Shown in pieces: positions 1 to 64,000 of a stretch of DNA of 64,000 bases. The stretch covers positions 955,606 to 1,019,605 of the forward strand of contig NZ_KE557320.1 in assembly GCF_000442315.1 (NCBI RefSeq). The letters are read 5' to 3'. Within the stretch, counting starts at the first letter, position 1. Each line of letters begins with the position of its first letter. The translations under genes and the position numbers were made by a program. The stretch is from Rubellimicrobium thermophilum DSM 16684 (GTDB taxonomy: Bacteria > Pseudomonadota > Alphaproteobacteria > Rhodobacterales > Rhodobacteraceae). The notes under the pieces were generated by a model that made no database searches, was not told the DNA's origin, and was given only the letters and a program-made list of their open reading frames with translations.

Positions 1-584
1 AGCTGCTGGCGCGCCCCCCGGTTCTGGTGGCCGTGATCTGCGGCGCGGTGGCCTATGCCCTGATGAATCTTGTCATGACCTCCGCCCCGCTTGCCGTGGT
101 GGGCTGTGGCTTCACGCCGGGCAACGCGGCGGACGTGATCTCGGTCCATGTGCTGGCGATGTTCGTCCCGAGCTTCTTCACCGGACATCTGATCGCCCGT
201 TTCGGCGCCGCGCGGATCGTCATGACGGGACTGGCGATCCTGGCCCTTGCGGGGGTGACGGGAATCGCCGGAGTGAACCTGTCAAACTTCTTCGCCGGAC
301 TTGCGCTTCTGGGACTGGGCTGGAACTTCGGCTTCATCGGCGCCACGGCGATGCTCGCAGAGGCGCACCGGCCCGAGGAGCGGGGCATCGCGCAGGGGAT
401 GAATGATGCCATCGTCATGGGCGCGGTAACGGTCGCATCCCTGGCCTCCGGCGGGCTGATGAACTGTGTGGGCAGCAGCGCGGTCGAAGGCTGGCAGGCG
501 GTCAACATCGCAATGACCCCCTTCCTGGTCCTGGCGGGGGCCGCGCTGATCTGGCTTCGGACGCGAGGCGGCGGACCAGCCTGA
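1..584 (+). CDS. MFS transporter, C-terminal fragment
   Basis: The reading frame is open from base 3 to a TGA at 582-584, so only the last ~194 residues are present and the true start lies before the window. The fragment is made almost entirely of hydrophobic helices, with an MFS-like cytoplasmic loop (GHLIARFGAARIV) followed by two Gly/Ala/Leu-rich helices, an amphipathic stretch (EAHRPEERGIAQGMND) and two more helices, which fits the second half of a 12-helix major facilitator. Substrate cannot be told from this half. It converges with the next gene, with its stop only a few bases from that gene's stop. Confidence 0.75.
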   Translation, partial: LLARPPVLVAVICGAVAYALMNLVMTSAPLAVVGCGFTPGNAADVISVHVLAMFVPSFFTGHLIARFGAARIVMTGLAILALAGVTGIAGVNLSNFFAGLALLGLGWNFGFIGATAMLAEAHRPEERGIAQGMNDAIVMGAVTVASLASGGLMNCVGSSAVEGWQAVNIAMTPFLVLAGAALIWLRTRGGGPA

Positions 585-586
585 GG

Positions 587-1339
587 TCACCACGTCCCGC
601 GCAGGGCCGCCCAGATCAGCCTCAGGCGCCTTTGCCCCTCGGGCATCGCAAGGCGCCCTGCGAACACGGCCTCGGGGTCGGCCAGGGCGGCGCGCAGGAT
701 CGGGGCGGCCAAGGTCGCCGCCCGCAGCGCAGCCGCCGGACCCGGACGAGCAGCCCTCGCCTCGGCCAAGGCGGCAAGGGCGTCCTGCGCGAGGCTGCGG
801 ACGGCGTCGGCCCTGTCATCCGCAAGGCCCCGTCCCCGCGTTCGCAGCTCGGGAAGCGCGGAAAGCCAGAGAGCGGCGCCCTGCGCGAATCCGATCTTGA
901 TCGTCGCCTCGCGCCGTGTCCCGCCCAGGGCCTGCGCAGCGGCCCAGAGCAGGTTCCCGGCGGTGCCCTCGAGGTAGGGGCGCAGTTCGGCAAGATGCAT
1001 CGGCCGGGGTTCGGCGTCGCGGCGGCGCGCCTCGATCAGGGCATCGAGCGGCGCCGGATCGAGACGCCCGTCGCGAATCAGTGCCGCAAGCGGCCCGGCG
1101 ATCTCGTGCGAGGGGGGCGGAGCGCCCTGCCCTGCCCCTTCGATCACATCGCGCCACCATTGCAGGCGCATCTCCGCCAGAAGCGGCTCGCGTGTCACCC
1201 ATGGCGCACGAGCCACCTCCAGATTGAAGGCATAGAGAGGAAAGAGCACCGCGCGCGCCGCAGGCGGGGCGGACATGACGGCACGAAAACGGTCCGGATC
1301 GCCCCGTTCCACCCGTTCGGCGCAGGCGGCAAGGCTCAC
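587..1339 (-). CDS. squalene/phytoene synthase family protein (NDUFAF6-like)
   Basis: A 250-residue all-alpha protein of the squalene/phytoene synthase superfamily. The signatures LYAFNLEVARAP near residue 35 and LRLQWWRDVIEG near residue 60 match the branch that includes the mitochondrial complex I assembly factor NDUFAF6, and the DxxxD metal-binding motifs of true prenyl-condensing enzymes are not evident. I therefore favour an assembly or non-catalytic role over carotenoid synthesis. I chose the GTG at 1339 because it overlaps the stop of the upstream gene in a GTGA, typical of translational coupling; the open frame extending further upstream merely shadows that gene. An NDUFA12-like gene at 37.3 kb shows that this genome has complex I. 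Confidence 0.75.
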   Translation of the reverse strand: MSLAACAERVERGDPDRFRAVMSAPPAARAVLFPLYAFNLEVARAPWVTREPLLAEMRLQWWRDVIEGAGQGAPPPSHEIAGPLAALIRDGRLDPAPLDALIEARRRDAEPRPMHLAELRPYLEGTAGNLLWAAAQALGGTRREATIKIGFAQGAALWLSALPELRTRGRGLADDRADAVRSLAQDALAALAEARAARPGPAAALRAATLAAPILRAALADPEAVFAGRLAMPEGQRRLRLIWAALRGTW

Positions 1340-1677
1340 CTGCGTTCGCGCCGCCGCGCGACGGCCTGGGCCGAGGCCATCGCTTCCCAGACATCGAAAT
1401 AGGCGTCGTGCCGGTCGCTGTCCTTCACCGAGGACTTGAAGTTGTTGTAATCGATCCCCTCGACCGCCCGCGCCAGCGCGGCCGCCACCTCCTCTTGCGG
1501 CAGCAAGGTGCGGAAACGGTAGTCGCGGGACGGGGTCTCGGTCACCGTGGCGTGGGGGAAGATGCGTTCGATGTCCCCGGGCAGACGGCCGCGGACAAGG
1601 AGATGGCCGGGCGGGGCCGCATCCCTTGCCGTGGGCCGGATGATCGACAGGAATGCGTTGTTCAGGAAAACCCACAT
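1336..1677 (-). CDS. conserved hypothetical protein, 113 aa
   Basis: A small soluble protein without signal peptide or membrane helix. It begins MWVFLNNAFLSII and carries a conserved-looking core with an EEVAAALARAVEGIDYNNFKS stretch and a final DAYFDVWEAM. The pattern recalls alphaproteobacterial proteins of unknown function found beside the squalene synthase-like gene. It starts 15 bases after the citramalate synthase stop and its own stop overlaps the next start by four bases, so cimA, this gene and the NDUFAF6-like gene probably form one transcript. I do not recognise a function. Confidence 0.7.
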   Translation of the reverse strand: MWVFLNNAFLSIIRPTARDAAPPGHLLVRGRLPGDIERIFPHATVTETPSRDYRFRTLLPQEEVAAALARAVEGIDYNNFKSSVKDSDRHDAYFDVWEAMASAQAVARRRERR

Positions 1678-1692
1678 GGCTTCTTGTCCTTT

Positions 1693-3327
1693 TCAGCCGG
1701 GAACAGGAACAGCGTCGCGGCAGAGCTTCCAGGTGATGGCGTCAACCAGAGCCTCGAAGCTTGCATCGATGATGTTGCCCGAAACGCCAACTGTCGTCCA
1801 TTCCCGTCCCTGCCCGTCCTCGCTGTCGATGACGACGCGGGTGACGGCCTCGGTTCCCGTGCCGACGATGCGCACGGCAAAATCGGTCAGGCGCATGTCG
1901 TCGATATGCGCCTGAAGCGGGCCGAGATCGGCGCGTAGCGCCTGGGAGAGGGCGTGGACAGGGCCGGGATCGCCTTCCTCGGGGCGGTGGACATTCTCGT
2001 GAAAGCTCGTGATGCGACGATCGCCGATCTGGACGGTCACGACCGCTTCGGAGACGGTCACGATCTGGCCCCGGGCATTGCGCCGCCGCTCCGACAGGAC
2101 GCGGTAGCGTTCCACTTCGAACCAGCTCGGCAGCAGGCCGAGCAGACGGCGGGCGAGCAGCTCGAAACTCGCCTGGGCGGTGTCATAGGCATAGCCGCGC
2201 CCTTCGCGTTCCTTGACCTCCTCGAGGATGCGGGCAAGGCGCGGATCGCCGGGTTCCACGACGATCCCGGCCTCGGCAAGGCGGGAGCGCAGGTTGGACT
2301 GGCCGGCCTGCATCGACATCGGCACGATGCGGACATTGCCCACCGCGGCCGGATCGATGTGTTCGTAGGTCGTGGGATCCTTGGCGATGGCACTGGCATG
2401 CAGCCCCGCCTTGTGGGCGAAGGCGGCGGCACCGACATAGGGCGCCTGACGGGCGGGCACGCGGTTCAGGATCTCGTCCAGCGTGCGCGAGGCCCGCAGC
2501 AGACCGCGCAGGGCCTCCTCGGTCACGCCGGTGACATAGCGGCTGCGATAGGGCTCCTTGAGCAGCAGGGTGGGGATCAGCGTCACCAGATTGGCGTTGC
2601 CGCAGCGTTCCCCGAGGCCGTTCAGCGTGCCCTGGATCTGCCGCACGCCTGCATCCACGGCCGCCAGCGTGTTGGCCACCGCCTGTCCGGTGTCGTCATG
2701 CGCATGAATGCCCAGACGGTCGCCGGGGATGCCGGAGGCGATCACGGCCTCGACCGCGCGGGCGACCTCCTGCGGGAGGGTTCCGCCATTGGTGTCGCAC
2801 AGCACGATCCACCGCGCCCCTTCGGCAAAGGCCGCATGGAGACAGGCGATGGCATAGCCGGGATCCGCCTTCCAGCCGTCGAAGAAATGCTCGGCATCGA
2901 AGATCGCCTCGCGCCCCTTCGCCCGCAGATGGGCAAAGCTCTGGCGAATGTTGTCGAGATTCTCGTCGAGAGGGATGCCCAGCGCCGTCCGCACGTGGAA
3001 TTCGTGGCTCTTGCCGACAAGGGTAACGGCCGGAGTCTCGGCGTTCAGAACAGCGGCCAGCAGGTCATCATTGTCGGCCGAACGGCCCGATCGCTTGGTC
3101 ATGCCGAAGGCGGCCAGCGTCGCGCGGGTGCGGGGAGCCTTCTCGAAGAACTCCGAATCGGTGGGGTTCGCGCCGGGCCATCCGCCTTCGATCATGTCCA
3201 CGCCCAGCGCATCCAGCACCGCCGCGATGCGCAGCTTCTCGGATGTCGTGAACTGGACGCCCTGGGTCTGGGCCCCGTCGCGCAGCGTGGTGTCGTAGAG
3301 ATGGAGGCGTTCCGGCACCGAGGTCAT
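1693..3327 (-). CDS. cimA: (R)-citramalate synthase
   Basis: Condenses pyruvate with acetyl-CoA to (R)-citramalate, the first step of the threonine-independent route to 2-oxobutyrate and isoleucine. The 544-residue protein has the HMGL/DRE-TIM barrel signature DTTLRDGAQTQG near the N-terminus, the metal-binding IHAHDDTG motif around residue 210, and the second helical region (KAGLHASAI) followed by a LeuA-type C-terminal regulatory domain. Length and the GAQTQG variant fit CimA rather than 2-isopropylmalate synthase (LeuA) or homocitrate synthase. I place the start at the ATG at 3327; sixteen extra upstream codons read as unlikely extension. It lies 133 bases downstream of cysS on the same strand. 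Confidence 0.9.
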   Translation of the reverse strand: MTSVPERLHLYDTTLRDGAQTQGVQFTTSEKLRIAAVLDALGVDMIEGGWPGANPTDSEFFEKAPRTRATLAAFGMTKRSGRSADNDDLLAAVLNAETPAVTLVGKSHEFHVRTALGIPLDENLDNIRQSFAHLRAKGREAIFDAEHFFDGWKADPGYAIACLHAAFAEGARWIVLCDTNGGTLPQEVARAVEAVIASGIPGDRLGIHAHDDTGQAVANTLAAVDAGVRQIQGTLNGLGERCGNANLVTLIPTLLLKEPYRSRYVTGVTEEALRGLLRASRTLDEILNRVPARQAPYVGAAAFAHKAGLHASAIAKDPTTYEHIDPAAVGNVRIVPMSMQAGQSNLRSRLAEAGIVVEPGDPRLARILEEVKEREGRGYAYDTAQASFELLARRLLGLLPSWFEVERYRVLSERRRNARGQIVTVSEAVVTVQIGDRRITSFHENVHRPEEGDPGPVHALSQALRADLGPLQAHIDDMRLTDFAVRIVGTGTEAVTRVVIDSEDGQGREWTTVGVSGNIIDASFEALVDAITWKLCRDAVPVPG

Positions 3328-3460
3328 GGGCGCAGTCCTTGCTGATGGCCTGTCCGGCAGGAAAGGGCGGGACACAGGAACCCCATGGGCCCGCTTGTGC
3401 TGTCAAGGCCCCGGGGAAGAGATACAAGCCGGTCCGACCGCCCCCTGCGGCGCGGCGAAG

Positions 3461-4849
3461 TCACGGGGCGATCTCCGCCGCCAGCTCGCGCAGGCGCGCG
3501 GGATCGGTGCCGGGACCGGGATGGAGCGTCACGGCATCGGCCGTCATGCGCACCTCGATCCCTGCTTCGGTCAGGGCCTGCCGGGCCCTGTCGAGCGTCG
3601 AGAAATCGCGCGTCTGGCGGGCCCTGACCCTCTCTTGCGTGAGGGTCTGCGCCAGCCGGGCCAGCAGATCCCCGTCGGCCTTCGGTTCGGCCCAACGCCC
3701 CATCTCCTCGCCCAGAAGGCCGAGAAGGGCCGCCGATCCGCGCAGGGCGGCACCGTCGCCTTCGCCTGCCAGCCGGTGAAGCAGGGCGATGGCGCCGGCC
3801 GTGTTGAGATCGTCGGCCAGCAGATCGACCATCTCCGGATGGGGGGGGCCTTCGGGGGCCTGACGCGCGATCTCGTGCCAGCGGAACAGGATCTCCTGCG
3901 CCTCGCGGGCCTTGGCATCGGTCCAGTCCATGGGCCTGCCGTAATGGGTGGACAGCAGGACGAAGCGGATCACCTCGCCCGGCACGCCCCGATCCAGCAG
4001 ATCCCGCACCGTGAAGAAGTTGCCGAGCGATTTCGACATCTTCCGCCCGTCCACCAGCAGCATCTCGTTGTGCATCCAGAGACGGGCGAAGCCGCCCTCC
4101 GGATGGGCACAGCGGCTCTGGGCGATCTCGTTCTCATGATGCGGGAACTGGAGGTCGAGGCCGCCGCCATGGATGTCGAAGCTGTCGCCCAGAAGCGCGC
4201 GCGACATGGCGGAGCATTCGATGTGCCAGCCAGGACGGCCACGCCCCCAGGGGGACTCCCAGCCGGGCAGCGAAGGATCGGACGGCTTCCAGAGGACGAA
4301 ATCGAGGGGATCCTCCTTGAAGGGGGCGACCTCGACCCGGGCCCCGGCGATCATGTCGTCCACGGAGCGGCCGGACAGGGCGCCATAGTCGCGATACGAG
4401 CGGACACGGAACAGGACATGTCCCGCCGCCTCATAGGCATGACCCCTGTCGATCAGCGTTCCGATCATGGCGATCATGGCGCCGATCCATTCGGTCGCCC
4501 GCGGCTCATGCGTGGGCCGCAGCGCCCCGAGGGCATCCATGTCCTCGTGATACCAGCGCAGCGTCTCCTCGGTGATGGCGCGGATGTCGCGGCCCGATTC
4601 CGCCGCGCGGGCGTTGATCTTGTCGTCCACGTCCGTGACGTTGCGGACATAGGTCACGTGATCCGCCCCATAGACATGGCGGAGCAGGCGGAAAAGCACG
4701 TCGAACACGACGACGGGCCGCGCATTGCCCAGATGGGCGCGGTCATAGACCGTCGGGCCGCAGACATACATGCGGACATTGCCGGGATCGATCGGCTCGA
4801 AGAGCTCCTTGCGGCGGGTCCGGGTGTTGGTCAGGCGGATCGTGGTCAT
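3461..4849 (-). CDS. cysS: cysteine--tRNA ligase
   Basis: Charges tRNA-Cys in the cytoplasm. The 462-residue product is of normal length for CysRS. Visible class I features are [15 protein letters not shown] near residue 28 (zinc cysteine plus the HIGH equivalent HLGN), the zinc-site cysteine and histidines in WHIECSAM and HHENEIAQS, and the KMSKS loop ([10 protein letters not shown]) around residue 270. The start is the ATG at 4849, giving [15 protein letters not shown]; an upstream in-frame ATG would add a low-complexity tail and is unlikely. A run of nine G lies just upstream at 4862-4870. Confidence 0.95.
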
Positions 4850-5106
4850 GGCGCCTCGCGCGGGGGGGGGTGGCCCGCGGGCTTGTCTCGATCTCACCGG
4901 AGGAGTGCGACGATACGGCCCGCGTGACGGATGTCAGCAGGGAATGATGATGCCGCCGATGAGGATGGGGCGTCGCGTCATGCGACCGCTCTAGCAGGCC
5001 CAGCGCCGCCCGTCCAGCGGCCAGACACGCCCGGACCGGGCCGGAATGCCGATGCGGAGCCGATGGCGGATTGACTTCGGCCCGCCGCCGGCCCATGCCC
5101 GCCGCC

Positions 5107-6308
5107 ATGCCCCTCTTGTCGCACCGCATCACCCATATCACCGAGGCCGGATCGGACGGCTGGGAGATGTTCTATCGCGCGAAGGCAATGATCGCGCAGG
5201 GAATTCCCGTGGTGGAGCTCACCATCGGGGAACATGACATCAAGACCGATCCGGCCATCCTGGACGCCATGCATGCCGCAGCGCGGGCCGGTCATACGGG
5301 CTATGCCGCCATTCCCGGAATCCCCGCCCTGCGGGCAGCAGTGGCCGAGCGGGCCGAGCGGATGACAGGCGTGCCGACACGGCCCGAAAACGTCCTCATC
5401 ACGCCGGGAGGGCAGGCCGCCCTCTTCGCCGCCCATCAGCTGGTCGGCGATCCAGGGGATCCTGCGCTCTATGTCGATCCCTATTACGCAACCTATCCCG
5501 GCACGATCCGTGCCACGGGGCTGACGCCGGTGGCCGTGCGGGCCCGGGCCGAAGAGGGATTCGAACCCGGCGAGGCCGATCTTGCCGCGGCCGCCGCAGG
5601 CGGGGCGCGGTCGCTGCTGATCAACTCGCCCAACAACCCGACCGGCGTGGTCTATTCGCGCCGCACGCTCGAGGGCGTGGCGCGGGTGGCCGCGCGGCAC
5701 GATCTGTGGGTGATCTCGGACGAGGTCTATGATTCGCAGATCTGGGAAGGGGAATTCCTCTCCCCCCGTGCCATGCCGGGAATGATGGAGAGGACGCTTG
5801 TCGTCGGCTCCATGTCCAAGAGCCATGCCATGACCGGAAGCCGCCTCGGCTGGGTCATCGGGCCGGAGGAGGCGATCCTCGCGCTGTGGGATCTGTCCAC
5901 GGTGTCGAACTATGGCATTCCCGGTTTCATCCAGGATGCCGGGGTGTTCGCCCTCTCGCTCGGGCCCGGCTACGAGGCCCGGATCGCCGAGCCCTTCCGC
6001 CGCCGCCGCGCCATCACCCAGCGCCTGCTGGCCGGGCAGTCGGTGGTGCGGCTCGCCCCCCAGGGGGGCGGATGTATGCGATGCTGGACCTGCGCGCGAC
6101 AGGGCTGAGCGGTATCGCCTTTGCCGAGCGTCTGCTCGAGGCAGAGCATGTCGCCGTCATGCCGGGCGAGAGCTTCGGCCGCGCGGCGGCCGGGCATGTC
6201 CGGGTGGCGATGACCGTTGCCGACGAGGTCTATGAGGATGCGCTGGCGCGGCTCCTTCGCCTTGCCGGACAACTGGCCGAGCAGCGGGCCGCAGCAAAAG
6301 TCGGCTGA
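5107..6308 (+). CDS. class I/II pyridoxal-phosphate aminotransferase (frameshifted in this sequence)
   Basis: A fold-type I aminotransferase of about 400 residues. It shows the substrate and cofactor motifs NSPNNPTG near residue 180, SDEVYDSQIW near 210 and the Schiff-base lysine in GSMSKSHAMTGSRLGW near 240. The donor and acceptor cannot be fixed from sequence alone. The frame breaks in the run of six G at 6063-6068: upstream codons read APQGGG, and the family continues as MYAMLDLRATG in the next frame, through to the TGA at 6306-6308. One missing G restores it. I took the ATG at 5107 (MPLLSHRITHITEAG); ATGs at 5071 and 5095 are possible. It is divergent from cysS. Confidence 0.8.
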
Positions 6309-6340
6309 GCCAGGATTGAGGGGCCCGGATTGAGGGTCAC

Positions 6341-6371
6341 GGACCGGGAGGCGCCCGCAGACGCCCCCCGT
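6341..6371. terminator. possible shared terminator hairpin
   Basis: A GC-rich imperfect inverted repeat (GGGAGGCG paired with CGCCCCCC across a short loop) lies between the convergent aminotransferase and outer-membrane protein genes. There is no clear T tract, so the call is weak. Confidence 0.35.
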
Positions 6372-6403
6372 CCTTGTCCGGAATGTCTCCGCGGTCTGCG
6401 GTT

Positions 6404-7072
6404 TCAGAAGCGGAACGAGGCGCGGATGCCTGCCGTCGTCAGACCGGCATCGACGCCCGAGACGGCAGAGCCGCCGAACTGGTCCACATCGAATTCGTGG
6501 CGGAGAAGCTGGCCGCCCACGGTGAAGCGATCCGTGACGGCATAGTCGAAGCCCGCCCCGGCATACCAGCCGTCATAGGATTCCTCGATACCGGCAGAGG
6601 TGCCGGTGCCGCTCACATCGGCACGGGCCCAGCCGGCGGTGACATAGGGCAGGACGCGCCCCCCGTCATAGCCCACCCGCGCCCCGATACGTGCCACCGA
6701 ATCGAGCGTGCCGGTGACCGGCGTGGTGCCGTCGCCCAGATCAAGATCCGCCCAGTCATAAGCGGCCTCGACCCCCGCGACGATGCGGCCGAAATCCTGG
6801 TTGTAACCGGCATGCAGGCCGTAGAGTGTCCCCGAATAGGTTTCGTCGAAGCCCGATGCGTCTTCGGTCACGCCCACCTTGCCATAGGAGAGCTGCCCCC
6901 CGACATAAGCACCGGTCCAATCGGCAGAAGGGGCAACCGGGGCCACCGGAACCGGCGCCGGGACCGCGGGGGTGACAGCCGGCGGAGAGACGGGTTCGGC
7001 CAAACCGCCGGCAAAGGCGGGCACAGACAGGAGCGAGACGGCAGCAGCAGCCGCCGTGATGCGGATCGTCAT
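6404..7072 (-). CDS. outer-membrane beta-barrel (porin family) protein
   Basis: A 222-residue secreted protein. A classic signal peptide ([21 protein letters not shown]) is followed by a Pro/Ala/Val-rich linker of about 25 residues and then alternating amphipathic strands rich in Gly, Tyr and Asp ([36 protein letters not shown]), ending in a terminal phenylalanine (GIRASFRF) as required for BAM recognition. This is the eight-stranded OmpA-like/outer-membrane protein beta-barrel family. The start at 7072 has an AAGGAA ribosome site seven bases upstream. Ligand unknown; such proteins are often surface antigens or structural proteins. Confidence 0.85.
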
Positions 7073-7167
7073 GTCGACATTCCTTCTTCTTGCCGGAGGC
7101 AGGGGGCCTGAAGAGCACAACGGGCCACCTGCAACCTCGCCCCAAGCTAGGCAGTCGGGCAGGCGGT

Positions 7168-8303
7168 TCAATCAGTCGCACGAACTCGTGTTCGGGTCCG
7201 CGCCGGAGAGCGGAGCTCCGATGCCGTCCCTGCCGGATGACTGACGATGCCCCCGCCACGGCGGCCTGCACGCCGGTCGTGCCCGGGCAGGAGGTGGGCA
7301 GGCCGCGCAGCACCCGCACCGCCAGGAAGGCGAAGGCCTGGGCCTCGACCATGTCGCCATCCACACCCCAGGTCTCGACGGGTTCGACGGGACAGTCGAG
7401 GGCGGCGGCCAGCATCGCCATGAGGGTCCGGTTGTGGCGCCCCCGCCCCCCACCGAGGAGACGGGAAGGCGCAGCGGGCAGCATCTCCATCCCCCGCATG
7501 ACGGCGGCGGCGGCACAGGCCGTCAGGGTCGCCGCGGCGTCGGCATCGGAGAGGTCGGCCACCGCCCCGGCCAGCCAGGCGAAGGCATCGCGATCAAGCG
7601 ACTTGGGCGGCAGGCGGAAGAAATGCGGATTCGCCATCAGGCGTTCGACCACCGGCATGGCGACCTCTCCCTGCGCGGCCAGCGCGCCGCCGTCGTCCCG
7701 CGGAAGGCCGCGGCGACGCTGCATCAGATCGTCGATGGGCGCGTTGGCGGGACCGGTGTCGAAGGCGAGGAGCGCCCCCGCCTCTTCGGGCCGCCCGGCA
7801 CGGGGATCGAGCCAGGTGAGATTGCCTACCCCCCCCAGATTGAGGACGGCAACCGGCTCTGCCTCGCCTGCCCAGCGCGCCAGCGCCCAGTGATAGAAGG
7901 GGGCAAGCGGCGCCCCCTCGCCCCCCAGACGGACATCGGCGGAGCGGAAGTCCCAGACCACGGGCAGGCCGAGCCGTTCGGCCAGTCGCGCGCCATCGCC
8001 CGCCTGATGGGTGCCCCGTCCCCGCGGCTCATGCGCGAGGGTCTGGCCGTGAAAGCCGACGATCTCGGCCCCCGGGATGGTGGAGAGAAGTTCGGCATGG
8101 GCGTCCTCGACGATCCGGGCCGCGGCTTCGACCGCCTCTCCCGCCCAGTGGCCGAGCGCCGCACGCAGCACGCTGCGTTCGGCGTCCGAATAGGGGCGAT
8201 AGGCGGCGGGACCGAAGCCCTCGATCCGCTCGCCATCGGTGAGGAGAAGGGCCGCATCCACCCCATCGAGCGAGGTGCCCGACATCGCCCCGAGCGCGCG
8301 CAT
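7168..8303 (-). CDS. anmK: anhydro-N-acetylmuramic acid kinase (frameshifted near its end)
   Basis: Phosphorylates and hydrates 1,6-anhydro-MurNAc during cell-wall recycling. The family start [18 protein letters not shown], the [10 protein letters not shown] motif near residue 95, [10 protein letters not shown] and [11 protein letters not shown] near 170-200, and [14 protein letters not shown] near 290 are all present, followed by [17 protein letters not shown] and [11 protein letters not shown]. After that the frame slips at the run of five C at 7250-7254 (plus strand): adding one base gives a natural [10 protein letters not shown] ending and a stop at 7168, for about 378 residues. An alternative ATG at 8312 adds three residues. 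Divergent from tyrS. Confidence 0.85.
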
Positions 8304-8374
8304 CGCGGTCATCTTCCCCTTCCCGGCCTGCATCCCTATGACGATGCCCCGACACCCCCGAAGGGAGCAAGGCC

Positions 8375-9625
8375 ATGACCCGCACGCAGCCCAGGTCCGA
8401 TTTCCTGCAGGTGATGCTGGAGCGGGGCTATTACGCCGACTGCACGAATCTGGAGGGGCTCGATGCGGCCCTCTGCGCAGGCCCGGTGCCGGCCTATATC
8501 GGCTATGACGCAACCGCCGCCTCGCTGCATGTGGGGCATCTGCTCAACATCATGATGCTGCGCTGGCTCCAGAAGACGGGGCACAGGCCGATCACCCTGA
8601 TGGGGGGCGGCACGACCAAGGTCGGCGATCCCTCCTTCCGCTCCGAGGAACGGCCGCTGCTGACGCCAGAGCAGATCGACGCCAACATCGCCGGCATGAA
8701 GGGGGTCTTCGCGCGCTACCTGTCCTATGGCGAAGGGCCGACGGATGCGCTGATGCTCAACAACGCCGAATGGCTCGACGGGCTCAACTATCTCGACTTC
8801 CTGCGCGATGTGGGGCGGCATTTCAGCGTCAACCGGATGCTGTCCTTCGAGAGCGTGAAGACGCGGCTCGATCGCGAGCAGTCCCTCTCCTTCCTCGAGT
8901 TCAACTATATGATCCTGCAGGCCTATGACTTCGTCGAACTGCATCGGCGCCATGGTTGCCTGCTGCAGATGGGCGGCTCCGACCAGTGGGGCAACATCGT
9001 CTCGGGGATCGATCTTGCGCGGCGCGTGGACGGGGTGGAGCTCTACGGTCTGACCTCGCCGCTGCTGACCACCTCGGATGGGCGCAAGATGGGCAAGAGC
9101 GCCTCCGGCGCCGTGTGGCTGTCTGCGGCGATGCTCTCGCCCTATGGATTCTGGCAGTTCTGGCGCAACACCACGGATGCGGATGTGGGGCGCTTCCTCA
9201 AGCTCTATACCGAGCTGCCGGTCGCCGAATGCGAAAGGCTGGGTGCGCTGGGCGGCTCCGAGATCAACGCCGCCAAGATCATCCTGGCCAACGAGGTGAC
9301 GGCGCTGCTTCACGGGCGCGAAGCCGCCCAAGCGGCCGAACGCACCGCGCGCGAGGTGTTCGAGGCCGGCGGCGTGGGCGAAGAGCTGCCCACGATCATC
9401 GTCACCGCGGAACAGGCAGCCGCGGGCATCGCCAATACCGCGCTGTTCGTGCAGGCCGGCCTGGCCGCAAGCGGCAAGGAGGCGCGCCGTCTCCTTGCCG
9501 AAGGCGCGGCACGAATCAACGATATCGTCGTGACCGAACCGCGGCTGATGACGGTCGAGGAACTGCGCGGCGGGCTGAAGCTCTCGGCCGGGCGCAAGCG
9601 GCACGCCCTGGTTCGGCTGGAATGA
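8375..9625 (+). CDS. tyrS: tyrosine--tRNA ligase
   Basis: Charges tRNA-Tyr; its cognate tRNA gene appears at 39.6 kb. The 416-residue protein has the class I HVGH motif ([10 protein letters not shown] near residue 50), the tyrosine pocket ([20 protein letters not shown] near residue 200), the KMSKS variant KMGKS ([11 protein letters not shown] near 237) and a C-terminal S4 RNA-binding domain ([17 protein letters not shown]). Length is normal for the bacterial TyrRS-1 type. The ATG at 8375 follows a GGGAGCAAGG ribosome site. Confidence 0.95.
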
Positions 9626-9755
9626 CGGCCGTGGCGGACCGGTTCCCCAGCAACCGGATCCTGCCACAACCCGGCAAGCACAGGCGCCCTGCCGGTCTGG
9701 CATGGCGCGGGCAGACGGGCTAAGCCGCGTGACGACAGCAGGCCGGGAGGCGCCC

Positions 9756-10190
9756 TTGCCCCAGACTCTGATCGAACGCTGCGAAGCCCAGGGAATGCGG
9801 CTGACAGGTCAGCGCCGCATCATCGCCCGCGTCATCGAGGAGGCCGTGGACCACCCCGATGTCGAGGAGCTGCACGCCCGCGCCTCGCGCGTGGATCCGG
9901 GCATCTCGATCGCCACCGTCTATCGCACCGTGAAGCTCTTCGAGGAGGCGGGCCTGCTCGAACGGCACGAGTTCCGGGGCGAGGGTCTGTCCGGACGCGC
10001 CCGCTATGAGGATGCCGACCGCGATCATCACGACCATCTCATCGATGTCGCCACCGGCGAGGTCATCGAATTCGTGGATCCCGAGATCGAAGCGCTGCAA
10101 GAGCGCATCGCGGAACGGCTGGGCTATCGCCTCGTGGGGCACCGGCTGGAGCTTTACGGCGTGAAGGCCGATCGACAGGCCGACCCATGA
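9756..10190 (+). CDS. Fur-family metal-responsive regulator
   Basis: A 144-residue winged-helix repressor: MRLTGQRRIIARVIEE and ISIATVYRTVKLFEEAGLL form the DNA-binding half, and DRDHHDHLIDVATGEVIEF the metal-sensing half. The CxxC pairs of zinc-binding E. coli Fur are absent (the segment reads DHHDHLIDVATG), as in the alphaproteobacterial Fur/Mur branch, so iron or manganese sensing are both possible. I chose the TTG at 9756 because GGGAGG sits five bases before it and the resulting length fits the family; an ATG at 9702 has no such site. The stop overlaps the next start in ATGA, so the exporter gene is probably co-transcribed. Confidence 0.85.
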   Translation: MPQTLIERCEAQGMRLTGQRRIIARVIEEAVDHPDVEELHARASRVDPGISIATVYRTVKLFEEAGLLERHEFRGEGLSGRARYEDADRDHHDHLIDVATGEVIEFVDPEIEALQERIAERLGYRLVGHRLELYGVKADRQADP

Positions 10191-11093
10191 CCCCCAACCA
10201 GCGCGGCATCCTTCTGATGACGCTCGGCATGGGCGCCTTCGCCGTCGAGGACGCCTTCATCAAGGCCGCCACCACACGGCTTGTGCCGGGACAGATCCTG
10301 ATGATGCTCGGCCTTGCGGGGGCGATCGTCTTCGGTCTGGCGGCCCGCCGACGCGGACGGCGGATCTGGTCGCGCGAGGCGCTGCACTGGGCGGTCATGG
10401 GGCGCAATGCCGCAGAGATGATCGGCAGCGCGGCCTATGTCCTTGCTCTGGCCCTCGTGCCCCCTGACGCTGGTGACAGCCGTGTTCCAGGCGATCCCCC
10501 TGGCGGTGACGATGGGTGCGGCGCTGTTCCTGGGCGAATCCGTGGGCTGGCGACGCTGGGCGGCGATCCTTGTCGGCCTTGCGGGCGTGCTGATCATCAT
10601 CCGGCCCGGCGCGGAAGGGTTCGAGCCGGCCTCGCTCCTGGCGCTGGTCTCGGTCGTCGGTCTGGGCGCGCGCGACCTGTTCACGCGACGCATCCCGCAG
10701 GATCTCGACACGATGCAGTTGAGCGCCTGGGGATTCGTGGCCGTGGCGCTGATCGGGACGGTCCAGCTCCTGTCCACGGGCGGGGCGCTGATTCCGCAAG
10801 GGGCGGAATGGTGGTTCCTCGGCGGCGCCCTGGGGGCCGGCCTGGCCGCCTACTGGTGGCTGACCGAGGCCACGCGGGTGGGCGAACTGTCCGTCATCAT
10901 GCCCTTCCGCTATACTCGGCTGCTGTTCGCCCTGGTCATCGGGACGCTGGCCTTTGGCGAAAGACCGGATGCCTGGACGATCGTCGGTTCGGCCCTCGTC
11001 GTGGCCAGCGGCATCTACACGGTCCTGCGGGAGCGGGCCCGGGCCCGAGCCGCAAGGCGCGCAGCCCTTCCCGACGCGCCCCCGGCGCGCTAA
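10187..11093 (+). CDS. DMT/EamA-family transporter (frameshifted)
   Basis: A ten-helix drug/metabolite transporter of about 301 residues made of two EamA repeats. The first repeat starts MTPNQRGILLMTLGMGAFAVEDAFIKA; the second contains AAYWWLTEATRVGELSVIMP and FGERPDAWTIVGSALVVASG. The frame breaks at the run of five C at 10460-10464: removing one C gives the continuous LALVPLTLVTAVFQAIPLAV expected of the family. Substrate unknown; S-adenosylmethionine, amino acid and nucleoside exporters all occur in this family. Its ATGA overlap with the Fur-family gene suggests metal-linked expression. Confidence 0.8.
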
Positions 11094-12404
<1,311 letters not shown>

Positions 12405-12416
12405 GGGCGGGGCGCG

Positions 12417-12773
12417 ATGCGGGCCAGGGGGCCGATCCGGCTCCATACGCGGGCGGAATTCGCCGCCCGCCTGCTGCGTTTCGTCCTCGTGGCTCTCGCC
12501 TTCCTCGGTCTGTCGCTCGGGCTCGGGGTGCTGGGCTACCGGAGCCTGGCCGGGCTGTCCTGGGTGGATGCGCTGTTCAACGCCACGATGATCCTGACGG
12601 GCATGGGGCCGGCCGCCGAGATGCCGGACGACCGGGCCAAGCTGTTTGCCGCAGCCTATGCCATCTTCGGCGGCGCCGTCTATCCGGCGGTCACCGCGAT
12701 CATCCTCTATCCGCTCGTCCACCGGATGATGGCGGTGCTGCACATCCAGGCGCAGGGGAGTAACGACCCATGA
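12417..12773 (+). CDS. small membrane protein resembling a two-helix ion channel
   Basis: A 118-residue protein with a basic cytoplasmic N-terminus, a hydrophobic helix (about residues 21-43), a short pore-like segment (WVDALFNATMILTGMGPAAEMP, residues ~50-70) and a second helix (about 77-105). The arrangement mimics the M1-pore-M2 unit of K+ channels, but the selectivity signature TVGYG is replaced by LTGMG, so ion selectivity is uncertain. It sits 12 bases after eno and overlaps the next gene by four bases (ATGA), implying coupled translation. Confidence 0.7.
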   Translation: MRARGPIRLHTRAEFAARLLRFVLVALAFLGLSLGLGVLGYRSLAGLSWVDALFNATMILTGMGPAAEMPDDRAKLFAAAYAIFGGAVYPAVTAIILYPLVHRMMAVLHIQAQGSNDP

Positions 12774-13204
12774 CCGAGGCGGACCGGATCGCGGAGCGGC
12801 TGGGGCTCGTGCCGCATCCCGAGGGCGGGCGCTACCGGCAGACCTGGATCGCCGACGCTGCGCCCGGCGAGAGGCCGGCAGGGACCGCGATCCTGTTCCT
12901 TCTTGCCCGCGAAGAGCGGAGCCACTGGCACCGGGTGGATGCGGCCGAGATCTGGCATTTCCACGCCGGCGCCCCCCTGCTGCTGTCGATCGCGCAAACC
13001 GCGGCAGGGCCGGCACAAATGCTGCGCCTCGGCCCCGACGTGCTGGGCGGCGACAGGCCGCAGGCGATCGTACCCCCCGGCTGGTGGCAAAGCGCCCGAA
13101 CGACAGGCGAATGGACGCTTGTCGGCTGCACCGTCTCCCCCGGCTTCCGCTTCGAGGGCTTCGATCTGGCGCCGCCGGATTTCGACATCCCGCTTGCCGG
13201 ATGA
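12770..13204 (+). CDS. cupin domain protein (DUF985 family)
   Basis: A 144-residue single cupin. The family pattern LVPHPEGGRYRQTW at residues 12-25, LFLLAREERSHWHRVDAAEIWHFHAG (two adjacent His motifs, residues ~43-68) and VPPGWWQSAR near 102 are diagnostic of DUF985. No enzyme activity is firmly established for the family; sugar-epimerase-like or regulatory roles have been considered. It overlaps both neighbours by ATGA, forming a three-gene unit with the channel-like gene and tusA. Confidence 0.85.
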   Translation: MTEADRIAERLGLVPHPEGGRYRQTWIADAAPGERPAGTAILFLLAREERSHWHRVDAAEIWHFHAGAPLLLSIAQTAAGPAQMLRLGPDVLGGDRPQAIVPPGWWQSARTTGEWTLVGCTVSPGFRFEGFDLAPPDFDIPLAG

Positions 13205-13443
13205 CGACCGCCGACCGGGAACTGGACGTGCGCGGGCTGCAATGCCCCCTGCCCGTCCTGCGCGCGCGCAAGATTCTGCTGTCCATGCGCGCAGGCGAGG
13301 TTCTGTGCGTGCTGGCCGATGATCCGATGGCCGCGATCGACCTGCCCCATTTCTGCCATGAGAACGGGCATCTTCACCTTGGACTGACGCATCTGGACGG
13401 AGCGCAACTGCACCGGATCCGCCGGGGACCGGACCGAACGTGA
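13201..13443 (+). CDS. TusA-family sulfurtransferase
   Basis: An 80-residue TusA/SirA-like protein that would carry sulfur as a persulfide. The signature LDVRGLQCPLPVLRARK places the acceptor cysteine at about residue 15 in the CPxP motif, followed by the usual beta-alpha-beta-alpha-beta-beta fold (GEVLCVLADDPMAAIDLPHFC). Its position at the end of an operon with a cupin does not reveal the partner; tRNA thiolation or general sulfur trafficking are both possible. Confidence 0.85.
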   Translation: MTTADRELDVRGLQCPLPVLRARKILLSMRAGEVLCVLADDPMAAIDLPHFCHENGHLHLGLTHLDGAQLHRIRRGPDRT

Positions 13444-13452
13444 AAAACGTGA

Positions 13453-13476
13453 AAGGGGCGCCCCGTGGCGCCCCTT
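13453..13476. terminator. bidirectional intrinsic terminator
   Basis: A perfect 10-bp stem (AAGGGGCGCC with GGCGCCCCTT, CCGT loop) sits between the convergent tusA and rne genes. It is followed by CTGTT on the plus strand and by TTTCACGTTTTT on the minus strand, so it can end transcripts from both sides. Confidence 0.85.
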
Positions 13477-13523
13477 CTGTTACCGTCGGTTCCTGCACCT
13501 GTCCGGTCCGTGCCTGTTCCGGA

Positions 13524-16333
13524 TCAGATGCCCATCGACCACCAACCACGCTTCTTGGGCCTGGGCGCCTCTGCCGCAGCCGGTGCGGCAGCCGCTTCCG
13601 GGGGCAGCCGTCGCGGCATCGGAAGGCAGGGGCGTGCCCGCCGCCGGGACGGAGCCGGCGCCGGAGGCGGCCGGCCGGACATCAGCCGCGGAAGCCGGCT
13701 CAAGGGCAGTGGCAGGAAGGCCATCTCCCTCCACCGGCCCGGCTGCCGGGACCGCGAGAGGTGCATCTGCCGGGACCTGGGCCGGGCTTGCAGCGCTCCG
13801 GCCGCGCCGGGGCCGCTTCGGGGCTGCCGCTTTGGGGGCGGCCTTGGCTGCGGCTTCGGGTTCGGGGAGCGCCGCTGCCGCGCCTTCCGTCACCGCAGCC
13901 GGCACGGCGGACTTGCGGCTGCGACGCCTTGGCGTGGCCTGAGGCTGAGGCTCCTCCGAAGCCGTCGGGGCCGGGGACACCTCTTCCGGCGACGGAGAGT
14001 CGGCGGCGCGGCGGCGGACGCGGGTCCGGCGGCGGGGCTCCTCCTCGGCTGCAGGTCCGGCCAGAGGCGCCTCGGGCGGAGCGGGCTCGGCGACAGGGAG
14101 CGGCTCCTCTTGCCGGACCGCATGCGTCTCGGGCTCGCTGTCGGGCGCGGCCGCCACTTCCGCTGCAGCGTCCTCGGCCGTCTCCTCGTCCTCCTGGTCG
14201 GTCTGATCATTGAGAGCCATCGCCTCGGGCGACGCTTCGCCCTTCTCGCCCCGGCGGCGGCGGCGGCGGCGGCGCTTCTTGCGCGGGCGGTCCTCCTCGG
14301 AAGCCGCTTCGGGCGCAGGGGTCTCCTCGATGCGCTCCTCGACGCTCTCGCCCGCGGCTTCGGAGGCGGCCTCCTCCTCGGGCTGCTCGACATCCTCCGG
14401 CATCAGGGCGGGGGTCCCGGCCAGAACGATGGGACGGCTGTCCGGCACGGCACGGGTCGGAGTCTTGAACTTCTCGATGGAGAAATCCGGCGAGACCAGC
14501 CGCACATCGGCCTCGATCCGGACCGCCATGCCATAGCGGCGCTCGATGCCGGCGACATGCTCCCGCTTCTGGTTCATCAGATAGTTGACGATCCCCACCG
14601 GGGCGCGGACCAGCACTTCCTTGCTCCGCCCACGGACACCTTCCTCCTCGAGCTGACGAAGGATCGAGAGGGCAACGCTCTCGTCCGAGCGCAGCAGCCC
14701 CGTGCCATGGCAATGCGGGCAGGGCTGGGTCGTGGCCTCGAGCATGCCGGGGCGAAGCCTCTGGCGGCTCATCTCCAGCAGGCCAAAGCCCGAGATGCGT
14801 CCCACCTGGATGCGTGCCCGATCATCCTTGAGGCGCTCCTTCAGACGCTTCTCGACCGCGGCATTGTTGCGCCGCTCCTCCATGTCGATGAAGTCCACGA
14901 CGATCAGCCCCGCAAGGTCGCGCAAGCGGAGCTGGCGGGCGATCTCGTCGGCGGCCTCGAGATTGGTCTTGAGGGCGGTCTGCTCGATCGAGCCTTCCTT
15001 GGTGGCGCGGCCCGAGTTGACGTCGATGGCGACCAGCGCCTCGGTGACGCCGATCACGATGTAGCCGCCCGAAGGCAGCTGCACCACCGGATTGAACATC
15101 GAGGCGAGGAAGGATTCGACCTGATACCGCGCAAACAGGGGCAGCGGATCGCGGTAATGGATCACGTCCTGCACATGCGCAGGCATGATCATCTTCATGA
15201 AGTCGCGCGCGTTGCGATAGCCTTCCTCGCCCTCGACGATGATCTCTTCGATGTCGCTGGAATAGAGATCGCGGATGGCGCGCTTGATGATGTCGCCCTC
15301 CTCGTAGATCTTGGCCGGCGCAATGGACCGCAGCGTGAGCTCGCGGATCTGTTCCCACAGGCGCTGGAGATACTCGTAGTCCCTCTTGATCTCGGCCTTC
15401 GTGCGCTGGGCGCCGGCGGTCCGGATGATGAGGCCCGCCCCCTGCGGGACCTGGAGTTCGGCCGCGATCTCCTTGAGCTTCTTGCGGTCCTGCGGATTGG
15501 TGATCTTGCGCGAGATGCCGCCCCCGCGCGCCGTATTGGGCATGAGCACGCAGTAACGGCCGGCCAGCGAAAGATAGGTGGTCAGGGCTGCGCCCTTGTT
15601 GCCGCGCTCTTCCTTGACGACCTGGACCAGCATGATCTGCCGGACCTTGATCACCTCCTGGATCTTGTAGCGCCGCATCCGCGCAAGCTTGCGGGCCGGA
15701 CGCATCGAAAGGGGATCGTCTTCCTCGGCGACCGTCTCGATCGTGTCGTCCTTCTCGACCGTCTCGATCGCCCCGTCGTCATCGGCCCCGTTGCCGGCAC
15801 CGTCCTCGGGCGCCGCAACTGGCGCTTCGCGAACAGTGAGCATCGGCGAGAGACCCTCGGCCGCATCGCCCTCCTCCCGATCCGCCGCGGCATCGCTGCC
15901 CTCGGCTGACTCCTCCGACTCGATCCCGGCGGTCTCGACGGCATCCTTCCCCGGCACGGGCGAGGGGTCTTGCGCGGCGGCGGCCCCCGTCCTCAGGCGA
16001 TCCTGCCGCTCCGTTCTCGTCATCCTCTTCACGGCTGGCCTGCGCCAGGGCCTGTTCCTCGGCCAGAAGGGCCTGCCGGTCGGCCACGGGGATCTGGTAA
16101 TAGTCCGGGTGGATCTCGCTGAAGGCGAGGAAGCCGTGGCGATTGCCACCATAATCGACGAAGCAGGCCTGGAGCGACGGCTCGACCCGCGTCACCTTGG
16201 CAAGATAGATGTTTCCGGCAATCTGGCGCCTGCTTGCGCTTTCGAAATCGAAAGCCTCGACCTTGTTGCCGTCCACCACGACGACCCGGGTCTCCTCCGG
16301 ATGCGTGGCGTCGATGAGCATCTTTTTGGGCAT
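13524..16333 (-). CDS. rne: ribonuclease E (two frameshifts in this sequence)
   Basis: The endoribonuclease that initiates mRNA decay and rRNA processing, about 936 residues. The start MPKKMLIDATHPEETRV leads into an S1 domain (GNIYLAKVTRVEPSLQACFV) split by a long acidic insert, then the catalytic DNase I-like region (VAIDVNSGRATKEGS and LIVVDFIDMEERRN hold the two catalytic aspartates), the zinc-link CPHCHGTG, and an Arg/Ala/Pro-rich scaffold tail with a polyarginine patch, ending KKRGWWSMGI. The frame slips at the C run 15984-15988 (one base missing, inside the acidic insert) and at the G run 13600-13604 (one base extra). A very long open frame on the opposite strand is a GC-driven shadow. 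Confidence 0.92.
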
Positions 16334-16740
16334 GTATCCTTGCACGCCGATCCCCGCCCCGACCCGGACAGGGGCGGCCGCAGGGCGGTGTGTCCTTGAT
16401 GGGCGAGGCGGCGCGCGGATGACGACATACGGCCCTCTGAAGGCCGACATCCATCCCATTGCTCACGCGCGCACGGCATCGCGGGTTCGATCCTCGACGC
16501 GCCGGGCAGAACCCGTCGCGCCTGTTCAAATCCCCGGGCACGGCCGGAAACCGTCACGCGCCGAGGAGTCCGTCAGCCCCTGGGGGCCAGTCCAACCCGC
16601 ACGACCCGCCGGTCACGGGGACCGTTCGTGCGGGGCGGCGGAAATCCCTCCGGATCCCGGCAAGACGCGCGGACCCGTTGCCCTCCTTCATAGCGAAGGG
16701 GGACAACCGAAGACAATGGCCGATTTCCTCCGCCGCCGGA
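16334..16740. other. intergenic region, probable rne leader
   Basis: About 400 bases upstream of rne with no credible gene on either strand. It should hold the rne promoter and a long 5' UTR, which in other bacteria mediates RNase E autoregulation. Apart from the hairpin near its dctD-proximal end I can identify no specific element. Confidence 0.5.
16680..16702 (-). terminator. possible dctD terminator hairpin
   Basis: An imperfect inverted repeat (CCCTCCTTC paired with GAAGGGGG around ATAGC) lies about 40 bases beyond the dctD stop. No long T tract follows, so the call is moderate. Confidence 0.4.
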
Positions 16741-18075
<1,335 letters not shown>

Positions 18076-18093
18076 TGGGGGATCGTCCTCCCT

Positions 18094-19848
18094 CTATTCG
18101 GCGGCGGCAGTGGCAGCGGCATCGAGGGCCGGCAGCACGACCTCGAACACGGCCCCGCCATCAGGCCCGTTCCGGGCCGTCAGCCGTCCACCAAAGTCGC
18201 TGACGATGCCCGAAGAGATGGCAAGGCCGAGGCCCACACCCTCGCCCGGCTGCTTGGTGGTGTAGAACGGTTCGAACAGGGCGTCCAGATCCTCGATGCC
18301 GGGACCATTGTCCCGCACGGTCAGGCTCACGGTCTGACCTGCCGCAAGCAGGATGTCCACGGCCGGATCGGGCCGGTCACGGGTTGCATCGATCGCGTTC
18401 CGTAACAGATTGATGATCACCTGTTCGAAGCGGAGCCGGTCGCCCAGCACCATCGCAGGCCTGTCAGGCAGCGTGCGGGTAATCGCCACCTTCCGCGACT
18501 TGAGCTGCGGCTCCATCATCGCCAGAGCCTGGGAGAGGGCATCCCGGACATCGAAGGGCTCGAAGGCCTCGGCCCCCTTGCGGGCATAGGACTTCAGCTG
18601 GCGCGTGATCGCGCTCATGCGGTCGATCAGATCGTCGATGCGCTGGAACGAGGCGAGAGCCTCCTCGGGGCGCTTGCGCTGGATCAGCAGGCGTCCGCCC
18701 GCCAGATAGGTCTTCATCGCGGCGAGCGGCTGGTTGAGCTCGTGACTGACGGCGGCCGACATCTCGCCCAGAACGGCAAGCTTGGAGGACTGCGCCAGCG
18801 TCTGTTCGGCAACCTCCAGCGTCTTTTCCATCCTCTCCCGTTCCGCGATCTCGCGCTGGAGACGGGCATTGAGCTGGCGCAGCTCGGCGCTTTCGCGCAG
18901 GCTGAGCCCGAGGGCAGAGGCCGTGCGGCGCGAGGACAGCCAGAAGGCCAATGCCAGCAGGATCGCAAAGCCCATGATCTCGAGCGCGAGGATGCCGTTC
19001 ACCCGCTCCCGCACGCTCTGATAGGTGGTAAAGCCGATCAGCTTCCATCCCTGGAAGGGAACGCGCAATTCGCGCCGCATCACCGCCTCGCCCGAGACAT
19101 ACGCATCGGGAGGCAATGTCGCCCAGTCCTGCGTGGCACGCAGCGCCTTCTCGACGGCGGTCTGGGCGCCGGTGGCCATCAGGGCCTCTGGCTCGGTCAG
19201 GCCGCGCCATCGCCGTTCGGTCGCCAGGATGATGGTCCCGCTGCTGTCGGTGACCATGACCTGATCCTGCGTCCCCGCCCAGGACCGCTCCAGCTTGGCC
19301 AGATCCACCTTGACCGCGATCACGCCCAGAAGCTCGCCGGCATTGTCCACCCGGCGCGAATAGATGAACTCGTAGCCTCCGGTTTCGGCCGGGAGGCTCG
19401 TGAACACGGTCGTGCCGGACCGCAGCGCACTGGTGAAATAGGGGCGGTCGCGATGCTGTTCCCCGATGCGTGTCCGTTCCGTGGCCGCCACGATGCGCCC
19501 GTCACGGTCGAACAGCAGGATCGAATGCGCCCCGATCTCGTCCACGAGGGTCATCAGACGGATCGAGGAGCGGGAATAATCCCCCGTCTGCAGGGCCGCG
19601 ATCAGTTCGGGGTCGCGGACAAGGAGCTGCGGGACGATCGAGTTGCGCTGCAGCTCGGAGACGAGATTGCCCATGTAGAGCGTGTAACGGACCTCGGCCC
19701 GGTTGCGCACCGTCTCGGTGAAGCGCTGGGTGAGGAACTGGTTCGTCACCCAGACGATGGCCACCGCCAGCAGGCACACCAGGCCCAGCGCCACCCTGCC
19801 CCACCAGGGAAAGCCCGTTTGCGGCACGGTTTCCTCGCTTGCGCTCAT
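18094..19848 (-). CDS. dctB: C4-dicarboxylate sensor histidine kinase
   Basis: A 584-residue membrane kinase. Two transmembrane helices (about residues 18-36 and 290-312) flank a periplasmic double-PAS/CACHE sensor domain (IGEQHRDRPYFTSAL is the typical dicarboxylate-sensing DctB motif). After a coiled coil come the HisKA box (VSHELNQPLAAMK, His near residue 368), the N box (NLLRNAIDATRD), and the G boxes DNGPGIE and GVGLGLAIS. It should phosphorylate the adjacent DctD-like regulator in response to succinate, fumarate or malate. No dct transporter genes are visible in the window. Confidence 0.88.
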   Translation of the reverse strand: MSASEETVPQTGFPWWGRVALGLVCLLAVAIVWVTNQFLTQRFTETVRNRAEVRYTLYMGNLVSELQRNSIVPQLLVRDPELIAALQTGDYSRSSIRLMTLVDEIGAHSILLFDRDGRIVAATERTRIGEQHRDRPYFTSALRSGTTVFTSLPAETGGYEFIYSRRVDNAGELLGVIAVKVDLAKLERSWAGTQDQVMVTDSSGTIILATERRWRGLTEPEALMATGAQTAVEKALRATQDWATLPPDAYVSGEAVMRRELRVPFQGWKLIGFTTYQSVRERVNGILALEIMGFAILLALAFWLSSRRTASALGLSLRESAELRQLNARLQREIAERERMEKTLEVAEQTLAQSSKLAVLGEMSAAVSHELNQPLAAMKTYLAGGRLLIQRKRPEEALASFQRIDDLIDRMSAITRQLKSYARKGAEAFEPFDVRDALSQALAMMEPQLKSRKVAITRTLPDRPAMVLGDRLRFEQVIINLLRNAIDATRDRPDPAVDILLAAGQTVSLTVRDNGPGIEDLDALFEPFYTTKQPGEGVGLGLAISSGIVSDFGGRLTARNGPDGGAVFEVVLPALDAAATAAAE

Positions 19849-19895
19849 GGCGCCTCTCTACGTCGCAGGGGGCCCATCCGGCAAGAAAAGCCGTG

Positions 19896-20560
19896 TCAGG
19901 CCGCCGCGAGTGCCGCAGTCAACCCGCGGAAAAGCGCCTGCCCGTCCGTGTTGCCGAGGGCAGGATCGGCTGCCCGTTCAGGATGCGGCATGAGCCCGAG
20001 GACGCGGCGATTGGCCGACAGGATGCCCGCGATGCCGCGTGCCGAACCGTTGACCTCCTCGGCATAGCGGAAGGCGATGCGCCCCTCTCCCTCCAGCCGG
20101 TCGAGCGTTCGGCATCGGCAAAGTAGTTCCCGTCATGATGGGCCACGGGCAGGCGGATCCTCTGCTGCCGTGCATAACCGCGGGTGAAGTCGCTCTCGCC
20201 CTCGACCGTGAGGGAAACGGTCCGGCAGACGAAGCGGAGCCCCGCATTGCGCATCAGGGCGCCGGGCAGAAGCCCCATCTCGAGCAGGATCTGGAAGCCG
20301 TTGCAGACACCGAGGACATAGCCCCCCCGCTCGGCATGGCGCCGCACCGCCGCGGCAATCGGCGAACGGGCCGCGATGGCCCCGCAGCGCAGATAGTCGC
20401 CAAAGGAGAAGCCGCCCGGAACGGCGACCAGATCGGTCCCCTCCGGCAGGCGATCCTCCCGATGCCAGACCATCGCGACATCGGCCCCCGCGGCACGCAG
20501 CGCAACGGCCATGTCGCGGTCGCAGTTGGAGCCCGGAAAGACGGTGACGGCAGCCTTCAT
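19896..20560 (-). CDS. purQ: phosphoribosylformylglycinamidine synthase subunit PurQ (frameshifted)
   Basis: The glutaminase subunit of FGAM synthase in purine synthesis. The 221-residue chain starts [21 protein letters not shown] and contains [14 protein letters not shown], the nucleophile cysteine in [15 protein letters not shown] and [13 protein letters not shown]; the catalytic MPHPERA follows only after a frame change. The break is at 20108-20109, where two T replace an expected three, and the correct frame runs to the TGA at 19896 ([11 protein letters not shown]). Its partners purS and purC lie 1.3 kb upstream, separated by an oppositely oriented Hint-domain gene. Confidence 0.88.
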
Positions 20561-20798
20561 GGCCCAGCCCCCCAGAGGTTCGATGCCTCATAGGCGGGCC
20601 CTCTTCGCCCCGTCAAGGCAGAGGCGTCCGGCGGCGAAATGCCGCGAGCCGCGCCATGGCACGATTCCGTCTCATCCATGCCGTTTTTGTGCTGCAGCCT
20701 GCACAGGTCAGCCGGACAGGCTGATTCGTCGGGCGCCCAAGGGCCCGGCCTTTGCAAGGAGAACCAGGGCCAGACCCACAGATCACGGAGAGGTAGAC

Positions 20799-21812
20799 AT
20801 GGCAGAGCTCTCGCTCTGGGCGCGCGGCGTCAGCGGCAAGGGAAAGAAGCACGAGATCGACATCGAGCCGACAGGCCGGACCCCGGTGACGCAACTGACC
20901 TTCGTCGCCTGGGGCCCGTCAGGCGATCTCCAGCTCGACATGCCGAAGGACGGGGTCGATCCCAACACGCGGGTCGTCATTGATGGCCGCACATATGATT
21001 TCCGTGTCGATCTCTTCGGAACCCTGCCACAAGACCGGAAATTCGCCGACATCGCCGGAGAGGATCTCCGCGACAGGGCCGTGGCGGTCATCGAGGCCGG
21101 CGGACGCCGTTATGTCTTTCTGACCGACGGACACACGGATGCCGCAGTCATGCAGGCCCTCCCCTCGGGCAGGACCCGGATCCGGCCGGCGCATGGACAT
21201 GAACCGATCCTGATCTGCTTTCTGGAAGGGACACGCATCGCCACCCCCGCGGGGCCCGTGCCGGTCGAGGATCTCGCTGTCGGAGATCCCGTCACCACAT
21301 GGGATGGCCGCGCGAAACCTCTGCGCTGGATCGGCCGGCGCCTCGTGACCGCCGAGGAGGTCGCCCGTCACCCGGAACTGCGCCCGGTCGTGATTCCCCG
21401 CGACCTGTTCGGACCGGGCAGGCCCTGCCGCGATCTGGCCGTCTCGCCCCAGCACCGCATCGTCGTCGAGGGATGGCGGACGGAGCTGCTGTTCGGCTGG
21501 CCGCAGGTCCTCGCCCCGGCCTGCCACTTCCTGGGGCATGGAGCCAGACGCGCCGAAGGCGACGGCCCCTTCCGCTACTATCATCTCCTGTTTGACGATC
21601 ACGAGATCGTCCTGTCCGAGTCGCTGCCGACCGAGAGTTTCCAGCCCGGCATCCGGGGGCTCGAAGCGATCGGGACCGAAGCGCGCAACGAACTGTTCCG
21701 CCTCTTTCCAGCCCTGCAGCGGGATGGAACATGGCGACGCGACGCCCTGCCATCCCTTCGGCGGCACCAGACACAACTGCTTCTTCTTGCCAGCACAAGG
21801 CTGGCCGCCTGA
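20799..21812 (+). CDS. Hint-domain protein
   Basis: A 337-residue protein with a C-terminal Hedgehog/intein (Hint) domain. The module begins at CFLEGTRIATPAGPVPVEDL near residue 143, followed by the typical GDPVTTWDGRAKPLRWIGRR and a block-B like VSPQHRIVV near 232. The N-terminal ~140 residues form a beta-rich unit without a signal peptide. Family members in Rhodobacterales often accompany secreted or surface proteins, and self-processing at the Hint cysteine is possible but unproven here. It has its own upstream region of about 240 bases and lies between purS and purQ on the opposite strand, suggesting insertion into a purine operon. Confidence 0.8.
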   Translation: MAELSLWARGVSGKGKKHEIDIEPTGRTPVTQLTFVAWGPSGDLQLDMPKDGVDPNTRVVIDGRTYDFRVDLFGTLPQDRKFADIAGEDLRDRAVAVIEAGGRRYVFLTDGHTDAAVMQALPSGRTRIRPAHGHEPILICFLEGTRIATPAGPVPVEDLAVGDPVTTWDGRAKPLRWIGRRLVTAEEVARHPELRPVVIPRDLFGPGRPCRDLAVSPQHRIVVEGWRTELLFGWPQVLAPACHFLGHGARRAEGDGPFRYYHLLFDDHEIVLSESLPTESFQPGIRGLEAIGTEARNELFRLFPALQRDGTWRRDALPSLRRHQTQLLLLASTRLAA

Positions 21813-21874
21813 GCAACCGATCCGTCAAGGCCTGCAACGCCCGGCCTTTCGATCCAAGGCGCAGGCGCGAGGTC

Positions 21875-22114
21875 TCAGGCGATCTCGATTCGGTAGCTCT
21901 CGATCACGGTATTGGCGAGGAGACGCTCGCACATCGCGCGGATCGACTCCTCGGCCGCAGCGCGGTCCTGTGCGGCAAGATCGAGCTCGATCACGCGCCC
22001 CTGACGCACGCCCTCCACCCCTTCGAAGCCCAGCGAATGCAGCGCCCGCCGCACCGCTTCTCCCTGAGGGTCGAGCACGCCAGGCTTGAGCATGACGGTG
22101 ACGGTCGCCTTCAT
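21875..22114 (-). CDS. purS: phosphoribosylformylglycinamidine synthase subunit PurS
   Basis: A 79-residue small subunit that bridges PurQ and PurL in FGAM synthase. The pattern MKATVTVMLKPGVLDPQGEAV, ALHSLGFEGVEGVRQGRVIEL and CERLLANTVIESYRIEI is the standard PurS fold and length. It begins eight bases after purC and would be co-transcribed with it. Confidence 0.95.
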   Translation of the reverse strand: MKATVTVMLKPGVLDPQGEAVRRALHSLGFEGVEGVRQGRVIELDLAAQDRAAAEESIRAMCERLLANTVIESYRIEIA

Positions 22115-22122
22115 CGGGGGCC

Positions 22123-22887
22123 TCAGTTGATGAGCGTGGGCTTGAGCCGGTGCGTGATGTTCGAGGGCAGCACGCCGAGCCGCCGCGCCACCTCCGTATA
22201 GGCTTCGGTCAGGGAACCGAGATCGCGCCGGAAGACATCCTTATCGAGCTTGCGGCCGGTTTCGATGTCCCACAGACGGCAGGAATCGGGGCTGATCTCG
22301 TCGGCGACGACCAGCGTCGGATAATCCTGTTCGTCCCAGATGCGCCCGACCTCGATCTTGAAATCGACCAGCTTGATGCCGACGCCGTGGAAGACCCCGG
22401 ACAGGAAGTCGTTCACGCGCAGGGCAAGGGCCACGATATCGTCCAGATCCTGCTGAGAGGCCCAGCCGAAGGCCGTGATGTATTCCTCGGGAACCAGCGG
22501 ATCGCCCAACCGGTCATCCTTGTAGCAGAACTCCACGATGGCCCGCGGAAGGGGCGCCCCTTCCTCGAGACCGAGTCGGGCCGCCATGCTGCCGGCTGCA
22601 AAATTGCGCACGATCACCTCGAGCGGAATCATCTCGACCTGACGGACAAGCTGCTCGCGCATGTTGAGGCGGCGGATGAAATGCGTCGGAACCCCGATCT
22701 GGTTGAGCCCCTGCATGAAGAATTCCGACAGGCGGTTGTTGAGGACACCCTTGCCCTCGAACACCTCCTTCTTCTGCCCGTTGCCGGCGGTGGCCTCGTC
22801 CTTGAAATACTGGATGAGGGTTCCCGGCTCAGGGCCTTCGTAGAGGATCTTCGCCTTGCCTTCGTAAAGCTTCTTGCGACGCGCCAT
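22123..22887 (-). CDS. purC: phosphoribosylaminoimidazole-succinocarboxamide (SAICAR) synthase
   Basis: Ligates aspartate to CAIR in purine synthesis. The 254-residue sequence carries [13 protein letters not shown] at the N-terminus, the ATP-binding [12 protein letters not shown], the SAICAR signature segments [16 protein letters not shown] near residue 95 and VDFKIEVGR near 178, and the [12 protein letters not shown] motif near 205. I chose the ATG at 22887 ([10 protein letters not shown]), since the 24 residues encoded upstream are not family-like. Confidence 0.95.
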
Positions 22888-23030
22888 GAGGTCTCCCCGG
22901 GCCGGAGAGCCCGCAAATAGGGTTGGCTGCTCCATAAGCCAAGCCCCCCTTGCGGGCAAGCGGCCCCATCGGCATATCGATCCTGTGGGGAGTGCGGGCC
23001 GACGCCCGCGACAGGCGAAAGGATCAGCCG

Positions 23031-23354
23031 ATGGCCACCACCTTCGACGACCGCGAGAAGGCCTTCGAGGCCAAGTTCGCCCACGATGCCGAGATGCAGT
23101 TCAAGGCCGAAGCCCGCCGCAACCGGCTGCTCGGCCTTTGGGCCGCCGGGCTGCTGGGACTGGATGAGGCTGCGGCGCAGGACTATGCCCGGGACGTGAT
23201 CCGCTCCGATTTCCAGGAAGCGGGCGATCAGGACGTGTTCCGCAAGATCCGGTCCGATCTGCCCGCCACGGTGAGCGACGCCGAGATCCGCGAGAAGATG
23301 GCTGCCCTACTGGCCGAGGCCAAGTCGCAGATCCTGACCGAACTGGGCATCTGA
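23031..23354 (+). CDS. F-ATPase zeta inhibitor (DUF1476)
   Basis: A 107-residue, highly charged four-helix protein. [19 protein letters not shown], followed by a Glu/Arg-rich core ([16 protein letters not shown]) and a C-terminal helix, is the signature of DUF1476, shown in Paracoccus denitrificans to be the zeta subunit that blocks ATP hydrolysis by F1. The N-terminal inhibitory stretch is present, so it is probably a functional inhibitor. It is transcribed divergently from purC. This family is restricted largely to Alphaproteobacteria. Confidence 0.92.
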
Positions 23355-23434
23355 CCACCGGCACCCGCCTTGCACCCGCGCCGACGACTGGGATGCGGCG
23401 GCGCTCCCTCAGACCTCAATCCGAGGACCGGTCC

Positions 23435-24448
23435 ATGAGTGACCTGCTTTCCCGTCTTCTGTCCGAGCGCGACTGGCTTCTCGCCGACGGGGCCACCGGC
23501 ACGAATCTGTTCAACATGGGCCTTGCCTCGGGCGAGGCACCGGAACTCTGGAATGTCACCCATCCCGACCGTATCCGCGCGCTCTACCGGAGCTGGGCCG
23601 AAGCCGGTTCCGACCTGTTCCTGACCAACAGTTTCGGCGGAAATGCCTCGCGGCTGAAGCTCCATGGTGCCGAAGGCCGGGTGCGCGAGCTCAACCGGAT
23701 CGCGGCCGCCATCGCCCGCGAGGTGGCCGATGCCGCCGGGCGACCCATGGTGGTTGCCGGGTCTGTCGGTCCTACCGGCGAGATCATGGAGCCGATGGGC
23801 ACTCTGACCCGAAGCGCCGCCATCGAGATGTTCCACGAACAGGCGGAGGGCCTGAAGGAAGGTGGCGTGGATGTCCTCTGGGTCGAGACGATCTCGGCCG
23901 CCGAGGAGTTCGAAGCCGCGGCCGAGGCCTTCCGCCTTGCCGGAATGCCGTGGTGCGGCACGATGAGCTTCGACACCGCCGGGCGCACCATGATGGGCCT
24001 CACCGCCGCCGCCATGGTGAAGATGGTCGCACGGCTGTCCCATCCGCCGCTGGCCATCGGGGCCAATTGCGGGGTCGGCGCATCGGATCTGCTGCGGACG
24101 GTGCTGGGCCTTGCTGCCGCCGGCCCCGAACAGCCCCTGATCGCCAAGGGCAATGCCGGCATCCCCCGCTTTCACGAAGGGCACATCCATTACGACGGCA
24201 CCCCCGAGCTGATGGCGGATTATGCCGTCCTCGCGCGCGATGCCGGGGCACGGATCATCGGAGGCTGCTGCGGCACCACGCCCGAGCATCTGCGGCGGAT
24301 GCGCGAAGCCCTCGAGACGGCACCCCGCGGCGAGAGACCCACGCTCGAGACGATCGTCGAGAAGCTGGGCCCCCTGTCCTCGGCCAGCGATGGCAACAAC
24401 GAGGAGGAGCCCGTGTCCCGACGCGGCGGACGGCGCGGGCGCGGCTGA
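23435..24448 (+). CDS. homocysteine S-methyltransferase-family protein (betaine-homocysteine methyltransferase type)
   Basis: A 337-residue zinc methyltransferase. The TIM-barrel start WLLADGATGTNLF, the cysteine motif GANCGVGASD near residue 218, and the paired GGCCGTTPEH near residue 285 supply the zinc ligands for homocysteine activation. The N-terminal and CysCys motifs correspond to the MetH homocysteine module and BHMT. A corrinoid-binding gene 1.3 kb downstream suggests it is the homocysteine half of a split cobalamin-dependent methionine synthase, as described in roseobacters. It converges with the next gene, with 13 bases between the stops. The C-terminus is Arg/Gly-rich. Confidence 0.88.
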   Translation: MSDLLSRLLSERDWLLADGATGTNLFNMGLASGEAPELWNVTHPDRIRALYRSWAEAGSDLFLTNSFGGNASRLKLHGAEGRVRELNRIAAAIAREVADAAGRPMVVAGSVGPTGEIMEPMGTLTRSAAIEMFHEQAEGLKEGGVDVLWVETISAAEEFEAAAEAFRLAGMPWCGTMSFDTAGRTMMGLTAAAMVKMVARLSHPPLAIGANCGVGASDLLRTVLGLAAAGPEQPLIAKGNAGIPRFHEGHIHYDGTPELMADYAVLARDAGARIIGGCCGTTPEHLRRMREALETAPRGERPTLETIVEKLGPLSSASDGNNEEEPVSRRGGRRGRG

Positions 24449-24461
24449 AGCCGGTCCACCC

Positions 24462-25544
24462 TCAGAACAGCGAAAGCTGGGAGCCGGATCCCCCGGGGAC
24501 CCGGAACAGATCCGTGCGCAACGGCGGCAGGGCACGCGCCAGGCCGAGACGCCGGCAGGCCAGGTCGAAGCGTGCTGCCAGAAGGCGTGCCCATTCCCCC
24601 TGCCCGGTCATCCGCCGACCCCAGGCCGGATCATAGTCGCGCCCGCCGTGCAGCTCGCGCACGCGGTTCATCACGCGGGCTGCACGGTCCGGAAAGCGTT
24701 CGGCAAGCCAGTCGCGGAACAGCGGCGCCACCTCTGCCGGCAGGCGTAGGACGATCAGCCCTGCCGCCTTCGCGCCGCTCTCCGCCGCTGCGGCCAGGAT
24801 CGCCTCGATCTCGTGATCGGTCAGGGCGGGGACCACGGGGGCGACCATCACGCGCACGGGGATGCCCGCCCCGGCCAGACGCCGCAGCACCAGAAGACGA
24901 CGCGCAGGCGAGGGCACCCGGGGCTCCATCGCCCGGGCCGTGGCGGGATCGAGCGTGGTGACAGACAGCCCGACATGGACAAGCCCCTTCGCCGCCATCG
25001 GCGCAAGCAGGTCGATGTCCCTCTCGATCAGCATGCCTTTGGTGGTGATGGCGACAGGGTGGTCGTGCGCGGACAGGACCTCGAGCAGGCGGCGCATGAT
25101 GCGCCGGTCGCGTTCGATGGGCTGGTAGGGGTCGGTATACGTGCCGATCGCGATCACGCGCGGCACATACCCCCTTGCCGCCAGTTCGCGCCCCAGCACC
25201 TCCGGCGCCTGAGGGCGGGCAATCAGGCGCGTCTCGAAGTCGAGCCCCGGAGACAGCCCGAGCCAGGCATGGCCGGGACGGGCAAAGCAGTAGATGCAGC
25301 CGTGTTCGCAACCGCGATAAGGGTTGAGCGAGACATCGAAACCCACATCGGGCGAATCATTGGTGGTCAGCACGCGGCGTGGCCGCTCCTCCGTCACCTC
25401 GGTGCGCAGGGGCGTCGGCTCCTCCTCGCGGTCCCAGCCATCCGCGACGATGACATGACGGTAGGGCTCGAAGCGGCCGCTGGGATTGCTGGCCGCTGCC
25501 CGTCCCCTGCGGCGCGCCGGTTCGATGCGTTCGGTCTCCTCCAT
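24462..25544 (-). CDS. radical SAM protein of the PA0069 family
   Basis: A 360-residue radical SAM enzyme. The iron-sulfur motif CEHGCIYCFA near residue 105 (CxxxCxxC) is followed by the family landmarks YRGCEHG upstream, TDPYQPIER near 160 and SVTTLD near 215. The family is annotated as PA0069, related to spore photoproduct lyase-like proteins, but the substrate is not known to me. I chose the ATG at 25544 (MEETERIEPARRRG); the reading frame extends further upstream only as a GC-rich shadow. It is divergent from the corrinoid gene. Confidence 0.85.
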   Translation of the reverse strand: MEETERIEPARRRGRAAASNPSGRFEPYRHVIVADGWDREEEPTPLRTEVTEERPRRVLTTNDSPDVGFDVSLNPYRGCEHGCIYCFARPGHAWLGLSPGLDFETRLIARPQAPEVLGRELAARGYVPRVIAIGTYTDPYQPIERDRRIMRRLLEVLSAHDHPVAITTKGMLIERDIDLLAPMAAKGLVHVGLSVTTLDPATARAMEPRVPSPARRLLVLRRLAGAGIPVRVMVAPVVPALTDHEIEAILAAAAESGAKAAGLIVLRLPAEVAPLFRDWLAERFPDRAARVMNRVRELHGGRDYDPAWGRRMTGQGEWARLLAARFDLACRRLGLARALPPLRTDLFRVPGGSGSQLSLF

Positions 25545-25700
25545 GTCGGCATGATTAGAACAAAGCACGAACATGACAAGAGGAAACCCGATCTTGCCTT
25601 GCCTTCGGGTCGGTCCCATCGCAGGGGAAGTCGCAATCCGCCGCGACCTGCGGCAAGCTGCGCCGCATTGAGGCATCGACCGCCCATTCGAGGACAGATC

Positions 25701-26402
25701 ATGGCCGACGACGAGATCATCCTGAGCGAGCTCGACGACGACGACCTCGTCGCGCAGATGCATGACGACCTGTATGATGGTCTGAAGGAGGAGATCGAGG
25801 AAGGCGTCCGCATCCTGCTCGATCGCGGATGGGCGCCTTACGACGTGCTGACCAAGGCCCTCGTGGACGGGATGACCATCGTCGGTCAGGATTTCCGCGA
25901 CGGCATCCTCTTCGTACCCGAGGTCCTTCTGGCCGCCAATGCGATGAAGGCCGGCATGGCGATCCTCAAGCCGCTGCTGGCAGAAACGGGCGCGCCGCGT
26001 GTCGGCAAGATGGTGATCGGCACCGTCAAGGGCGACATCCACGACATCGGCAAGAATCTTGTGTCGATGATGATGGAAGGCGCGGGATTCGAGGTTGTGG
26101 ACCTCGGCATCAACAACGCTGTCGAGAAATATCTCGAAGCTCTCGAGACCGAGAAGCCCGACATCCTCGGCATGTCGGCGCTGCTGACCACCACCATGCC
26201 CTACATGAAGGTCGTGATCGACACCATGAAGGAAAAGGGCATCCGCGATGACTATATCGTGCTGGTCGGCGGGGCACCGCTGAACGAGGAGTTCGGCCGG
26301 GCCATCGGCGCCGACGCCTATTGCCGCGATGCGGCCGTGGCCGTCGAGACGGCCAAGGCCCTTGTCGCCAGGCGGCACAATCAGAGGACCTCGGCAGGCT
26401 GA
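25701..26402 (+). CDS. corrinoid (B12)-binding protein, MetH-like
   Basis: A 233-residue protein built from a helical cap domain (about residues 10-95) and a B12-binding Rossmann domain. The cobalt-ligand motif GDIHDIGKNLV (DxHxxG) lies near residue 115 and the GG loop VLVGGAPLNEEF near 190. It resembles the corrinoid subunits MtmC/MttC and the MetH B12 module. With the homocysteine methyltransferase at 23.4 kb it fits a split methionine synthase. The ATG at 25701 is followed by an acidic N-terminus (MADDEIILSELDDDD). Its stop overlaps the start of the next coding frame. Confidence 0.9.
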   Translation: MADDEIILSELDDDDLVAQMHDDLYDGLKEEIEEGVRILLDRGWAPYDVLTKALVDGMTIVGQDFRDGILFVPEVLLAANAMKAGMAILKPLLAETGAPRVGKMVIGTVKGDIHDIGKNLVSMMMEGAGFEVVDLGINNAVEKYLEALETEKPDILGMSALLTTTMPYMKVVIDTMKEKGIRDDYIVLVGGAPLNEEFGRAIGADAYCRDAAVAVETAKALVARRHNQRTSAG

Positions 26403-27042
26403 CCGGATTTCCCGACGATACGGCCCTGACCGAAACGGGCCTTGCCCCCGAAGGGCGCGGGCGTGTCCTCGTCCTCGCCTGCGGGGCCCTGGCGCGCGAG
26501 ATCCTGGCCCTGCGCGACCTCAACGGCTGGTCGCACATGGATCTGCAATGCCTGCCCGCGATCCTCCACAACCACCCCGAGAGGATCGCCCCCGCCGTGG
26601 AGCCGCCGCGACCGAGGCCCGGACCCGCTACGGACAAATCTTCGTGGCCTATGCCGATTGCGGCACCGGAGGCCTCCTGCAGGCGGTGTGCGACAGGCTC
26701 GGCCTGGAGATGATCGAAGGGCCCCACTGCTACAGCTTCTTCGATGGCAACGAAGCCTTCGCAGCCCGCGGCGAGACGACGGCCTTCTACCTCACCGATT
26801 TCCTCGTGCGACAATTCGATGCCTTCGTCTGGAGACCGCTCGGCCTCGACCGGCATCCGGAGCTGCGCGATCTCTATTTCGGCAACTACGAAACGCTCGT
26901 CTATCTGGCGCAAACCGATGATGCGACGCTCGATGAGCGAGCCCGGCACTGCGCCGAACGGCTTGGCCTGCGCTATGAAAGACGACTGACAGGCTATGGC
27001 GATCTGGCCACGGCGCTGAAGGCCGCCCTCTCCCGCCCGTGA
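26399..27042 (+). CDS. DUF1638 family protein (frameshifted)
   Basis: A protein of about 214 residues of DUF1638. The family motifs VLVLACGALAREILAL, HMDLQCLPAILHNHPERI, VAYADCGTGG, GPHCYSFF and FYLTDFLVRQFDAFVW, with DLYFGNYE, are all visible. Cys/His content suggests a metal or cofactor site, and the consistent neighbour is the corrinoid gene, so a role in corrinoid-dependent methyl transfer or reactivation is inferred. One G is missing around 26602, shifting EAAATEARTRYGQI out of frame. No ATG or GTG lies near the true N-terminus; the CTG at 26399, overlapping the preceding stop, is my best estimate. Confidence 0.75.
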
Positions 27043-27129
27043 GGCCGGACCTGCCCGACAGCCATCAGACCGCACCGAAGACCAATCCGCCGGCTGGACG
27101 CACAGGGCCCGGCGCGCTAACGCTGTCGC

Positions 27130-27504
27130 ATGGAAATCCGCCGCATCACGCCCGATTACGCCGTCACGCCCCAGATCGCCCCCGATGACGTGCCCGTCAT
27201 CGCCGAACAGGGGTTCCGCACGGTCATCTGCAACCGGCCCGACGCCGAAATCCCCACCGAGCTGTCCGCACAGGTCATCCGCGCGGCCGTCGAGTCGGCA
27301 GGGCTGCGATTTGTCGAAAACCCCGTCACCCATTCCACCATGACGCCCGAACGCATCGCCGCGCAGGCCGCCGCCATGGCCGAAGCGCCGGTGCTGGCCT
27401 ACTGCGCCTCGGGCACGCGATCCTCGGTCCTGTGGGCGCTGATGCAGGCAGGCCGCATGAAGACGGACGAGATCCTGGCCGCCACGGCACGGGGCCGGCT
27501 ATGA
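27130..27504 (+). CDS. DUF442/TIGR01244-family cysteine phosphatase-like protein
   Basis: A 124-residue protein with the phosphatase/rhodanese-like loop CASGTRSS (Cx5R) near residue 92, preceded by ITPDYAVTPQIAPDDVPVIAEQGF and ICNRPDAEIP. This is the beta-lactamase hydrolase-like protein family, linked in other Proteobacteria to sulfide and persulfide metabolism (Blh-type rhodanese partner). Single-domain form, as here, is common. It is 87 bases after the DUF1638 gene. Confidence 0.85.
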   Translation: MEIRRITPDYAVTPQIAPDDVPVIAEQGFRTVICNRPDAEIPTELSAQVIRAAVESAGLRFVENPVTHSTMTPERIAAQAAAMAEAPVLAYCASGTRSSVLWALMQAGRMKTDEILAATARGRL

Positions 27505-27605
27505 CCTCTCCGCCCTGCGACCAAGGCTCGAACAGGGCGGCTGATCCCCTCGGCCTGCCAGAGCGGCAACGCCCCCGCCGCCTCCGATCCGGCGGGACAG
27601 GACGC

Positions 27606-28529
27606 TCAGGGCAGCGCATCGGGCAACCTCATGGACAGGGGGCCGGCCGCATCCTCCCCCGGCACAGCGGACGGATCGGCCGCCAGCGCCCCTTCGATGC
27701 GGATCGCACGGCGCCCCCCCATCTGGCCGAGCCGCGCCGTGCCCAGCGCCACGCCGCCACCCCCTCGACCCGGACGGAGGCCGTCGAGACGCCGGGCAGC
27801 AGCAGCACCTGCCCCGGTTCCCATCCCTCCACCTCGCAAAGCGGGAGGGTCAGCCGATGCAGCACGGCGGACAGTGTCACCTCTGCCTCCAGAACGCGGG
27901 GGGCGAGGCTGGCGCCGGGCGCAGCATGGTCCGCCCGTTGCGGGGCCGGTGGAGCAGTCAGCAGCAGCGCAAGCAGGCCCTGACGCCCTCCCCCCCCCAC
28001 GATCGAGCGTCAGGCGCAGAAGACGACAGGGCCCCTCCGGCAGGGTGCCCTCAACCTCGCGCAGCGAGGCGAAATGCCCCCCGGACACGGCACCGGCGAT
28101 CCAGGATTCCAGCGGACCATCAGCCAGGGCCGTCCCCAGCTCGGCCAGAAAAGCCGTCGCAAAGGGAATGCACAGAAGAGCATCGGTGGCCGTCGGCGGG
28201 CGCGGCGGCGACGACCGCGGCAGCGCCGAACCGAGCAGGCGGGCCTCCAGCAGGGCGGAGCGCGCCTCTCCATCGAGGGCGATCAGGCCGCCCGCCGCCC
28301 CCCCGCGATCCACGCGCAGCAGCAGCGCCCCCTCCGGCAGAAGGGGAAGCAGCGTGTCCAGGCTTCCCTCCTCCTCCCCGATGCCGAGGACGGACAGGGC
28401 CAGGCCCGCGGCCCGCTCGGCCGCCCGCACGGTGGCGATGCGCAGCGCGCGCCGGGACGCGACCCCAGCCGGCCTGTCGCCGGATGGCCGCATCATGCGC
28501 CGCAGGACAGCCCCTGTCGAATCGGACAT
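27606..28529 (-). CDS. FliM/FliN-family flagellar switch-like protein (two compensating frameshifts)
   Basis: A protein of about 307 residues. The N-terminal half resembles the FliM middle domain (RALRIATVRAAERAAGLAL, LLCIPFATAFLAELGTALADGPL) and the C-terminal half is a SpoA domain (LPLCEVEGWEPGQVLLLPG, LGTARLGQMGGRRAIRIEG) typical of flagellar C-ring and type III secretion proteins. The frame is broken by an extra base in the nine-C run at 27990-27998 and a missing base in the five-C run at 27760-27764; in between the true frame reads GLLALLLTAPPAPQ. A CtrA-like site lies just upstream. It is shorter than enteric FliM and lacks a clear CheY-binding N-terminus. Confidence 0.75.
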   Translation of the reverse strand: MSDSTGAVLRRMMRPSGDRPAGVASRRALRIATVRAAERAAGLALSVLGIGEEEGSLDTLLPLLPEGALLLRVDRGGAAGGLIALDGEARSALLEARLLGSALPRSSPPRPPTATDALLCIPFATAFLAELGTALADGPLESWIAGAVSGGHFASLREVEGTLPEGPCRLLRLTLDRGGGRASGPACAAADCSTGPATGGPCCARRQPRPPRSGGRGDTVRRAASADPPALRGGGMGTGAGAAAARRLDGLRPGRGGGGVALGTARLGQMGGRRAIRIEGALAADPSAVPGEDAAGPLSMRLPDALP

Positions 28530-28574
28530 GACACCCCCTTTCCATCGGTCGGGGTCATGCTGGCAAAAAAATCG

Positions 28575-28590
28575 TTGATATTCCGTTAAC
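28575..28590. promoter_or_regulatory. CtrA-like binding site
   Basis: TTGA, seven bases, then TTAAC: close to the alphaproteobacterial CtrA consensus TTAA-N7-TTAAC with one mismatch, a rare AT-rich sequence here. It sits 46-61 bases upstream of the FliM-like ATG. CtrA control of motility genes is known in Rhodobacter and roseobacters. Confidence 0.5.
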
Positions 28591-28598
28591 GACGCATG

Positions 28599-31287
28599 CT
28601 ATTCGGCCGCCCGGGCAAGCCTCTGCGGCAGCACCACGCGAAAGGCCGCCCCGCCCATGCCGGGCAGATAGGTCACGGATCCGCCCAGCCTTTCCATCAC
28701 CTCGCGGCAGATGGCCAGGCCCAGCCCCGCCCCACCGGGCCCCGCCCGCCCCGGCGCAGAGGGCAGGCGGGCGAAGGATTCGAAGGCCAGATCGCGCTCG
28801 GCGGCCGGAATTCCGCGCCCGTTGTCGATGAAATCCACGACAATCTCTGTTCCCCGCAGACGCGCCACGATGCGCAGCTCCGGATCCGGTGCGTCGCAAT
28901 ACTTGCGCGCGTTGGAGGCCAGGTTGATGAACACCTGTGCCAGACGGTCGAGATCCGTGCAGACCGGGATCGCCTCGGCAGCCGGATCGCGCAGGACCCG
29001 CAGGGGGCCGGACGGCACCACCCCGGCCGCCGCCAGGGCCCGGTCGATGACATCGGACAGCAGCCCCTCGCGCGGGTCGAGCCGGATGCGCCCCAGCCGC
29101 AGGGATGGACAGATCCAGAAGCTCGTCGAGAAGCTGCGTGAGACGCTCGGCCTCGCCCTCGACGATGGCAGCGAAGCGGCGGACCTCCTCGGGGCGCAGG
29201 CCCTCCTCGCGCAGGATGGCCGAGAAGGACCGGATCGCGGTCATCGGCGTGCGCAACTCATGGCTGATGCGGCTGAGAAAGGCATCCTTCTGCTCGGCCA
29301 ACCGGGTCAGCTTGCCCAGCGCCTCGCGCAGGGCGCGGGCCGTGCGCTCCAGCTCGGCGGACTTGGCCTCGAGCCGGGCGGAATAATCCATGATTCGTTG
29401 CGCTTCGCCGGCGACGGCCATGAGGTCCTCGACGGTCACGGTCGCGCCCTTGGCGACCTGGCTGACGATGGCATGAGCGGCCGCGGATCCCACGGAGCCG
29501 GCGAGCTGGCGTTCCAGAGCGGCGACGAAAGCCGGCGTCACGTCAGGCAGATGCCCGGACTGACCCTGGGCCTCGGCCTCGCGGCGGAAGAAGTCGAGCG
29601 CGGCATCCTGCCCCAGAACGCGCCCCGCAATGACGAGCAGCTCCTCTGCCTCGCCGCCGCCGCGTCCCACGGCGCGCGGGGCGACCGCACTGTCGAAGAT
29701 GTTGACGAAGGCCTCGCCCTGGAGCCGCTCGACCGGCGACGGAAAGGTGACAAGAGAGACGCCCAGGAAGACCAGCGTGTTGAGCGCGAGCGACCACAGG
29801 ACGGAATGCAGCAGGGGGTCCATCCCCTCGAGCCCGAACAGCGCATGGGGGCGAAGCCAATCCAGCCCCCAGGGTCCGGCAGCATGGACCTCGGGGGGCA
29901 GGGCGCCGAAGGATGGCAGGAACAGCGTCCAGGCCCAGACGGCCGCGCCGACCAGCAGACCGGCCCCTGCACCGCGCGCAGTGGCTCCGCGCCAGACCAG
30001 CCCGCCGACCATGGCCGGCAGAATCTGGGCCACACCCGCAAAGGCGATCAGGCCGATGGCCGAAAGGGCCGCACCGGTCCCCGTCCAGCGGAAATAGAGA
30101 TAGCCCAGCGCCAGCACCCCCGCGACCGACAGCCGCCGCGACAGCAGCACCACACGACGCAGATCGCGTGAGCTCTGTTCTGCCGGGCGGCCGCGCAGGA
30201 ACAGGGGCGCCACGATGTGATTGGACACCATCGTCGAAAGGGCGATCGTCGCCACGATCACCATGGAGGTGGCGGAGGAAAACCCCCCGAGGAAGCTGAG
30301 CAGCGACAGGGCGACCTCTCCTTCGGCCAGGGGCAGGGTAAGGACGAAGAGATCCGGGTTGGAGCCGGCGGGCAGCCGATCGAGCCCCATCACGGCGATG
30401 GGCACGACGAACAGGCTCATGGCCAGGACATAGAGCGGGAAGGCCCAGCTTGCGACGGCAAGCTGGCGGTCATCCTCGTTCTCGACGACCATGACATGGA
30501 ACATCCGCGGCAATGTGACGAAGGCCGCCGCCGAGAGCAGGATCAGACCGGCCCAGCGCGCCCCCTCTCCCTGCCACAGCGGCACGGGAGAGGCGTCGAT
30601 CCGTTCGAGCGTGGCCGCCACACCGCCCGCAAGCCCCCAGACCACGAACACCCCGACGGCCAGCAGCGCCACGAGCTTGACCACCGCCTCTACGGCGATG
30701 GCCATGACGATGCCGTGATGGCGCTCGGACGGGTCAAGGTTGCGGGTGCCGAACAGCACGGTGAACAGGGCCAGGCCGGCCGCCGTCCAGATGGCGACAA
30801 GGCCCGCATCCTCGGCCATGCGCCCGCCTGCCATGCCCTGGGCGAAGGCGGCGAAGGACAGGCTGATCGACTGGAGCTGCAGCGCGATATAGGGCGTGAT
30901 TCCCGCCACTGCCATGAGGGTCACGATGGCGCCGATCGGCCCCGACTTGCCGAAACGCGCGGACAGCAGATCGGCGATCGATGTGATGCGCTGCGCCCGC
31001 CCGATCCGCACGAGGCGACGCAGCGTCCACCACCAGCCGATCATCACGAGCGAGGGGCCGAGATAGATCGTCAGGAATTCGAGCCCCGAGCGCGCCGCAT
31101 AGCCCACGGCGCCGTAGAAGGTCCAGGCCGTGCAGTAGATCGACAGCGACAGCGTGTAGACCAGCGGCGAGCGCAGCCAGCGGTCCCGTCCGCGGCGCGC
31201 GCCCCGTTCGGCCGCAAAGGCCACCGCAAAGAGCAGGGCAACATAGACGAGCGAAACCGCCACAAGCGTGTTGAAGGTCAGCGTCAT
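28599..31287 (-). CDS. sodium:solute symporter/histidine kinase hybrid (frameshifted)
   Basis: A sensor of about 896 residues whose first ~480 residues form an SSS-family transporter-like unit with 12-13 helices (MTLTFNTLVAVSLVYVALL; RSGLEFLTIYLGPSLVMIGW; SATSMVIVATIALSTMVSNH), followed by a linker helix and a HisKA domain with the phospho-histidine in SRISHELRTPMTAIRS near residue 675, N box NLASNARKY and G boxes DNGRGIP and GAGLGLAI. This is the CbrA/CrbS architecture, in which the transporter half senses or imports substrate. One extra base in the CCC (minus strand) at 29102-29104 shifts the frame after DELLDLSI. Its start overlaps the preceding small gene by ATGA. Confidence 0.88.
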
Positions 31288-31559
31288 AGCCCGTCCTCCG
31301 GAGCGTCCTCCGGCTGTCCGCCCGATCTGAGCAGGCGCGACAGGATCCCCGCCGCGAGGATCGGCCCGGCCCAGACGCCGAACAGATAGAGCAGAGCCCC
31401 CGCATTCGAGGGTGGCGTGCCCTGTCCCGACGCGGGCCAGAGCAGCGGCACGAGCAGCAGCGCCGCCCCGAGCACCGGCAGCAGGCAGGCGGCATCGCGC
31501 AGGCGCGTGCGACGGTAGCGGCGGCGATCGAGGAAGGGGGGCCTGCCGCGCCGCGCCAC
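31284..31559 (-). CDS. small membrane protein between response regulator and kinase
   Basis: A 91-residue protein starting at a GTG three bases after the response-regulator stop and overlapping the kinase start by ATGA. It has a basic N-terminus (MARRGRPPFLDRRRYRRTRLRD) and two predicted helices (about residues 25-42 and 56-75). Such a small helical partner is common beside SSS-type kinases in this group, but its role is unknown; it may stabilise the sensor. Confidence 0.75.
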   Translation of the reverse strand: MARRGRPPFLDRRRYRRTRLRDAACLLPVLGAALLLVPLLWPASGQGTPPSNAGALLYLFGVWAGPILAAGILSRLLRSGGQPEDAPEDGL

Positions 31560-31562
31560 GCC

Positions 31563-31931
31563 CTAGCCCCCCGCGAGGCGCCGCACCTCCGCCACGAGTT
31601 CGGCATTGGCGAAGGGCTTGGTCATGAACCCCGTCGCGCCGAGCCGCAGGGCCAGATGGCGGTCCTTCTCCTGCCCGCGCGCCGTCAGCATCAGGACGGG
31701 GATTGCGGCGGTCGCGGGATCGGCCCGCAGGGCCCGCAGCACCTCGAAACCCGACAGGCCCGGCAGCATCGCATCGAGAACAATGACTTCGGGGGAACCG
31801 CTGCGCACCCGCTCCATCGCCGTCGCACCGTCGGCATGGGCATGCACGGTCCATCCGTCGCGCGTCAGGATGAAGCTCAGCGCCTCGACGATATTGGGCT
31901 CATCCTCGATCAGCAGCACCCGGCGTCCCAC
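31563..31931 (-). CDS. single-domain response regulator
   Basis: A 122-residue receiver domain with no output domain. The acidic pair in LLIEDEPNIVE, the phospho-Asp in EVIVLDAMLPGLSGFEVL near residue 52, the conserved Thr in VLMLTARG and the Lys in GFMTKPFAN are in place. I chose the GTG at 31931 (VGRRVLLIEDE), which follows an AGGGGAC ribosome site. It should receive phosphate from the transporter-fused kinase downstream and act through another protein. Confidence 0.9.
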   Translation of the reverse strand: MGRRVLLIEDEPNIVEALSFILTRDGWTVHAHADGATAMERVRSGSPEVIVLDAMLPGLSGFEVLRALRADPATAAIPVLMLTARGQEKDRHLALRLGATGFMTKPFANAELVAEVRRLAGG

Positions 31932-32000
31932 GTCCCCTCCCCTGGCTGCAGGATGACCCGAGTATCGGGATCGCCGGGCCGGCACACAAGCCGGCATGCA

Positions 32001-33283
32001 TCAGCCCAGGATCGAGGGTTCGCGCCGGGCCGGGCAGGCGGGACGCGGGCAGAGGCGGCAGCCCGGCCCCACGGGACGGTCATCGGGCGCAGGCTCGGGC
32101 GGGGCAGGCCGCACCAGCATCGTCGTTTCCCAGACCGGCGGCTCTCCGGGGAGGGGTTCCTCGCGCAGGGCGGCAACGGCATGACACAGAAGACGCGGCG
32201 CCCCCTGACCCGGCAGGGCTGCAACCATCCGCAGCGCCCGACCGGGTCGGGTCAGCGCCTCGGACAAGGGCCAGAGGGGGCAGGCCCCCGGAACGGGGAA
32301 AGGACAGGCCCTCGATGGGCTTGAGATGAAGCAGCGTCCCGCCCCATCGGCAATCGCAAGACCGGTGGCGGATGCCCGTCGTCCGGCGGCAGGGCGGCAA
32401 GACGGCGCAGGATGCGCGGAAGCGGCTGGCCAAAGGCCCGGGCGAGCATCGCCGGTTCATGCCCCATCTCCCGCGCGGCACGGGCAAAGGGCCCGAGAGG
32501 CAGGGCGGCAGCATCGGCCGCATAGCGGGCGACAAAGGCCGCCACCAGCTCGCCCGCCGCACCGGACGGGAGCGGATCGGCCAGAGCTTCGCCGCGTTCG
32601 ATCTCGGGCAGACGGTAATCCCGGGCCTCGAGCCAGCGGCCGGCTTCCTCGGCCGGCGAGGCGGCCAGCGCCACGCCCCCCCTCTCGGGCGCCTCGAGAA
32701 AGCGCACCAGGGCGCGCGTCGCGTCGGCCAGCGCCTCGCTGTCATCGTGGATGTTGTGCAGGAAGCGTTCGCGCCAGTCGCGATCCAGATCCGGGCTGTC
32801 GGCCAGGATCCCCGCGGCAGAGCGGATCGCGGTGACGCCCGAGAGCACCTGATGCAGCGCCCGGGCCAGATCGTGATCATGATCAAGCCGCCCGGCCAGT
32901 TCGCTCACACGGCGCGACAGCGCCTCGATGCGCACGGACTGGCGCAGGATCAGCGCCGTCCAGCCGGGAAAGCGTTCGGCCATTTCCTCGGCACGGGCGA
33001 TTTCGGGCGCAGGGCGCAGACCTGCGGCTTCGGCCTCGAGAGCGACGGCGCGCAGCGCCTCGGCCCGCTGGGCCTCTCCCCCCTCAGCCAGGGCAGCCGG
33101 GTCGAGCCCCAGCGCGGCGGCCAGATCGAGCAGGAGCTTGCCACCGATCCGCCGCTGCCCATGTTCGATCCGGTTGAGATAGGATGGCGAGATGCCGACC
33201 CGGCGGGCCAGATCGGCCTGCCGCAATCCCCGTTCCTGCCGCCGGTCGCGCAGGCGCGCGCCCGTGGTTCGCCCCTCGGCCAT
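32001..33283 (-). CDS. ScfR-type short-chain acyl-CoA regulator (two frameshifts)
   Basis: An XRE-type repressor or activator of about 427 residues. The N-terminal helix-turn-helix (LRDRRQERGLRQADLARRVG, SPSYLNRIEHGQRRIGGKLL) is followed by the long ligand-binding region of the DUF2083/ScfR family, and the C-terminus carries the characteristic GACPLWPLSEAL and the Cys motif CRLCPRPACPARREP. ScfR/RamB relatives control propionate, glyoxylate or ethylmalonyl-CoA genes in response to short-chain acyl-CoA. The frame slips in the C run 32342-32345 and the G run 32295-32298, each with one extra base. Start at the ATG at 33283. Confidence 0.85.
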
Positions 33284-33455
33284 GCGGATCGCTCCCTCCC
33301 GCGGGGAGGCTAGCGGGCAGAGAACAGGGCCGGCAAGGCCGGAGCCGCATGCCCCGATGGATGATTCCCTGCGCATCCCCCCCTGCCCTTTACCCTTTCT
33401 TCACATCCTGATGTCCAGAATCGGGGCGGGGGCGCAAATCCGAAGGGAATCCGCC

Positions 33456-33818
33456 ATGGACACCGGTCTCACTTTCTCCCTCCTCCCGGCACCGCAGGTG
33501 ATGCCGGATCTGCGGCCTGCGGCCGATGCTGCGGCCAGCGCCAGGCAGGATCGCCCGCCCGCCGCGCTGGCCCCGGCGCATCCGCTGCCCTGTCCCGCGC
33601 TGCAGGCACACGCCCTGCGGAGCCTGCTGTCCAGCGAGGGGGCCGGCACCGGAGGGCCCGATGCCGTCGATCCGCCGCGCCGCTTGCTCAAGCCCTTCGG
33701 GATCGAGATGCTGCCTTCCGAACGGCGGTGCGAGGAGGCCAGGGCCGAGCGGCGCAACGACCCGCCCCCCCGCGCGCGGAGCATGACGGCTTTCCCCGCT
33801 GCCCCCTCTCGCGTATAA
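33456..33818 (+). CDS. hypothetical protein, 120 aa
   Basis: An open frame with strong G/C third-position bias and an AAGGGA ribosome site seven bases before the ATG. The product is Pro/Ala/Arg-rich (LLPAPQVMPDLRPAADAA; RRLLKPFGIEMLPSERR), with no signal peptide or recognisable domain. It may be a small, lineage-specific protein or a chance frame in GC-rich DNA; accB follows 100 bases later. Confidence 0.4.
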   Translation: MDTGLTFSLLPAPQVMPDLRPAADAAASARQDRPPAALAPAHPLPCPALQAHALRSLLSSEGAGTGGPDAVDPPRRLLKPFGIEMLPSERRCEEARAERRNDPPPRARSMTAFPAAPSRV

Positions 33819-33918
33819 GCCCTGCTCAACCGGCCCTCGGGCCGTCCGGTCGCTGCGGCCCTGCCTGCGCGACAGGCGGGGGGAGCCGGACGGGCGGGAC
33901 GACACGAAAGGGCAGTCC

Positions 33919-34423
33919 ATGAGCAACAGGGACACGCACGAGAGCGATGTGGGATTCATCCGCGCGCTGGCCGAGCTGCTGCGCGCGAACGATCTCACGG
34001 AGCTCGAGGTCAAGCGTGACTTCGGAGAGAATGACAGGCTCGTCGTGCGGGTTTCCCGCGGCGGAAGCGTGGTGACGATCCCGGCCTCCCTGCCGCCGGC
34101 CCCCTCCGGCCCCGCGCCCTCCGCGCCGCCTGCCGCAGCCGCGCCGGCAGCCGCAGCCAGCCCCGTCCCGGAGGATCCTGCCGCCCATCCCGGCGCCGTC
34201 ATCTCACCCATGGTGGGGACGGTCTATCTCCAGCCCGAACCGGGCGCCGCACCGTTTTGTCCAGATCGGCCAGACCGTGAAGGTCGGCGACACGCTCCTC
34301 ATCATCGAGGCCATGAAGACGATGAACCAGATCCCCGCACCGCATGCGGGGGTCGTCAAGCGCATCCTGGTCGATGACGGTGCGCCTGTGGAATACGGCG
34401 CGCCCCTGATGATCATCGAGTGA
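33919..34423 (+). CDS. accB: biotin carboxyl carrier protein of acetyl-CoA carboxylase (frameshifted)
   Basis: Carries biotin during malonyl-CoA formation. The 167-residue protein has an N-terminal dimerisation region ([22 protein letters not shown]), an Ala/Pro linker, and a biotinyl domain beginning [12 protein letters not shown]; the biotinylation motif EAMKTMN lies near residue 132. The frame is broken by an extra T in TTTT at 34255-34258; removing it gives [24 protein letters not shown] and a stop at 34421-34423. accC begins within a few bases. Confidence 0.92.
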
Positions 34424-34428
34424 GCACG

Positions 34429-35784
34429 ATGTTCGACAAGATCCTGATCGCCAACCGGGGCGAGATCGCCCTGCGGGTCGTGCGCGCCTGCCGCGAGATG
34501 GGCATCCGGTCGGTCGCCGTCCATTCCACCGCCGATGCCGATGCGATGCATGTCCGCATGGCCGACGAGGCCGTCTGCATCGGTCCGCCGCCTTCTTCGC
34601 AAAGCTATCTGAGCTTTCCCGCCATTCTCTCGGCCTGCGAGATCACCGGCGCCCAGGCGATCCATCCCGGCTATGGCTTCCTGTCGGAGAACGCCGCCTT
34701 CGTGCAGGCGGTGGAGGATCACGGCATCGTCTTCATCGGCCCGAGGGCCGAGCATATCCGCATCATGGGCGACAAGATCACCGCCAAGGAGACGGCACGG
34801 ACGCTGGGCATCCCGGTCGTGCCCGGATCGGATGGCGGGGTGCCCACGCTGGCAGAGGCCCGGCGCATCGCCGGAGAGATCGGCTATCCCGTCATCATCA
34901 AGGCCACGGCCGGCGGCGGCGGACGGGGCATGAAGGTCGCCCATTCGCCCGACGAGATCGAGACCGCCTTCGGCACCGCCCGATCCGAAGCCAAGGCTGC
35001 CTTCGGCAATGACGAGGTCTATATCGAGAAATACCTCCAGAAGCCCCGGCATATCGAGATCCAGGTCTTCGGCGACGGAAAGGGTGGCGCCGTGCATCTG
35101 GGAGAACGGGACTGCTCGCTCCAGCGGCGTCATCAGAAGGTGCTCGAGGAAGCCCCCGGCCCCGTCATCCGTCCCGAGGAGCGCGAGCGCATCGGACGCA
35201 TCTGCGCCGAAGCTGTGGCCAAGATCAACTATGCCGGGGCCGGCACCATCGAATTCCTCTACGAGGACGGCGCCTTCTACTTCATCGAGATGAACACCCG
35301 CCTGCAGGTGGAACATCCCGTGACCGAGGCCGTCTTCGGCGTGGATCTCGTGCGGGAGCAGATCCGCGTGGCCGCCGGTCTGCCGCTGTCCTTCCGGCAG
35401 GAGGATCTGCGCCTGAACGGCCATGCCATCGAGGTGCGCATCAACGCCGAGAAGCTGCCCGGCTTCTCCCCCTCGCCGGGCCGGATCACCCAGTATCATG
35501 CGCCCGGGGGCCTCGGGGTGCGGATGGATTCGGCTCTCTATGACGGCTACCGCATCCCGCCCTATTACGATTCCCTCATCGCCAAGCTCATCGTCCATGG
35601 GCGGGACCGGGACGAGGCGCTTGCCCGGCTGGGCCGGGCCCTGTCGGAGCTGATCGTGGACGGGGTCGATACCACCGTGCCGCTGTTCCATGCCCTCCTG
35701 CGCGAGCCGGCCATCCGCGAAGGCCGCTACGACATCCACTGGCTCGAGCGCTGGCTGCGGGAGAACATGACCGCCGCAGCATGA
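34429..35784 (+). CDS. accC: acetyl-CoA carboxylase, biotin carboxylase subunit
   Basis: Carboxylates biotin on AccB using ATP and bicarbonate. The 451-residue protein begins [20 protein letters not shown] and shows [11 protein letters not shown], the ATP-grasp glycine loop [13 protein letters not shown] near residue 160, the biotin/bicarbonate region [19 protein letters not shown] near 230 and [14 protein letters not shown] near 290. I prefer the ATG at 34429; a GTG at 34420 overlapping the accB stop would add three residues. Confidence 0.95.
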
Positions 35785-35797
35785 CCTGGGGACAGGG

Positions 35798-36451
35798 GTG
35801 ATACCGATCGTGAAGGGCGAGGACCTGTCCTCCGATCTGCTGCTGCAGGCCTATCGCGTCGGCCTCTTTCCCATGGCCGAAACGCGCGACGACCCGGATG
35901 TCTTCTGGGTGGAGCCGAAGCGTCGGGGAATCCTCCCCCTCGACGGGTTTCATCTGTCCCGCTCGCTGCGGCGCACCATCCGGCGGGGGCGGTTCCGCAT
36001 CAGCTTCGATCAGGATTTCGCCGGCGTCATCGCCGGCTGCGCCGATCGCTCCGAGACCTGGATCAGCGGTCCCATCGCCCGGGCCTATGAGACGCTCCAC
36101 CGCGAAGGCCATGCCCATTCCGTCGAGACCTGGGAGGGCGATGCGCTGGTGGGCGGCTGCTACGGCGTGGCCATCGGCGGCGCCTTCTTCGGCGAAAGCA
36201 TGTTCTCGCGCAGGAGGGACGCCTCCAAGGTCGCCCTGGCCGCGCTGGTGGAGCGGCTGCGCGCGGGGGGCTTCGTGCTGCTCGACACGCAGTTCCTGAC
36301 GCCCCATCTGGCCTCTCTCGGCGGGCGGGAGGTGCCAGCCGCGGAATACCGCCAGCTTCTGGCCAGGGCGCTGCAGGTGCCCGCCCGATGGGAGATCACG
36401 GCACGCACCGCAGAACCCAGACATCGTAGCGGGGATGATCCATCGCGTTGA
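35798..36451 (+). CDS. aat: leucyl/phenylalanyl-tRNA--protein transferase
   Basis: Adds Leu or Phe to N-terminal Arg/Lys of proteins, marking them for ClpAP (N-end rule). The 217-residue sequence shows the L/F-transferase features LLLQAYRVGLFPMAE, WVEPKRRGILPL, YETLHREGHAHSVE, GGCYGVAIGGAFFGESMFS near residue 125 and LLDTQFLTPHLASLGG near 165. A GTG at 35798 is the start. Its last ~18 codons overlap the convergent DUF2155 gene, so the 3' end may be mis-called by a nearby indel, though the core is intact. Confidence 0.9.
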   Translation: MIPIVKGEDLSSDLLLQAYRVGLFPMAETRDDPDVFWVEPKRRGILPLDGFHLSRSLRRTIRRGRFRISFDQDFAGVIAGCADRSETWISGPIARAYETLHREGHAHSVETWEGDALVGGCYGVAIGGAFFGESMFSRRRDASKVALAALVERLRAGGFVLLDTQFLTPHLASLGGREVPAAEYRQLLARALQVPARWEITARTAEPRHRSGDDPSR

Positions 36452-36881
36452 GCGCCGGAGCAGACGCGATCATCCAGCCCTCGAACAGGGCGGTGTCATC
36501 GGCGATGGTGCGGATCGAGACAAGGGCATAGGCATCCCCCGACGGATTGTCCGCCGGATAGCGGCATTCGCCCATGACGATCATGAGCGAGCCGATCTGC
36601 GCTTCCTCGCCGGGGGCGAGTTCGATATCTGCCGTCGAGCCGTCGAGCTTGTCGAGGACACGCAGCAGCCCCGCGCGCCCGGCAACGACCGCACCGGTCG
36701 CCCTGTCGGGGGCCTCTCCTCCGGGCGCCTCCTCCGCCGTCCCTTCCGCCGTCCCCTCGGTCACTGCGCCGGGCTGCGCCCCGTCGCGCGCCGGCGGCCT
36801 GATCGTCAGGCTGTCCTGCGCCGCCGCCACCCCCGGCAGCATCAGGGCCAGGACCAGCCCCAGGCACCGCCCCGCCGTCAT
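36396..36881 (-). CDS. DUF2155 domain protein
   Basis: A 161-residue secreted protein. A signal peptide (CLGLVLALMLPGVAAAQDS) is followed by a Glu/Ala/Gly-rich spacer and the DUF2155 domain, with GRAGLLRVLDKLDGSTADIEL, a conserved Cys in MGECRYPADNPSGDAYA and the final DHPRYDVWVLRC. Function unknown; the gene is usually near complex I or lipid-transport genes in Rhodobacterales. Its start overlaps the stop of the MlaD-like gene by four bases. Confidence 0.85.
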   Translation of the reverse strand: MTAGRCLGLVLALMLPGVAAAQDSLTIRPPARDGAQPGAVTEGTAEGTAEEAPGGEAPDRATGAVVAGRAGLLRVLDKLDGSTADIELAPGEEAQIGSLMIVMGECRYPADNPSGDAYALVSIRTIADDTALFEGWMIASAPALNAMDHPRYDVWVLRCVP

Positions 36882-37339
36882 GGCGCGACCTCCCCCGACG
36901 ATCCGCCGGAGATGTATTGCAGCAGCAGGTTCAGCAGGCTCACGGCGCCCTGGGTATCCAGGATCTCGCCCCCGTCAGGAAGCGTCTCGAAGGACGCGCC
37001 GGGCACGATCTCGACGAAACTGCCGCCCAGGAGGCCTTCGCTCGCCACCACGGCCGACGAATCCTCCGGGATCGGCACATCGGCGGTCAGGGTCATCTCC
37101 GTGCGGACGCGGTAGGTCTGGGGATCGAGCGCAAGACCCGTAACGCTGCCGATGCGGACGCCCGCCATGCGCACATCCGTCCCGACACTCACCCCCTCGA
37201 CCGAGCGGAAGCTGGCCAGGATGCGGATGCCCTGCGAAGACCCGAGATGGCCTGCGCGGTCCAGCGCGAAGAGCAGGAACAGACCGGCGACGACAAGGAC
37301 CAGGGCGCCGGCCGCGACCTCCAGCGGATTCTCGCGCAT
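36878..37339 (-). CDS. MlaD/MCE-family outer-membrane lipid asymmetry protein
   Basis: A 153-residue protein with an N-terminal transmembrane anchor (residues ~7-25) and one MCE domain (FRSVEGVSVGTDVRMAGVRIG, SSAVVASEGLLGGSFVEI). MlaD anchors a periplasmic phospholipid-shuttling complex to an inner-membrane ABC transporter; the transporter genes are not in this window. The C-terminal hydrophobic tail (SLLNLLLQYISG) may line the lipid channel. It is co-transcribed with DUF2155 and lies 7 bases after the NDUFA12-like gene. Confidence 0.88.
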   Translation of the reverse strand: MRENPLEVAAGALVLVVAGLFLLFALDRAGHLGSSQGIRILASFRSVEGVSVGTDVRMAGVRIGSVTGLALDPQTYRVRTEMTLTADVPIPEDSSAVVASEGLLGGSFVEIVPGASFETLPDGGEILDTQGAVSLLNLLLQYISGGSSGEVAP

Positions 37340-37346
37340 CAGCGCA

Positions 37347-37730
37347 TCAGTCCGGCATCCAGGCTTCGTAGTCGCGCCGCTCGACCGGATCGGGGCGACG
37401 CAGCGAGCCGGGTGGCGCATAGGCCAGATCGGTGCCGGTCAGATTCGGCAGATGGGGCTTCTCCCAGGGCTTGCGGCGCAGGGGCTTCTCGCTGGGCGCC
37501 TCGTCATAGTTGCGGTGAAGCCAGCCGAACCAGTCCGGCGGCACGCGGGAGGCCTCGGCCTCGCCGTTATAGATGACCCAGCGGCGGCGCCCGTCGCGCG
37601 AGCGGTAGTAGATATTCCCGAACTCGTCCTCGCCGACCTTCACGCCATGGCGCCGCGTCCAGAGCTGGGTGCCGTAGGTCTGGCCGTCCCACCAGGTGAA
37701 GATGCGTCTGACTGCGGTCCAGAATCCCAT
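37347..37730 (-). CDS. NDUFA12-like complex I accessory subunit
   Basis: A 127-residue protein of the NDUFA12/B17.2 family, an accessory subunit of alphaproteobacterial and mitochondrial complex [40 protein letters not shown] and [16 protein letters not shown] are the defining segments. The start at 37730 is the first family-like methionine; the frame continues upstream into low-complexity sequence. Confidence 0.92.
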
Positions 37731-38117
37731 CGCGCGAGCCTCCCGTGCTGGGGTCTCCATGCCCCGGATGGAACAGAGGGTCAATGCGCCAGGCCCTCCC
37801 CTCGCCGTGATGGCGGCTTTCCGTCCGGACAGGCGCCGGAGCAACCGCACAGCCCCCGAAAACAGGCCCCTGAGACAGGCCCCTGAGACAGGCCCCTGCG
37901 GGGGCATCGGCCTTTGCGGAGATGATCCGGTCCCTGACCCTGTCTTCTTGTCCTCTTCTTTTGTTGTCCTCCGTCTTCTTCCTCCTCCTTCTGCCATTGC
38001 GACCGATGGGGCCGTTCTGGCACGGAAGCGTTAAGAAAGGGTAAGCGCAACGCGCGCTCCGGCCCCGATTCGCGCAACACCCCCCGGCAGCCCGTCCTCT
38101 CCTGCCCGGCCGTGCCG
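37731..38117. other. intergenic region with short repeats and a pyrimidine tract
   Basis: No credible gene on either strand. It should contain the promoter of the NDUFA12-mlaD-DUF2155 unit. It holds the short tandem repeat described at 37862-37898 and, at about 37942-37995, a plus-strand tract made almost wholly of C and T. The frame of the NDUFA12 gene stays open through this tract, encoding a basic, low-complexity stretch, but has no family-like sequence. Confidence 0.5.
37862..37898. repeat. 13-bp tandem direct repeat
   Basis: ACAGGCCCCTGAG occurs twice in tandem, followed by a third, 11-base copy. Each unit can pair AGGCCCCT internally only weakly. It lies in the leader of the NDUFA12 operon. 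Confidence 0.7.
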
Positions 38118-38552
38118 TCAGGCCAGCGGAGGCAGGCCGAGGCGCGGAATCTCGATGGCGGGGCAGCGGTCCTGGACCACCAGCAGGCCCGCGGCCCGGG
38201 CGCGGGCTGCGGCCGCATCGTCGCGCACGCCGAGCTGCGTCCAGAGGGCAAGGGGTCTCGGCTCCATCGCCAGAACCTCATCGACGATGCCGGCGACCTC
38301 CTCGCTGCGGCGGAACACGTCCACCAGATCGACTGCCTCGCGGATTCCGGCCAGCGAGGCGCGCACCTTTTCGCCCAGATGCTCCTGTCCGGCGAGACCC
38401 GGATTGACGGGGATGACGCGATAGCCTCTGGATCGCAGGAAGCTCGCGACGCCGTGACTGGGCCGTGCGGGATTCGCGGAATAGCCCACAAGGGCGATGG
38501 TCCTTGTCCGGGTCAGGATGTCCCGGATGAGCGCGTCATCGGTCTGGGTCAT
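38118..38552 (-). CDS. CoA-binding domain protein
   Basis: A 144-residue single Rossmann-like CoA-binding protein (YccU family). The nucleotide loop TIALVGYSANPARPSHGVASFL at residues ~18-40 and IPVNPGLAGQEHLG near 48 are typical; WTQLGVRDDAAAARARAAGL and VVQDRCPAIE near the C-terminus complete the family. It starts with GGAGAGG about six bases before the ATG. No partner subunit is visible. Confidence 0.88.
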   Translation of the reverse strand: MTQTDDALIRDILTRTRTIALVGYSANPARPSHGVASFLRSRGYRVIPVNPGLAGQEHLGEKVRASLAGIREAVDLVDVFRRSEEVAGIVDEVLAMEPRPLALWTQLGVRDDAAAARARAAGLLVVQDRCPAIEIPRLGLPPLA

Positions 38553-38567
38553 GGACGCCTCTCCGCG

Positions 38568-38597
38568 AAAAAAGCGCCCGGGCACGGGACCCGGGCG
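38568..38597 (-). terminator. intrinsic terminator of rlmB
   Basis: An 8-bp GC stem (CGCCCGGG/CCCGGGCG, 7-base loop) followed on the minus strand by six T. It lies between the rlmB stop and the CoA-binding gene, so the two are probably separate transcripts. Confidence 0.85.
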
Positions 38598-38741
38598 TTG
38601 CAGGTGTGGAACGAGGGACAGTGAAGCGAAGCGCGCAGGTTCCAGATGCGCGCATGGGAAATACGTGCGGGAGGGGCATCGGGTTCCCGTCCGGGCAGGC
38701 CACAGCGATCACATTGCCGTGATGATGCCGCAAGTCCGCCA

Positions 38742-39533
38742 TCATTCCGCCCCATTCGCCCGTCTGGCGGCATAGAGCGCGACGGCCCCGGCATTCGAGA
38801 CATTCAGCGATCCGAAGGCCCCCGCGGCCGGAATCCGGGCGAGACTGTCGCAGAGGCTTCGCGTGCGTTCGCGCAGGCCCTCGCCTTCGGCGCCGAGCAC
38901 GAGGGCGAGCGGCCCGGCCCTCCGGCCGGCAAGGGCCGAATCGAGATCCTCTGCCGCGGCCCCGTCGAGGCCCAGAAGGACAAAGCCCATGCTGCGCAGC
39001 GTCTCCATCGCCTCGGCCAGGTTCTTCACGCGCAGATAGGGCTGGCGTTCGAGCGCGCCCGACGCGGCCTTGGCCAGGGCGCCGGTCTCGGGCGCGGCAT
39101 GCCGTTCGGTTCCGATCACCGCGCGGGCGCCGAACACCTCGGCCGAACGCAGGATCGCCCCGACATTGTGCGGATCCGTCACACGGTCGAGCAGAACAAG
39201 CAGCGGCGCCCCCGGCCCTTCGGCCAGGGCCAGATCCTCGAGCCGGCCCCAGGCGAGGGGGCGGGTCTCCAGCGCGGCGCCCTGATGGACCGATTCGGGA
39301 TCGAGCGGGGCGGCAAAGCGGCGCGGATCGCTGATTTCCGGCGTCATGCCGGAGGCGGCGATGGCGTCCTTCAGGCGGTCGGCCGCATTCGGCGTGACGA
39401 CAAGGCGCAGCCTTTCGCGGCGGGGATTGAGCAGCGCATCGCGCACGGCATGAAGGCCGAAGAGCCAGACCGTTTCGCGTGCAGCGGCCCGGCGGGCCCG
39501 TTCCTTCTCGATCACCCAGGCAGGCTTCTTCAT
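38742..39533 (-). CDS. rlmB: 23S rRNA (guanosine-2251 2'-O)-methyltransferase, SPOUT family
   Basis: A 263-residue SpoU/TrmH-type methyltransferase with an N-terminal substrate-binding domain (VWLFGLHAVRDALLNP) and a knotted SAM domain. The three SPOUT motifs are visible: RVTDPHNVGAILRSAEVFG, LVLGAEGEGLRERT and FGSLNVSNAGAVALYAA. Order and spacing fit RlmB, though TrmH or TrmL activities cannot be excluded from sequence alone. It is divergent from the tRNA-Tyr gene. Confidence 0.88.
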   Translation of the reverse strand: MKKPAWVIEKERARRAAARETVWLFGLHAVRDALLNPRRERLRLVVTPNAADRLKDAIAASGMTPEISDPRRFAAPLDPESVHQGAALETRPLAWGRLEDLALAEGPGAPLLVLLDRVTDPHNVGAILRSAEVFGARAVIGTERHAAPETGALAKAASGALERQPYLRVKNLAEAMETLRSMGFVLLGLDGAAAEDLDSALAGRRAGPLALVLGAEGEGLRERTRSLCDSLARIPAAGAFGSLNVSNAGAVALYAARRANGAE

Positions 39534-39595
39534 CGGGGCACCTCCCGGGATGTTCCTTGGCGGGGGGTGCGGGCGGGTGCAACCGCTTTTCCCCG

Positions 39596-39624
39596 TTGAC
39601 CCCCCTGCCCGGCCCGGCTATTCC
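39596..39624 (+). promoter_or_regulatory. sigma-70 promoter of tRNA-Tyr
   Basis: TTGACC, a spacer of 17 bases, then TATTCC, ending 11 bases before the mature tRNA. Spacing and the GC-rich discriminator fit a strong stable-RNA promoter. Confidence 0.8.
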
Positions 39625-39634
39625 GCCCCGCGTC

Positions 39635-39718
39635 GGGCGACGTGCTGCAAGGTGCGGCAGCGGACTGTAACTCCGCCGGGGAGACCCATGCCTGGTTCGA
39701 TTCCAGGGTCGCCCACCA
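39635..39718 (+). tRNA. tRNA-Tyr (anticodon GTA)
   Basis: An 84-base cloverleaf too short for a protein call. Acceptor GGGCGAC pairs perfectly with GTCGCCC; the anticodon stem GCGGA/TCCGC presents CTGTAAC with anticodon GTA at 39667-39669; the T arm is CCTGG/CCAGG with loop TTCGATT; the D loop holds the conserved GG. A 14-base variable arm with a GGG/CCC hairpin makes it class II, as expected for bacterial tRNA-Tyr. Discriminator A is followed by an encoded CCA. Its synthetase is at 8.4 kb. Confidence 0.92.
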
Positions 39719-39789
39719 TTTCCCCCTTTCCCTTCCGCATCCGTCCTGCGGGCAGGCCGGCCGCGAAGGCAGACCCTCACCCCTCCCGA

Positions 39790-40428
39790 TCAGCCCTCCT
39801 GCCGCAGCACCAGATCGGCCGGAACGCTCTCGGCGGCGACGAGGCGCCCGTTGGGCAGGTCGTTGCCGTCGAGCTTCCAGGCGATCTCCTCCTCCGACAG
39901 GCCATAGCCTTCCCAGCGGGCCCGCAGGCGCCTTCGCAGGATCGGCTCGGGCACGTCGATGCGGATGGTGAGATCGAAGAAGGGATGCAGGCTGCGCCAG
40001 GGATCGCGGTCGAGCAGCAGCCAGTTGCCTTCGCAGAGGATCAGCCTCACGGAAGCCGGGATCGGGCGGGCACCGGCCCGGGCAATCTCCAGATCCCGGT
40101 CGAAGACGGGGACGAAGACCCCGTCCTCGCCCGCGCGCAGACGGGTCAGCAGATGGCGCAGGCCGGCCACGTCGAAGGTCTCGGGCGCGCCCTTGCGGGG
40201 CCGCAGCCCCGCGGGGACGAGCCAGAGATCGTCGTAATGGAAGCCGTCCATCGGCAGCACCGCCGCCGATCCGGGCACCTGTTCATCGAGCCGCCGGGCC
40301 AGCGATTCGGCCAGTGTGGACTTGCCCGATCCGGGCGGGCCGACGATCGCGCAGATCGTCCGGCCCCCTGCCGCTGCCCGCCCGGCCAGATGGCGCAGCA
40401 GGCCCTCTTCATCCGTCGGTCTGGTCAT
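39790..40428 (-). CDS. P-loop sugar/nucleoside kinase (FrcK-like)
   Basis: A 212-residue kinase with Walker A VGPPGSGKST near residue 30, a PMDGFHYDD substrate loop near 60, a fitting LDGNDLPNGRLV C-terminal pattern and lid arginines (ILRRRLRARWEGYG). It belongs to the uridine kinase/pantothenate kinase group found with sugar ABC transporters, such as FrcK of Sinorhizobium. It overlaps the epimerase gene by ATGA and ends the sugar operon, so phosphorylation of the imported or epimerised sugar is the likely role. Confidence 0.8.
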   Translation of the reverse strand: MTRPTDEEGLLRHLAGRAAAGGRTICAIVGPPGSGKSTLAESLARRLDEQVPGSAAVLPMDGFHYDDLWLVPAGLRPRKGAPETFDVAGLRHLLTRLRAGEDGVFVPVFDRDLEIARAGARPIPASVRLILCEGNWLLLDRDPWRSLHPFFDLTIRIDVPEPILRRRLRARWEGYGLSEEEIAWKLDGNDLPNGRLVAAESVPADLVLRQEG

Positions 40429-41279
40429 GCGATGAGCCGATACTGGCGCGCCTTGTTGCGCAGGAAGGGCAGGCCACGGTCCATCACCTCCTCGAAGCTC
40501 TCGGCCACGGGACGCCAGACGGCAAGGCCATAGGCCACCTGCGGCGGCATGTTGATGAAGCTTTCCATTGCAAGCCCCCCCTTGAACCCGATCGCGGCGA
40601 GGGCGGCGAAGATCTCGTCCCAGTCGCAGGTGCCTTCGCCCGGGGTGCCGCGGTCGCTCTCGGAGAGGTGGATGTAGCGCAGATGCTCGCGCGCATCGAG
40701 GATGCCGTTGGCGACGCCCTTCTCCTCGATATTCATGTGGTAGGTATCGAGATGGATGAAGATGTTGTCGGCGCCGACCTTCTCGATCATCTCCACCGCC
40801 TGCCGGCCGGTGTTGATCAGGTGATTCTCGTAGCGGTTCACCGGCTCGATCCCGAAGGCGAGGCCGAGGGCCTTCGCATGCTTGGCGGCCGCTTCGAGCG
40901 CGCGGGCGATGTTGTCGTATTCCTGCGGCGTCGGCGGCACCCCGGTGCGCTGGCCGATGCCGCCATAGGTCACGCCCGAGAGGGCCTCGGCCCCCATCTC
41001 GGCCGTCTTGTCGAGTGCGCGCTTCAGATGCGCGATGGCGCCTTCGGGGTTGACGCTGGCCCAGACGGGCTCGGGCAGTCCGAGGGAACAGACGGCGCGC
41101 AGGCCGTGCTTCTCCAGCAGCGCGCGGGTATGGGCCGCATCCACGATCGCGGTATCGAGCAGCGCGATCTCGATGAAATCCATCTTGTAGGCGGCGGCGG
41201 CGGGAATGGTCCGCTCGGCCCCCGCGCGGTCCCAGTGCATGGTCCACATGCTCGTGTGGACTCCGAAACCCTGCATCAC
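40425..41279 (-). CDS. sugar phosphate isomerase/epimerase (ketose 3-epimerase-like)
   Basis: A 284-residue TIM barrel of the AP endonuclease 2/ketose 3-epimerase group. Metal-ligand motifs are FGIEPVNRYENH near residue 150 (Glu), IHLDTYHMNIEEKG near 182 (Asp, His), HLSESDRGTPGEG near 213 (His, Glu context) and AMESFINMP near 248 (Glu). The pattern resembles D-tagatose/D-allulose (psicose) 3-epimerases. It probably converts the transported sugar before the adjacent kinase. Exact substrate is not determinable here. Confidence 0.82.
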   Translation of the reverse strand: MMQGFGVHTSMWTMHWDRAGAERTIPAAAAYKMDFIEIALLDTAIVDAAHTRALLEKHGLRAVCSLGLPEPVWASVNPEGAIAHLKRALDKTAEMGAEALSGVTYGGIGQRTGVPPTPQEYDNIARALEAAAKHAKALGLAFGIEPVNRYENHLINTGRQAVEMIEKVGADNIFIHLDTYHMNIEEKGVANGILDAREHLRYIHLSESDRGTPGEGTCDWDEIFAALAAIGFKGGLAMESFINMPPQVAYGLAVWRPVAESFEEVMDRGLPFLRNKARQYRLIA

Positions 41280-41312
41280 GAATGCTCCCTTGCTGTGAAG
41301 ACGGGCCGGCGC

Positions 41313-42056
41313 TCAGGCATGGGCGCCGACGATGTAGGAGACGACCTCGGCCATGCTGGTCTCCTCGCGCCGCAGATCGGCGGCGACGGTCCCGCGCTGG
41401 AGGACGACCATACGCGAACAGGCCTGGAAGACGTCGTTGAGGCGGTGCGAGATCAGGATCACCCCGATGCCGTCGGCCGCCATCCGCTCGATCAGGGCCA
41501 GGACCGAGTTCACCTCGCGCACGGCCAGGGCGGCGGTGGGTTCGTCCATGATGACCAGACGCGGCGCGAAGGTCAGCGCCCGGGCGATGGCGATGGTCTG
41601 CTGCTGACCGCCCGAGAGCATCCCCACGGGGATGTGGATCGACGGCACCCGCACCCCGAGCCGGTCCACCATGGCCTGCGCCTCGCGGTCGATGCGGGCC
41701 TTGTCCACATGGCCGGGCAGAAGGCCCCAGAGTCGCCGCGTCGGCTCGCGCCCGAGGAAGATGTTGTTGGCCACGTCCTGCTGAGGAGCAAGCGCCAGAT
41801 CCTGATAGATCATCTCGATCCCGCGACGGCGCCGTTCGCCGGGCGGCAGGAGCGTCACATCCTCGCCCGCGAAGCGGACGACACCGCGGTCCGCAGCATA
41901 GACGCCCGTCACGGTCTTCATCAGCGTGGACTTGCCGGCCCCGTTGTCGCCCAGAAGGCCGACCACCTCGCCCGCCTCCACCTTCAGCGTGATGCCGCGC
42001 AGCACCTGAACGGGGCCGAAGGCCTTTTCCACACCCTCGAGTTCCAGAAGACTCAC
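41313..42056 (-). CDS. sugar ABC transporter ATP-binding protein
   Basis: A 247-residue single-domain ATPase. Walker A GLLGDNGAGKST near residue 38, Q-loop in IYQDLALAPQQDV, signature LSGGQQQTIAIARAL near 145, Walker B LVIMDEPTAAL and the H-loop LISHRLND are all intact. Single length and sequence match the Frc/Rbs-type CUT2 carbohydrate family rather than the duplicated RbsA. The start is the GTG at 42056, overlapping the permease stop by GTGA. Confidence 0.92.
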   Translation of the reverse strand: MSLLELEGVEKAFGPVQVLRGITLKVEAGEVVGLLGDNGAGKSTLMKTVTGVYAADRGVVRFAGEDVTLLPPGERRRRGIEMIYQDLALAPQQDVANNIFLGREPTRRLWGLLPGHVDKARIDREAQAMVDRLGVRVPSIHIPVGMLSGGQQQTIAIARALTFAPRLVIMDEPTAALAVREVNSVLALIERMAADGIGVILISHRLNDVFQACSRMVVLQRGTVAADLRREETSMAEVVSYIVGAHA

Positions 42057-43033
42057 AGCACCCTCCCCCTCTGGCGGATCTGGTCGAGCCAGACGGCGGC
42101 GACGAGCACCGTGCCGATGGCCATCTGCTGCCAGTAGGCCTGGACCGCGAGCAGGTTCAGGCCGTTCTGCACGACCCCCATGATGAGCGCGCCGACCATC
42201 GTCCCGAGGATCGAGCCGCGCCCACCGAAGAGATTGGTCCCCCCGATGATGGCAGCGGTGATGGCCAGCAGTTCGTAGGTGAGGCCCGCCGTGGGATCGC
42301 CGGTGTTGACGCGGGCGGTAAACACGAGCCCCGCCAGCCCCGCCATCAGCCCCGAGAGGGTATAGAGCATCAGCCGCAGCCGGCGCACATCGATCCCCGT
42401 GGCGCGGGCGGCGGCCTCGTTGTCGCCCAGCGCAAGGGTGTGATGGCCAAAGCGGGTATGCGCGAGCACCCAATGGGCGATGAGCGCCGTCCCGATCAGG
42501 ATGAAGATCGGCGTCGGCACCCCGAAGGGGCGCGCCTGTCCGAGAAACAGGATCTCGGGCGGCATGCCGTAGATCCCCTGCCCGCCCGAGATGATGAGCG
42601 CAAGGCCGCGCGCGATGCCCATCATCCCCAGCGTGACGATGAAGGCGGGCACGCGCGCCACCGCCACCGTCAGCCCGTTGACGAAGCCCGCCGCCGCCCC
42701 GGCCGCCAGCGCACCGAGGATCACGAAGGGCCAGGGCAGGCCGAGATAGGCCGACATCGCCGCCCCCGTCACGGAGGACAGCCCCAGCACCGATCCCAGC
42801 GACAGGTCGATGCCCGCGGCGCAGATGACGAAGGTGGCCCCGATGGCCAGGATCCCCACCGTTGCTGTCGCAAGCAGGATGTTGAAGAAGTTCGACAGCG
42901 ACAGGAACACGGGCGACAGGATCGACAGGACGACGACCAGCGCCACAAGGACGAGAAGCGATTCGGCCCGCACATGGGCGCGGCCGAGCGCACGATTGAG
43001 GGCGCCGAGAGGCGCACGGATGACGGCTGTCAT
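42053..43033 (-). CDS. sugar ABC transporter permease (CUT2 family)
   Basis: A 326-residue RbsC/FrcC-like permease with about ten helices. The conserved segments AAGIDLSLGSVLGLSSVTGA, GTALIAHWVLAHTRFGHHTLALGDN, ATGIDVRRLRLMLYTLSG, and GGTNLFGGRGSILGTMVGALIMG are typical. It pairs with the ATPase downstream and the binding protein upstream; a strong stem-loop precedes it. Confidence 0.92.
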   Translation of the reverse strand: MTAVIRAPLGALNRALGRAHVRAESLLVLVALVVVLSILSPVFLSLSNFFNILLATATVGILAIGATFVICAAGIDLSLGSVLGLSSVTGAAMSAYLGLPWPFVILGALAAGAAAGFVNGLTVAVARVPAFIVTLGMMGIARGLALIISGGQGIYGMPPEILFLGQARPFGVPTPIFILIGTALIAHWVLAHTRFGHHTLALGDNEAAARATGIDVRRLRLMLYTLSGLMAGLAGLVFTARVNTGDPTAGLTYELLAITAAIIGGTNLFGGRGSILGTMVGALIMGVVQNGLNLLAVQAYWQQMAIGTVLVAAVWLDQIRQRGRVL

Positions 43034-43051
43034 GGAAGGCTCCCGCAGGGG

Positions 43052-43076
43052 CCGGGCCGGAGCGGATCCGGCCCGG
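43052..43076 (-). terminator. intercistronic stem-loop after the binding-protein gene
   Basis: A perfect 10-bp stem (CCGGGCCGGA/TCCGGCCCGG, five-base loop) lies between the binding-protein stop and the permease start, with no T tract. Such elements usually protect the upstream mRNA and attenuate the transporter genes, giving more binding protein than permease. Confidence 0.65.
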
Positions 43077-43086
43077 TTGCAACGGA

Positions 43087-44049
43087 TCAGCGGACGTATT
43101 CGAGAAGCGGCTCGGTGCCGGCCTCGAGCACGTCCTTCGTCAGGACGAGGGTGGGGACATAGATGAAGTCCTCCACCTCCTCTCCGGCGAGGACGCGGCC
43201 GGCGTTCTCCACCGCCTGCTTGCCGACCAGATAGGGAAGCTGCGCGACCGAGGCATCGAGACGGCCGTCACGGATCGACCGCACGGCATCCGAGTTGCCG
43301 TCCACGCCGATCACCGTCACCTGATCCTGCTTGCCGGCGGCGAACACCGTCTCCACCGCGCCCAGCGCCATGCCGTCATTGGCGGCGAAGATGGCAACCA
43401 GATCGGGATGGGCCGTCAGCACGTCATTGGTGATGTTGGCCGCCTTGCCGCGGTCCCAGTCGCCGGGCAGGCGGGCGACGATCTCGAGCCCCGGGGCCAG
43501 TTCGGCCAGCCGGTCGGCAAAGCCCTGGGCGCGCCGTTCGCCGGTGATGTTGCCGGCCAGCCCCTCGATGACGAGGACCGGGCCGGTCGCCTCGGCTCCG
43601 ATCTGGCTGACCAGCCAGTCCGCGGCCTGCGCCCCGGCGGCGACATTGTCCGAACCGATGGAGAAGGCAATCTCCACCCCCGCCTGGGCCGCGATCTCAT
43701 GATCCAGATTGCCGTCGAGATCGACCACGGGGATGCCCATCTCGTTGGCGCGCTTGAGGCAGGGCAGCAGGATCGTCGAGTTGATGGCCGCGGTGATGAA
43801 GGCGTCCATCGGCGTCTCGAGCATGGCATTGCAGGCATTGAGCTGGGGTTCGGCGGCCTGGTCGCTTTCCACGGCCTGGACGATCACCTCGATCCCCGCC
43901 TCGGCGGCGCCGTCGCGCACACCCTGTTCCATCGCGCCCCAGAAGGGGTTGGCGAGGGTCTTCATCAGCACGCCATAGGTGTTGGTCTGGGCCCAGCCCG
44001 CCCCGGCCGTCAGGCCGAGCAGCGCGACCCCCGCAAGAATCCTGTTCAT
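43087..44049 (-). CDS. periplasmic sugar-binding protein (Peripla_BP_4)
   Basis: A 320-residue substrate-binding protein. The signal peptide MNRILAGVALLGLTAGAGWAQ is followed by the ribose/galactose-type fold: TLANPFWGAMEQGVRDGA, CNAMLETPMDAFITAAIN, GIPVVDLDGNLDHEI, FAANDGMALGAVE near residue 235 and VIGVDGNSDAVRSI near 260. It delivers a sugar to the CUT2 permease. Start at 44049 with a GGGAGGA ribosome site. Confidence 0.92.
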   Translation of the reverse strand: MNRILAGVALLGLTAGAGWAQTNTYGVLMKTLANPFWGAMEQGVRDGAAEAGIEVIVQAVESDQAAEPQLNACNAMLETPMDAFITAAINSTILLPCLKRANEMGIPVVDLDGNLDHEIAAQAGVEIAFSIGSDNVAAGAQAADWLVSQIGAEATGPVLVIEGLAGNITGERRAQGFADRLAELAPGLEIVARLPGDWDRGKAANITNDVLTAHPDLVAIFAANDGMALGAVETVFAAGKQDQVTVIGVDGNSDAVRSIRDGRLDASVAQLPYLVGKQAVENAGRVLAGEEVEDFIYVPTLVLTKDVLEAGTEPLLEYVR

Positions 44050-44150
44050 GGTTCCTCCCATCCTCTTTCCGGTCCCCTGTCTGTCCGGGAGCAAGGCCCC
44101 CGCCGGCAACGCACGGGCGGGACCGGGCCCGCACGCGCCGGATCCCCTGT

Positions 44151-45177
44151 TCAGGGCGGCACGAGGGTGCCGCGTTCGTGCAGGATGCAGGGCGCGCGTT
44201 CGGAGACCGGCCCTCCCCCCTCTCCGCCGATCCGGGCCATGAGGCGGGCCCAGGCGCGGCGCGCGATCTCCTCCACCGGTTGGGCCACGGCGGCGACGGG
44301 AGGATGCATGTGCGCCATCCAGTCCGCATCGTCGAAGCCGACAAAGGCCAGATCCCGCCCCGGCATCAGTCCGCGCCGCACCAGGGCCGACCAGCCCGAC
44401 AGGGCGATCAGGTTGGTCAGCGCAAAGACGGCGCGCGGGGCGGGCGCCCCCTCCAGATGCGCGGCGAAGGCGTGATCGGCGCTTTCCACGCTCCAGCCGC
44501 AGCGGAGCGGCTCGAGCGCGACGCCCGCAGCCTGCGCAGATGCCTCGGCCCCGTTCAGGCGTTCGGCGATGTTCGGCGCCGAATCGTCCGAGAAGGCCAG
44601 CAGGACCCGGTCATGGCCCAGATCGGCCAGGCGCCGGATCACCGCGGCCGCCGCGGCCCGCCCATCGGCCCCCACCTCGTCGGTGCCGTGCGGTCCCCCC
44701 CGTGCGGTCGGCCACCACGACCGGCAGGCCGAGCCCGTCCAGCGCCTGCGACGAAGCCGCCGGCACGACGATCAGCCCCGCCAGACGCCAGTCCATCAGG
44801 GCGAGGATCTCGCGCCGTTCGGCCTCCGGATCGTCATGGGTGGACGCGGCGGTGATCCGGTGCCCGGTCCGGGCCGCCTCGCGCTCGAGCGCGGAGAGAA
44901 GCGCGCCGAAGAAGGGGTTCTGGAAATCCGGCAGCACCACCCCGACCAGCCGCGATGTCGCCCGACGCAGATTGGCCGCCATCGCATCGGCGCGGTAGCC
45001 CAGAGCCTCGGCCGCCGCGAGCACGCGACGACCGATCTCGTCATCCTGGGGGCGGCGGCGGTTGAGGACATTCGAGGCGCAGCCGGTGGAGACCCCCGCC
45101 CGGCGGGCCACATCCCGCAGCGACGGACGCAAGGGCGCGCGCAGCGATGTCGCGATCTCTGCCCCCTTTCGGGCCAT
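44151..45177 (-). CDS. LacI-family transcriptional regulator (frameshifted)
   Basis: A repressor of about 341 residues. The N-terminal LacI helix-turn-helix (LRDVARRAGVSTGCASNVLN) is followed by a hinge (DDEIGRRVLAAAEALGY) and a periplasmic-binding-protein-like effector domain (VGVVLPDFQNPFFG, VGFDDADWMAHMHPPVAAV). An extra base in the seven-C run at 44695-44701 breaks the frame after VVVADRTGG. Start at 45177 with GGAGG eight bases upstream. It heads the sugar operon and is divergent from the dehydrogenase gene, so it probably responds to the transported sugar. Confidence 0.85.
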
Positions 45178-45205
45178 GGCCGGATCCTCCCCTTGCATCA
45201 CGCTA

Positions 45206-45223
45206 TCAAAAAACGTTTCATGA
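45206..45223. promoter_or_regulatory. LacI-type operator
   Basis: An 18-bp CG-centred palindrome around AAACGTTT (14 of 18 bases symmetric, centre between 45214 and 45215) in the divergent region between the lacI gene and the dehydrogenase gene. LacI-family operators share this CG-centred form, so it is a likely binding site for the neighbouring repressor. Confidence 0.65.
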
Positions 45224-45278
45224 GCACAAGAGGCTTGTCCGGGCCGCCGGTCTGCGACAAGCGGGAGGAGGAGACATC

Positions 45279-46292
45279 ATGCGCGTCATCTACGATCCCG
45301 AACCGCGAAGCACCGCGGAGATCCTGTCGCCGCAGGAGGAACGGCTGTTCCGCAGCCGCCATGAGGTGATCGAATGGCAGGGAGAGGACAGGGACGCCTT
45401 CTATGCCGCCCATCTGCCGGAGGCCGAGGCGGTGATCGGTCAGCAGCCGATGGACCGGGAGCGTCTGGACCGCGCCCCGAAGCTGCGCGTCATCGTCAAT
45501 GTGGAGACCAACTTCCTGCCCAATATCGACTATGAGGAATGCTTCCGCCGCGGCATCCATGTCATCGCGCCCGGCGGTGTCTTTGCCCTGCCCGTGGCGG
45601 AGATGGCCCTGGGGATGGCAATCTCGCTGGCCCGGAACATCCATGGCGAACATGCCGCCTTCCTGCGGGGCCAGGAACGCTGGCTGTTCGCAGGCAACCG
45701 CGAATCGGAGCTTCTCAGCGGCTCGACCGTGGGAATCATCGGCTATGGCGATCTGGGCCGGGCCCTGCATGCGCTGCTGGCGCCCTTCCGCGTCCGCGTG
45801 CAGGTCTTCGATCCCTGGTTGCCGGAGGGATATCTGCGACGGATGGGCCTCGAACCGGTGCCGTTCGAGCGCCTGATGGCCGAGAACCGATTCGTCTTCG
45901 TCATGGCCGCCATCACGACCGAGAACGCCGGAATGATCGGCCGCGAGGCCCTGGCCCGGATGCAGCAGGGGGCCAATCTGCTGCTGATGTCCCGCGCCGC
46001 AGCCGCCGATTTCGACGCCCTGGCCGAAGCCGCCGCCGCGGGCCGCATCCGCGTGGCCACCGATGTCTTTCCCGTCGAACCGCTACCCCAGGACGACCCG
46101 CTGCGCCGCGTGCCCGGCATCCTGTTCTCGCCCCACCGGGCCGGCGCCCTGACCCAGGCCCTGCGCGAGATCGGAACGCGGATGCTTGAGGATCTCGACC
46201 TGATCGAACGGGGCCTGCCACCCGTCTCCTGCCGGCGGGCAGAACGCGAGACGGTCGCCCGCTTCCGCTCCATGCCCGTCTCGAAGAGCTGA
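45279..46292 (+). CDS. D-2-hydroxyacid dehydrogenase family protein
   Basis: A 337-residue NAD(P)-dependent dehydrogenase. The nucleotide loop VGIIGYGDLGRALHALL (GxGxxG) is near residue 152, followed by FVFVMAAITTENAGMIG near 207 and the catalytic His region LFSPHRAGALTQ near 283. The catalytic Arg/Glu of the family appear replaced or shifted (LLMSRAAAADFD, VATDVFPVEP), so the substrate is uncertain; a sugar-derived 2-oxo acid would fit the operon. Start at ATG 45279 after GGAGGAGG. Confidence 0.8.
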   Translation: MRVIYDPEPRSTAEILSPQEERLFRSRHEVIEWQGEDRDAFYAAHLPEAEAVIGQQPMDRERLDRAPKLRVIVNVETNFLPNIDYEECFRRGIHVIAPGGVFALPVAEMALGMAISLARNIHGEHAAFLRGQERWLFAGNRESELLSGSTVGIIGYGDLGRALHALLAPFRVRVQVFDPWLPEGYLRRMGLEPVPFERLMAENRFVFVMAAITTENAGMIGREALARMQQGANLLLMSRAAAADFDALAEAAAAGRIRVATDVFPVEPLPQDDPLRRVPGILFSPHRAGALTQALREIGTRMLEDLDLIERGLPPVSCRRAERETVARFRSMPVSKS

Positions 46293-46295
46293 CCA

Positions 46296-47273
46296 GTGCG
46301 CTTCAACATCATGGCCGTGGCGCAGGGGGGGCGGCTCGAGGCCGAGGCCCTCCTGCTGGCGGCGAGCCTGCGCGAAGCCGCGCCCGGCTTTGCCGGCCGG
46401 CTGATCCTGGCCGAGCCCCAGCCGGGTCCGCTCTGGCCCGCCGATCCCCGCCTGTCGGAGGACGGGCGGTCCGCCCTGCAGGCGCTGGGCGCGGAGATCC
46501 GCCCCTTCGACAGCCGCCATTTCGGCGCCGCCTACCCCTATGGCAACAAGATCGAGGGGCTGGCCGTCCTGCCCGCGGGCGAGCCCTTTCTGTTCCTCGA
46601 CACCGACACGCTGATCCTGGGCGACATCGGCGCCGTGCCCTTCGACTTCGACCGGCCCACGGCCTCCATGCGACGCGAAGGAACCTGGCCCGTGGAACAG
46701 CCCTACTGGCCCGGCTATGCCGGCGTCTGGGGGAGCCTCTATGCCCGCTTCGGACTCGACATGGAGGCGACGCTCGACCGCAGCCAGCCCGAGGAATACT
46801 GGGAGCGTTTCCTCTATTTCAATGCCGGCTGGTTCACGGGGCCCGATCCGGCCGCCTTCGGCGAGCGCTTCCTGCGCTTCGCCCTTGCCATCCGCGAGGA
46901 ACCGGGGGATGCGCTGGCCTGCCAGAGCCTCGATCCCTGGCTCGATCAGGTGGCGCTGCCGCTGGTGGTGGCCTCCTTCGGCGGCGGACGACCCGGCCCC
47001 GAACTCGCCGGCATGGATGGCGACGTGACCTGCCACTACCGCAGCTTTCCCCTGCTCTATGCGCGCGAAAGCGATGCCGCAGTGGCGATGCTGGAAAGGC
47101 TCGCCCGGCGCGAGCCGCTGGCCGGGCTGCTGCGCCGGCACGAACCCCTGCGGCGGATGGCGCAGGAGGGCGAAGGCGCCCGCGTCCGCGCCCTGTTCGA
47201 CCGCCGCCGGCTGCCGCGACGCGAAAAGGACATCCGCCAGCGGCTGAAGGCCGCCGGATACTGGCTGCGCTGA
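46296..47273 (+). CDS. glycosyltransferase-like protein (GT-A, DTD motif)
   Basis: A 325-residue protein starting at a GTG four bases after the dehydrogenase stop. The central segment FLFLDTDTLILGDI near residue 102 matches the DxD metal/nucleotide-sugar motif of GT-A glycosyltransferases, and FNAGWFTGPDPAAF near 180 resembles the acceptor-side region of GT8-like proteins. No signal peptide or helix is seen. Role in the sugar locus is unclear; I do not recognise the exact family. Confidence 0.65.
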   Translation: MRFNIMAVAQGGRLEAEALLLAASLREAAPGFAGRLILAEPQPGPLWPADPRLSEDGRSALQALGAEIRPFDSRHFGAAYPYGNKIEGLAVLPAGEPFLFLDTDTLILGDIGAVPFDFDRPTASMRREGTWPVEQPYWPGYAGVWGSLYARFGLDMEATLDRSQPEEYWERFLYFNAGWFTGPDPAAFGERFLRFALAIREEPGDALACQSLDPWLDQVALPLVVASFGGGRPGPELAGMDGDVTCHYRSFPLLYARESDAAVAMLERLARREPLAGLLRRHEPLRRMAQEGEGARVRALFDRRRLPRREKDIRQRLKAAGYWLR

Positions 47274-47291
47274 TCCGATCTCCAAAAGCCA

Positions 47292-47336
47292 GGAACGCGC
47301 GTTCCCGTATCAGGGCATGATCGGAACGTCCGTTCC
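47292..47336. promoter_or_regulatory. pair of identical-arm palindromes upstream of metY-like gene
   Basis: Two 14-bp palindromes with the same arms, GGAACG-N2-CGTTCC, lie at 47292-47305 (perfect) and 47323-47336. Their centres are 31 bp apart, about three helical turns, so two dimers would bind the same DNA face. They precede the sulfhydrylase-like gene by about 100 bases. The bound regulator is unknown. Confidence 0.65.
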
Positions 47337-47438
47337 TTTGACGGGGCCTGCGGGGCATCCCGTCCCCTCTTCCGTTCCGATGCGGTTCCTCTAGGGTCGG
47401 TCCCTGTCATGGGAGGGCCAGCAAGGAGCGACAGGCCG

Positions 47439-48703
47439 ATGCAGTTCGACACGATGCAGGTCCATGCCGGGACCGCGCCGGATGCGGCGACGGGCGCGCG
47501 GCAGGTGCCGATCTATCAGTCCACCGCCTTCGTGTTCCGCGATGCGGACCATGCGGCGCGTCTCTCAACCTTCAGGAAGTGGGATACATCTATTCCCGCC
47601 TGACCAACCCCACGGTCATGGCGCTGGCCAACCGGATCGTCGCGCTCGAGGGGGGACAGGGCGGCTGGTGCTGCTCCTCGGGCCATGCCGCGCAGATCAT
47701 GGCCCTCTATCCCCTGATGGAGCCGGGGCGGAACATCGTCGCCTCCACGCGGCTCTATGGCGGGACCGTCACGCAGTTCACCCAGGTGTTCCGCAAGTTC
47801 GGCTGGCACACGAAATGGGTGGACATCGACGACGAGGCTGCGATCCGCGCCGCCATCGACGACGATACCCGCGCCGTCTTCTGCGAATCGATCTCCAACC
47901 CCGGCGGGCACATCACCGACCTGCCCATGGTCGCGCGGGTGGCGAATGCGGCCGGCGTGCCGCTGGTCGTGGACAACACCTCCGCCACCCCCTATCTGTG
48001 CCGGCCGATCGAACACGGCGCCACGATCGTCGTCCATTCCGTGACCAAGTATCTGACCGGCAATGGCACCGTCACGGGCGGAGCGGTCGTCGATTCGGGT
48101 CAGTTCGACTGGGGCGCAAGGGGCAAGTTCCCCTCGCTGACCGAACCCGAACCGGCCTATCACGGTCTGCGCTTCACCGAGGCCTTCGGGCCGATGGCCT
48201 ATACCTTCCACGGAATCGCGGTCGGGCTGCGTGACCTCGGCATGACCATGAACCCGCAGGGGGCGCATTATTCGCTTCTCGGCATCGAGACGCTGAGCCT
48301 GCGGATGGAAAAGCATGTCCGCAATGCGATGGCCGTCGCCCGCTGGCTCGAATCGGATGACCGCGTGGCCGAAGTCACCTATGCGGGGCTCGAATCCTCG
48401 CCCTGGTTCGCCCGCGCGGCACGCATCTGCCCCAAGGGCGCCGGCGCGATCTTCACGATCCGCCTCAAGGGCGGCTATGACGCCTGCGTCAGGCTCGTCA
48501 ACAACGTGAAACTGTTCAGCCATGTCGCCAATCTGGGCGACACGCGCAGCCTGATCATCCATTCGGCCTCGACCACGCATCGCCAGCTCACCGAGGAGCA
48601 GCAGCGCAAGGCAGGGGTTGCGCCCGATGTCGTGCGGCTGTCGATCGGGATCGAGGATCCCGCCGACATCATCGCCGATCTGGATCAGGCCCTGTCGGCC
48701 TGA
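47439..48703 (+). CDS. O-acetylhomoserine sulfhydrylase-like Cys/Met metabolism PLP enzyme (frameshifted)
   Basis: A protein of about 422 residues of the Cys/Met metabolism PLP family. [25 protein letters not shown] at the N-terminus, [40 protein letters not shown] and the PLP lysine in [12 protein letters not shown] near residue 205 identify it; the Asn/Ser-rich VDNTSATP fits MetY-type sulfhydrylases over cystathionine synthases. One T is missing at about 47565, shifting [17 protein letters not shown] out of frame. It would make homocysteine from O-acetylhomoserine and sulfide, feeding the split methionine synthase. Confidence 0.85.
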
Positions 48704-48711
48704 CGCCCTCA

Positions 48712-48742
48712 CCGGCCCCGGAGGCGAGGCTTCCGGGGCCGG
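48712..48742 (+). terminator. terminator hairpin of the metY-like gene
   Basis: An 11-bp GC stem (CCGGCCCCGGA/TCCGGGGCCGG, nine-base loop) a few bases after the stop. No T tract follows, but stem strength favours termination or 3'-end protection. Confidence 0.65.
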
Positions 48743-48779
48743 ATCTTCGGGGGCCGGATCTTCGGGGGCCGGATCTTCG
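48735..48779. repeat. 15-bp unit repeated three times
   Basis: GGGGCCGGATCTTCG occurs three times in exact tandem, overlapping the end of the preceding hairpin. It lies between the convergent metY-like and SIMPL genes. Confidence 0.85.
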
Positions 48780-48793
48780 GCGACAGACGGTCG

Positions 48794-49510
48794 TCAGTCC
48801 GCCAGCGCCCAGGTCATCGCCACGCTGGCCGTCAGCGTCATCTGTCCCGGCGCGACCGGCACAGCCTCCGCCCCTGCGGCCATGCCGCGGGCATCATACA
48901 TCGGCAGCGGCGCAAAGCCGCCGCTTTCGGCGATCGAGATCAGCTCACCCAGCGTGACGCCCGCGGCCTCGGCATAGAGCTCGGCGCGAGCGCGGGCATC
49001 GGCCACGGCTTGGCGGCGGGCCTCGTCCAGCGCCCCGCGCGGCTCGGCGAGGTCGAAGGTCACCCCGTTCACGCGATTGGCGCCGTCCTGCACCACGGCA
49101 TCGAGCACCGCGCCGACCCGGTCGAGATCGCGCACCGTCACGTCCACAAGCTGCGTGGCGACAAAGCCGGTCATCACCGGGTTGCCGTCCGGCGTGTTGT
49201 AGTTCCAGGCCGGCTCCAGCATGAGCTGCCCGGTGCGGATGTCGCTGCTGGCGATCCCTTCCTGCGTCAGCCGCGCGAGCACGGCCTGCATCCCCTCGGC
49301 CATCATGGCCATCGCCTCTGCGGCTGTCCCGGCCTGATGGCTGACCCCGAGGCTGATGCGGGCCAGGTCGGGCTTGGCGGTGGCATGCCCTTCGCCTGTC
49401 ACGGACAGGACCCGCGACAGGGAAGAGGGGGAAGGTGTCTCCTGCGCCGGGGCCGCAAGCGGCAGCAGGGCAAGGACGGCGGCAAGGGGCGCAAGTCGCA
49501 TGGGACGCAT
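48794..49510 (-). CDS. SIMPL-domain (DUF541) periplasmic protein
   Basis: A 238-residue secreted protein. The signal peptide (LAPLAAVLALLPLAAPAQE) is followed by VLSVTGEGHATAKPDLARISLG, YNTPDGNPVMTGFVATQLVDV, and RQAVADARARAELYAEAAGV, the DUF541/SIMPL pattern. Homologues such as E. coli YggE lower oxidative damage, but the mechanism is unknown. Start at ATG 49510; 49501 is an alternative. Confidence 0.85.
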   Translation of the reverse strand: MRPMRLAPLAAVLALLPLAAPAQETPSPSSLSRVLSVTGEGHATAKPDLARISLGVSHQAGTAAEAMAMMAEGMQAVLARLTQEGIASSDIRTGQLMLEPAWNYNTPDGNPVMTGFVATQLVDVTVRDLDRVGAVLDAVVQDGANRVNGVTFDLAEPRGALDEARRQAVADARARAELYAEAAGVTLGELISIAESGGFAPLPMYDARGMAAGAEAVPVAPGQMTLTASVAMTWALAD

Positions 49511-49679
49511 GGGATGCTCCGTTCTGATCCGCCGTGAGGATTGGACCGAAAACCGCCGACGGCAAGGCACGGAGAGGTGAAGGGCACGGTCCTGCTGTTC
49601 CGTCTGGGCGGGAACCTGCTACACAGTTCCCCGCCGCCGCCGCCCTGTTCCGGCCCTGGCCGGGGAATGTTACGCCTGC

Positions 49680-52600
49680 ATGATGAGACCTGATTTCGCC
49701 CTGTCACTGTCCTTCGAGGGGATCCGCCTGCTGCAGCGGACATCCCGGGGCTGGGTGTTCCTGGGGGAGGTGGCGCTCGATTCCCCGGATCTGGCCGGCG
49801 ATCTGGCGGCCCTGCGCCGCAAGGGCGAGGCTGCGGCCGGCGGCCCGCTGCGCTGCAAGCTCGTCCTGCCCGACGACCAGATCCGCTATCTGGTGCTCGA
49901 CGATCCGCAGGTCGAGGCACAGGCCGCGCGGGCCGCGCTCGACGGGCTGACACCCTATGCGCTCGACGATCTCGCGGTGGATCATGTCTCTGTCGGCGGG
50001 CGGACCCATGTCGCGGCCGTGGCGATCGAGACGCTGGAAGAGGCCCGGGTCTTCGCGGCCGAGCACGGCTTCGGGCCGGTGGCTTATGTCGCCTGGCCGG
50101 GGGGGGATGCGTTCGGGGGGCAGGAGGTCCTTTTCGGCACGGTCCCCGGCGCGGAGACGGTCGCACGGGACGCAAGGCTGCCCCTGCTGCCCGCCGGCGC
50201 CCTGGCAGACGCCCCGGCAGACGCCCCGGACAGGCCGGCAGGGGCACAGGCCGCAGAGGCTGAGGCAAAGCCGGAATTGCCTGGCAAGGCCGCGGAATCC
50301 GGCGCCGTCGGGGCGGGCGTTCCTGCCCCGCAGGACGGTGCGGAGGCGGGGCCGCCGCCCGTTGCGGAACCGGCCGCCAAGACGCCCCCCCCGGACACGG
50401 GCACGAACACGGAACCGCAGGGGCCGCAGCCCGAGGCCTCTGTCAGAACGGAAGACAGCAGCGGCAGCGACAGCGCCGGCCCTGCGGAGACCGCCCGGGA
50501 GACGACGGGCAGCGCGGGCATGGCCCATGAGGCGCCCGAGCCCGAGCCGGTCTTTTCCTCACGGAGCCGCCCCCACCGGCGCCCCAAGGCCGGGGCCTCG
50601 GCCGATGCGGACAAGCCGGCCGGCAAGCCCGCCGACGTGACGGGCGGGGATCGCCCCGAACCCGCGGCCGCCGGCGAGGCCCCGTCGGCGGTGCGCTGGG
50701 TCCTCCATGCGGACGCCCCGAGCGGCAAGGCCGCCGCTGCCCTGTCCTCCCGCCTGCCACCCCGCCCGCCGCGGCCCGTCCGCGATGGGGGCAGCGCCGG
50801 GGCGAAGGTCGTTCCCCTGTCCCGAACGGCCGACACGGCCCGTGCCAAGCCCGTCTCCGGCATCTCCTCCGGCTCCGTCTCCGGCTCCGTCTCCGGCTCC
50901 GTCTCCGGCTCCGGGGTTGCCGCCGCCTCCGGCACCCCCGCCGCTGCCTCGCCCGAGGGGACGAGGCCTGCGGCAGGGCCGCAGGGGGGGGCATCTGCGG
51001 GAGGGCGGCCGACTGCGGTGCCACGCCGATCCTCCATCGCACCCCCGCCGGCCGGCATGGCGCCTGCCACCCCCGCCGAGGATCGCGAACGGCTGACGAT
51101 CTTCGGCGCCCGCAAACGCAGCACGGTGCCCCCTGTCCGGGGCAAGCCCCGTCATCTCGGGCTCATCCTGACGCTGATCCTTCTGATCGTCATGGCGGCG
51201 GTGGGCGTCCTGGCCGCGACATCGCCATCGGGCCTTGCCGGACTGCTGGGCCGCGGCAGTCCGGCCGTGGAGACGGCCTCGGCCTCGGTCTCTCCTGCCC
51301 TGCCGGCAATGGCGGTGGATCAGCCCCCTGCACCCGCCGGAACGGACGAACAGCAAGCCTCTGCCGATCCCGAACCGGACGAACAGGCCCTCAACGCCGC
51401 CGCCGACGCCGTGGCACGGGCGATGGCCGGGCTTGCCCTGCAGGGCACCCCTGCCGGCAGCGAGGCGATGCCCCAGGCGGTGACATCCTCGCCGCGCAGT
51501 GTCGTGACTGCCGCCGAGGCCGAGCGCTTCTATGCGGCCACGGGCGTCTGGCTGCGCTCCGAACGGCTGGCGGTCACACCCCGGACCGAGGCGCTGCCCT
51601 CCCTGCCTGCAGCTCTGGAAACCCGGCCGGACGCACCGCCGCCCCCGGCGCTGGCGGCACCGGCCTCGGACCCGGCCATGCTGCCCCCGGCCAATCCGCC
51701 CCCCGCCGGCACGCGTCTGCCCCGCGACGACAGGGGGCTGATCGCGGCAACGCCCGAAGGCACCCTGAGCCCCGATGGCATCCTGCTGATCGCCGGCACA
51801 CCGCCGGTGCGGCCTCCCACCCGCCCCGGAACAGCCGAACCGACCGCGCAGGCCGATCCGGATCTGGCCGATCCGATGACGGCACCGCCGGCGGTCGCCC
51901 CGCCGGCCCGCCCCGACGAGGGGGTCGGCGGCGGAACCGGCACGCCCGCGATGGCCTTCGTCGATCCAGACCTGGCGCCGATGCCGGGGGCGGTGGGCCT
52001 TGGCGGGCTGGTCACGGATCCGACGGCCTCTCCGGCAGAGGACGCCATGCTGCTCGCGGCCTTCGACGGACCGCGCCCCAGCCCGCGCCCCGAAGGCCTG
52101 GCCCCCGATGAGCCCCTCGAGGAGCCCGTGGTGGCGGATGTCTTCGACGGGCCTCGCCCTGCGCCCCGTCCCGATACGATCGAGCAGGCCGGAACCGCCA
52201 CGGCGGCCGCGACATCCGACACCGATGCCGCGGTGGCCGCAGCGCTGGCCGCGCCGGAACCGGCCCCCGAAGCGCCGCCTCCTCCCGCCCCCACAGCGGC
52301 CCCCGATCTTCAGTCCACGCTGGCCGCCATCGTCCAGGGGGCCCCCGATCCGCTGGCCGGAGCGACCCCCCAGGCCGTGGCGCGCGCCAGGCTGCCCGAT
52401 GCCCGACCGCGCCACTTCGACCGCGTGGTCGCCGATCAGCTGGCCCGCCTTGCCCGCGCCCAACAGCCCTCTCCGCAGACCGCTGCGCCGGCAACAGCCG
52501 GCGGCGTGGGCCTGGAGGGGCTCCAGCCCAACGAGATCGCCGAATCCGAACCGGAACCTGCGAGCAGTGCGGCTGCCGTTCCCTCCGGGCCGGTCACGGC

Positions 52601-52838
52601 GACGGTTGCCCAGGCCGCGACCTTTCAGGACGTGATGCAGATGCGGCAGATCAACCTGATCGGCATCTTCGGCACGCCCAATGACAGGCGCGCGCTGGTG
52701 CGGCTGGGCAATGGCCGTCTCGTGCGGGTGTCGGTGGGCGATCGGCTCGATGGCGGGCAGGTCACGGCGATCGGGGACAACGCCCTCAACATTGTCCGGC
52801 GAGGCCGCACCGAGACGCTGGTGATCCCCGGCCGCTGA
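49680..52838 (+). CDS. fused GspL/PilM-like and GspC/PilP-like single-pass protein
   Basis: A 1052-residue protein with three parts. Residues ~1-170 resemble the actin-like cytoplasmic domain of GspL/PilM (FALSLSFEGIRLLQRTSRGW; LVLPDDQIRYLVLDDP). A transmembrane helix follows at about 493-517 (LGLILTLILLIVMAAVGVL). Residues ~980-1052 match the homology region of GspC/PilP (MRQINLIGIFGTPNDRRALV; RVSVGDRLDGGQVTAIG). Long Pro/Ala/Glu-rich segments join them. In type II secretion or type IV pili these are separate proteins that connect the inner-membrane platform to the secretin. No other T2SS or pilus genes are visible here. Confidence 0.75.
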   Translation: MMRPDFALSLSFEGIRLLQRTSRGWVFLGEVALDSPDLAGDLAALRRKGEAAAGGPLRCKLVLPDDQIRYLVLDDPQVEAQAARAALDGLTPYALDDLAVDHVSVGGRTHVAAVAIETLEEARVFAAEHGFGPVAYVAWPGGDAFGGQEVLFGTVPGAETVARDARLPLLPAGALADAPADAPDRPAGAQAAEAEAKPELPGKAAESGAVGAGVPAPQDGAEAGPPPVAEPAAKTPPPDTGTNTEPQGPQPEASVRTEDSSGSDSAGPAETARETTGSAGMAHEAPEPEPVFSSRSRPHRRPKAGASADADKPAGKPADVTGGDRPEPAAAGEAPSAVRWVLHADAPSGKAAAALSSRLPPRPPRPVRDGGSAGAKVVPLSRTADTARAKPVSGISSGSVSGSVSGSVSGSGVAAASGTPAAASPEGTRPAAGPQGGASAGGRPTAVPRRSSIAPPPAGMAPATPAEDRERLTIFGARKRSTVPPVRGKPRHLGLILTLILLIVMAAVGVLAATSPSGLAGLLGRGSPAVETASASVSPALPAMAVDQPPAPAGTDEQQASADPEPDEQALNAAADAVARAMAGLALQGTPAGSEAMPQAVTSSPRSVVTAAEAERFYAATGVWLRSERLAVTPRTEALPSLPAALETRPDAPPPPALAAPASDPAMLPPANPPPAGTRLPRDDRGLIAATPEGTLSPDGILLIAGTPPVRPPTRPGTAEPTAQADPDLADPMTAPPAVAPPARPDEGVGGGTGTPAMAFVDPDLAPMPGAVGLGGLVTDPTASPAEDAMLLAAFDGPRPSPRPEGLAPDEPLEEPVVADVFDGPRPAPRPDTIEQAGTATAAATSDTDAAVAAALAAPEPAPEAPPPPAPTAAPDLQSTLAAIVQGAPDPLAGATPQAVARARLPDARPRHFDRVVADQLARLARAQQPSPQTAAPATAGGVGLEGLQPNEIAESEPEPASSAAAVPSGPVTATVAQAATFQDVMQMRQINLIGIFGTPNDRRALVRLGNGRLVRVSVGDRLDGGQVTAIGDNALNIVRRGRTETLVIPGR
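50871..50912 (+). repeat. 12-bp codon repeat within the fused GspL/GspC-like gene
   Basis: GGCTCCGTCTCC is repeated three and a half times in frame, encoding GSVS units in the cytoplasmic linker. It is a likely length-variable region. Confidence 0.8.
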
Positions 52839-52867
52839 CGACCGGGGATCGGGCAAGCCGGGCGCTC

Positions 52868-53878
52868 TCAGCCGCTGACCCCAGCTTCGGCAAAGGTGGC
52901 CATCCCGTCCTGACAGGCGCAGGCGGCGCGCAGCACGGCCACGGCCAGCGCCCCGCCCGTCCCCTCGCCCAGTCGCAGACCGAGCGAGAGGAGCGGATCG
53001 AGTCCCAGCGCCTCGAGCGCGGCGCCATGGGCGGCCTCGGCGCTGCGATGTGCGGCCAGCGCATGATCGAGCCCCCCCGGCACGCTGCGGGCGAGGACGA
53101 CAGCCGCAGCCGTACAGATGAAGCCGTCAAGCAGAACCGGCACGCCGCGGGCCCGGGCGGCGGCGATGGCGCCCGTCATGGCCGCGATCTCGCGACCGCC
53201 CAGGCAGCGTAGCGCCTCGAGGGGATCCCGGCGTGCGGAAGGATTGGCCCGAAGACCGAGCGCCACGGCCTCGGCCTTGCGGGCCAGACCCGCCTCATCG
53301 ACACCGGTGCCCCGGCCGACCCAGGTTTCGGGCTCGCCCCCCAGAATCGCCGCGCAGAGCGCCGCAGCCGCCGTCGTGTTGCCGATCCCCATTTCCCCCG
53401 GGACGAGCAGATCCGCCTCGGGGTCGAGAGCCTCCCAGCCGGCCTGAAGGGCCGCGCAGCACTCCTCCTCGGACATCGCAGGGCCCTGGGTGAAGTCGGC
53501 GGTCGGCCTGTCGAGATCGAGCGCGCGCACGGTCAGCCGCGCCCCGGCGATGCGGGCCAGCTGGTTGATGGCGGCGCCGCCGGCCTCGAAATTGGCGACC
53601 ATCTGGGCCGTGACCTCGGCGGGATAGGCCGAGACGCCGCGCCGGGCGACCCCGTGATTGCCCGCGAAGAGGGCCACCTGCGGCCGTTCGATCCGCGGAC
53701 GCGCGGTCCCCTGCCAGCCTGCAAGCCAGACGGCCAGCTCCTCGAGCCGGCCGAGCGAGCCGGGGGGTTTGGTGAGTTGCCGATTGCGCTCCTCGGCGGC
53801 ACGGCGGGCGGCGGCATCCGGCAAGGGCAGATCCGACAGCCGGTTCCGGAAATCCGCGAAGGTCGTGAAGGGGGGCAT
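52868..53878 (-). CDS. cobT: nicotinate-nucleotide--dimethylbenzimidazole phosphoribosyltransferase
   Basis: Activates the lower ligand of cobalamin by making alpha-ribazole phosphate. The 336-residue protein shows [22 protein letters not shown] near the N-terminus, [36 protein letters not shown] near residue 185, [12 protein letters not shown] near 208, [14 protein letters not shown] near 265, and the C-terminal [15 protein letters not shown] with the catalytic Glu. Start at ATG 53878. It is divergent from cobS with 60 bases between, so the two are likely co-regulated. Confidence 0.93.
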
Positions 53879-53938
53879 CTGAATCCCTCGTTGTGTCCCA
53901 GCCGGCGCATGCCATAAGGCTGTCAGGTCACGAAGGAA

Positions 53939-54706
53939 ATGCCGCCCATGCCCGACATCGGCCGCCCCCGTCCGCGCGACATCGCCGAGGCCCTCGCCCT
54001 GCTGACACGCCTGCCGGTCTCCGTCATCCCGCCGATGCGCGGGGCCGCTGCCGCCTGGGCCTGGCCGCTGGCGGGCGCGGCGGTCGGCCTTCTCGGCGCG
54101 CTGACGGCCTGGGCGGCGATGGGGCTGGGGCTGGGCGCGCAGGTAGCGGCGGCGCTGGCGCTCGGGATGCAGGCGCTGGCCACAGGCGCGCTGCATGAGG
54201 ACGGGCTGGCCGATTGTGCAGACGGGTTCTGGGGCGGCACCACGCGGGAGAGGCGGCTGGCCATCATGAGCGACAGCCGGATCGGAAGCTATGGCGCGCT
54301 GGGGCTGATCCTGGTGATCCTGCTGCGCTGGAGCGCGTTGACGGTGCTGATCCGGGCGGGAGCGGAATGGGAGGCGCTGATCGCGGCGGGGGCGCTGAGC
54401 CGATGGCCGATGGCAGCCCTTCTCTGGGCGCTGCCCCCTGCGCGAGCGGATGGCCTGTCGCGCCTCGTGGGGCGCCCGGACAACCGGGCGCTGGCGCTGG
54501 GCGGGGGCATCGCCCTTGCTCTGGCTCTTGTGGCCACCGGATCCGGATCTGCGGGCCTGGGGGCCGCTCTGGCCGCGGCAGTCGTGGCAGGCGTCTGGAT
54601 CCTGCTGGTGCGGGCGCGGCTGGGCGGTCAGACAGGCGATACCTGCGGCGCGGTGCAGCAGCTTTCGGAGACGGCGGTGCTTCTGACGCTTCTGGCGGGA
54701 ATCTAA
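53939..54706 (+). CDS. cobS: adenosylcobinamide-GDP ribazoletransferase (cobalamin synthase)
   Basis: Joins adenosylcobinamide-GDP to alpha-ribazole, the last assembly step of cobalamin. The 255-residue membrane protein has seven or more helices, the catalytic [15 protein letters not shown] near residue 85, [15 protein letters not shown] near 108 and [14 protein letters not shown] near 152. Length and motif order are normal. Confidence 0.93.
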
Positions 54707-54731
54707 CGGCCGGTGGGCGATGCCCCGGCGG

Positions 54732-55205
<474 letters not shown>

Positions 55206-55221
55206 TTAGCCTGTGCGGGTC

Positions 55222-55743
55222 ATGAAGACCTGCCATGGCCTTGCCCTGCTGATGTTCTGCACCGCCTGTGCCGCAGGCGGAGGCGATTCGCCGCGTCCCG
55301 TCCCGGCCTTCATGCAGGCGCAGATCGAACAGGACGCCGAGGGACGCTGCTGGGGACATGACATCCAGCCTGCCGTCATCGAGACGGTGACGGTGCAGGA
55401 ACTCGTCACCCCGGCCGTGACCGGCCCCGATGGCGTGATCCGCGTGCCGGCCACCTATCGCAGTGTGATCCGCCAACAGATCGCCCGCGAAAGGCAGGCT
55501 GTCGCCTTCGAGACGCTCTGCCCGCCTCATTACACGCAGGACTTCGTCGAATCGCTCCAGAGGGCGCTGGCGGTGCGGGGCTATTATCGCGGGCCAGTCA
55601 ACGGCCGTCTCGATGCCGCATTGGGACAGGCCGTTCAGGATTATCAGCGGGCAACGGGGCCGGACAGTCCCCTCCTGTCGATGGCCGCGGCGCGCCGGCT
55701 CGGCCCTGTGCCGCTCAGCCCCGAGGAGCTGGCGGCGCTGTGA
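55222..55743 (+). CDS. peptidoglycan-binding lipoprotein
   Basis: A 173-residue protein with a lipoprotein signal: a hydrophobic stretch LALLMFCTACAAGG gives a lipobox cysteine near residue 17. The C-terminal ~60 residues form a PG_binding_1 domain (FVESLQRALAVRGYYRGPVNG, QAVQDYQRATG). The middle part with VQELVTPAVTGPDGVIRVPATY is not recognised. I chose the ATG at 55222 over a GTG at 55213. Confidence 0.8.
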   Translation: MKTCHGLALLMFCTACAAGGGDSPRPVPAFMQAQIEQDAEGRCWGHDIQPAVIETVTVQELVTPAVTGPDGVIRVPATYRSVIRQQIARERQAVAFETLCPPHYTQDFVESLQRALAVRGYYRGPVNGRLDAALGQAVQDYQRATGPDSPLLSMAAARRLGPVPLSPEELAAL

Positions 55744-55787
55744 CGCGCCGCGGCAGGGCCGTCCGCAGCGCCCCCGCACGGATGAAC

Positions 55788-55811
55788 GAAGGGCGCCCGC
55801 AGGCGCCCTTC
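55788..55811. terminator. bidirectional terminator hairpin
   Basis: A perfect 10-bp inverted repeat (GAAGGGCGCC/GGCGCCCTTC, CGCA loop) between the convergent lipoprotein and degP genes. No long T tract, but the central position suggests shared termination. Confidence 0.7.
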
Positions 55812-55848
55812 CGATGCGGTCGGACTGTCTTTCGTCGCGCGACCGGGG

Positions 55849-57357
55849 TCAGCCAGCCTCATCGATCGGCAGGGCGACGAAGCGAGGCTCTCCCGCGCGG
55901 CGGATCAACAGCAGGACAGACTTGCGTCCGGCTTCACGGGCCGCATCGATCACCTCCTTGAGTTCGGCGACGGTGCGGACCGGGGTCTGGGACGCCTCGG
56001 CGATGACATCGCCCGGCTGGAGCCCCTTGTCCGCTGCGTTGGATTCGGGATCCACCGCGGTCACCACCAGACCTTCGGTGTTCTCGTCGAGACCGAATTT
56101 CTGAAGGAGTTCCGGAGCCGGCTCGGAGAGGGACAGGCCCAGCATCTCGGAGGAGCGGGGCGCCCCGTTCTGGGTGGAAGCGGGAAGGATGGAGGCTTCG
56201 GCCTCCTCGCGCCGGCCAAGTGTGACTTCGATCGGCATCACCTGCCCGTCACGCAGCACCTCGAGAGTCACGGTCTCTCCCACGGGAGCGGCCCCGACAA
56301 GGCGCACCAGCTCGCGCGTGTCGTCGATCTGGTTGCCCTCGAAGGTCAGGATCACGTCGCCCGAGCGGATCCCGGCCTCGGCGGCCGGTCCTTCGGGGAC
56401 ATCGGTGACAAGGGCCCCATGCGCGGAGGCCAGTCCCTCGATGGCATCCACCATGTCGGGTGTGAGGTCCTGGATGCGCACACCCAGCCAGCCGCGCCGG
56501 GTCTCTCCGTATTCCTTGAGCTGGGCGACGACATCCTTCACCACCGCCGAGGACATCGCGAAGCCGATCCCGATCGAACCGCCATTCGGCGACAGGATGG
56601 CGGTGTTCACGCCGATCACCTCGCCCCTCATGTTGAACAGCGGTCCACCCGAATTGCCCTGATTGATGGCCGCGTCGGTCTGGATGTAGTCGTCATAGGT
56701 GCCCGACAGTGCCCGGTTGCGGGCCGAAATGATCCCCGCCGAGACCGAGAACCCCTGGCCCAGCGGATTGCCCATCGCCAGGACCCAGTCGCCCACCTCG
56801 GCATCCGGACCGTCGCTGTCGCCGAACTCCACATGCGGCAGATCGGTGCCGTCCACCTTCAGCAGGGCGATATCGGTGTTGGGGTCGGTGCCGACGATCT
56901 CGGCATCCATGGTCTCGCCCGAATAGAACTCGACCCGGATCTCGTCGGCGCCTTCGATGACGTGATTGTTCGTGACGATGTAGCCGTCTGGGGAGATCAC
57001 GAAGCCCGAACCGAGCGCCGAGGACCGGCGCGGTGTCCCGTCATTGTTGCGGAAATTCTCGAAGAAATCCTCGAACCCCTCGGGCAGGGGCGGCATCGGA
57101 CCGATGCCCCCGGCAACCAGCGTCGTCGTGGTGATGTTGACGACGGCCGGACTGACCTGCTCGGCCAGTTCGGCAAAGCTCGCCGGGCGACCGTCTTCGT
57201 GCGAGGTCAGGGGTGCCTCGGGCGTGACGGCCGTGCCGGAGGACTCCTGCGCGGTCAGCGGCACCACCGCCCCGACGGCCAGAGCGGTGCCGATCAGCAG
57301 CGCGGCGGCCGCTGCAGGGCGGCGAGCCGCGACGGTGGGGGAAATCTGGGATGTCAC
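55849..57357 (-). CDS. degP: Do-like periplasmic serine protease
   Basis: A 502-residue HtrA protein. An N-terminal export signal (ALLIGTALAVGAVVPLTAQ) precedes a trypsin-like domain with the triad in VTNNHVIEG (His), TDIALLKVDG (Asp) and NQGNSGGPLF (Ser), followed by two PDZ domains (LGVRIQDLTPDMVDAIEGL and LGLSLSEPAPELLQKFGL). It degrades or refolds damaged envelope proteins. I take the GTG at 57357, which follows GAGGAG by six bases. It is 93 bases after the DUF2065 gene in the hflK-hflC group. Confidence 0.93.
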   Translation of the reverse strand: MTSQISPTVAARRPAAAAALLIGTALAVGAVVPLTAQESSGTAVTPEAPLTSHEDGRPASFAELAEQVSPAVVNITTTTLVAGGIGPMPPLPEGFEDFFENFRNNDGTPRRSSALGSGFVISPDGYIVTNNHVIEGADEIRVEFYSGETMDAEIVGTDPNTDIALLKVDGTDLPHVEFGDSDGPDAEVGDWVLAMGNPLGQGFSVSAGIISARNRALSGTYDDYIQTDAAINQGNSGGPLFNMRGEVIGVNTAILSPNGGSIGIGFAMSSAVVKDVVAQLKEYGETRRGWLGVRIQDLTPDMVDAIEGLASAHGALVTDVPEGPAAEAGIRSGDVILTFEGNQIDDTRELVRLVGAAPVGETVTLEVLRDGQVMPIEVTLGRREEAEASILPASTQNGAPRSSEMLGLSLSEPAPELLQKFGLDENTEGLVVTAVDPESNAADKGLQPGDVIAEASQTPVRTVAELKEVIDAAREAGRKSVLLLIRRAGEPRFVALPIDEAG

Positions 57358-57450
57358 GATCAACTCCTCATGCGGCGGCAGGCGCCGTTATCGGCGGCAC
57401 TGTCTCACCTAAGCACCAAGCCTTGCAAAGCAAAGCCTGATCGCGCCCCG

Positions 57451-57672
57451 TCAAGAGGGTGTGATGCCCGCGGCAGGCAAGACCCCCATGCCATGGGCCA
57501 GCCACAGCAGCGCCAGGCCCAGCGCCATCGCCGCCAGCCCGGCAAGGCGCCGCTGCTCGAGGCTGAGCAGGCGCAGAGCGGCGAGAAGCTCCTCGATCAG
57601 CCGGGGCGCGAGGGCCCAGACAAGGCCCTCGGCCACAAGGAGCAGGCCGAGGGACAGAAGGATCCAGCCCAT
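57451..57672 (-). CDS. DUF2065 (YjeT) small membrane protein
   Basis: A 73-residue two-helix protein (WILLSLGLLLVAEGLVWAL; LAGLAAMALGLALLWLAHG) typical of DUF2065/YjeT, which commonly follows hflC. It begins two bases after the hflC stop. Function unknown. Confidence 0.85.
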   Translation of the reverse strand: MGWILLSLGLLLVAEGLVWALAPRLIEELLAALRLLSLEQRRLAGLAAMALGLALLWLAHGMGVLPAAGITPS

Positions 57673-57674
57673 CG

Positions 57675-58709
57675 TCAGGGCTGGGCCGCCGGACCGGCCC
57701 CGGCCTCGGGCGGTTCGGACGGGGCCAGCCCGGACGGGGCAACCCCTGCGGCCGCCTCTTCGCCCGCTTCTCCGCTGGCCGCGTCTCCGCCTGCCGCGCC
57801 GCCCTCCGCAGCGGCAGCGGACCCGGAGCCGGACAGGGCTGGGCCGGCATAGAGATACTGGAAGAAGGCGGCATCCGGCGTCAGGACCATCGTCGAGTTC
57901 GTCCCCCGCAAGGTCCGCTCATAAGCCTGAAGCGAGCGGTAGAACTCGAAGAACTCGGGATCGGCGCTGAAGGCCTCGGCAAAGATGGCGGCTGCTTCGG
58001 CATCGGCCTCGCCCCGCGTGATCTGCGCCTCGCGCTCGGCCTCCGAGATGGTCTCCATCACGGTCCGGTCGGCGAGGGCGCGCACGCGCTGGGCCGCCTC
58101 GTTGCCGCGCGCGATCTCGTCGGCGGCCTCGCGTTCGCGCTCGGCCCGCATCCGGGCGAAGGTGGCCTCGAGATTCTGGATGGGCAGATTGGTCTGCTTC
58201 AGCCGCACATCCACGATAGCGAGGCCGAGATTGGCTGCCTCGCGCTGGGCGCCGTCGCGAATGCGCACCATGAGATTGCCGCGTTCGGCCGACAGGATGA
58301 CATCGGATGTCACCTGATCGGCCCCCAGCACCTCGCGGATCTGGGCGTTGAGGATGGCCCCCAGCCGATCCTCGGCCGCGGCGATGCCCCCCACCCCGAC
58401 GGCCTGGCGGAAGCGCACGACATCCGCGATCCGGTAGCGGGCAAAGGCATCGACGACGAGACGCCGATCATCCGCAGGCGTGACCTCGATCGTCTCCGTA
58501 TCGAGGCTGAGGATGCGGTCGTCGTAATAGACGACTTCCTGGATCAGCGGCAGCTTGAAGTAGAGGCCGGGCTCCTCGCGCACCTGGCGGATCTGGCCGA
58601 ACTGGAGCACGAGGGCCTTCTGCCGTTCGTCCACCACGAAGATGGAGGACAGCAGGATCACGACCCCCGCAGCGAGGATCACGAGAAGGGCAGTGGCGGA
58701 TCGGCGCAT
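57675..58709 (-). CDS. hflC: HflC, FtsH protease modulator
   Basis: A 344-residue SPFH/prohibitin-family protein. An N-terminal helix (LLVILAAGVVILLSSIFVV) is followed by the band-7 domain (QKALVLQFGQIRQVREEPGLYFKLP) and a coiled-coil region (ADEIARGNEAAQRVRALADRTV-like). The C-terminus has an Ala/Gly/Pro-rich tail. With HflK it forms a periplasm-facing cage around FtsH. Start two bases after the hflK stop. Confidence 0.93.
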   Translation of the reverse strand: MRRSATALLVILAAGVVILLSSIFVVDERQKALVLQFGQIRQVREEPGLYFKLPLIQEVVYYDDRILSLDTETIEVTPADDRRLVVDAFARYRIADVVRFRQAVGVGGIAAAEDRLGAILNAQIREVLGADQVTSDVILSAERGNLMVRIRDGAQREAANLGLAIVDVRLKQTNLPIQNLEATFARMRAEREREAADEIARGNEAAQRVRALADRTVMETISEAEREAQITRGEADAEAAAIFAEAFSADPEFFEFYRSLQAYERTLRGTNSTMVLTPDAAFFQYLYAGPALSGSGSAAAAEGGAAGGDAASGEAGEEAAAGVAPSGLAPSEPPEAGAGPAAQP

Positions 58710-58711
58710 GA

Positions 58712-59998
58712 TCAGTTCCCCGTCCCGGTATTCATGTCCATGGCGGCGGGAGAAGCGGATCCGGTCTGCGGAGGCAGCGGAACCGAGCCCGTTGCCGCCA
58801 TGGCGGCAGCGCCGGCACCCTGCGGGGCCCGCATCAGACGATCCAGCGGAAGGAAGGGCACCACTCCCTGCCCGCCATTCCCCCCTGCCCCGGCCACGGC
58901 CGGATCGAGGATGATCTTGTCCACGTCACCCAGCACGCGCTCCATCGTCTCGATGTAGAGGCGTTCGCGCGTGATCTCCTCCGCATTGCGGTATTCGGCC
59001 AGGACGGCAGAAAACCGGCTGGCCTGGCCCAGGGCGTTGTTGACGGTCTGGGCACGGTAGGCCTCGGCCTGTTCGATGATCTGCGCGGCCTGACCGCGGC
59101 TTTCGGCCAGAACGCGGTTGGCATAGGCATCGGCCTGGCGCTGGAGCCGGTCGCGCTCCTGCTCGGCGGCCTGGACTGCGCGGAAAGCATCGATCACCTC
59201 GGCCGGCGGATCGGCCCGTTGCAGGTTCACGCGCAGGATGCGGATGCCGGACTGATAGGCATCGAGCGTCGCCTGGATCCGTTCGCGCGCGGTATCGGCG
59301 ATGATGCCGCGGTCGCGGTTCAGGATCGGCGCAAGGTTCGATGCGGCGATGATCTCGCGCATGACCGATTCGGACACGGCGCGCACCGTCAGTTCCGGAT
59401 CGCGGATGTTGAACAGCAGCTGCTGCGGATCCGAGACATTCCAGACCACCTGGAAGCCGATATCGACGATATTGGCATCGGTGGTCAGCATGAGGCCGGA
59501 ATTCTCGGCGCTGGTCGATGTGGTGGGGCTCGACGAGGCGCCGATGGATTCGGTCCGCTCGGAGGTGACATTGACCACGGTATAGGTCACGAGCGGCCAG
59601 GGCGCGAAGTTGAGGCCCGGCTGCCCGACTGCATAGGCCCGCCCCAGGAAGAGTTCGACGGACTGTTCCTCTGGCCGGACCGTGTAGAAGGACATGAAGG
59701 CCCACAGACCGACAAGCGCGAGACCGCCAAGCAGCATCGTGCCGCGCGTCACCTTCGGCCCGCCCCCGCCGCCGACCCCCCCGGAGGGTCTGGATGGAGC
59801 GCCGCGCCCCCCCATCAGGACACGAAGCTGCTCGCGCCCGCGATTCACCAGACGGTCGATATCCGGGATGGGAGGACCATCGCCGGGCCGGCGCAGCGGA
59901 GGTGGTCGCCGATCATCGGGACGATCATGGTCGTCATCGCCCCCCCCGCCATAACCGCCGCCGCGGCCGCCGCCGCCCCAAGGCCCCCCGTTCGCCAT
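58712..59998 (-). CDS. hflK: HflK, FtsH protease modulator
   Basis: A 428-residue partner of HflC. A Gly/Asp-rich N-terminus (GGPWGGGGRGGGYGG) precedes the membrane helix (MLLGGLALVGLWAFMSFYTV), the band-7 domain (SVELFLGRAYAVGQPGLNFAPWP) and a coiled coil with NLQRADPPAEVIDAFRAVQAAEQ. The order hflK-hflC-DUF2065-degP makes an envelope-quality-control unit. Confidence 0.93.
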   Translation of the reverse strand: MANGGPWGGGGRGGGYGGGGDDDHDRPDDRRPPPLRRPGDGPPIPDIDRLVNRGREQLRVLMGGRGAPSRPSGGVGGGGGPKVTRGTMLLGGLALVGLWAFMSFYTVRPEEQSVELFLGRAYAVGQPGLNFAPWPLVTYTVVNVTSERTESIGASSSPTTSTSAENSGLMLTTDANIVDIGFQVVWNVSDPQQLLFNIRDPELTVRAVSESVMREIIAASNLAPILNRDRGIIADTARERIQATLDAYQSGIRILRVNLQRADPPAEVIDAFRAVQAAEQERDRLQRQADAYANRVLAESRGQAAQIIEQAEAYRAQTVNNALGQASRFSAVLAEYRNAEEITRERLYIETMERVLGDVDKIILDPAVAGAGGNGGQGVVPFLPLDRLMRAPQGAGAAAMAATGSVPLPPQTGSASPAAMDMNTGTGN

Positions 59999-60074
59999 GC
60001 CTCTTCCCTCTTCTGTTCGCCCTCTAGCTGGTCATCCAGGGGGGAAAAGGCAAGAGCGAACCGGCAGCGGCCGG

Positions 60075-60621
60075 TCAGAGCAGGGCGCGCCCCGCCATAT
60101 GACGCATGGCCTGGGCGATCTCCTCGACCAGGGTTGCCGCCATGCTGCGCATGGCCATGATCTCCCAGGAATCGGGGCCGATCCGGGTCAGGCTGACGGC
60201 CATGTGGACCAGAAGGGTCCGGGCGGTCCGACCTTCGGGAAAGGCGGCAGGATCCAGATCAAGGGGGACGAAGCCGGGCGAGAACGTCCTGCGCGGCGGA
60301 TCCCTCGAGCACCGCCACGGCCAGGCCATCCCCCTGCTCGACGACCGAGGCATGGGCCGACAGACCCTCGGGCGGGGGGCGGCCCGCCAGGAGAAAGCGC
60401 CCCGGCGCGACCCAGATCATCCGCCCCTCGCCCCAGGCCAGAACCTGGCCGGGATCGGGGAGCATGGCACCGCCGAGAAGGCGCGACACCGCGGCCTCAT
60501 GACCGCGGAAGGGCGCGACGGACCAGGCCGGCCCGGGATCGACAGCCGACAGCCGCGCGCCGCCGATCGCCAACGGCAGGGACAGCCCCTCGAAGGGCGA
60601 TGTCGCGATGAGCCTAGCCAC
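60075..60621 (-). CDS. soxG: sarcosine oxidase gamma subunit (frameshifted)
   Basis: A small GcvT-like subunit of about 181 residues. LIATSPFEGLSLPLAIGG at the start, AWSVAPFRGHEAAVSRLL, VVEQGDGLAVAVLEGSAAQDVL, and the C-terminal TLLVHMAVSLTRIGPDSWEI match SoxG. An extra base at 60271-60272 breaks the frame; removing it gives ARLVPLDLDPAAFPEG. It overlaps the end of soxA by eight bases. Confidence 0.85.
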
Positions 60622-63532
60622 GGAGCCGCTCTCCCTTGGGATCGAGGAACACCGGATCGGTCACCTCGCACAGGGTCTCGACCCCGCGCATGGCATCCAC
60701 GAGGCGGACGACCTCGCCATGGCGTTCGCGCCCCCGCCGCAGGAAGCCAAGGCCCAGCGCCCTGCCCAGCGTGGGCGACCAGCAGGCCGAGGTGACATAG
60801 CCCTGCCCGTTCAGGCGCGTGGCGGGATCCTCGCGCCGGTAGAGATGCGCACCGGCCGTGATGACGCCGTCCTGCGCCACGGGACGCAGGCCCACCAGCT
60901 GTTCGCGATCGGCCTCGAGCAGGCCCGGACGGCGCGAGGCCGCCCAGCCGATGCAGTCCTTCGTCTTGCTGACCATCCGCTCCATGCCGATGTCGAAGGC
61001 AGTGGTGCGGCCATGAATCTCGGCATGGGTGATGTAGCCCTTCTCGATCCGCAGGACGTTGAGCGCCTCCATCCCGTAGGGGCCGCCGCCCAGCGATTCG
61101 GCATAGGCGACCAGCAGACGGTAGAGCGAGGCCCCATAGCGGGCGGGCACGGCCAGCTCGTAAGCCCGTTCGCCCGAGAAGGAGATGCGGAACACCCGGC
61201 CCGGCACGCCCATGACCGGCGCCTCGGCACAGGCCATGTAGGGGAAGGCGGCATCCGACAGATCCGCATCCACCACGGCCTGGACAAGATCGCGCGACCT
61301 TGGCCCGGCGACGGAAAACTGTGCCCATTGCTCGGTGACCGAGACGCAGTGCACGTCGAGATCGGGACGCAGCACCTGCGTCACGAAATCGAGATGGCGC
61401 ATCACCTGACCCGCGGCGGCGGTGGTCGTGGTCATGATGTAGCGATTCCCGCCCAGCCGCGCCGTCGTGCCGTCGTCCATCACATGCCCGTCCTCGCGGA
61501 GCATGAGGCCATAGCGGACGCGCCCCACGGGCAGGGTGGAGAAGGTGTTGCAATAGACGAAATCGAGCAGCGCCGCCGCATCCGGCCCCTGGATGTCGAT
61601 CTTGCCCAGCGTGGAGACATCCGCCACGCCGACGGCCTGGCGCACCATGGTCACCTCGCGGTCGCAGCTCTGCCGCCAGGTCGTCTCGCCCGGGCGGGGA
61701 AAGTAGCCGGGACGATACCACAGCCCGGCCTCGATCATCGGGGCACCGCGATCGAGACAGGCCGCATGGGATGTCGTCAGGCGTCGGGGCGCAAAGCCCA
61801 TCCCCTGCCCGCCCGCCCCCATCGCGCCGATCGAGACGGGGGTATAGGGGGGGCGGAAGGTGGTGGTGCCGGTGGCCGCGACCGGAGAGCCCAGCGCCTC
61901 GCTCAGGATGGCGATGGCCGGGACATTCCCCGTCTTGCCCTGATCCGTCGCCATGCCCAGCGTGGTGTAGCGCTTCATGTGCTCGACGCTGCAGAAGCCT
62001 TCCTGCACGGCAAGGCGGATGTCCTTCACGGTGACATCGTTCTGGAAATCCACGAACTGGCGCCTGCCCTCGACGACAATGAAGGGCCCCTGCGCGGGGG
62101 CCTGCCCCTCGGCCTCGGGCAGATCGGGATCGGGCGCGCGCAGGCCGAGATCCGCGAGCGCCGCAGATGCAGCGCGCCAGCCGTCGCGCAGGCAGCCGGC
62201 AGTGGTGAACTCGCCCGCGGCCGCCCCGGCCACGGTCATCCACGGCACCCCGCCGGGGGGAGGCAGAAAGGCCTGGAGACGATCGTCCCAGACGGGCCTG
62301 GCCCCCAGATGGCAGGCCAGATGGACCGAAGGGCTCCAGCCGCCCGAGACGGCCAGGACATCGGCCTCGATCTCCTGCCGGCCCTGAGGACCCTCGACCG
62401 TGACCCGGCTCAGCCCGAGGCGGCCCCGGGTTCCGGCGATCCGCGCCCCCGGCAGCACGGGGAAGGGCGCGCCGGGCATCGCGGCTTCGGGCCGGCTGTC
62501 CACCAGGGCCGCCACGGTCAGCCCGGCGGCGTGACAGTCGCGCGCGGTGCGATGGGCATCGTCATTGTTGCCGAAGACGACCACACGGCGCCCGGCCGCG
62601 ACGCCCCAGTGATTGAGATAGGCCCGCACCGCCCCCGCCAGCATCACGCCGGGGCGGTCATTGTCGGGAAAGGGAAGCGGCCGTTCGATGGCACCGGCAC
62701 ACAGGACCGCGCGCCGGGCGACGATCCGCCAGAAGCATTCGCGCGGCAGATCGGCCCGCGGCGCCCTGTGCAGGCTCACCCTTTCGAGCGCGGCAAAGGT
62801 GCCCCCGTCATGGACCCCCGTCACGGTGGTGCGGGGCATGAGCCGCACATTCGGCATCTGCACGAGTTCGGCGAGAACCCGTTCCACCCAGAGATGGGGG
62901 GGCTGGCCGTCCAGCGGATCCGTCTCGGCCAGCAGACGGCCGCCCATGCGCGCACCTTCGTCGGCCAGGATCACCCGCGCCCCTGCCCGGCCTGCCGCCA
63001 GGGCGGCCGAAAGGCCCGCCGGCCCCGCGCCGATCACCAGCACATCGCAGAAAGCCCAAGCCTTTTCGCAGAGCAGCGGCCCGGCCGAAGGATCGAGCCG
63101 GCCCAAACCGGCGGCGCGGCGGATGAGCGGCTCATAGACCCGTTCCCAGAAGGACCGAGGCCACATGAAGGTCTTGTAGTAGAAGCCCGCGCCGATGAAG
63201 GGCGCCAGCCAGTCGTTGACGGCCAGGACATCGAAGCGGAGCGAGGGACGGGCGTTCTGGGACGTCGCCTCCATCCCTTCCCAGATCTCCTGCATGGTGG
63301 CGCGCGTGTTGGGCACGCCATCGACGCAGACCAACGCGTTGGGCTCCTCGGACCCGGCGGAGAGCACACCGCGCGGGCGATGATACTTGAAGGAGCGCCC
63401 CATGAGGCGGACCCCCTCGCCCAACAGCGCGGAGGCGAGGGTATCCCCCTCCACCCCATGCCAGGCAACCCCGTCGAAGCGGAAGGAGACGGGCGGCGCC
63501 CCCTGATAGAGACCCTTGCCGGCAACCCTCAT
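60614..63532 (-). CDS. soxA: sarcosine oxidase alpha subunit
   Basis: The large subunit of heterotetrameric sarcosine oxidase, converting sarcosine to glycine and a one-carbon unit passed to tetrahydrofolate. The 972-residue protein has a 2Fe-2S-ferredoxin-like N-terminal region (LMGRSFKYHRPRGVLSAG), an NAD-binding loop VLVIGAGPAGLSAALAAGRA near residue 165, a SoxA middle section and a C-terminal GcvT-like aminomethyltransferase domain (GVADVSTLGKIDIQGPDA; SFSGERAYELAVPARYG). Overlaps soxD by ATGA. Confidence 0.93.
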   Translation of the reverse strand: MRVAGKGLYQGAPPVSFRFDGVAWHGVEGDTLASALLGEGVRLMGRSFKYHRPRGVLSAGSEEPNALVCVDGVPNTRATMQEIWEGMEATSQNARPSLRFDVLAVNDWLAPFIGAGFYYKTFMWPRSFWERVYEPLIRRAAGLGRLDPSAGPLLCEKAWAFCDVLVIGAGPAGLSAALAAGRAGARVILADEGARMGGRLLAETDPLDGQPPHLWVERVLAELVQMPNVRLMPRTTVTGVHDGGTFAALERVSLHRAPRADLPRECFWRIVARRAVLCAGAIERPLPFPDNDRPGVMLAGAVRAYLNHWGVAAGRRVVVFGNNDDAHRTARDCHAAGLTVAALVDSRPEAAMPGAPFPVLPGARIAGTRGRLGLSRVTVEGPQGRQEIEADVLAVSGGWSPSVHLACHLGARPVWDDRLQAFLPPPGGVPWMTVAGAAAGEFTTAGCLRDGWRAASAALADLGLRAPDPDLPEAEGQAPAQGPFIVVEGRRQFVDFQNDVTVKDIRLAVQEGFCSVEHMKRYTTLGMATDQGKTGNVPAIAILSEALGSPVAATGTTTFRPPYTPVSIGAMGAGGQGMGFAPRRLTTSHAACLDRGAPMIEAGLWYRPGYFPRPGETTWRQSCDREVTMVRQAVGVADVSTLGKIDIQGPDAAALLDFVYCNTFSTLPVGRVRYGLMLREDGHVMDDGTTARLGGNRYIMTTTTAAAGQVMRHLDFVTQVLRPDLDVHCVSVTEQWAQFSVAGPRSRDLVQAVVDADLSDAAFPYMACAEAPVMGVPGRVFRISFSGERAYELAVPARYGASLYRLLVAYAESLGGGPYGMEALNVLRIEKGYITHAEIHGRTTAFDIGMERMVSKTKDCIGWAASRRPGLLEADREQLVGLRPVAQDGVITAGAHLYRREDPATRLNGQGYVTSACWSPTLGRALGLGFLRRGRERHGEVVRLVDAMRGVETLCEVTDPVFLDPKGERLRG

Positions 63533-63789
63533 CGCGCCGCCTCGCGCGCGGGGGTGGTGCCATGGACGGCATGGGTCACGGTATCCCGTTCGACCACGAT
63601 CCAGGTGCCGCAGGGGTCATGATACCACATCTCGCGCAGGCGCCCGGCCGGGTTGTCGCGCAGATGGATGTAGGCATGCCAGTCCTCGGGCGGGGCATCG
63701 CGATGGGGGCGGCGCAAGGCCGTCTCGTCGCCCTGAACGGTGAATTCGCGGCGGTCCCGTTCGCCGCACCATGGACAGGTCACACGCAT
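63529..63789 (-). CDS. soxD: sarcosine oxidase delta subunit
   Basis: An 86-residue zinc subunit. Cysteines in MRVTCPWCGERDRREF (residues 5 and 8) and YHDPCGTWIVVERDT near residue 60, with WHAYIHLRDNPAG, are the SoxD pattern. It lies between soxB and soxA. Confidence 0.92.
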   Translation of the reverse strand: MRVTCPWCGERDRREFTVQGDETALRRPHRDAPPEDWHAYIHLRDNPAGRLREMWYHDPCGTWIVVERDTVTHAVHGTTPAREAAR

Positions 63790-63798
63790 CCCGGCCTC

Positions 63799-64000
63799 CT
63801 AATGCAGCGAATGCTGCGCCCCCGTGCCTTCCTCGTCCATCAGGCCGCGGCCGGTCGCAAAGCGGTCAAGGCGATAGCGCGCCGCCACCTCATGCGGCTG
63901 GCCGGTGGCCATCAGATGGGCCATGCACCAGCCCGAGGCAGGCACGGCCTTGAACCCCCCGTAGTTCCAGCCGCAGTTCAGATACAGCCCCTCGATGGGC
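63799..64000 (-). CDS. soxB: sarcosine oxidase beta subunit, C-terminal fragment
   Basis: The frame runs off the window end, so only the last ~67 residues are present. LYLNCGWNYGGFKAVPASGW, MATGQPHEVAARYRLDRF and GRGLMDEEGTGAQHSLH match the end of SoxB, the flavoprotein subunit that oxidises sarcosine. Its stop at 63799 is 10 bases before soxD. Confidence 0.88.
   Translation of the reverse strand, partial: PIEGLYLNCGWNYGGFKAVPASGWCMAHLMATGQPHEVAARYRLDRFATGRGLMDEEGTGAQHSLH

Follow-up and report, generated by a model that had tools for sequence, protein, structure and literature searches.

One-base frame shifts in a Rubellimicrobium thermophilum assembly and their probable origin in consensus errors

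Broken genes in the window

The window analysed here is the whole 64,000-nucleotide stretch of Rubellimicrobium thermophilum DSM 16684 (about 69% GC), in which genes such as rne, accB and purQ are interrupted by one-base frame shifts (Table 1). Up to seven genomes of the same genus (G001-G007) served for comparison, and shifts were called by three tests, namely offset steps in nucleotide alignments, the codon phase of mismatches and frameshift-aware protein-to-DNA alignment (shift penalty 16 in the main run). A +1 shift denotes an extra base in the window relative to the relatives and a -1 shift one base short. Unless otherwise marked, counts are protein-to-DNA rows with the shift out of all rows.

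Table 1. Genes of the window with one-base shifts, their family basis and protein-to-DNA support
Gene	Position	Strand	Shift	Site in initial annotation	Family basis	Rows with shift
Class I/II aminotransferase	4981..6308	+	-1 at about 6064-6070	6063	PF00155 (Pfam)	6/7
anmK (anhydro-N-acetylmuramic acid kinase)	7160..8513, ends approximate	-	probable -1 at about 7256	7250	PF03702 in relatives	
EamA-family transporter	10034..11093, start approximate	+	+1 at 10457-10462	10460	PF00892	5/6
rne (ribonuclease E)	13536..16405	-	+1 at 15922-15955; +1 at 13605-13683	15984; 13600	TIGR00757, PF10150	6/6; 6/6
purQ	19899..20572	-	-1 at 20108	20108	NF002957/TIGR01737	5/6
DUF1638	26410..27042, start approximate	+	-1 at 26602	26602	PF07796	6/6
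TIGR01244 phosphatase/sulfurtransferase	27130..27541	+	+1 at 27492		TIGR01244, PF04273	6/6
FliM/FliN-like	27606..28529	-	+1 at about 28000; -1 at about 27760	27990; 27760	PF01052 in relatives	3/5; 3/5
Sensor histidine kinase	28555..31557, start approximate	-	+1 at 29102-29106	29102	PF02518	6/6
ScfR/RamB-type regulator	32004..33376	-	-1 at 32365-32371; -1 at 32345; +1 at 32286-32292	none; 32342; 32295	in a relative, PF09856 over cut-off and NF038139 below cut-off	6/6 each
accB (biotin carboxyl carrier protein)	33919..34423	+	+1 at 34258	34255	TIGR00531 over cut-off in relative	4/4
LacI-family regulator	44151..45201, start approximate	-	+1 at 44694-44698	44695	LacI-type models below cut-off in G005	1/1
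O-acetylhomoserine sulfhydrylase (MetY-type)	47403..48703	+	-1 at 47565	47565	TIGR01326 over cut-off in relative	6/6
Sarcosine oxidase gamma-like (soxG)	60087..60620	-	+1 at 60273	60271	TIGR01375 below cut-off in relative	4/4

The initial annotation had listed 16 shifts in thirteen genes and proposed aligning homologous genes of relatives as a check. By such alignment, 15 of the 16 proved to be one-base shifts private to this sequence and absent from the relatives, whereas the one at the end of anmK is probable. Our own count is about 18 shifts in 14 genes, with two missed before: the shift at 27492 (also seen 4/4 by nucleotides) and one in the ScfR-type gene, which had been credited with two and carries three within about 85 bases. 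The two breaks claimed for the FliM-like gene were both recovered, and two of the listed positions, both in rne, were imprecise. Damage to rne, accB and purQ was likewise borne out.

Most sites were supported by nearly all rows. In the aminotransferase gene the seventh row aligns only to 6035, and codon phase with six relatives agrees with the shift. The sixth row for the EamA-family gene (G006) has its +1 at 10420 on another ORF, and the sixth for purQ lies on a wrong ORF, the nucleotide alignments giving 6/6. For accB, the 4/4 refers to the accB ORFs of four relatives; less suitable ORFs gave 4/5, and the phase test with five relatives was also positive. The downstream shift of rne falls within a poorly conserved tail. 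The histidine kinase shift was found 6/6 by nucleotides as well, and its shifted frame stays open. The shifts of the FliM-like gene form a compensating pair that leaves the frame open with about 77 codons in the wrong register, and nucleotide alignments supported them in 5/5 (27760) and 4/5 (27990). Site 44695 is based on one relative, G005, the only good match; a poor G004 row has no shift. Protein alignment for the LacI-family gene also put a +1 at 45241, ahead of the part encoding the DNA-binding domain, and this was left out of the count. In anmK, the shift concerns the last codons at the C-terminal end: a re-run at penalty 12 put a -1 at 7256 in 4/6 rows, with a +1 in G001 and none in G007, and the main run gave one -1 (G002), one +1 (G001) and four unbroken rows.

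Several procedures and candidates were discarded. In these GC-rich genomes, a codon-bias gene finder and a greedy choice of long open frames both selected antisense shadow frames and were replaced by the codon-phase and protein tests, and the first blastn setting was changed because its chains ran through unrelated DNA. Candidate breaks at 25595, 26407, 37342, 38652, 34428 and 45271 were found on inspection to be intergenic or upstream of starts; two of them, 34428 and 45271, are phase-test calls that still stand within the 42 own calls against G005 given below.

Density and spread of the breaks

Phase-test figures are given with and without an open-frame filter, and phase changes in both genomes (class 'both', n=5 in one comparison) were excluded from all counts. 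Over 253 kb aligned between the window and six relatives, 42 breaks fell in the window and 5 in the partners (45 and 12 before filtering). By comparison, 15 relative-relative pairs had 24 breaks in 823 kb aligned, both members counted (85 unfiltered). Beyond the window, an own sample of 890 kb, which contains the window and amounts to 28% of the genome, was compared with about 1.0 Mb of G005, the closest relative. Here, 279 kb aligned gave 42 own breaks and 6 in G005, against 45 and 14 unfiltered; the filter thus removed 3 own and 8 G005 calls, and one of the 3 was the true site 27492. By the same test, the density of own shifts is some seven to eleven times that in the relatives.

The detected density was about 0.15 breaks per aligned kb in the sampled genome, the window reaching about 0.28 per kb. 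The window aligned to G005 (7 breaks in 42 kb) and the 400 kb preceding it on its contig (18 in 102 kb) were similar in density. Contigs C3, C4, C5, C6 and C9 each carried one or more own breaks, and none was found in the 6.6 and 1.9 kb aligned from C1 and C8; C7 and C10 had no aligned DNA and C2 lay outside the sample. The breaks, private to one assembly and absent from close relatives, were thus spread over several contigs irrespective of gene function, affecting dnaE, rne, accB and an IMP dehydrogenase gene. The rpoC stretch had no counted break in 16.6 kb aligned, one own call there having been removed by the filter; the chance of zero breaks at the average rate is about 0.07. This gap counts against an artefact, as do the single open frames of rpoC, valS, secA and mutL, which could equally result from selection on real mutations.

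Sequence context, constraint and indispensable genes

The spectrum of shifts was examined in 22 insertions and 20 deletions, i.e. 35 of the 42 own calls plus seven window sites from protein-to-DNA alignment; five calls spanning more than 12 bases were left out, as were 34428 and 45271. Twelve of the 22 insertions had a run of at least 6 (long G/C runs) no more than 8 bases away, compared with 2.4% of random positions. Near runs of at least 5 we found 16/22 insertions and 5/20 deletions (random positions, 8.1%). The earlier statement that the shifts are mostly in homopolymers therefore applies strongly to insertions and weakly to deletions. Half of the deletions (10/20) were not near any run of 4 or more, which does not suit a pure homopolymer artefact.

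Real decay should leave nonsense codons and relaxed constraint beside the shifts. Nonsense codons were nearly absent, and constraint was close to that of background windows. In a strand-aware nonsense test, with the strand fixed by codon-position GC and restricted to well-constrained stretches, 30,907 codons held one own stop and one in G005, both lying some 10-30 bases away from a shift. The third-codon share of mismatches was 0.619 at broken flanks and 0.635 in 741 background windows; the slightly lower value at the flanks (z about -2) is a point against an artefact. Two looser nonsense counts were judged flawed. The first found 15 own stops among 39,701 codons versus 0 in 41,479 for G005; it included gene ends and upstream extensions, 3 of the 15 stops were compared with window ORFs, and chance stops are rarer in G005 because it is richer in GC. 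The second, with at least 254 own stops versus at least 98 in G005, was open to antisense frames. At face value, both counts point against an artefact.

The genes dnaE, rne and accB are needed by a living cell. The N-terminal part of dnaE lies in another frame, with the break inside the PHP domain, and a search of the own genome found no second dnaE-family match, while all seven relatives have one. The mutS gene is split in two frames, with a -1 shift by protein alignment beside a run of five G. The assembly has 3.16 Mb in 10 contigs, one of 1.41 Mb, with 88.85% completeness and 0.15% contamination.

Origin of the shifts

We consider it most likely, at a probability of roughly 95%, that the frame shifts are consensus errors spread over the whole assembly and that the genes of the organism itself are intact. 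This assembly-wide reading, already put forward in the initial annotation, is the best supported because the shifts are private and far denser than in relatives, lie on several contigs, place insertions at G/C runs and break indispensable genes, and nonsense codons are scarce. The argument offered at the time, that real decay would not conserve both sides of every break, is insufficient alone because very recent decay would also leave both sides conserved; the weight is carried by the nonsense test and dnaE. Base calling or consensus calling would have added or dropped single bases, presumably in an insufficiently polished long-read assembly. The contig number and the 1.41 Mb contig suggest long reads, and the completeness fits markers lost to frame shifts. 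As for the long-read or pyrosequencing origin proposed before, sequence alone cannot tell which technology was used.

A minority of genuine variants among the errors would be compatible with consensus error, though we think this rather unlikely. The FliM-like pair is the obvious candidate, its frame being open throughout and the gene poorly conserved (about 36% identity) and fast-evolving; on the other hand, all other sites show similar one-base differences.

Another explanation is a real hypermutator, in which inactivated MutS and lost mismatch repair would let a living lineage pile up one-base slips in its G/C runs, the consensus having caught freshly mutated, possibly dying cells. In its favour, mutS is broken too, beside a G run, and insertions show a strong excess at long G/C runs. 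However, at the density observed, a gene of the length of mutS would be struck with a probability of about one third to one half, so that it would be expected among the victims, and its break may itself be an error. The mutL gene is in one open frame. Such a lineage should keep its indispensable genes, whereas dnaE, rne and accB are broken, and to our knowledge no mutator should survive this. In hypermutators, substitutions should accompany slips, and no nonsense codon was found away from a shift in the strand-aware test; deletions, too, are weakly tied to runs. Mismatch-repair-deficient genomes share the homopolymer slips and the broken mutS, but differ in the broken indispensable genes and missing nonsense codons found here, and we regard a hypermutator as very improbable.

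Genuine decay, for example in a lineage confined to a host or one that recently passed through a bottleneck, is less probable still. The assembly is indeed smaller than six of the seven same-genus genomes (3.0-4.9 Mb), but the closest relative, at 3.3 Mb, has few breaks, and decay would also have produced the nearly absent nonsense codons, is at odds with flanking constraint nearly equal to that of intact windows, and does not agree with broken indispensable genes. Programmed ribosomal frameshifting or transcriptional slippage restoring the frames is conceivable at some C or G runs and has a negligible probability, given that relatives carry the genes without shifts, that shifts go in both directions, at several sites without a run and three times in one short stretch, and that no common motif was seen by eye in the site contexts.

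The whole assembly may hold some 470-890 breaks, as extrapolated from the two densities. Anyone relying on it would record false pseudogenes and conclude, wrongly, that RNase E, AccB, PurQ, DnaE or MutS had been lost. Moreover, since some shifted frames stay open in this GC-rich window, as in the histidine kinase and FliM-like genes, gene callers may output long proteins with a false stretch, unflagged. Nothing here is novel; the outcome is a warning on the pseudogenes of this genome.

The densities detected here are far below the 6 per kb that a 2019 report (PMC6469205) states for unpolished nanopore contigs. The closest counterparts are the long-read false pseudogenes described in PMC9262707, PMC12007338 and PMC8103633, the first two of which report indel artefacts of the same kind. 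They share with this assembly one-base indels, many of them homopolymeric, that split conserved genes, and likewise a lowered marker completeness. The published cases improve with correction or polishing; in the nanopore genome of PMC8103633, completeness rose from 84.99 to 93.86% upon frame-shift correction.

Single-base frame shifts in the window

Single-base frame shifts are present in the window, as three methods concur (nucleotide alignment, mismatch codon phase and frameshift-aware protein alignment). Comparison was made with seven genomes of the same genus, the nearest of which (G005) aligned to R. thermophilum DNA at ~77% identity. Protein matches suggest that the organism belongs to the Rhodobacterales. 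Nucleotide alignments placed one-base steps at the same position in most or all aligning relatives. The codon phase of mismatches, which can be followed without gene calls, jumped in the window and not in the relatives, and protein alignment agreed on where the shifts lie and in which direction they go, with good identity to either side. Gene names come from Pfam and NCBIfam matches, either of window pieces or of the relatives' copies.

The initial annotation had listed 16 one-base shifts in 13 genes; 15 of these sites were supported, the remaining one is probable (see the table), and the shift at 27492 and a third shift in the ScfR-type regulator gene were absent from that list. Its description of the shifts as lying mostly in homopolymers suits insertions better than deletions: among 42 events (35 phase-test calls against G005 and seven from protein alignment), 12 of 22 insertions had a run of at least 6 no more than 8 bases away, versus 2 of 20 deletions and 2.4% of random positions. 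At two places in the window the shifted frames remain open because GC is high; gene callers could therefore output long, partly false proteins rather than pseudogenes.

Coordinates of shift sites and other features (bare numbers are window positions; G000 is the R. thermophilum assembly, G001-G007 are relatives, C contigs and L sampled stretches)
Position	Feature	Observation
G000:C3:955606-1019605	Whole window	
7250	Shift, end of anmK	Probable
20108, 26602, 29103	Shifts	One-base step in 6/6 relatives (nucleotide alignment)
~27000	End of gene order common to G001, G004, G005, G006	Order with G004 restarts ~31 kb beyond
27-38 kb, 40-63 kb	Window segments	Located elsewhere in other relatives
27606-28529, 28555-31854	Shifted frames	Open despite shift
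34428, 45271	Own breaks, G005 comparison	Resemble gene edges
38630-38660	Stretch 5' of CoA-binding-domain gene, seemingly before its start codon	Good nucleotide-level conservation in five relatives; at its edge window one base short versus 4/5
44695	Shift	Support from a single relative
47565	Shift, O-acetylhomoserine sulfhydrylase	14/15 and 15/15 residues match G001 on either side (frameshift-aware protein alignment)
60271	Shift, sarcosine-oxidase-gamma-like	Score under model's cut-off
61198, in large gene 60614-63532	Opposite L045 ~4051	Apparent break of G006's own
G000:C3:899521-902618	dnaE	First ~70 residues (N-terminal part) in different frame
G000:C5:234319-236900 (L200 ~11049-11080)	mutS	Two frames, one base lost

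Break density in the window and the assembly

Over 253 kb of syntenic stretches, 42 breaks fell in the window and 5 in its partners, tallied per pair, so that one site was scored once for each relative detecting it; 15 relative-relative pairs (823 kb) gave 24 breaks, both members counted. Before the open-frame filter, these counts were 45, 12 and 85, respectively. The apparent break in G006 implies that relatives too have occasional errors or real breaks.

The assembly comprises 3.16 Mb in 10 contigs (completeness 88.85, contamination 0.15). In a wider sample, stretches of it totalling 890 kb were compared with ~1.0 Mb of G005, and the 279 kb that aligned contained 42 own breaks versus 6 in G005 (45 versus 14 unfiltered); two of the 42, and probably some of the six, are gene-edge-like. 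A first round with a smaller portion of G005 had given similar densities in the window (7 breaks over 42 kb) and in the 400 kb upstream (18 over 102 kb). At least one own break was found on each of C3, C4, C5, C6 and C9, and none on C1 and C8 over 6.6 and 1.9 kb aligned; the C7 and C10 samples gave no alignment, and C2 was left out of sampling. The pairwise test has only about half the sensitivity of the multi-relative test: after filtering it retained 9 of the 18 sites in the window, having called one more (27492) that the filter then removed.

Probable assembly error versus decay or a mutator lineage

It is very probable (about 0.95) that the frame shifts are an assembly artefact. The initial annotation had blamed assembly error, and this is supported by shifts in indispensable genes, a near absence of nonsense codons and almost unchanged constraint. 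If the shifts were real, they would have to be compatible with a living cell, yet dnaE, rne (two shifts), accB (one) and an IMP dehydrogenase gene (one), all indispensable or nearly so, are shifted. No second dnaE-family match was found in the assembly; a second dnaE-like gene is present in all seven relatives. Real decay should also have brought nonsense codons, and a strand-aware test of 30,907 codons detected one own stop and one in G005, each near a shift. Two earlier nonsense counts (15 own stops versus 0 in G005; 254 versus 98) were set aside, their methods being judged flawed. Real and old shifts would be expected to relax constraint at the broken flanks, where the third-codon share of mismatches was 0.619, nearly unchanged from 0.635 elsewhere (z ~ -2). 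On the other hand, rpoC, valS, secA and mutL are each one open frame, and the 16.6 kb aligned around rpoC contained zero counted breaks (chance ~0.07; one own call was filtered out), which counts against an artefact.

A true mutator lineage with a broken mutS is kept alive by a sole observation, the split of this gene. The phase test placed its -1 shift at L200:11049-11052, where there is no run, and protein alignment at L200 11074, adjoining five G. At 0.15-0.28 breaks/kb a gene of this length would be struck in roughly one-third to one-half of cases, and thus mutS is probably one more victim of assembly error.

Apparent gene losses in the genome of R. thermophilum DSM 16684 should therefore be treated with caution, and the value of the finding lies in this warning. 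Parallels appear in passages from published work on long-read assemblies, in which indels, often in homopolymers, fragment genes and reduce completeness (PMC9262707, PMC12007338, PMC8103633, PMC6469205); in one such passage, correction cut pseudogenes from 23.3 to 5.6% (PMC12007338).
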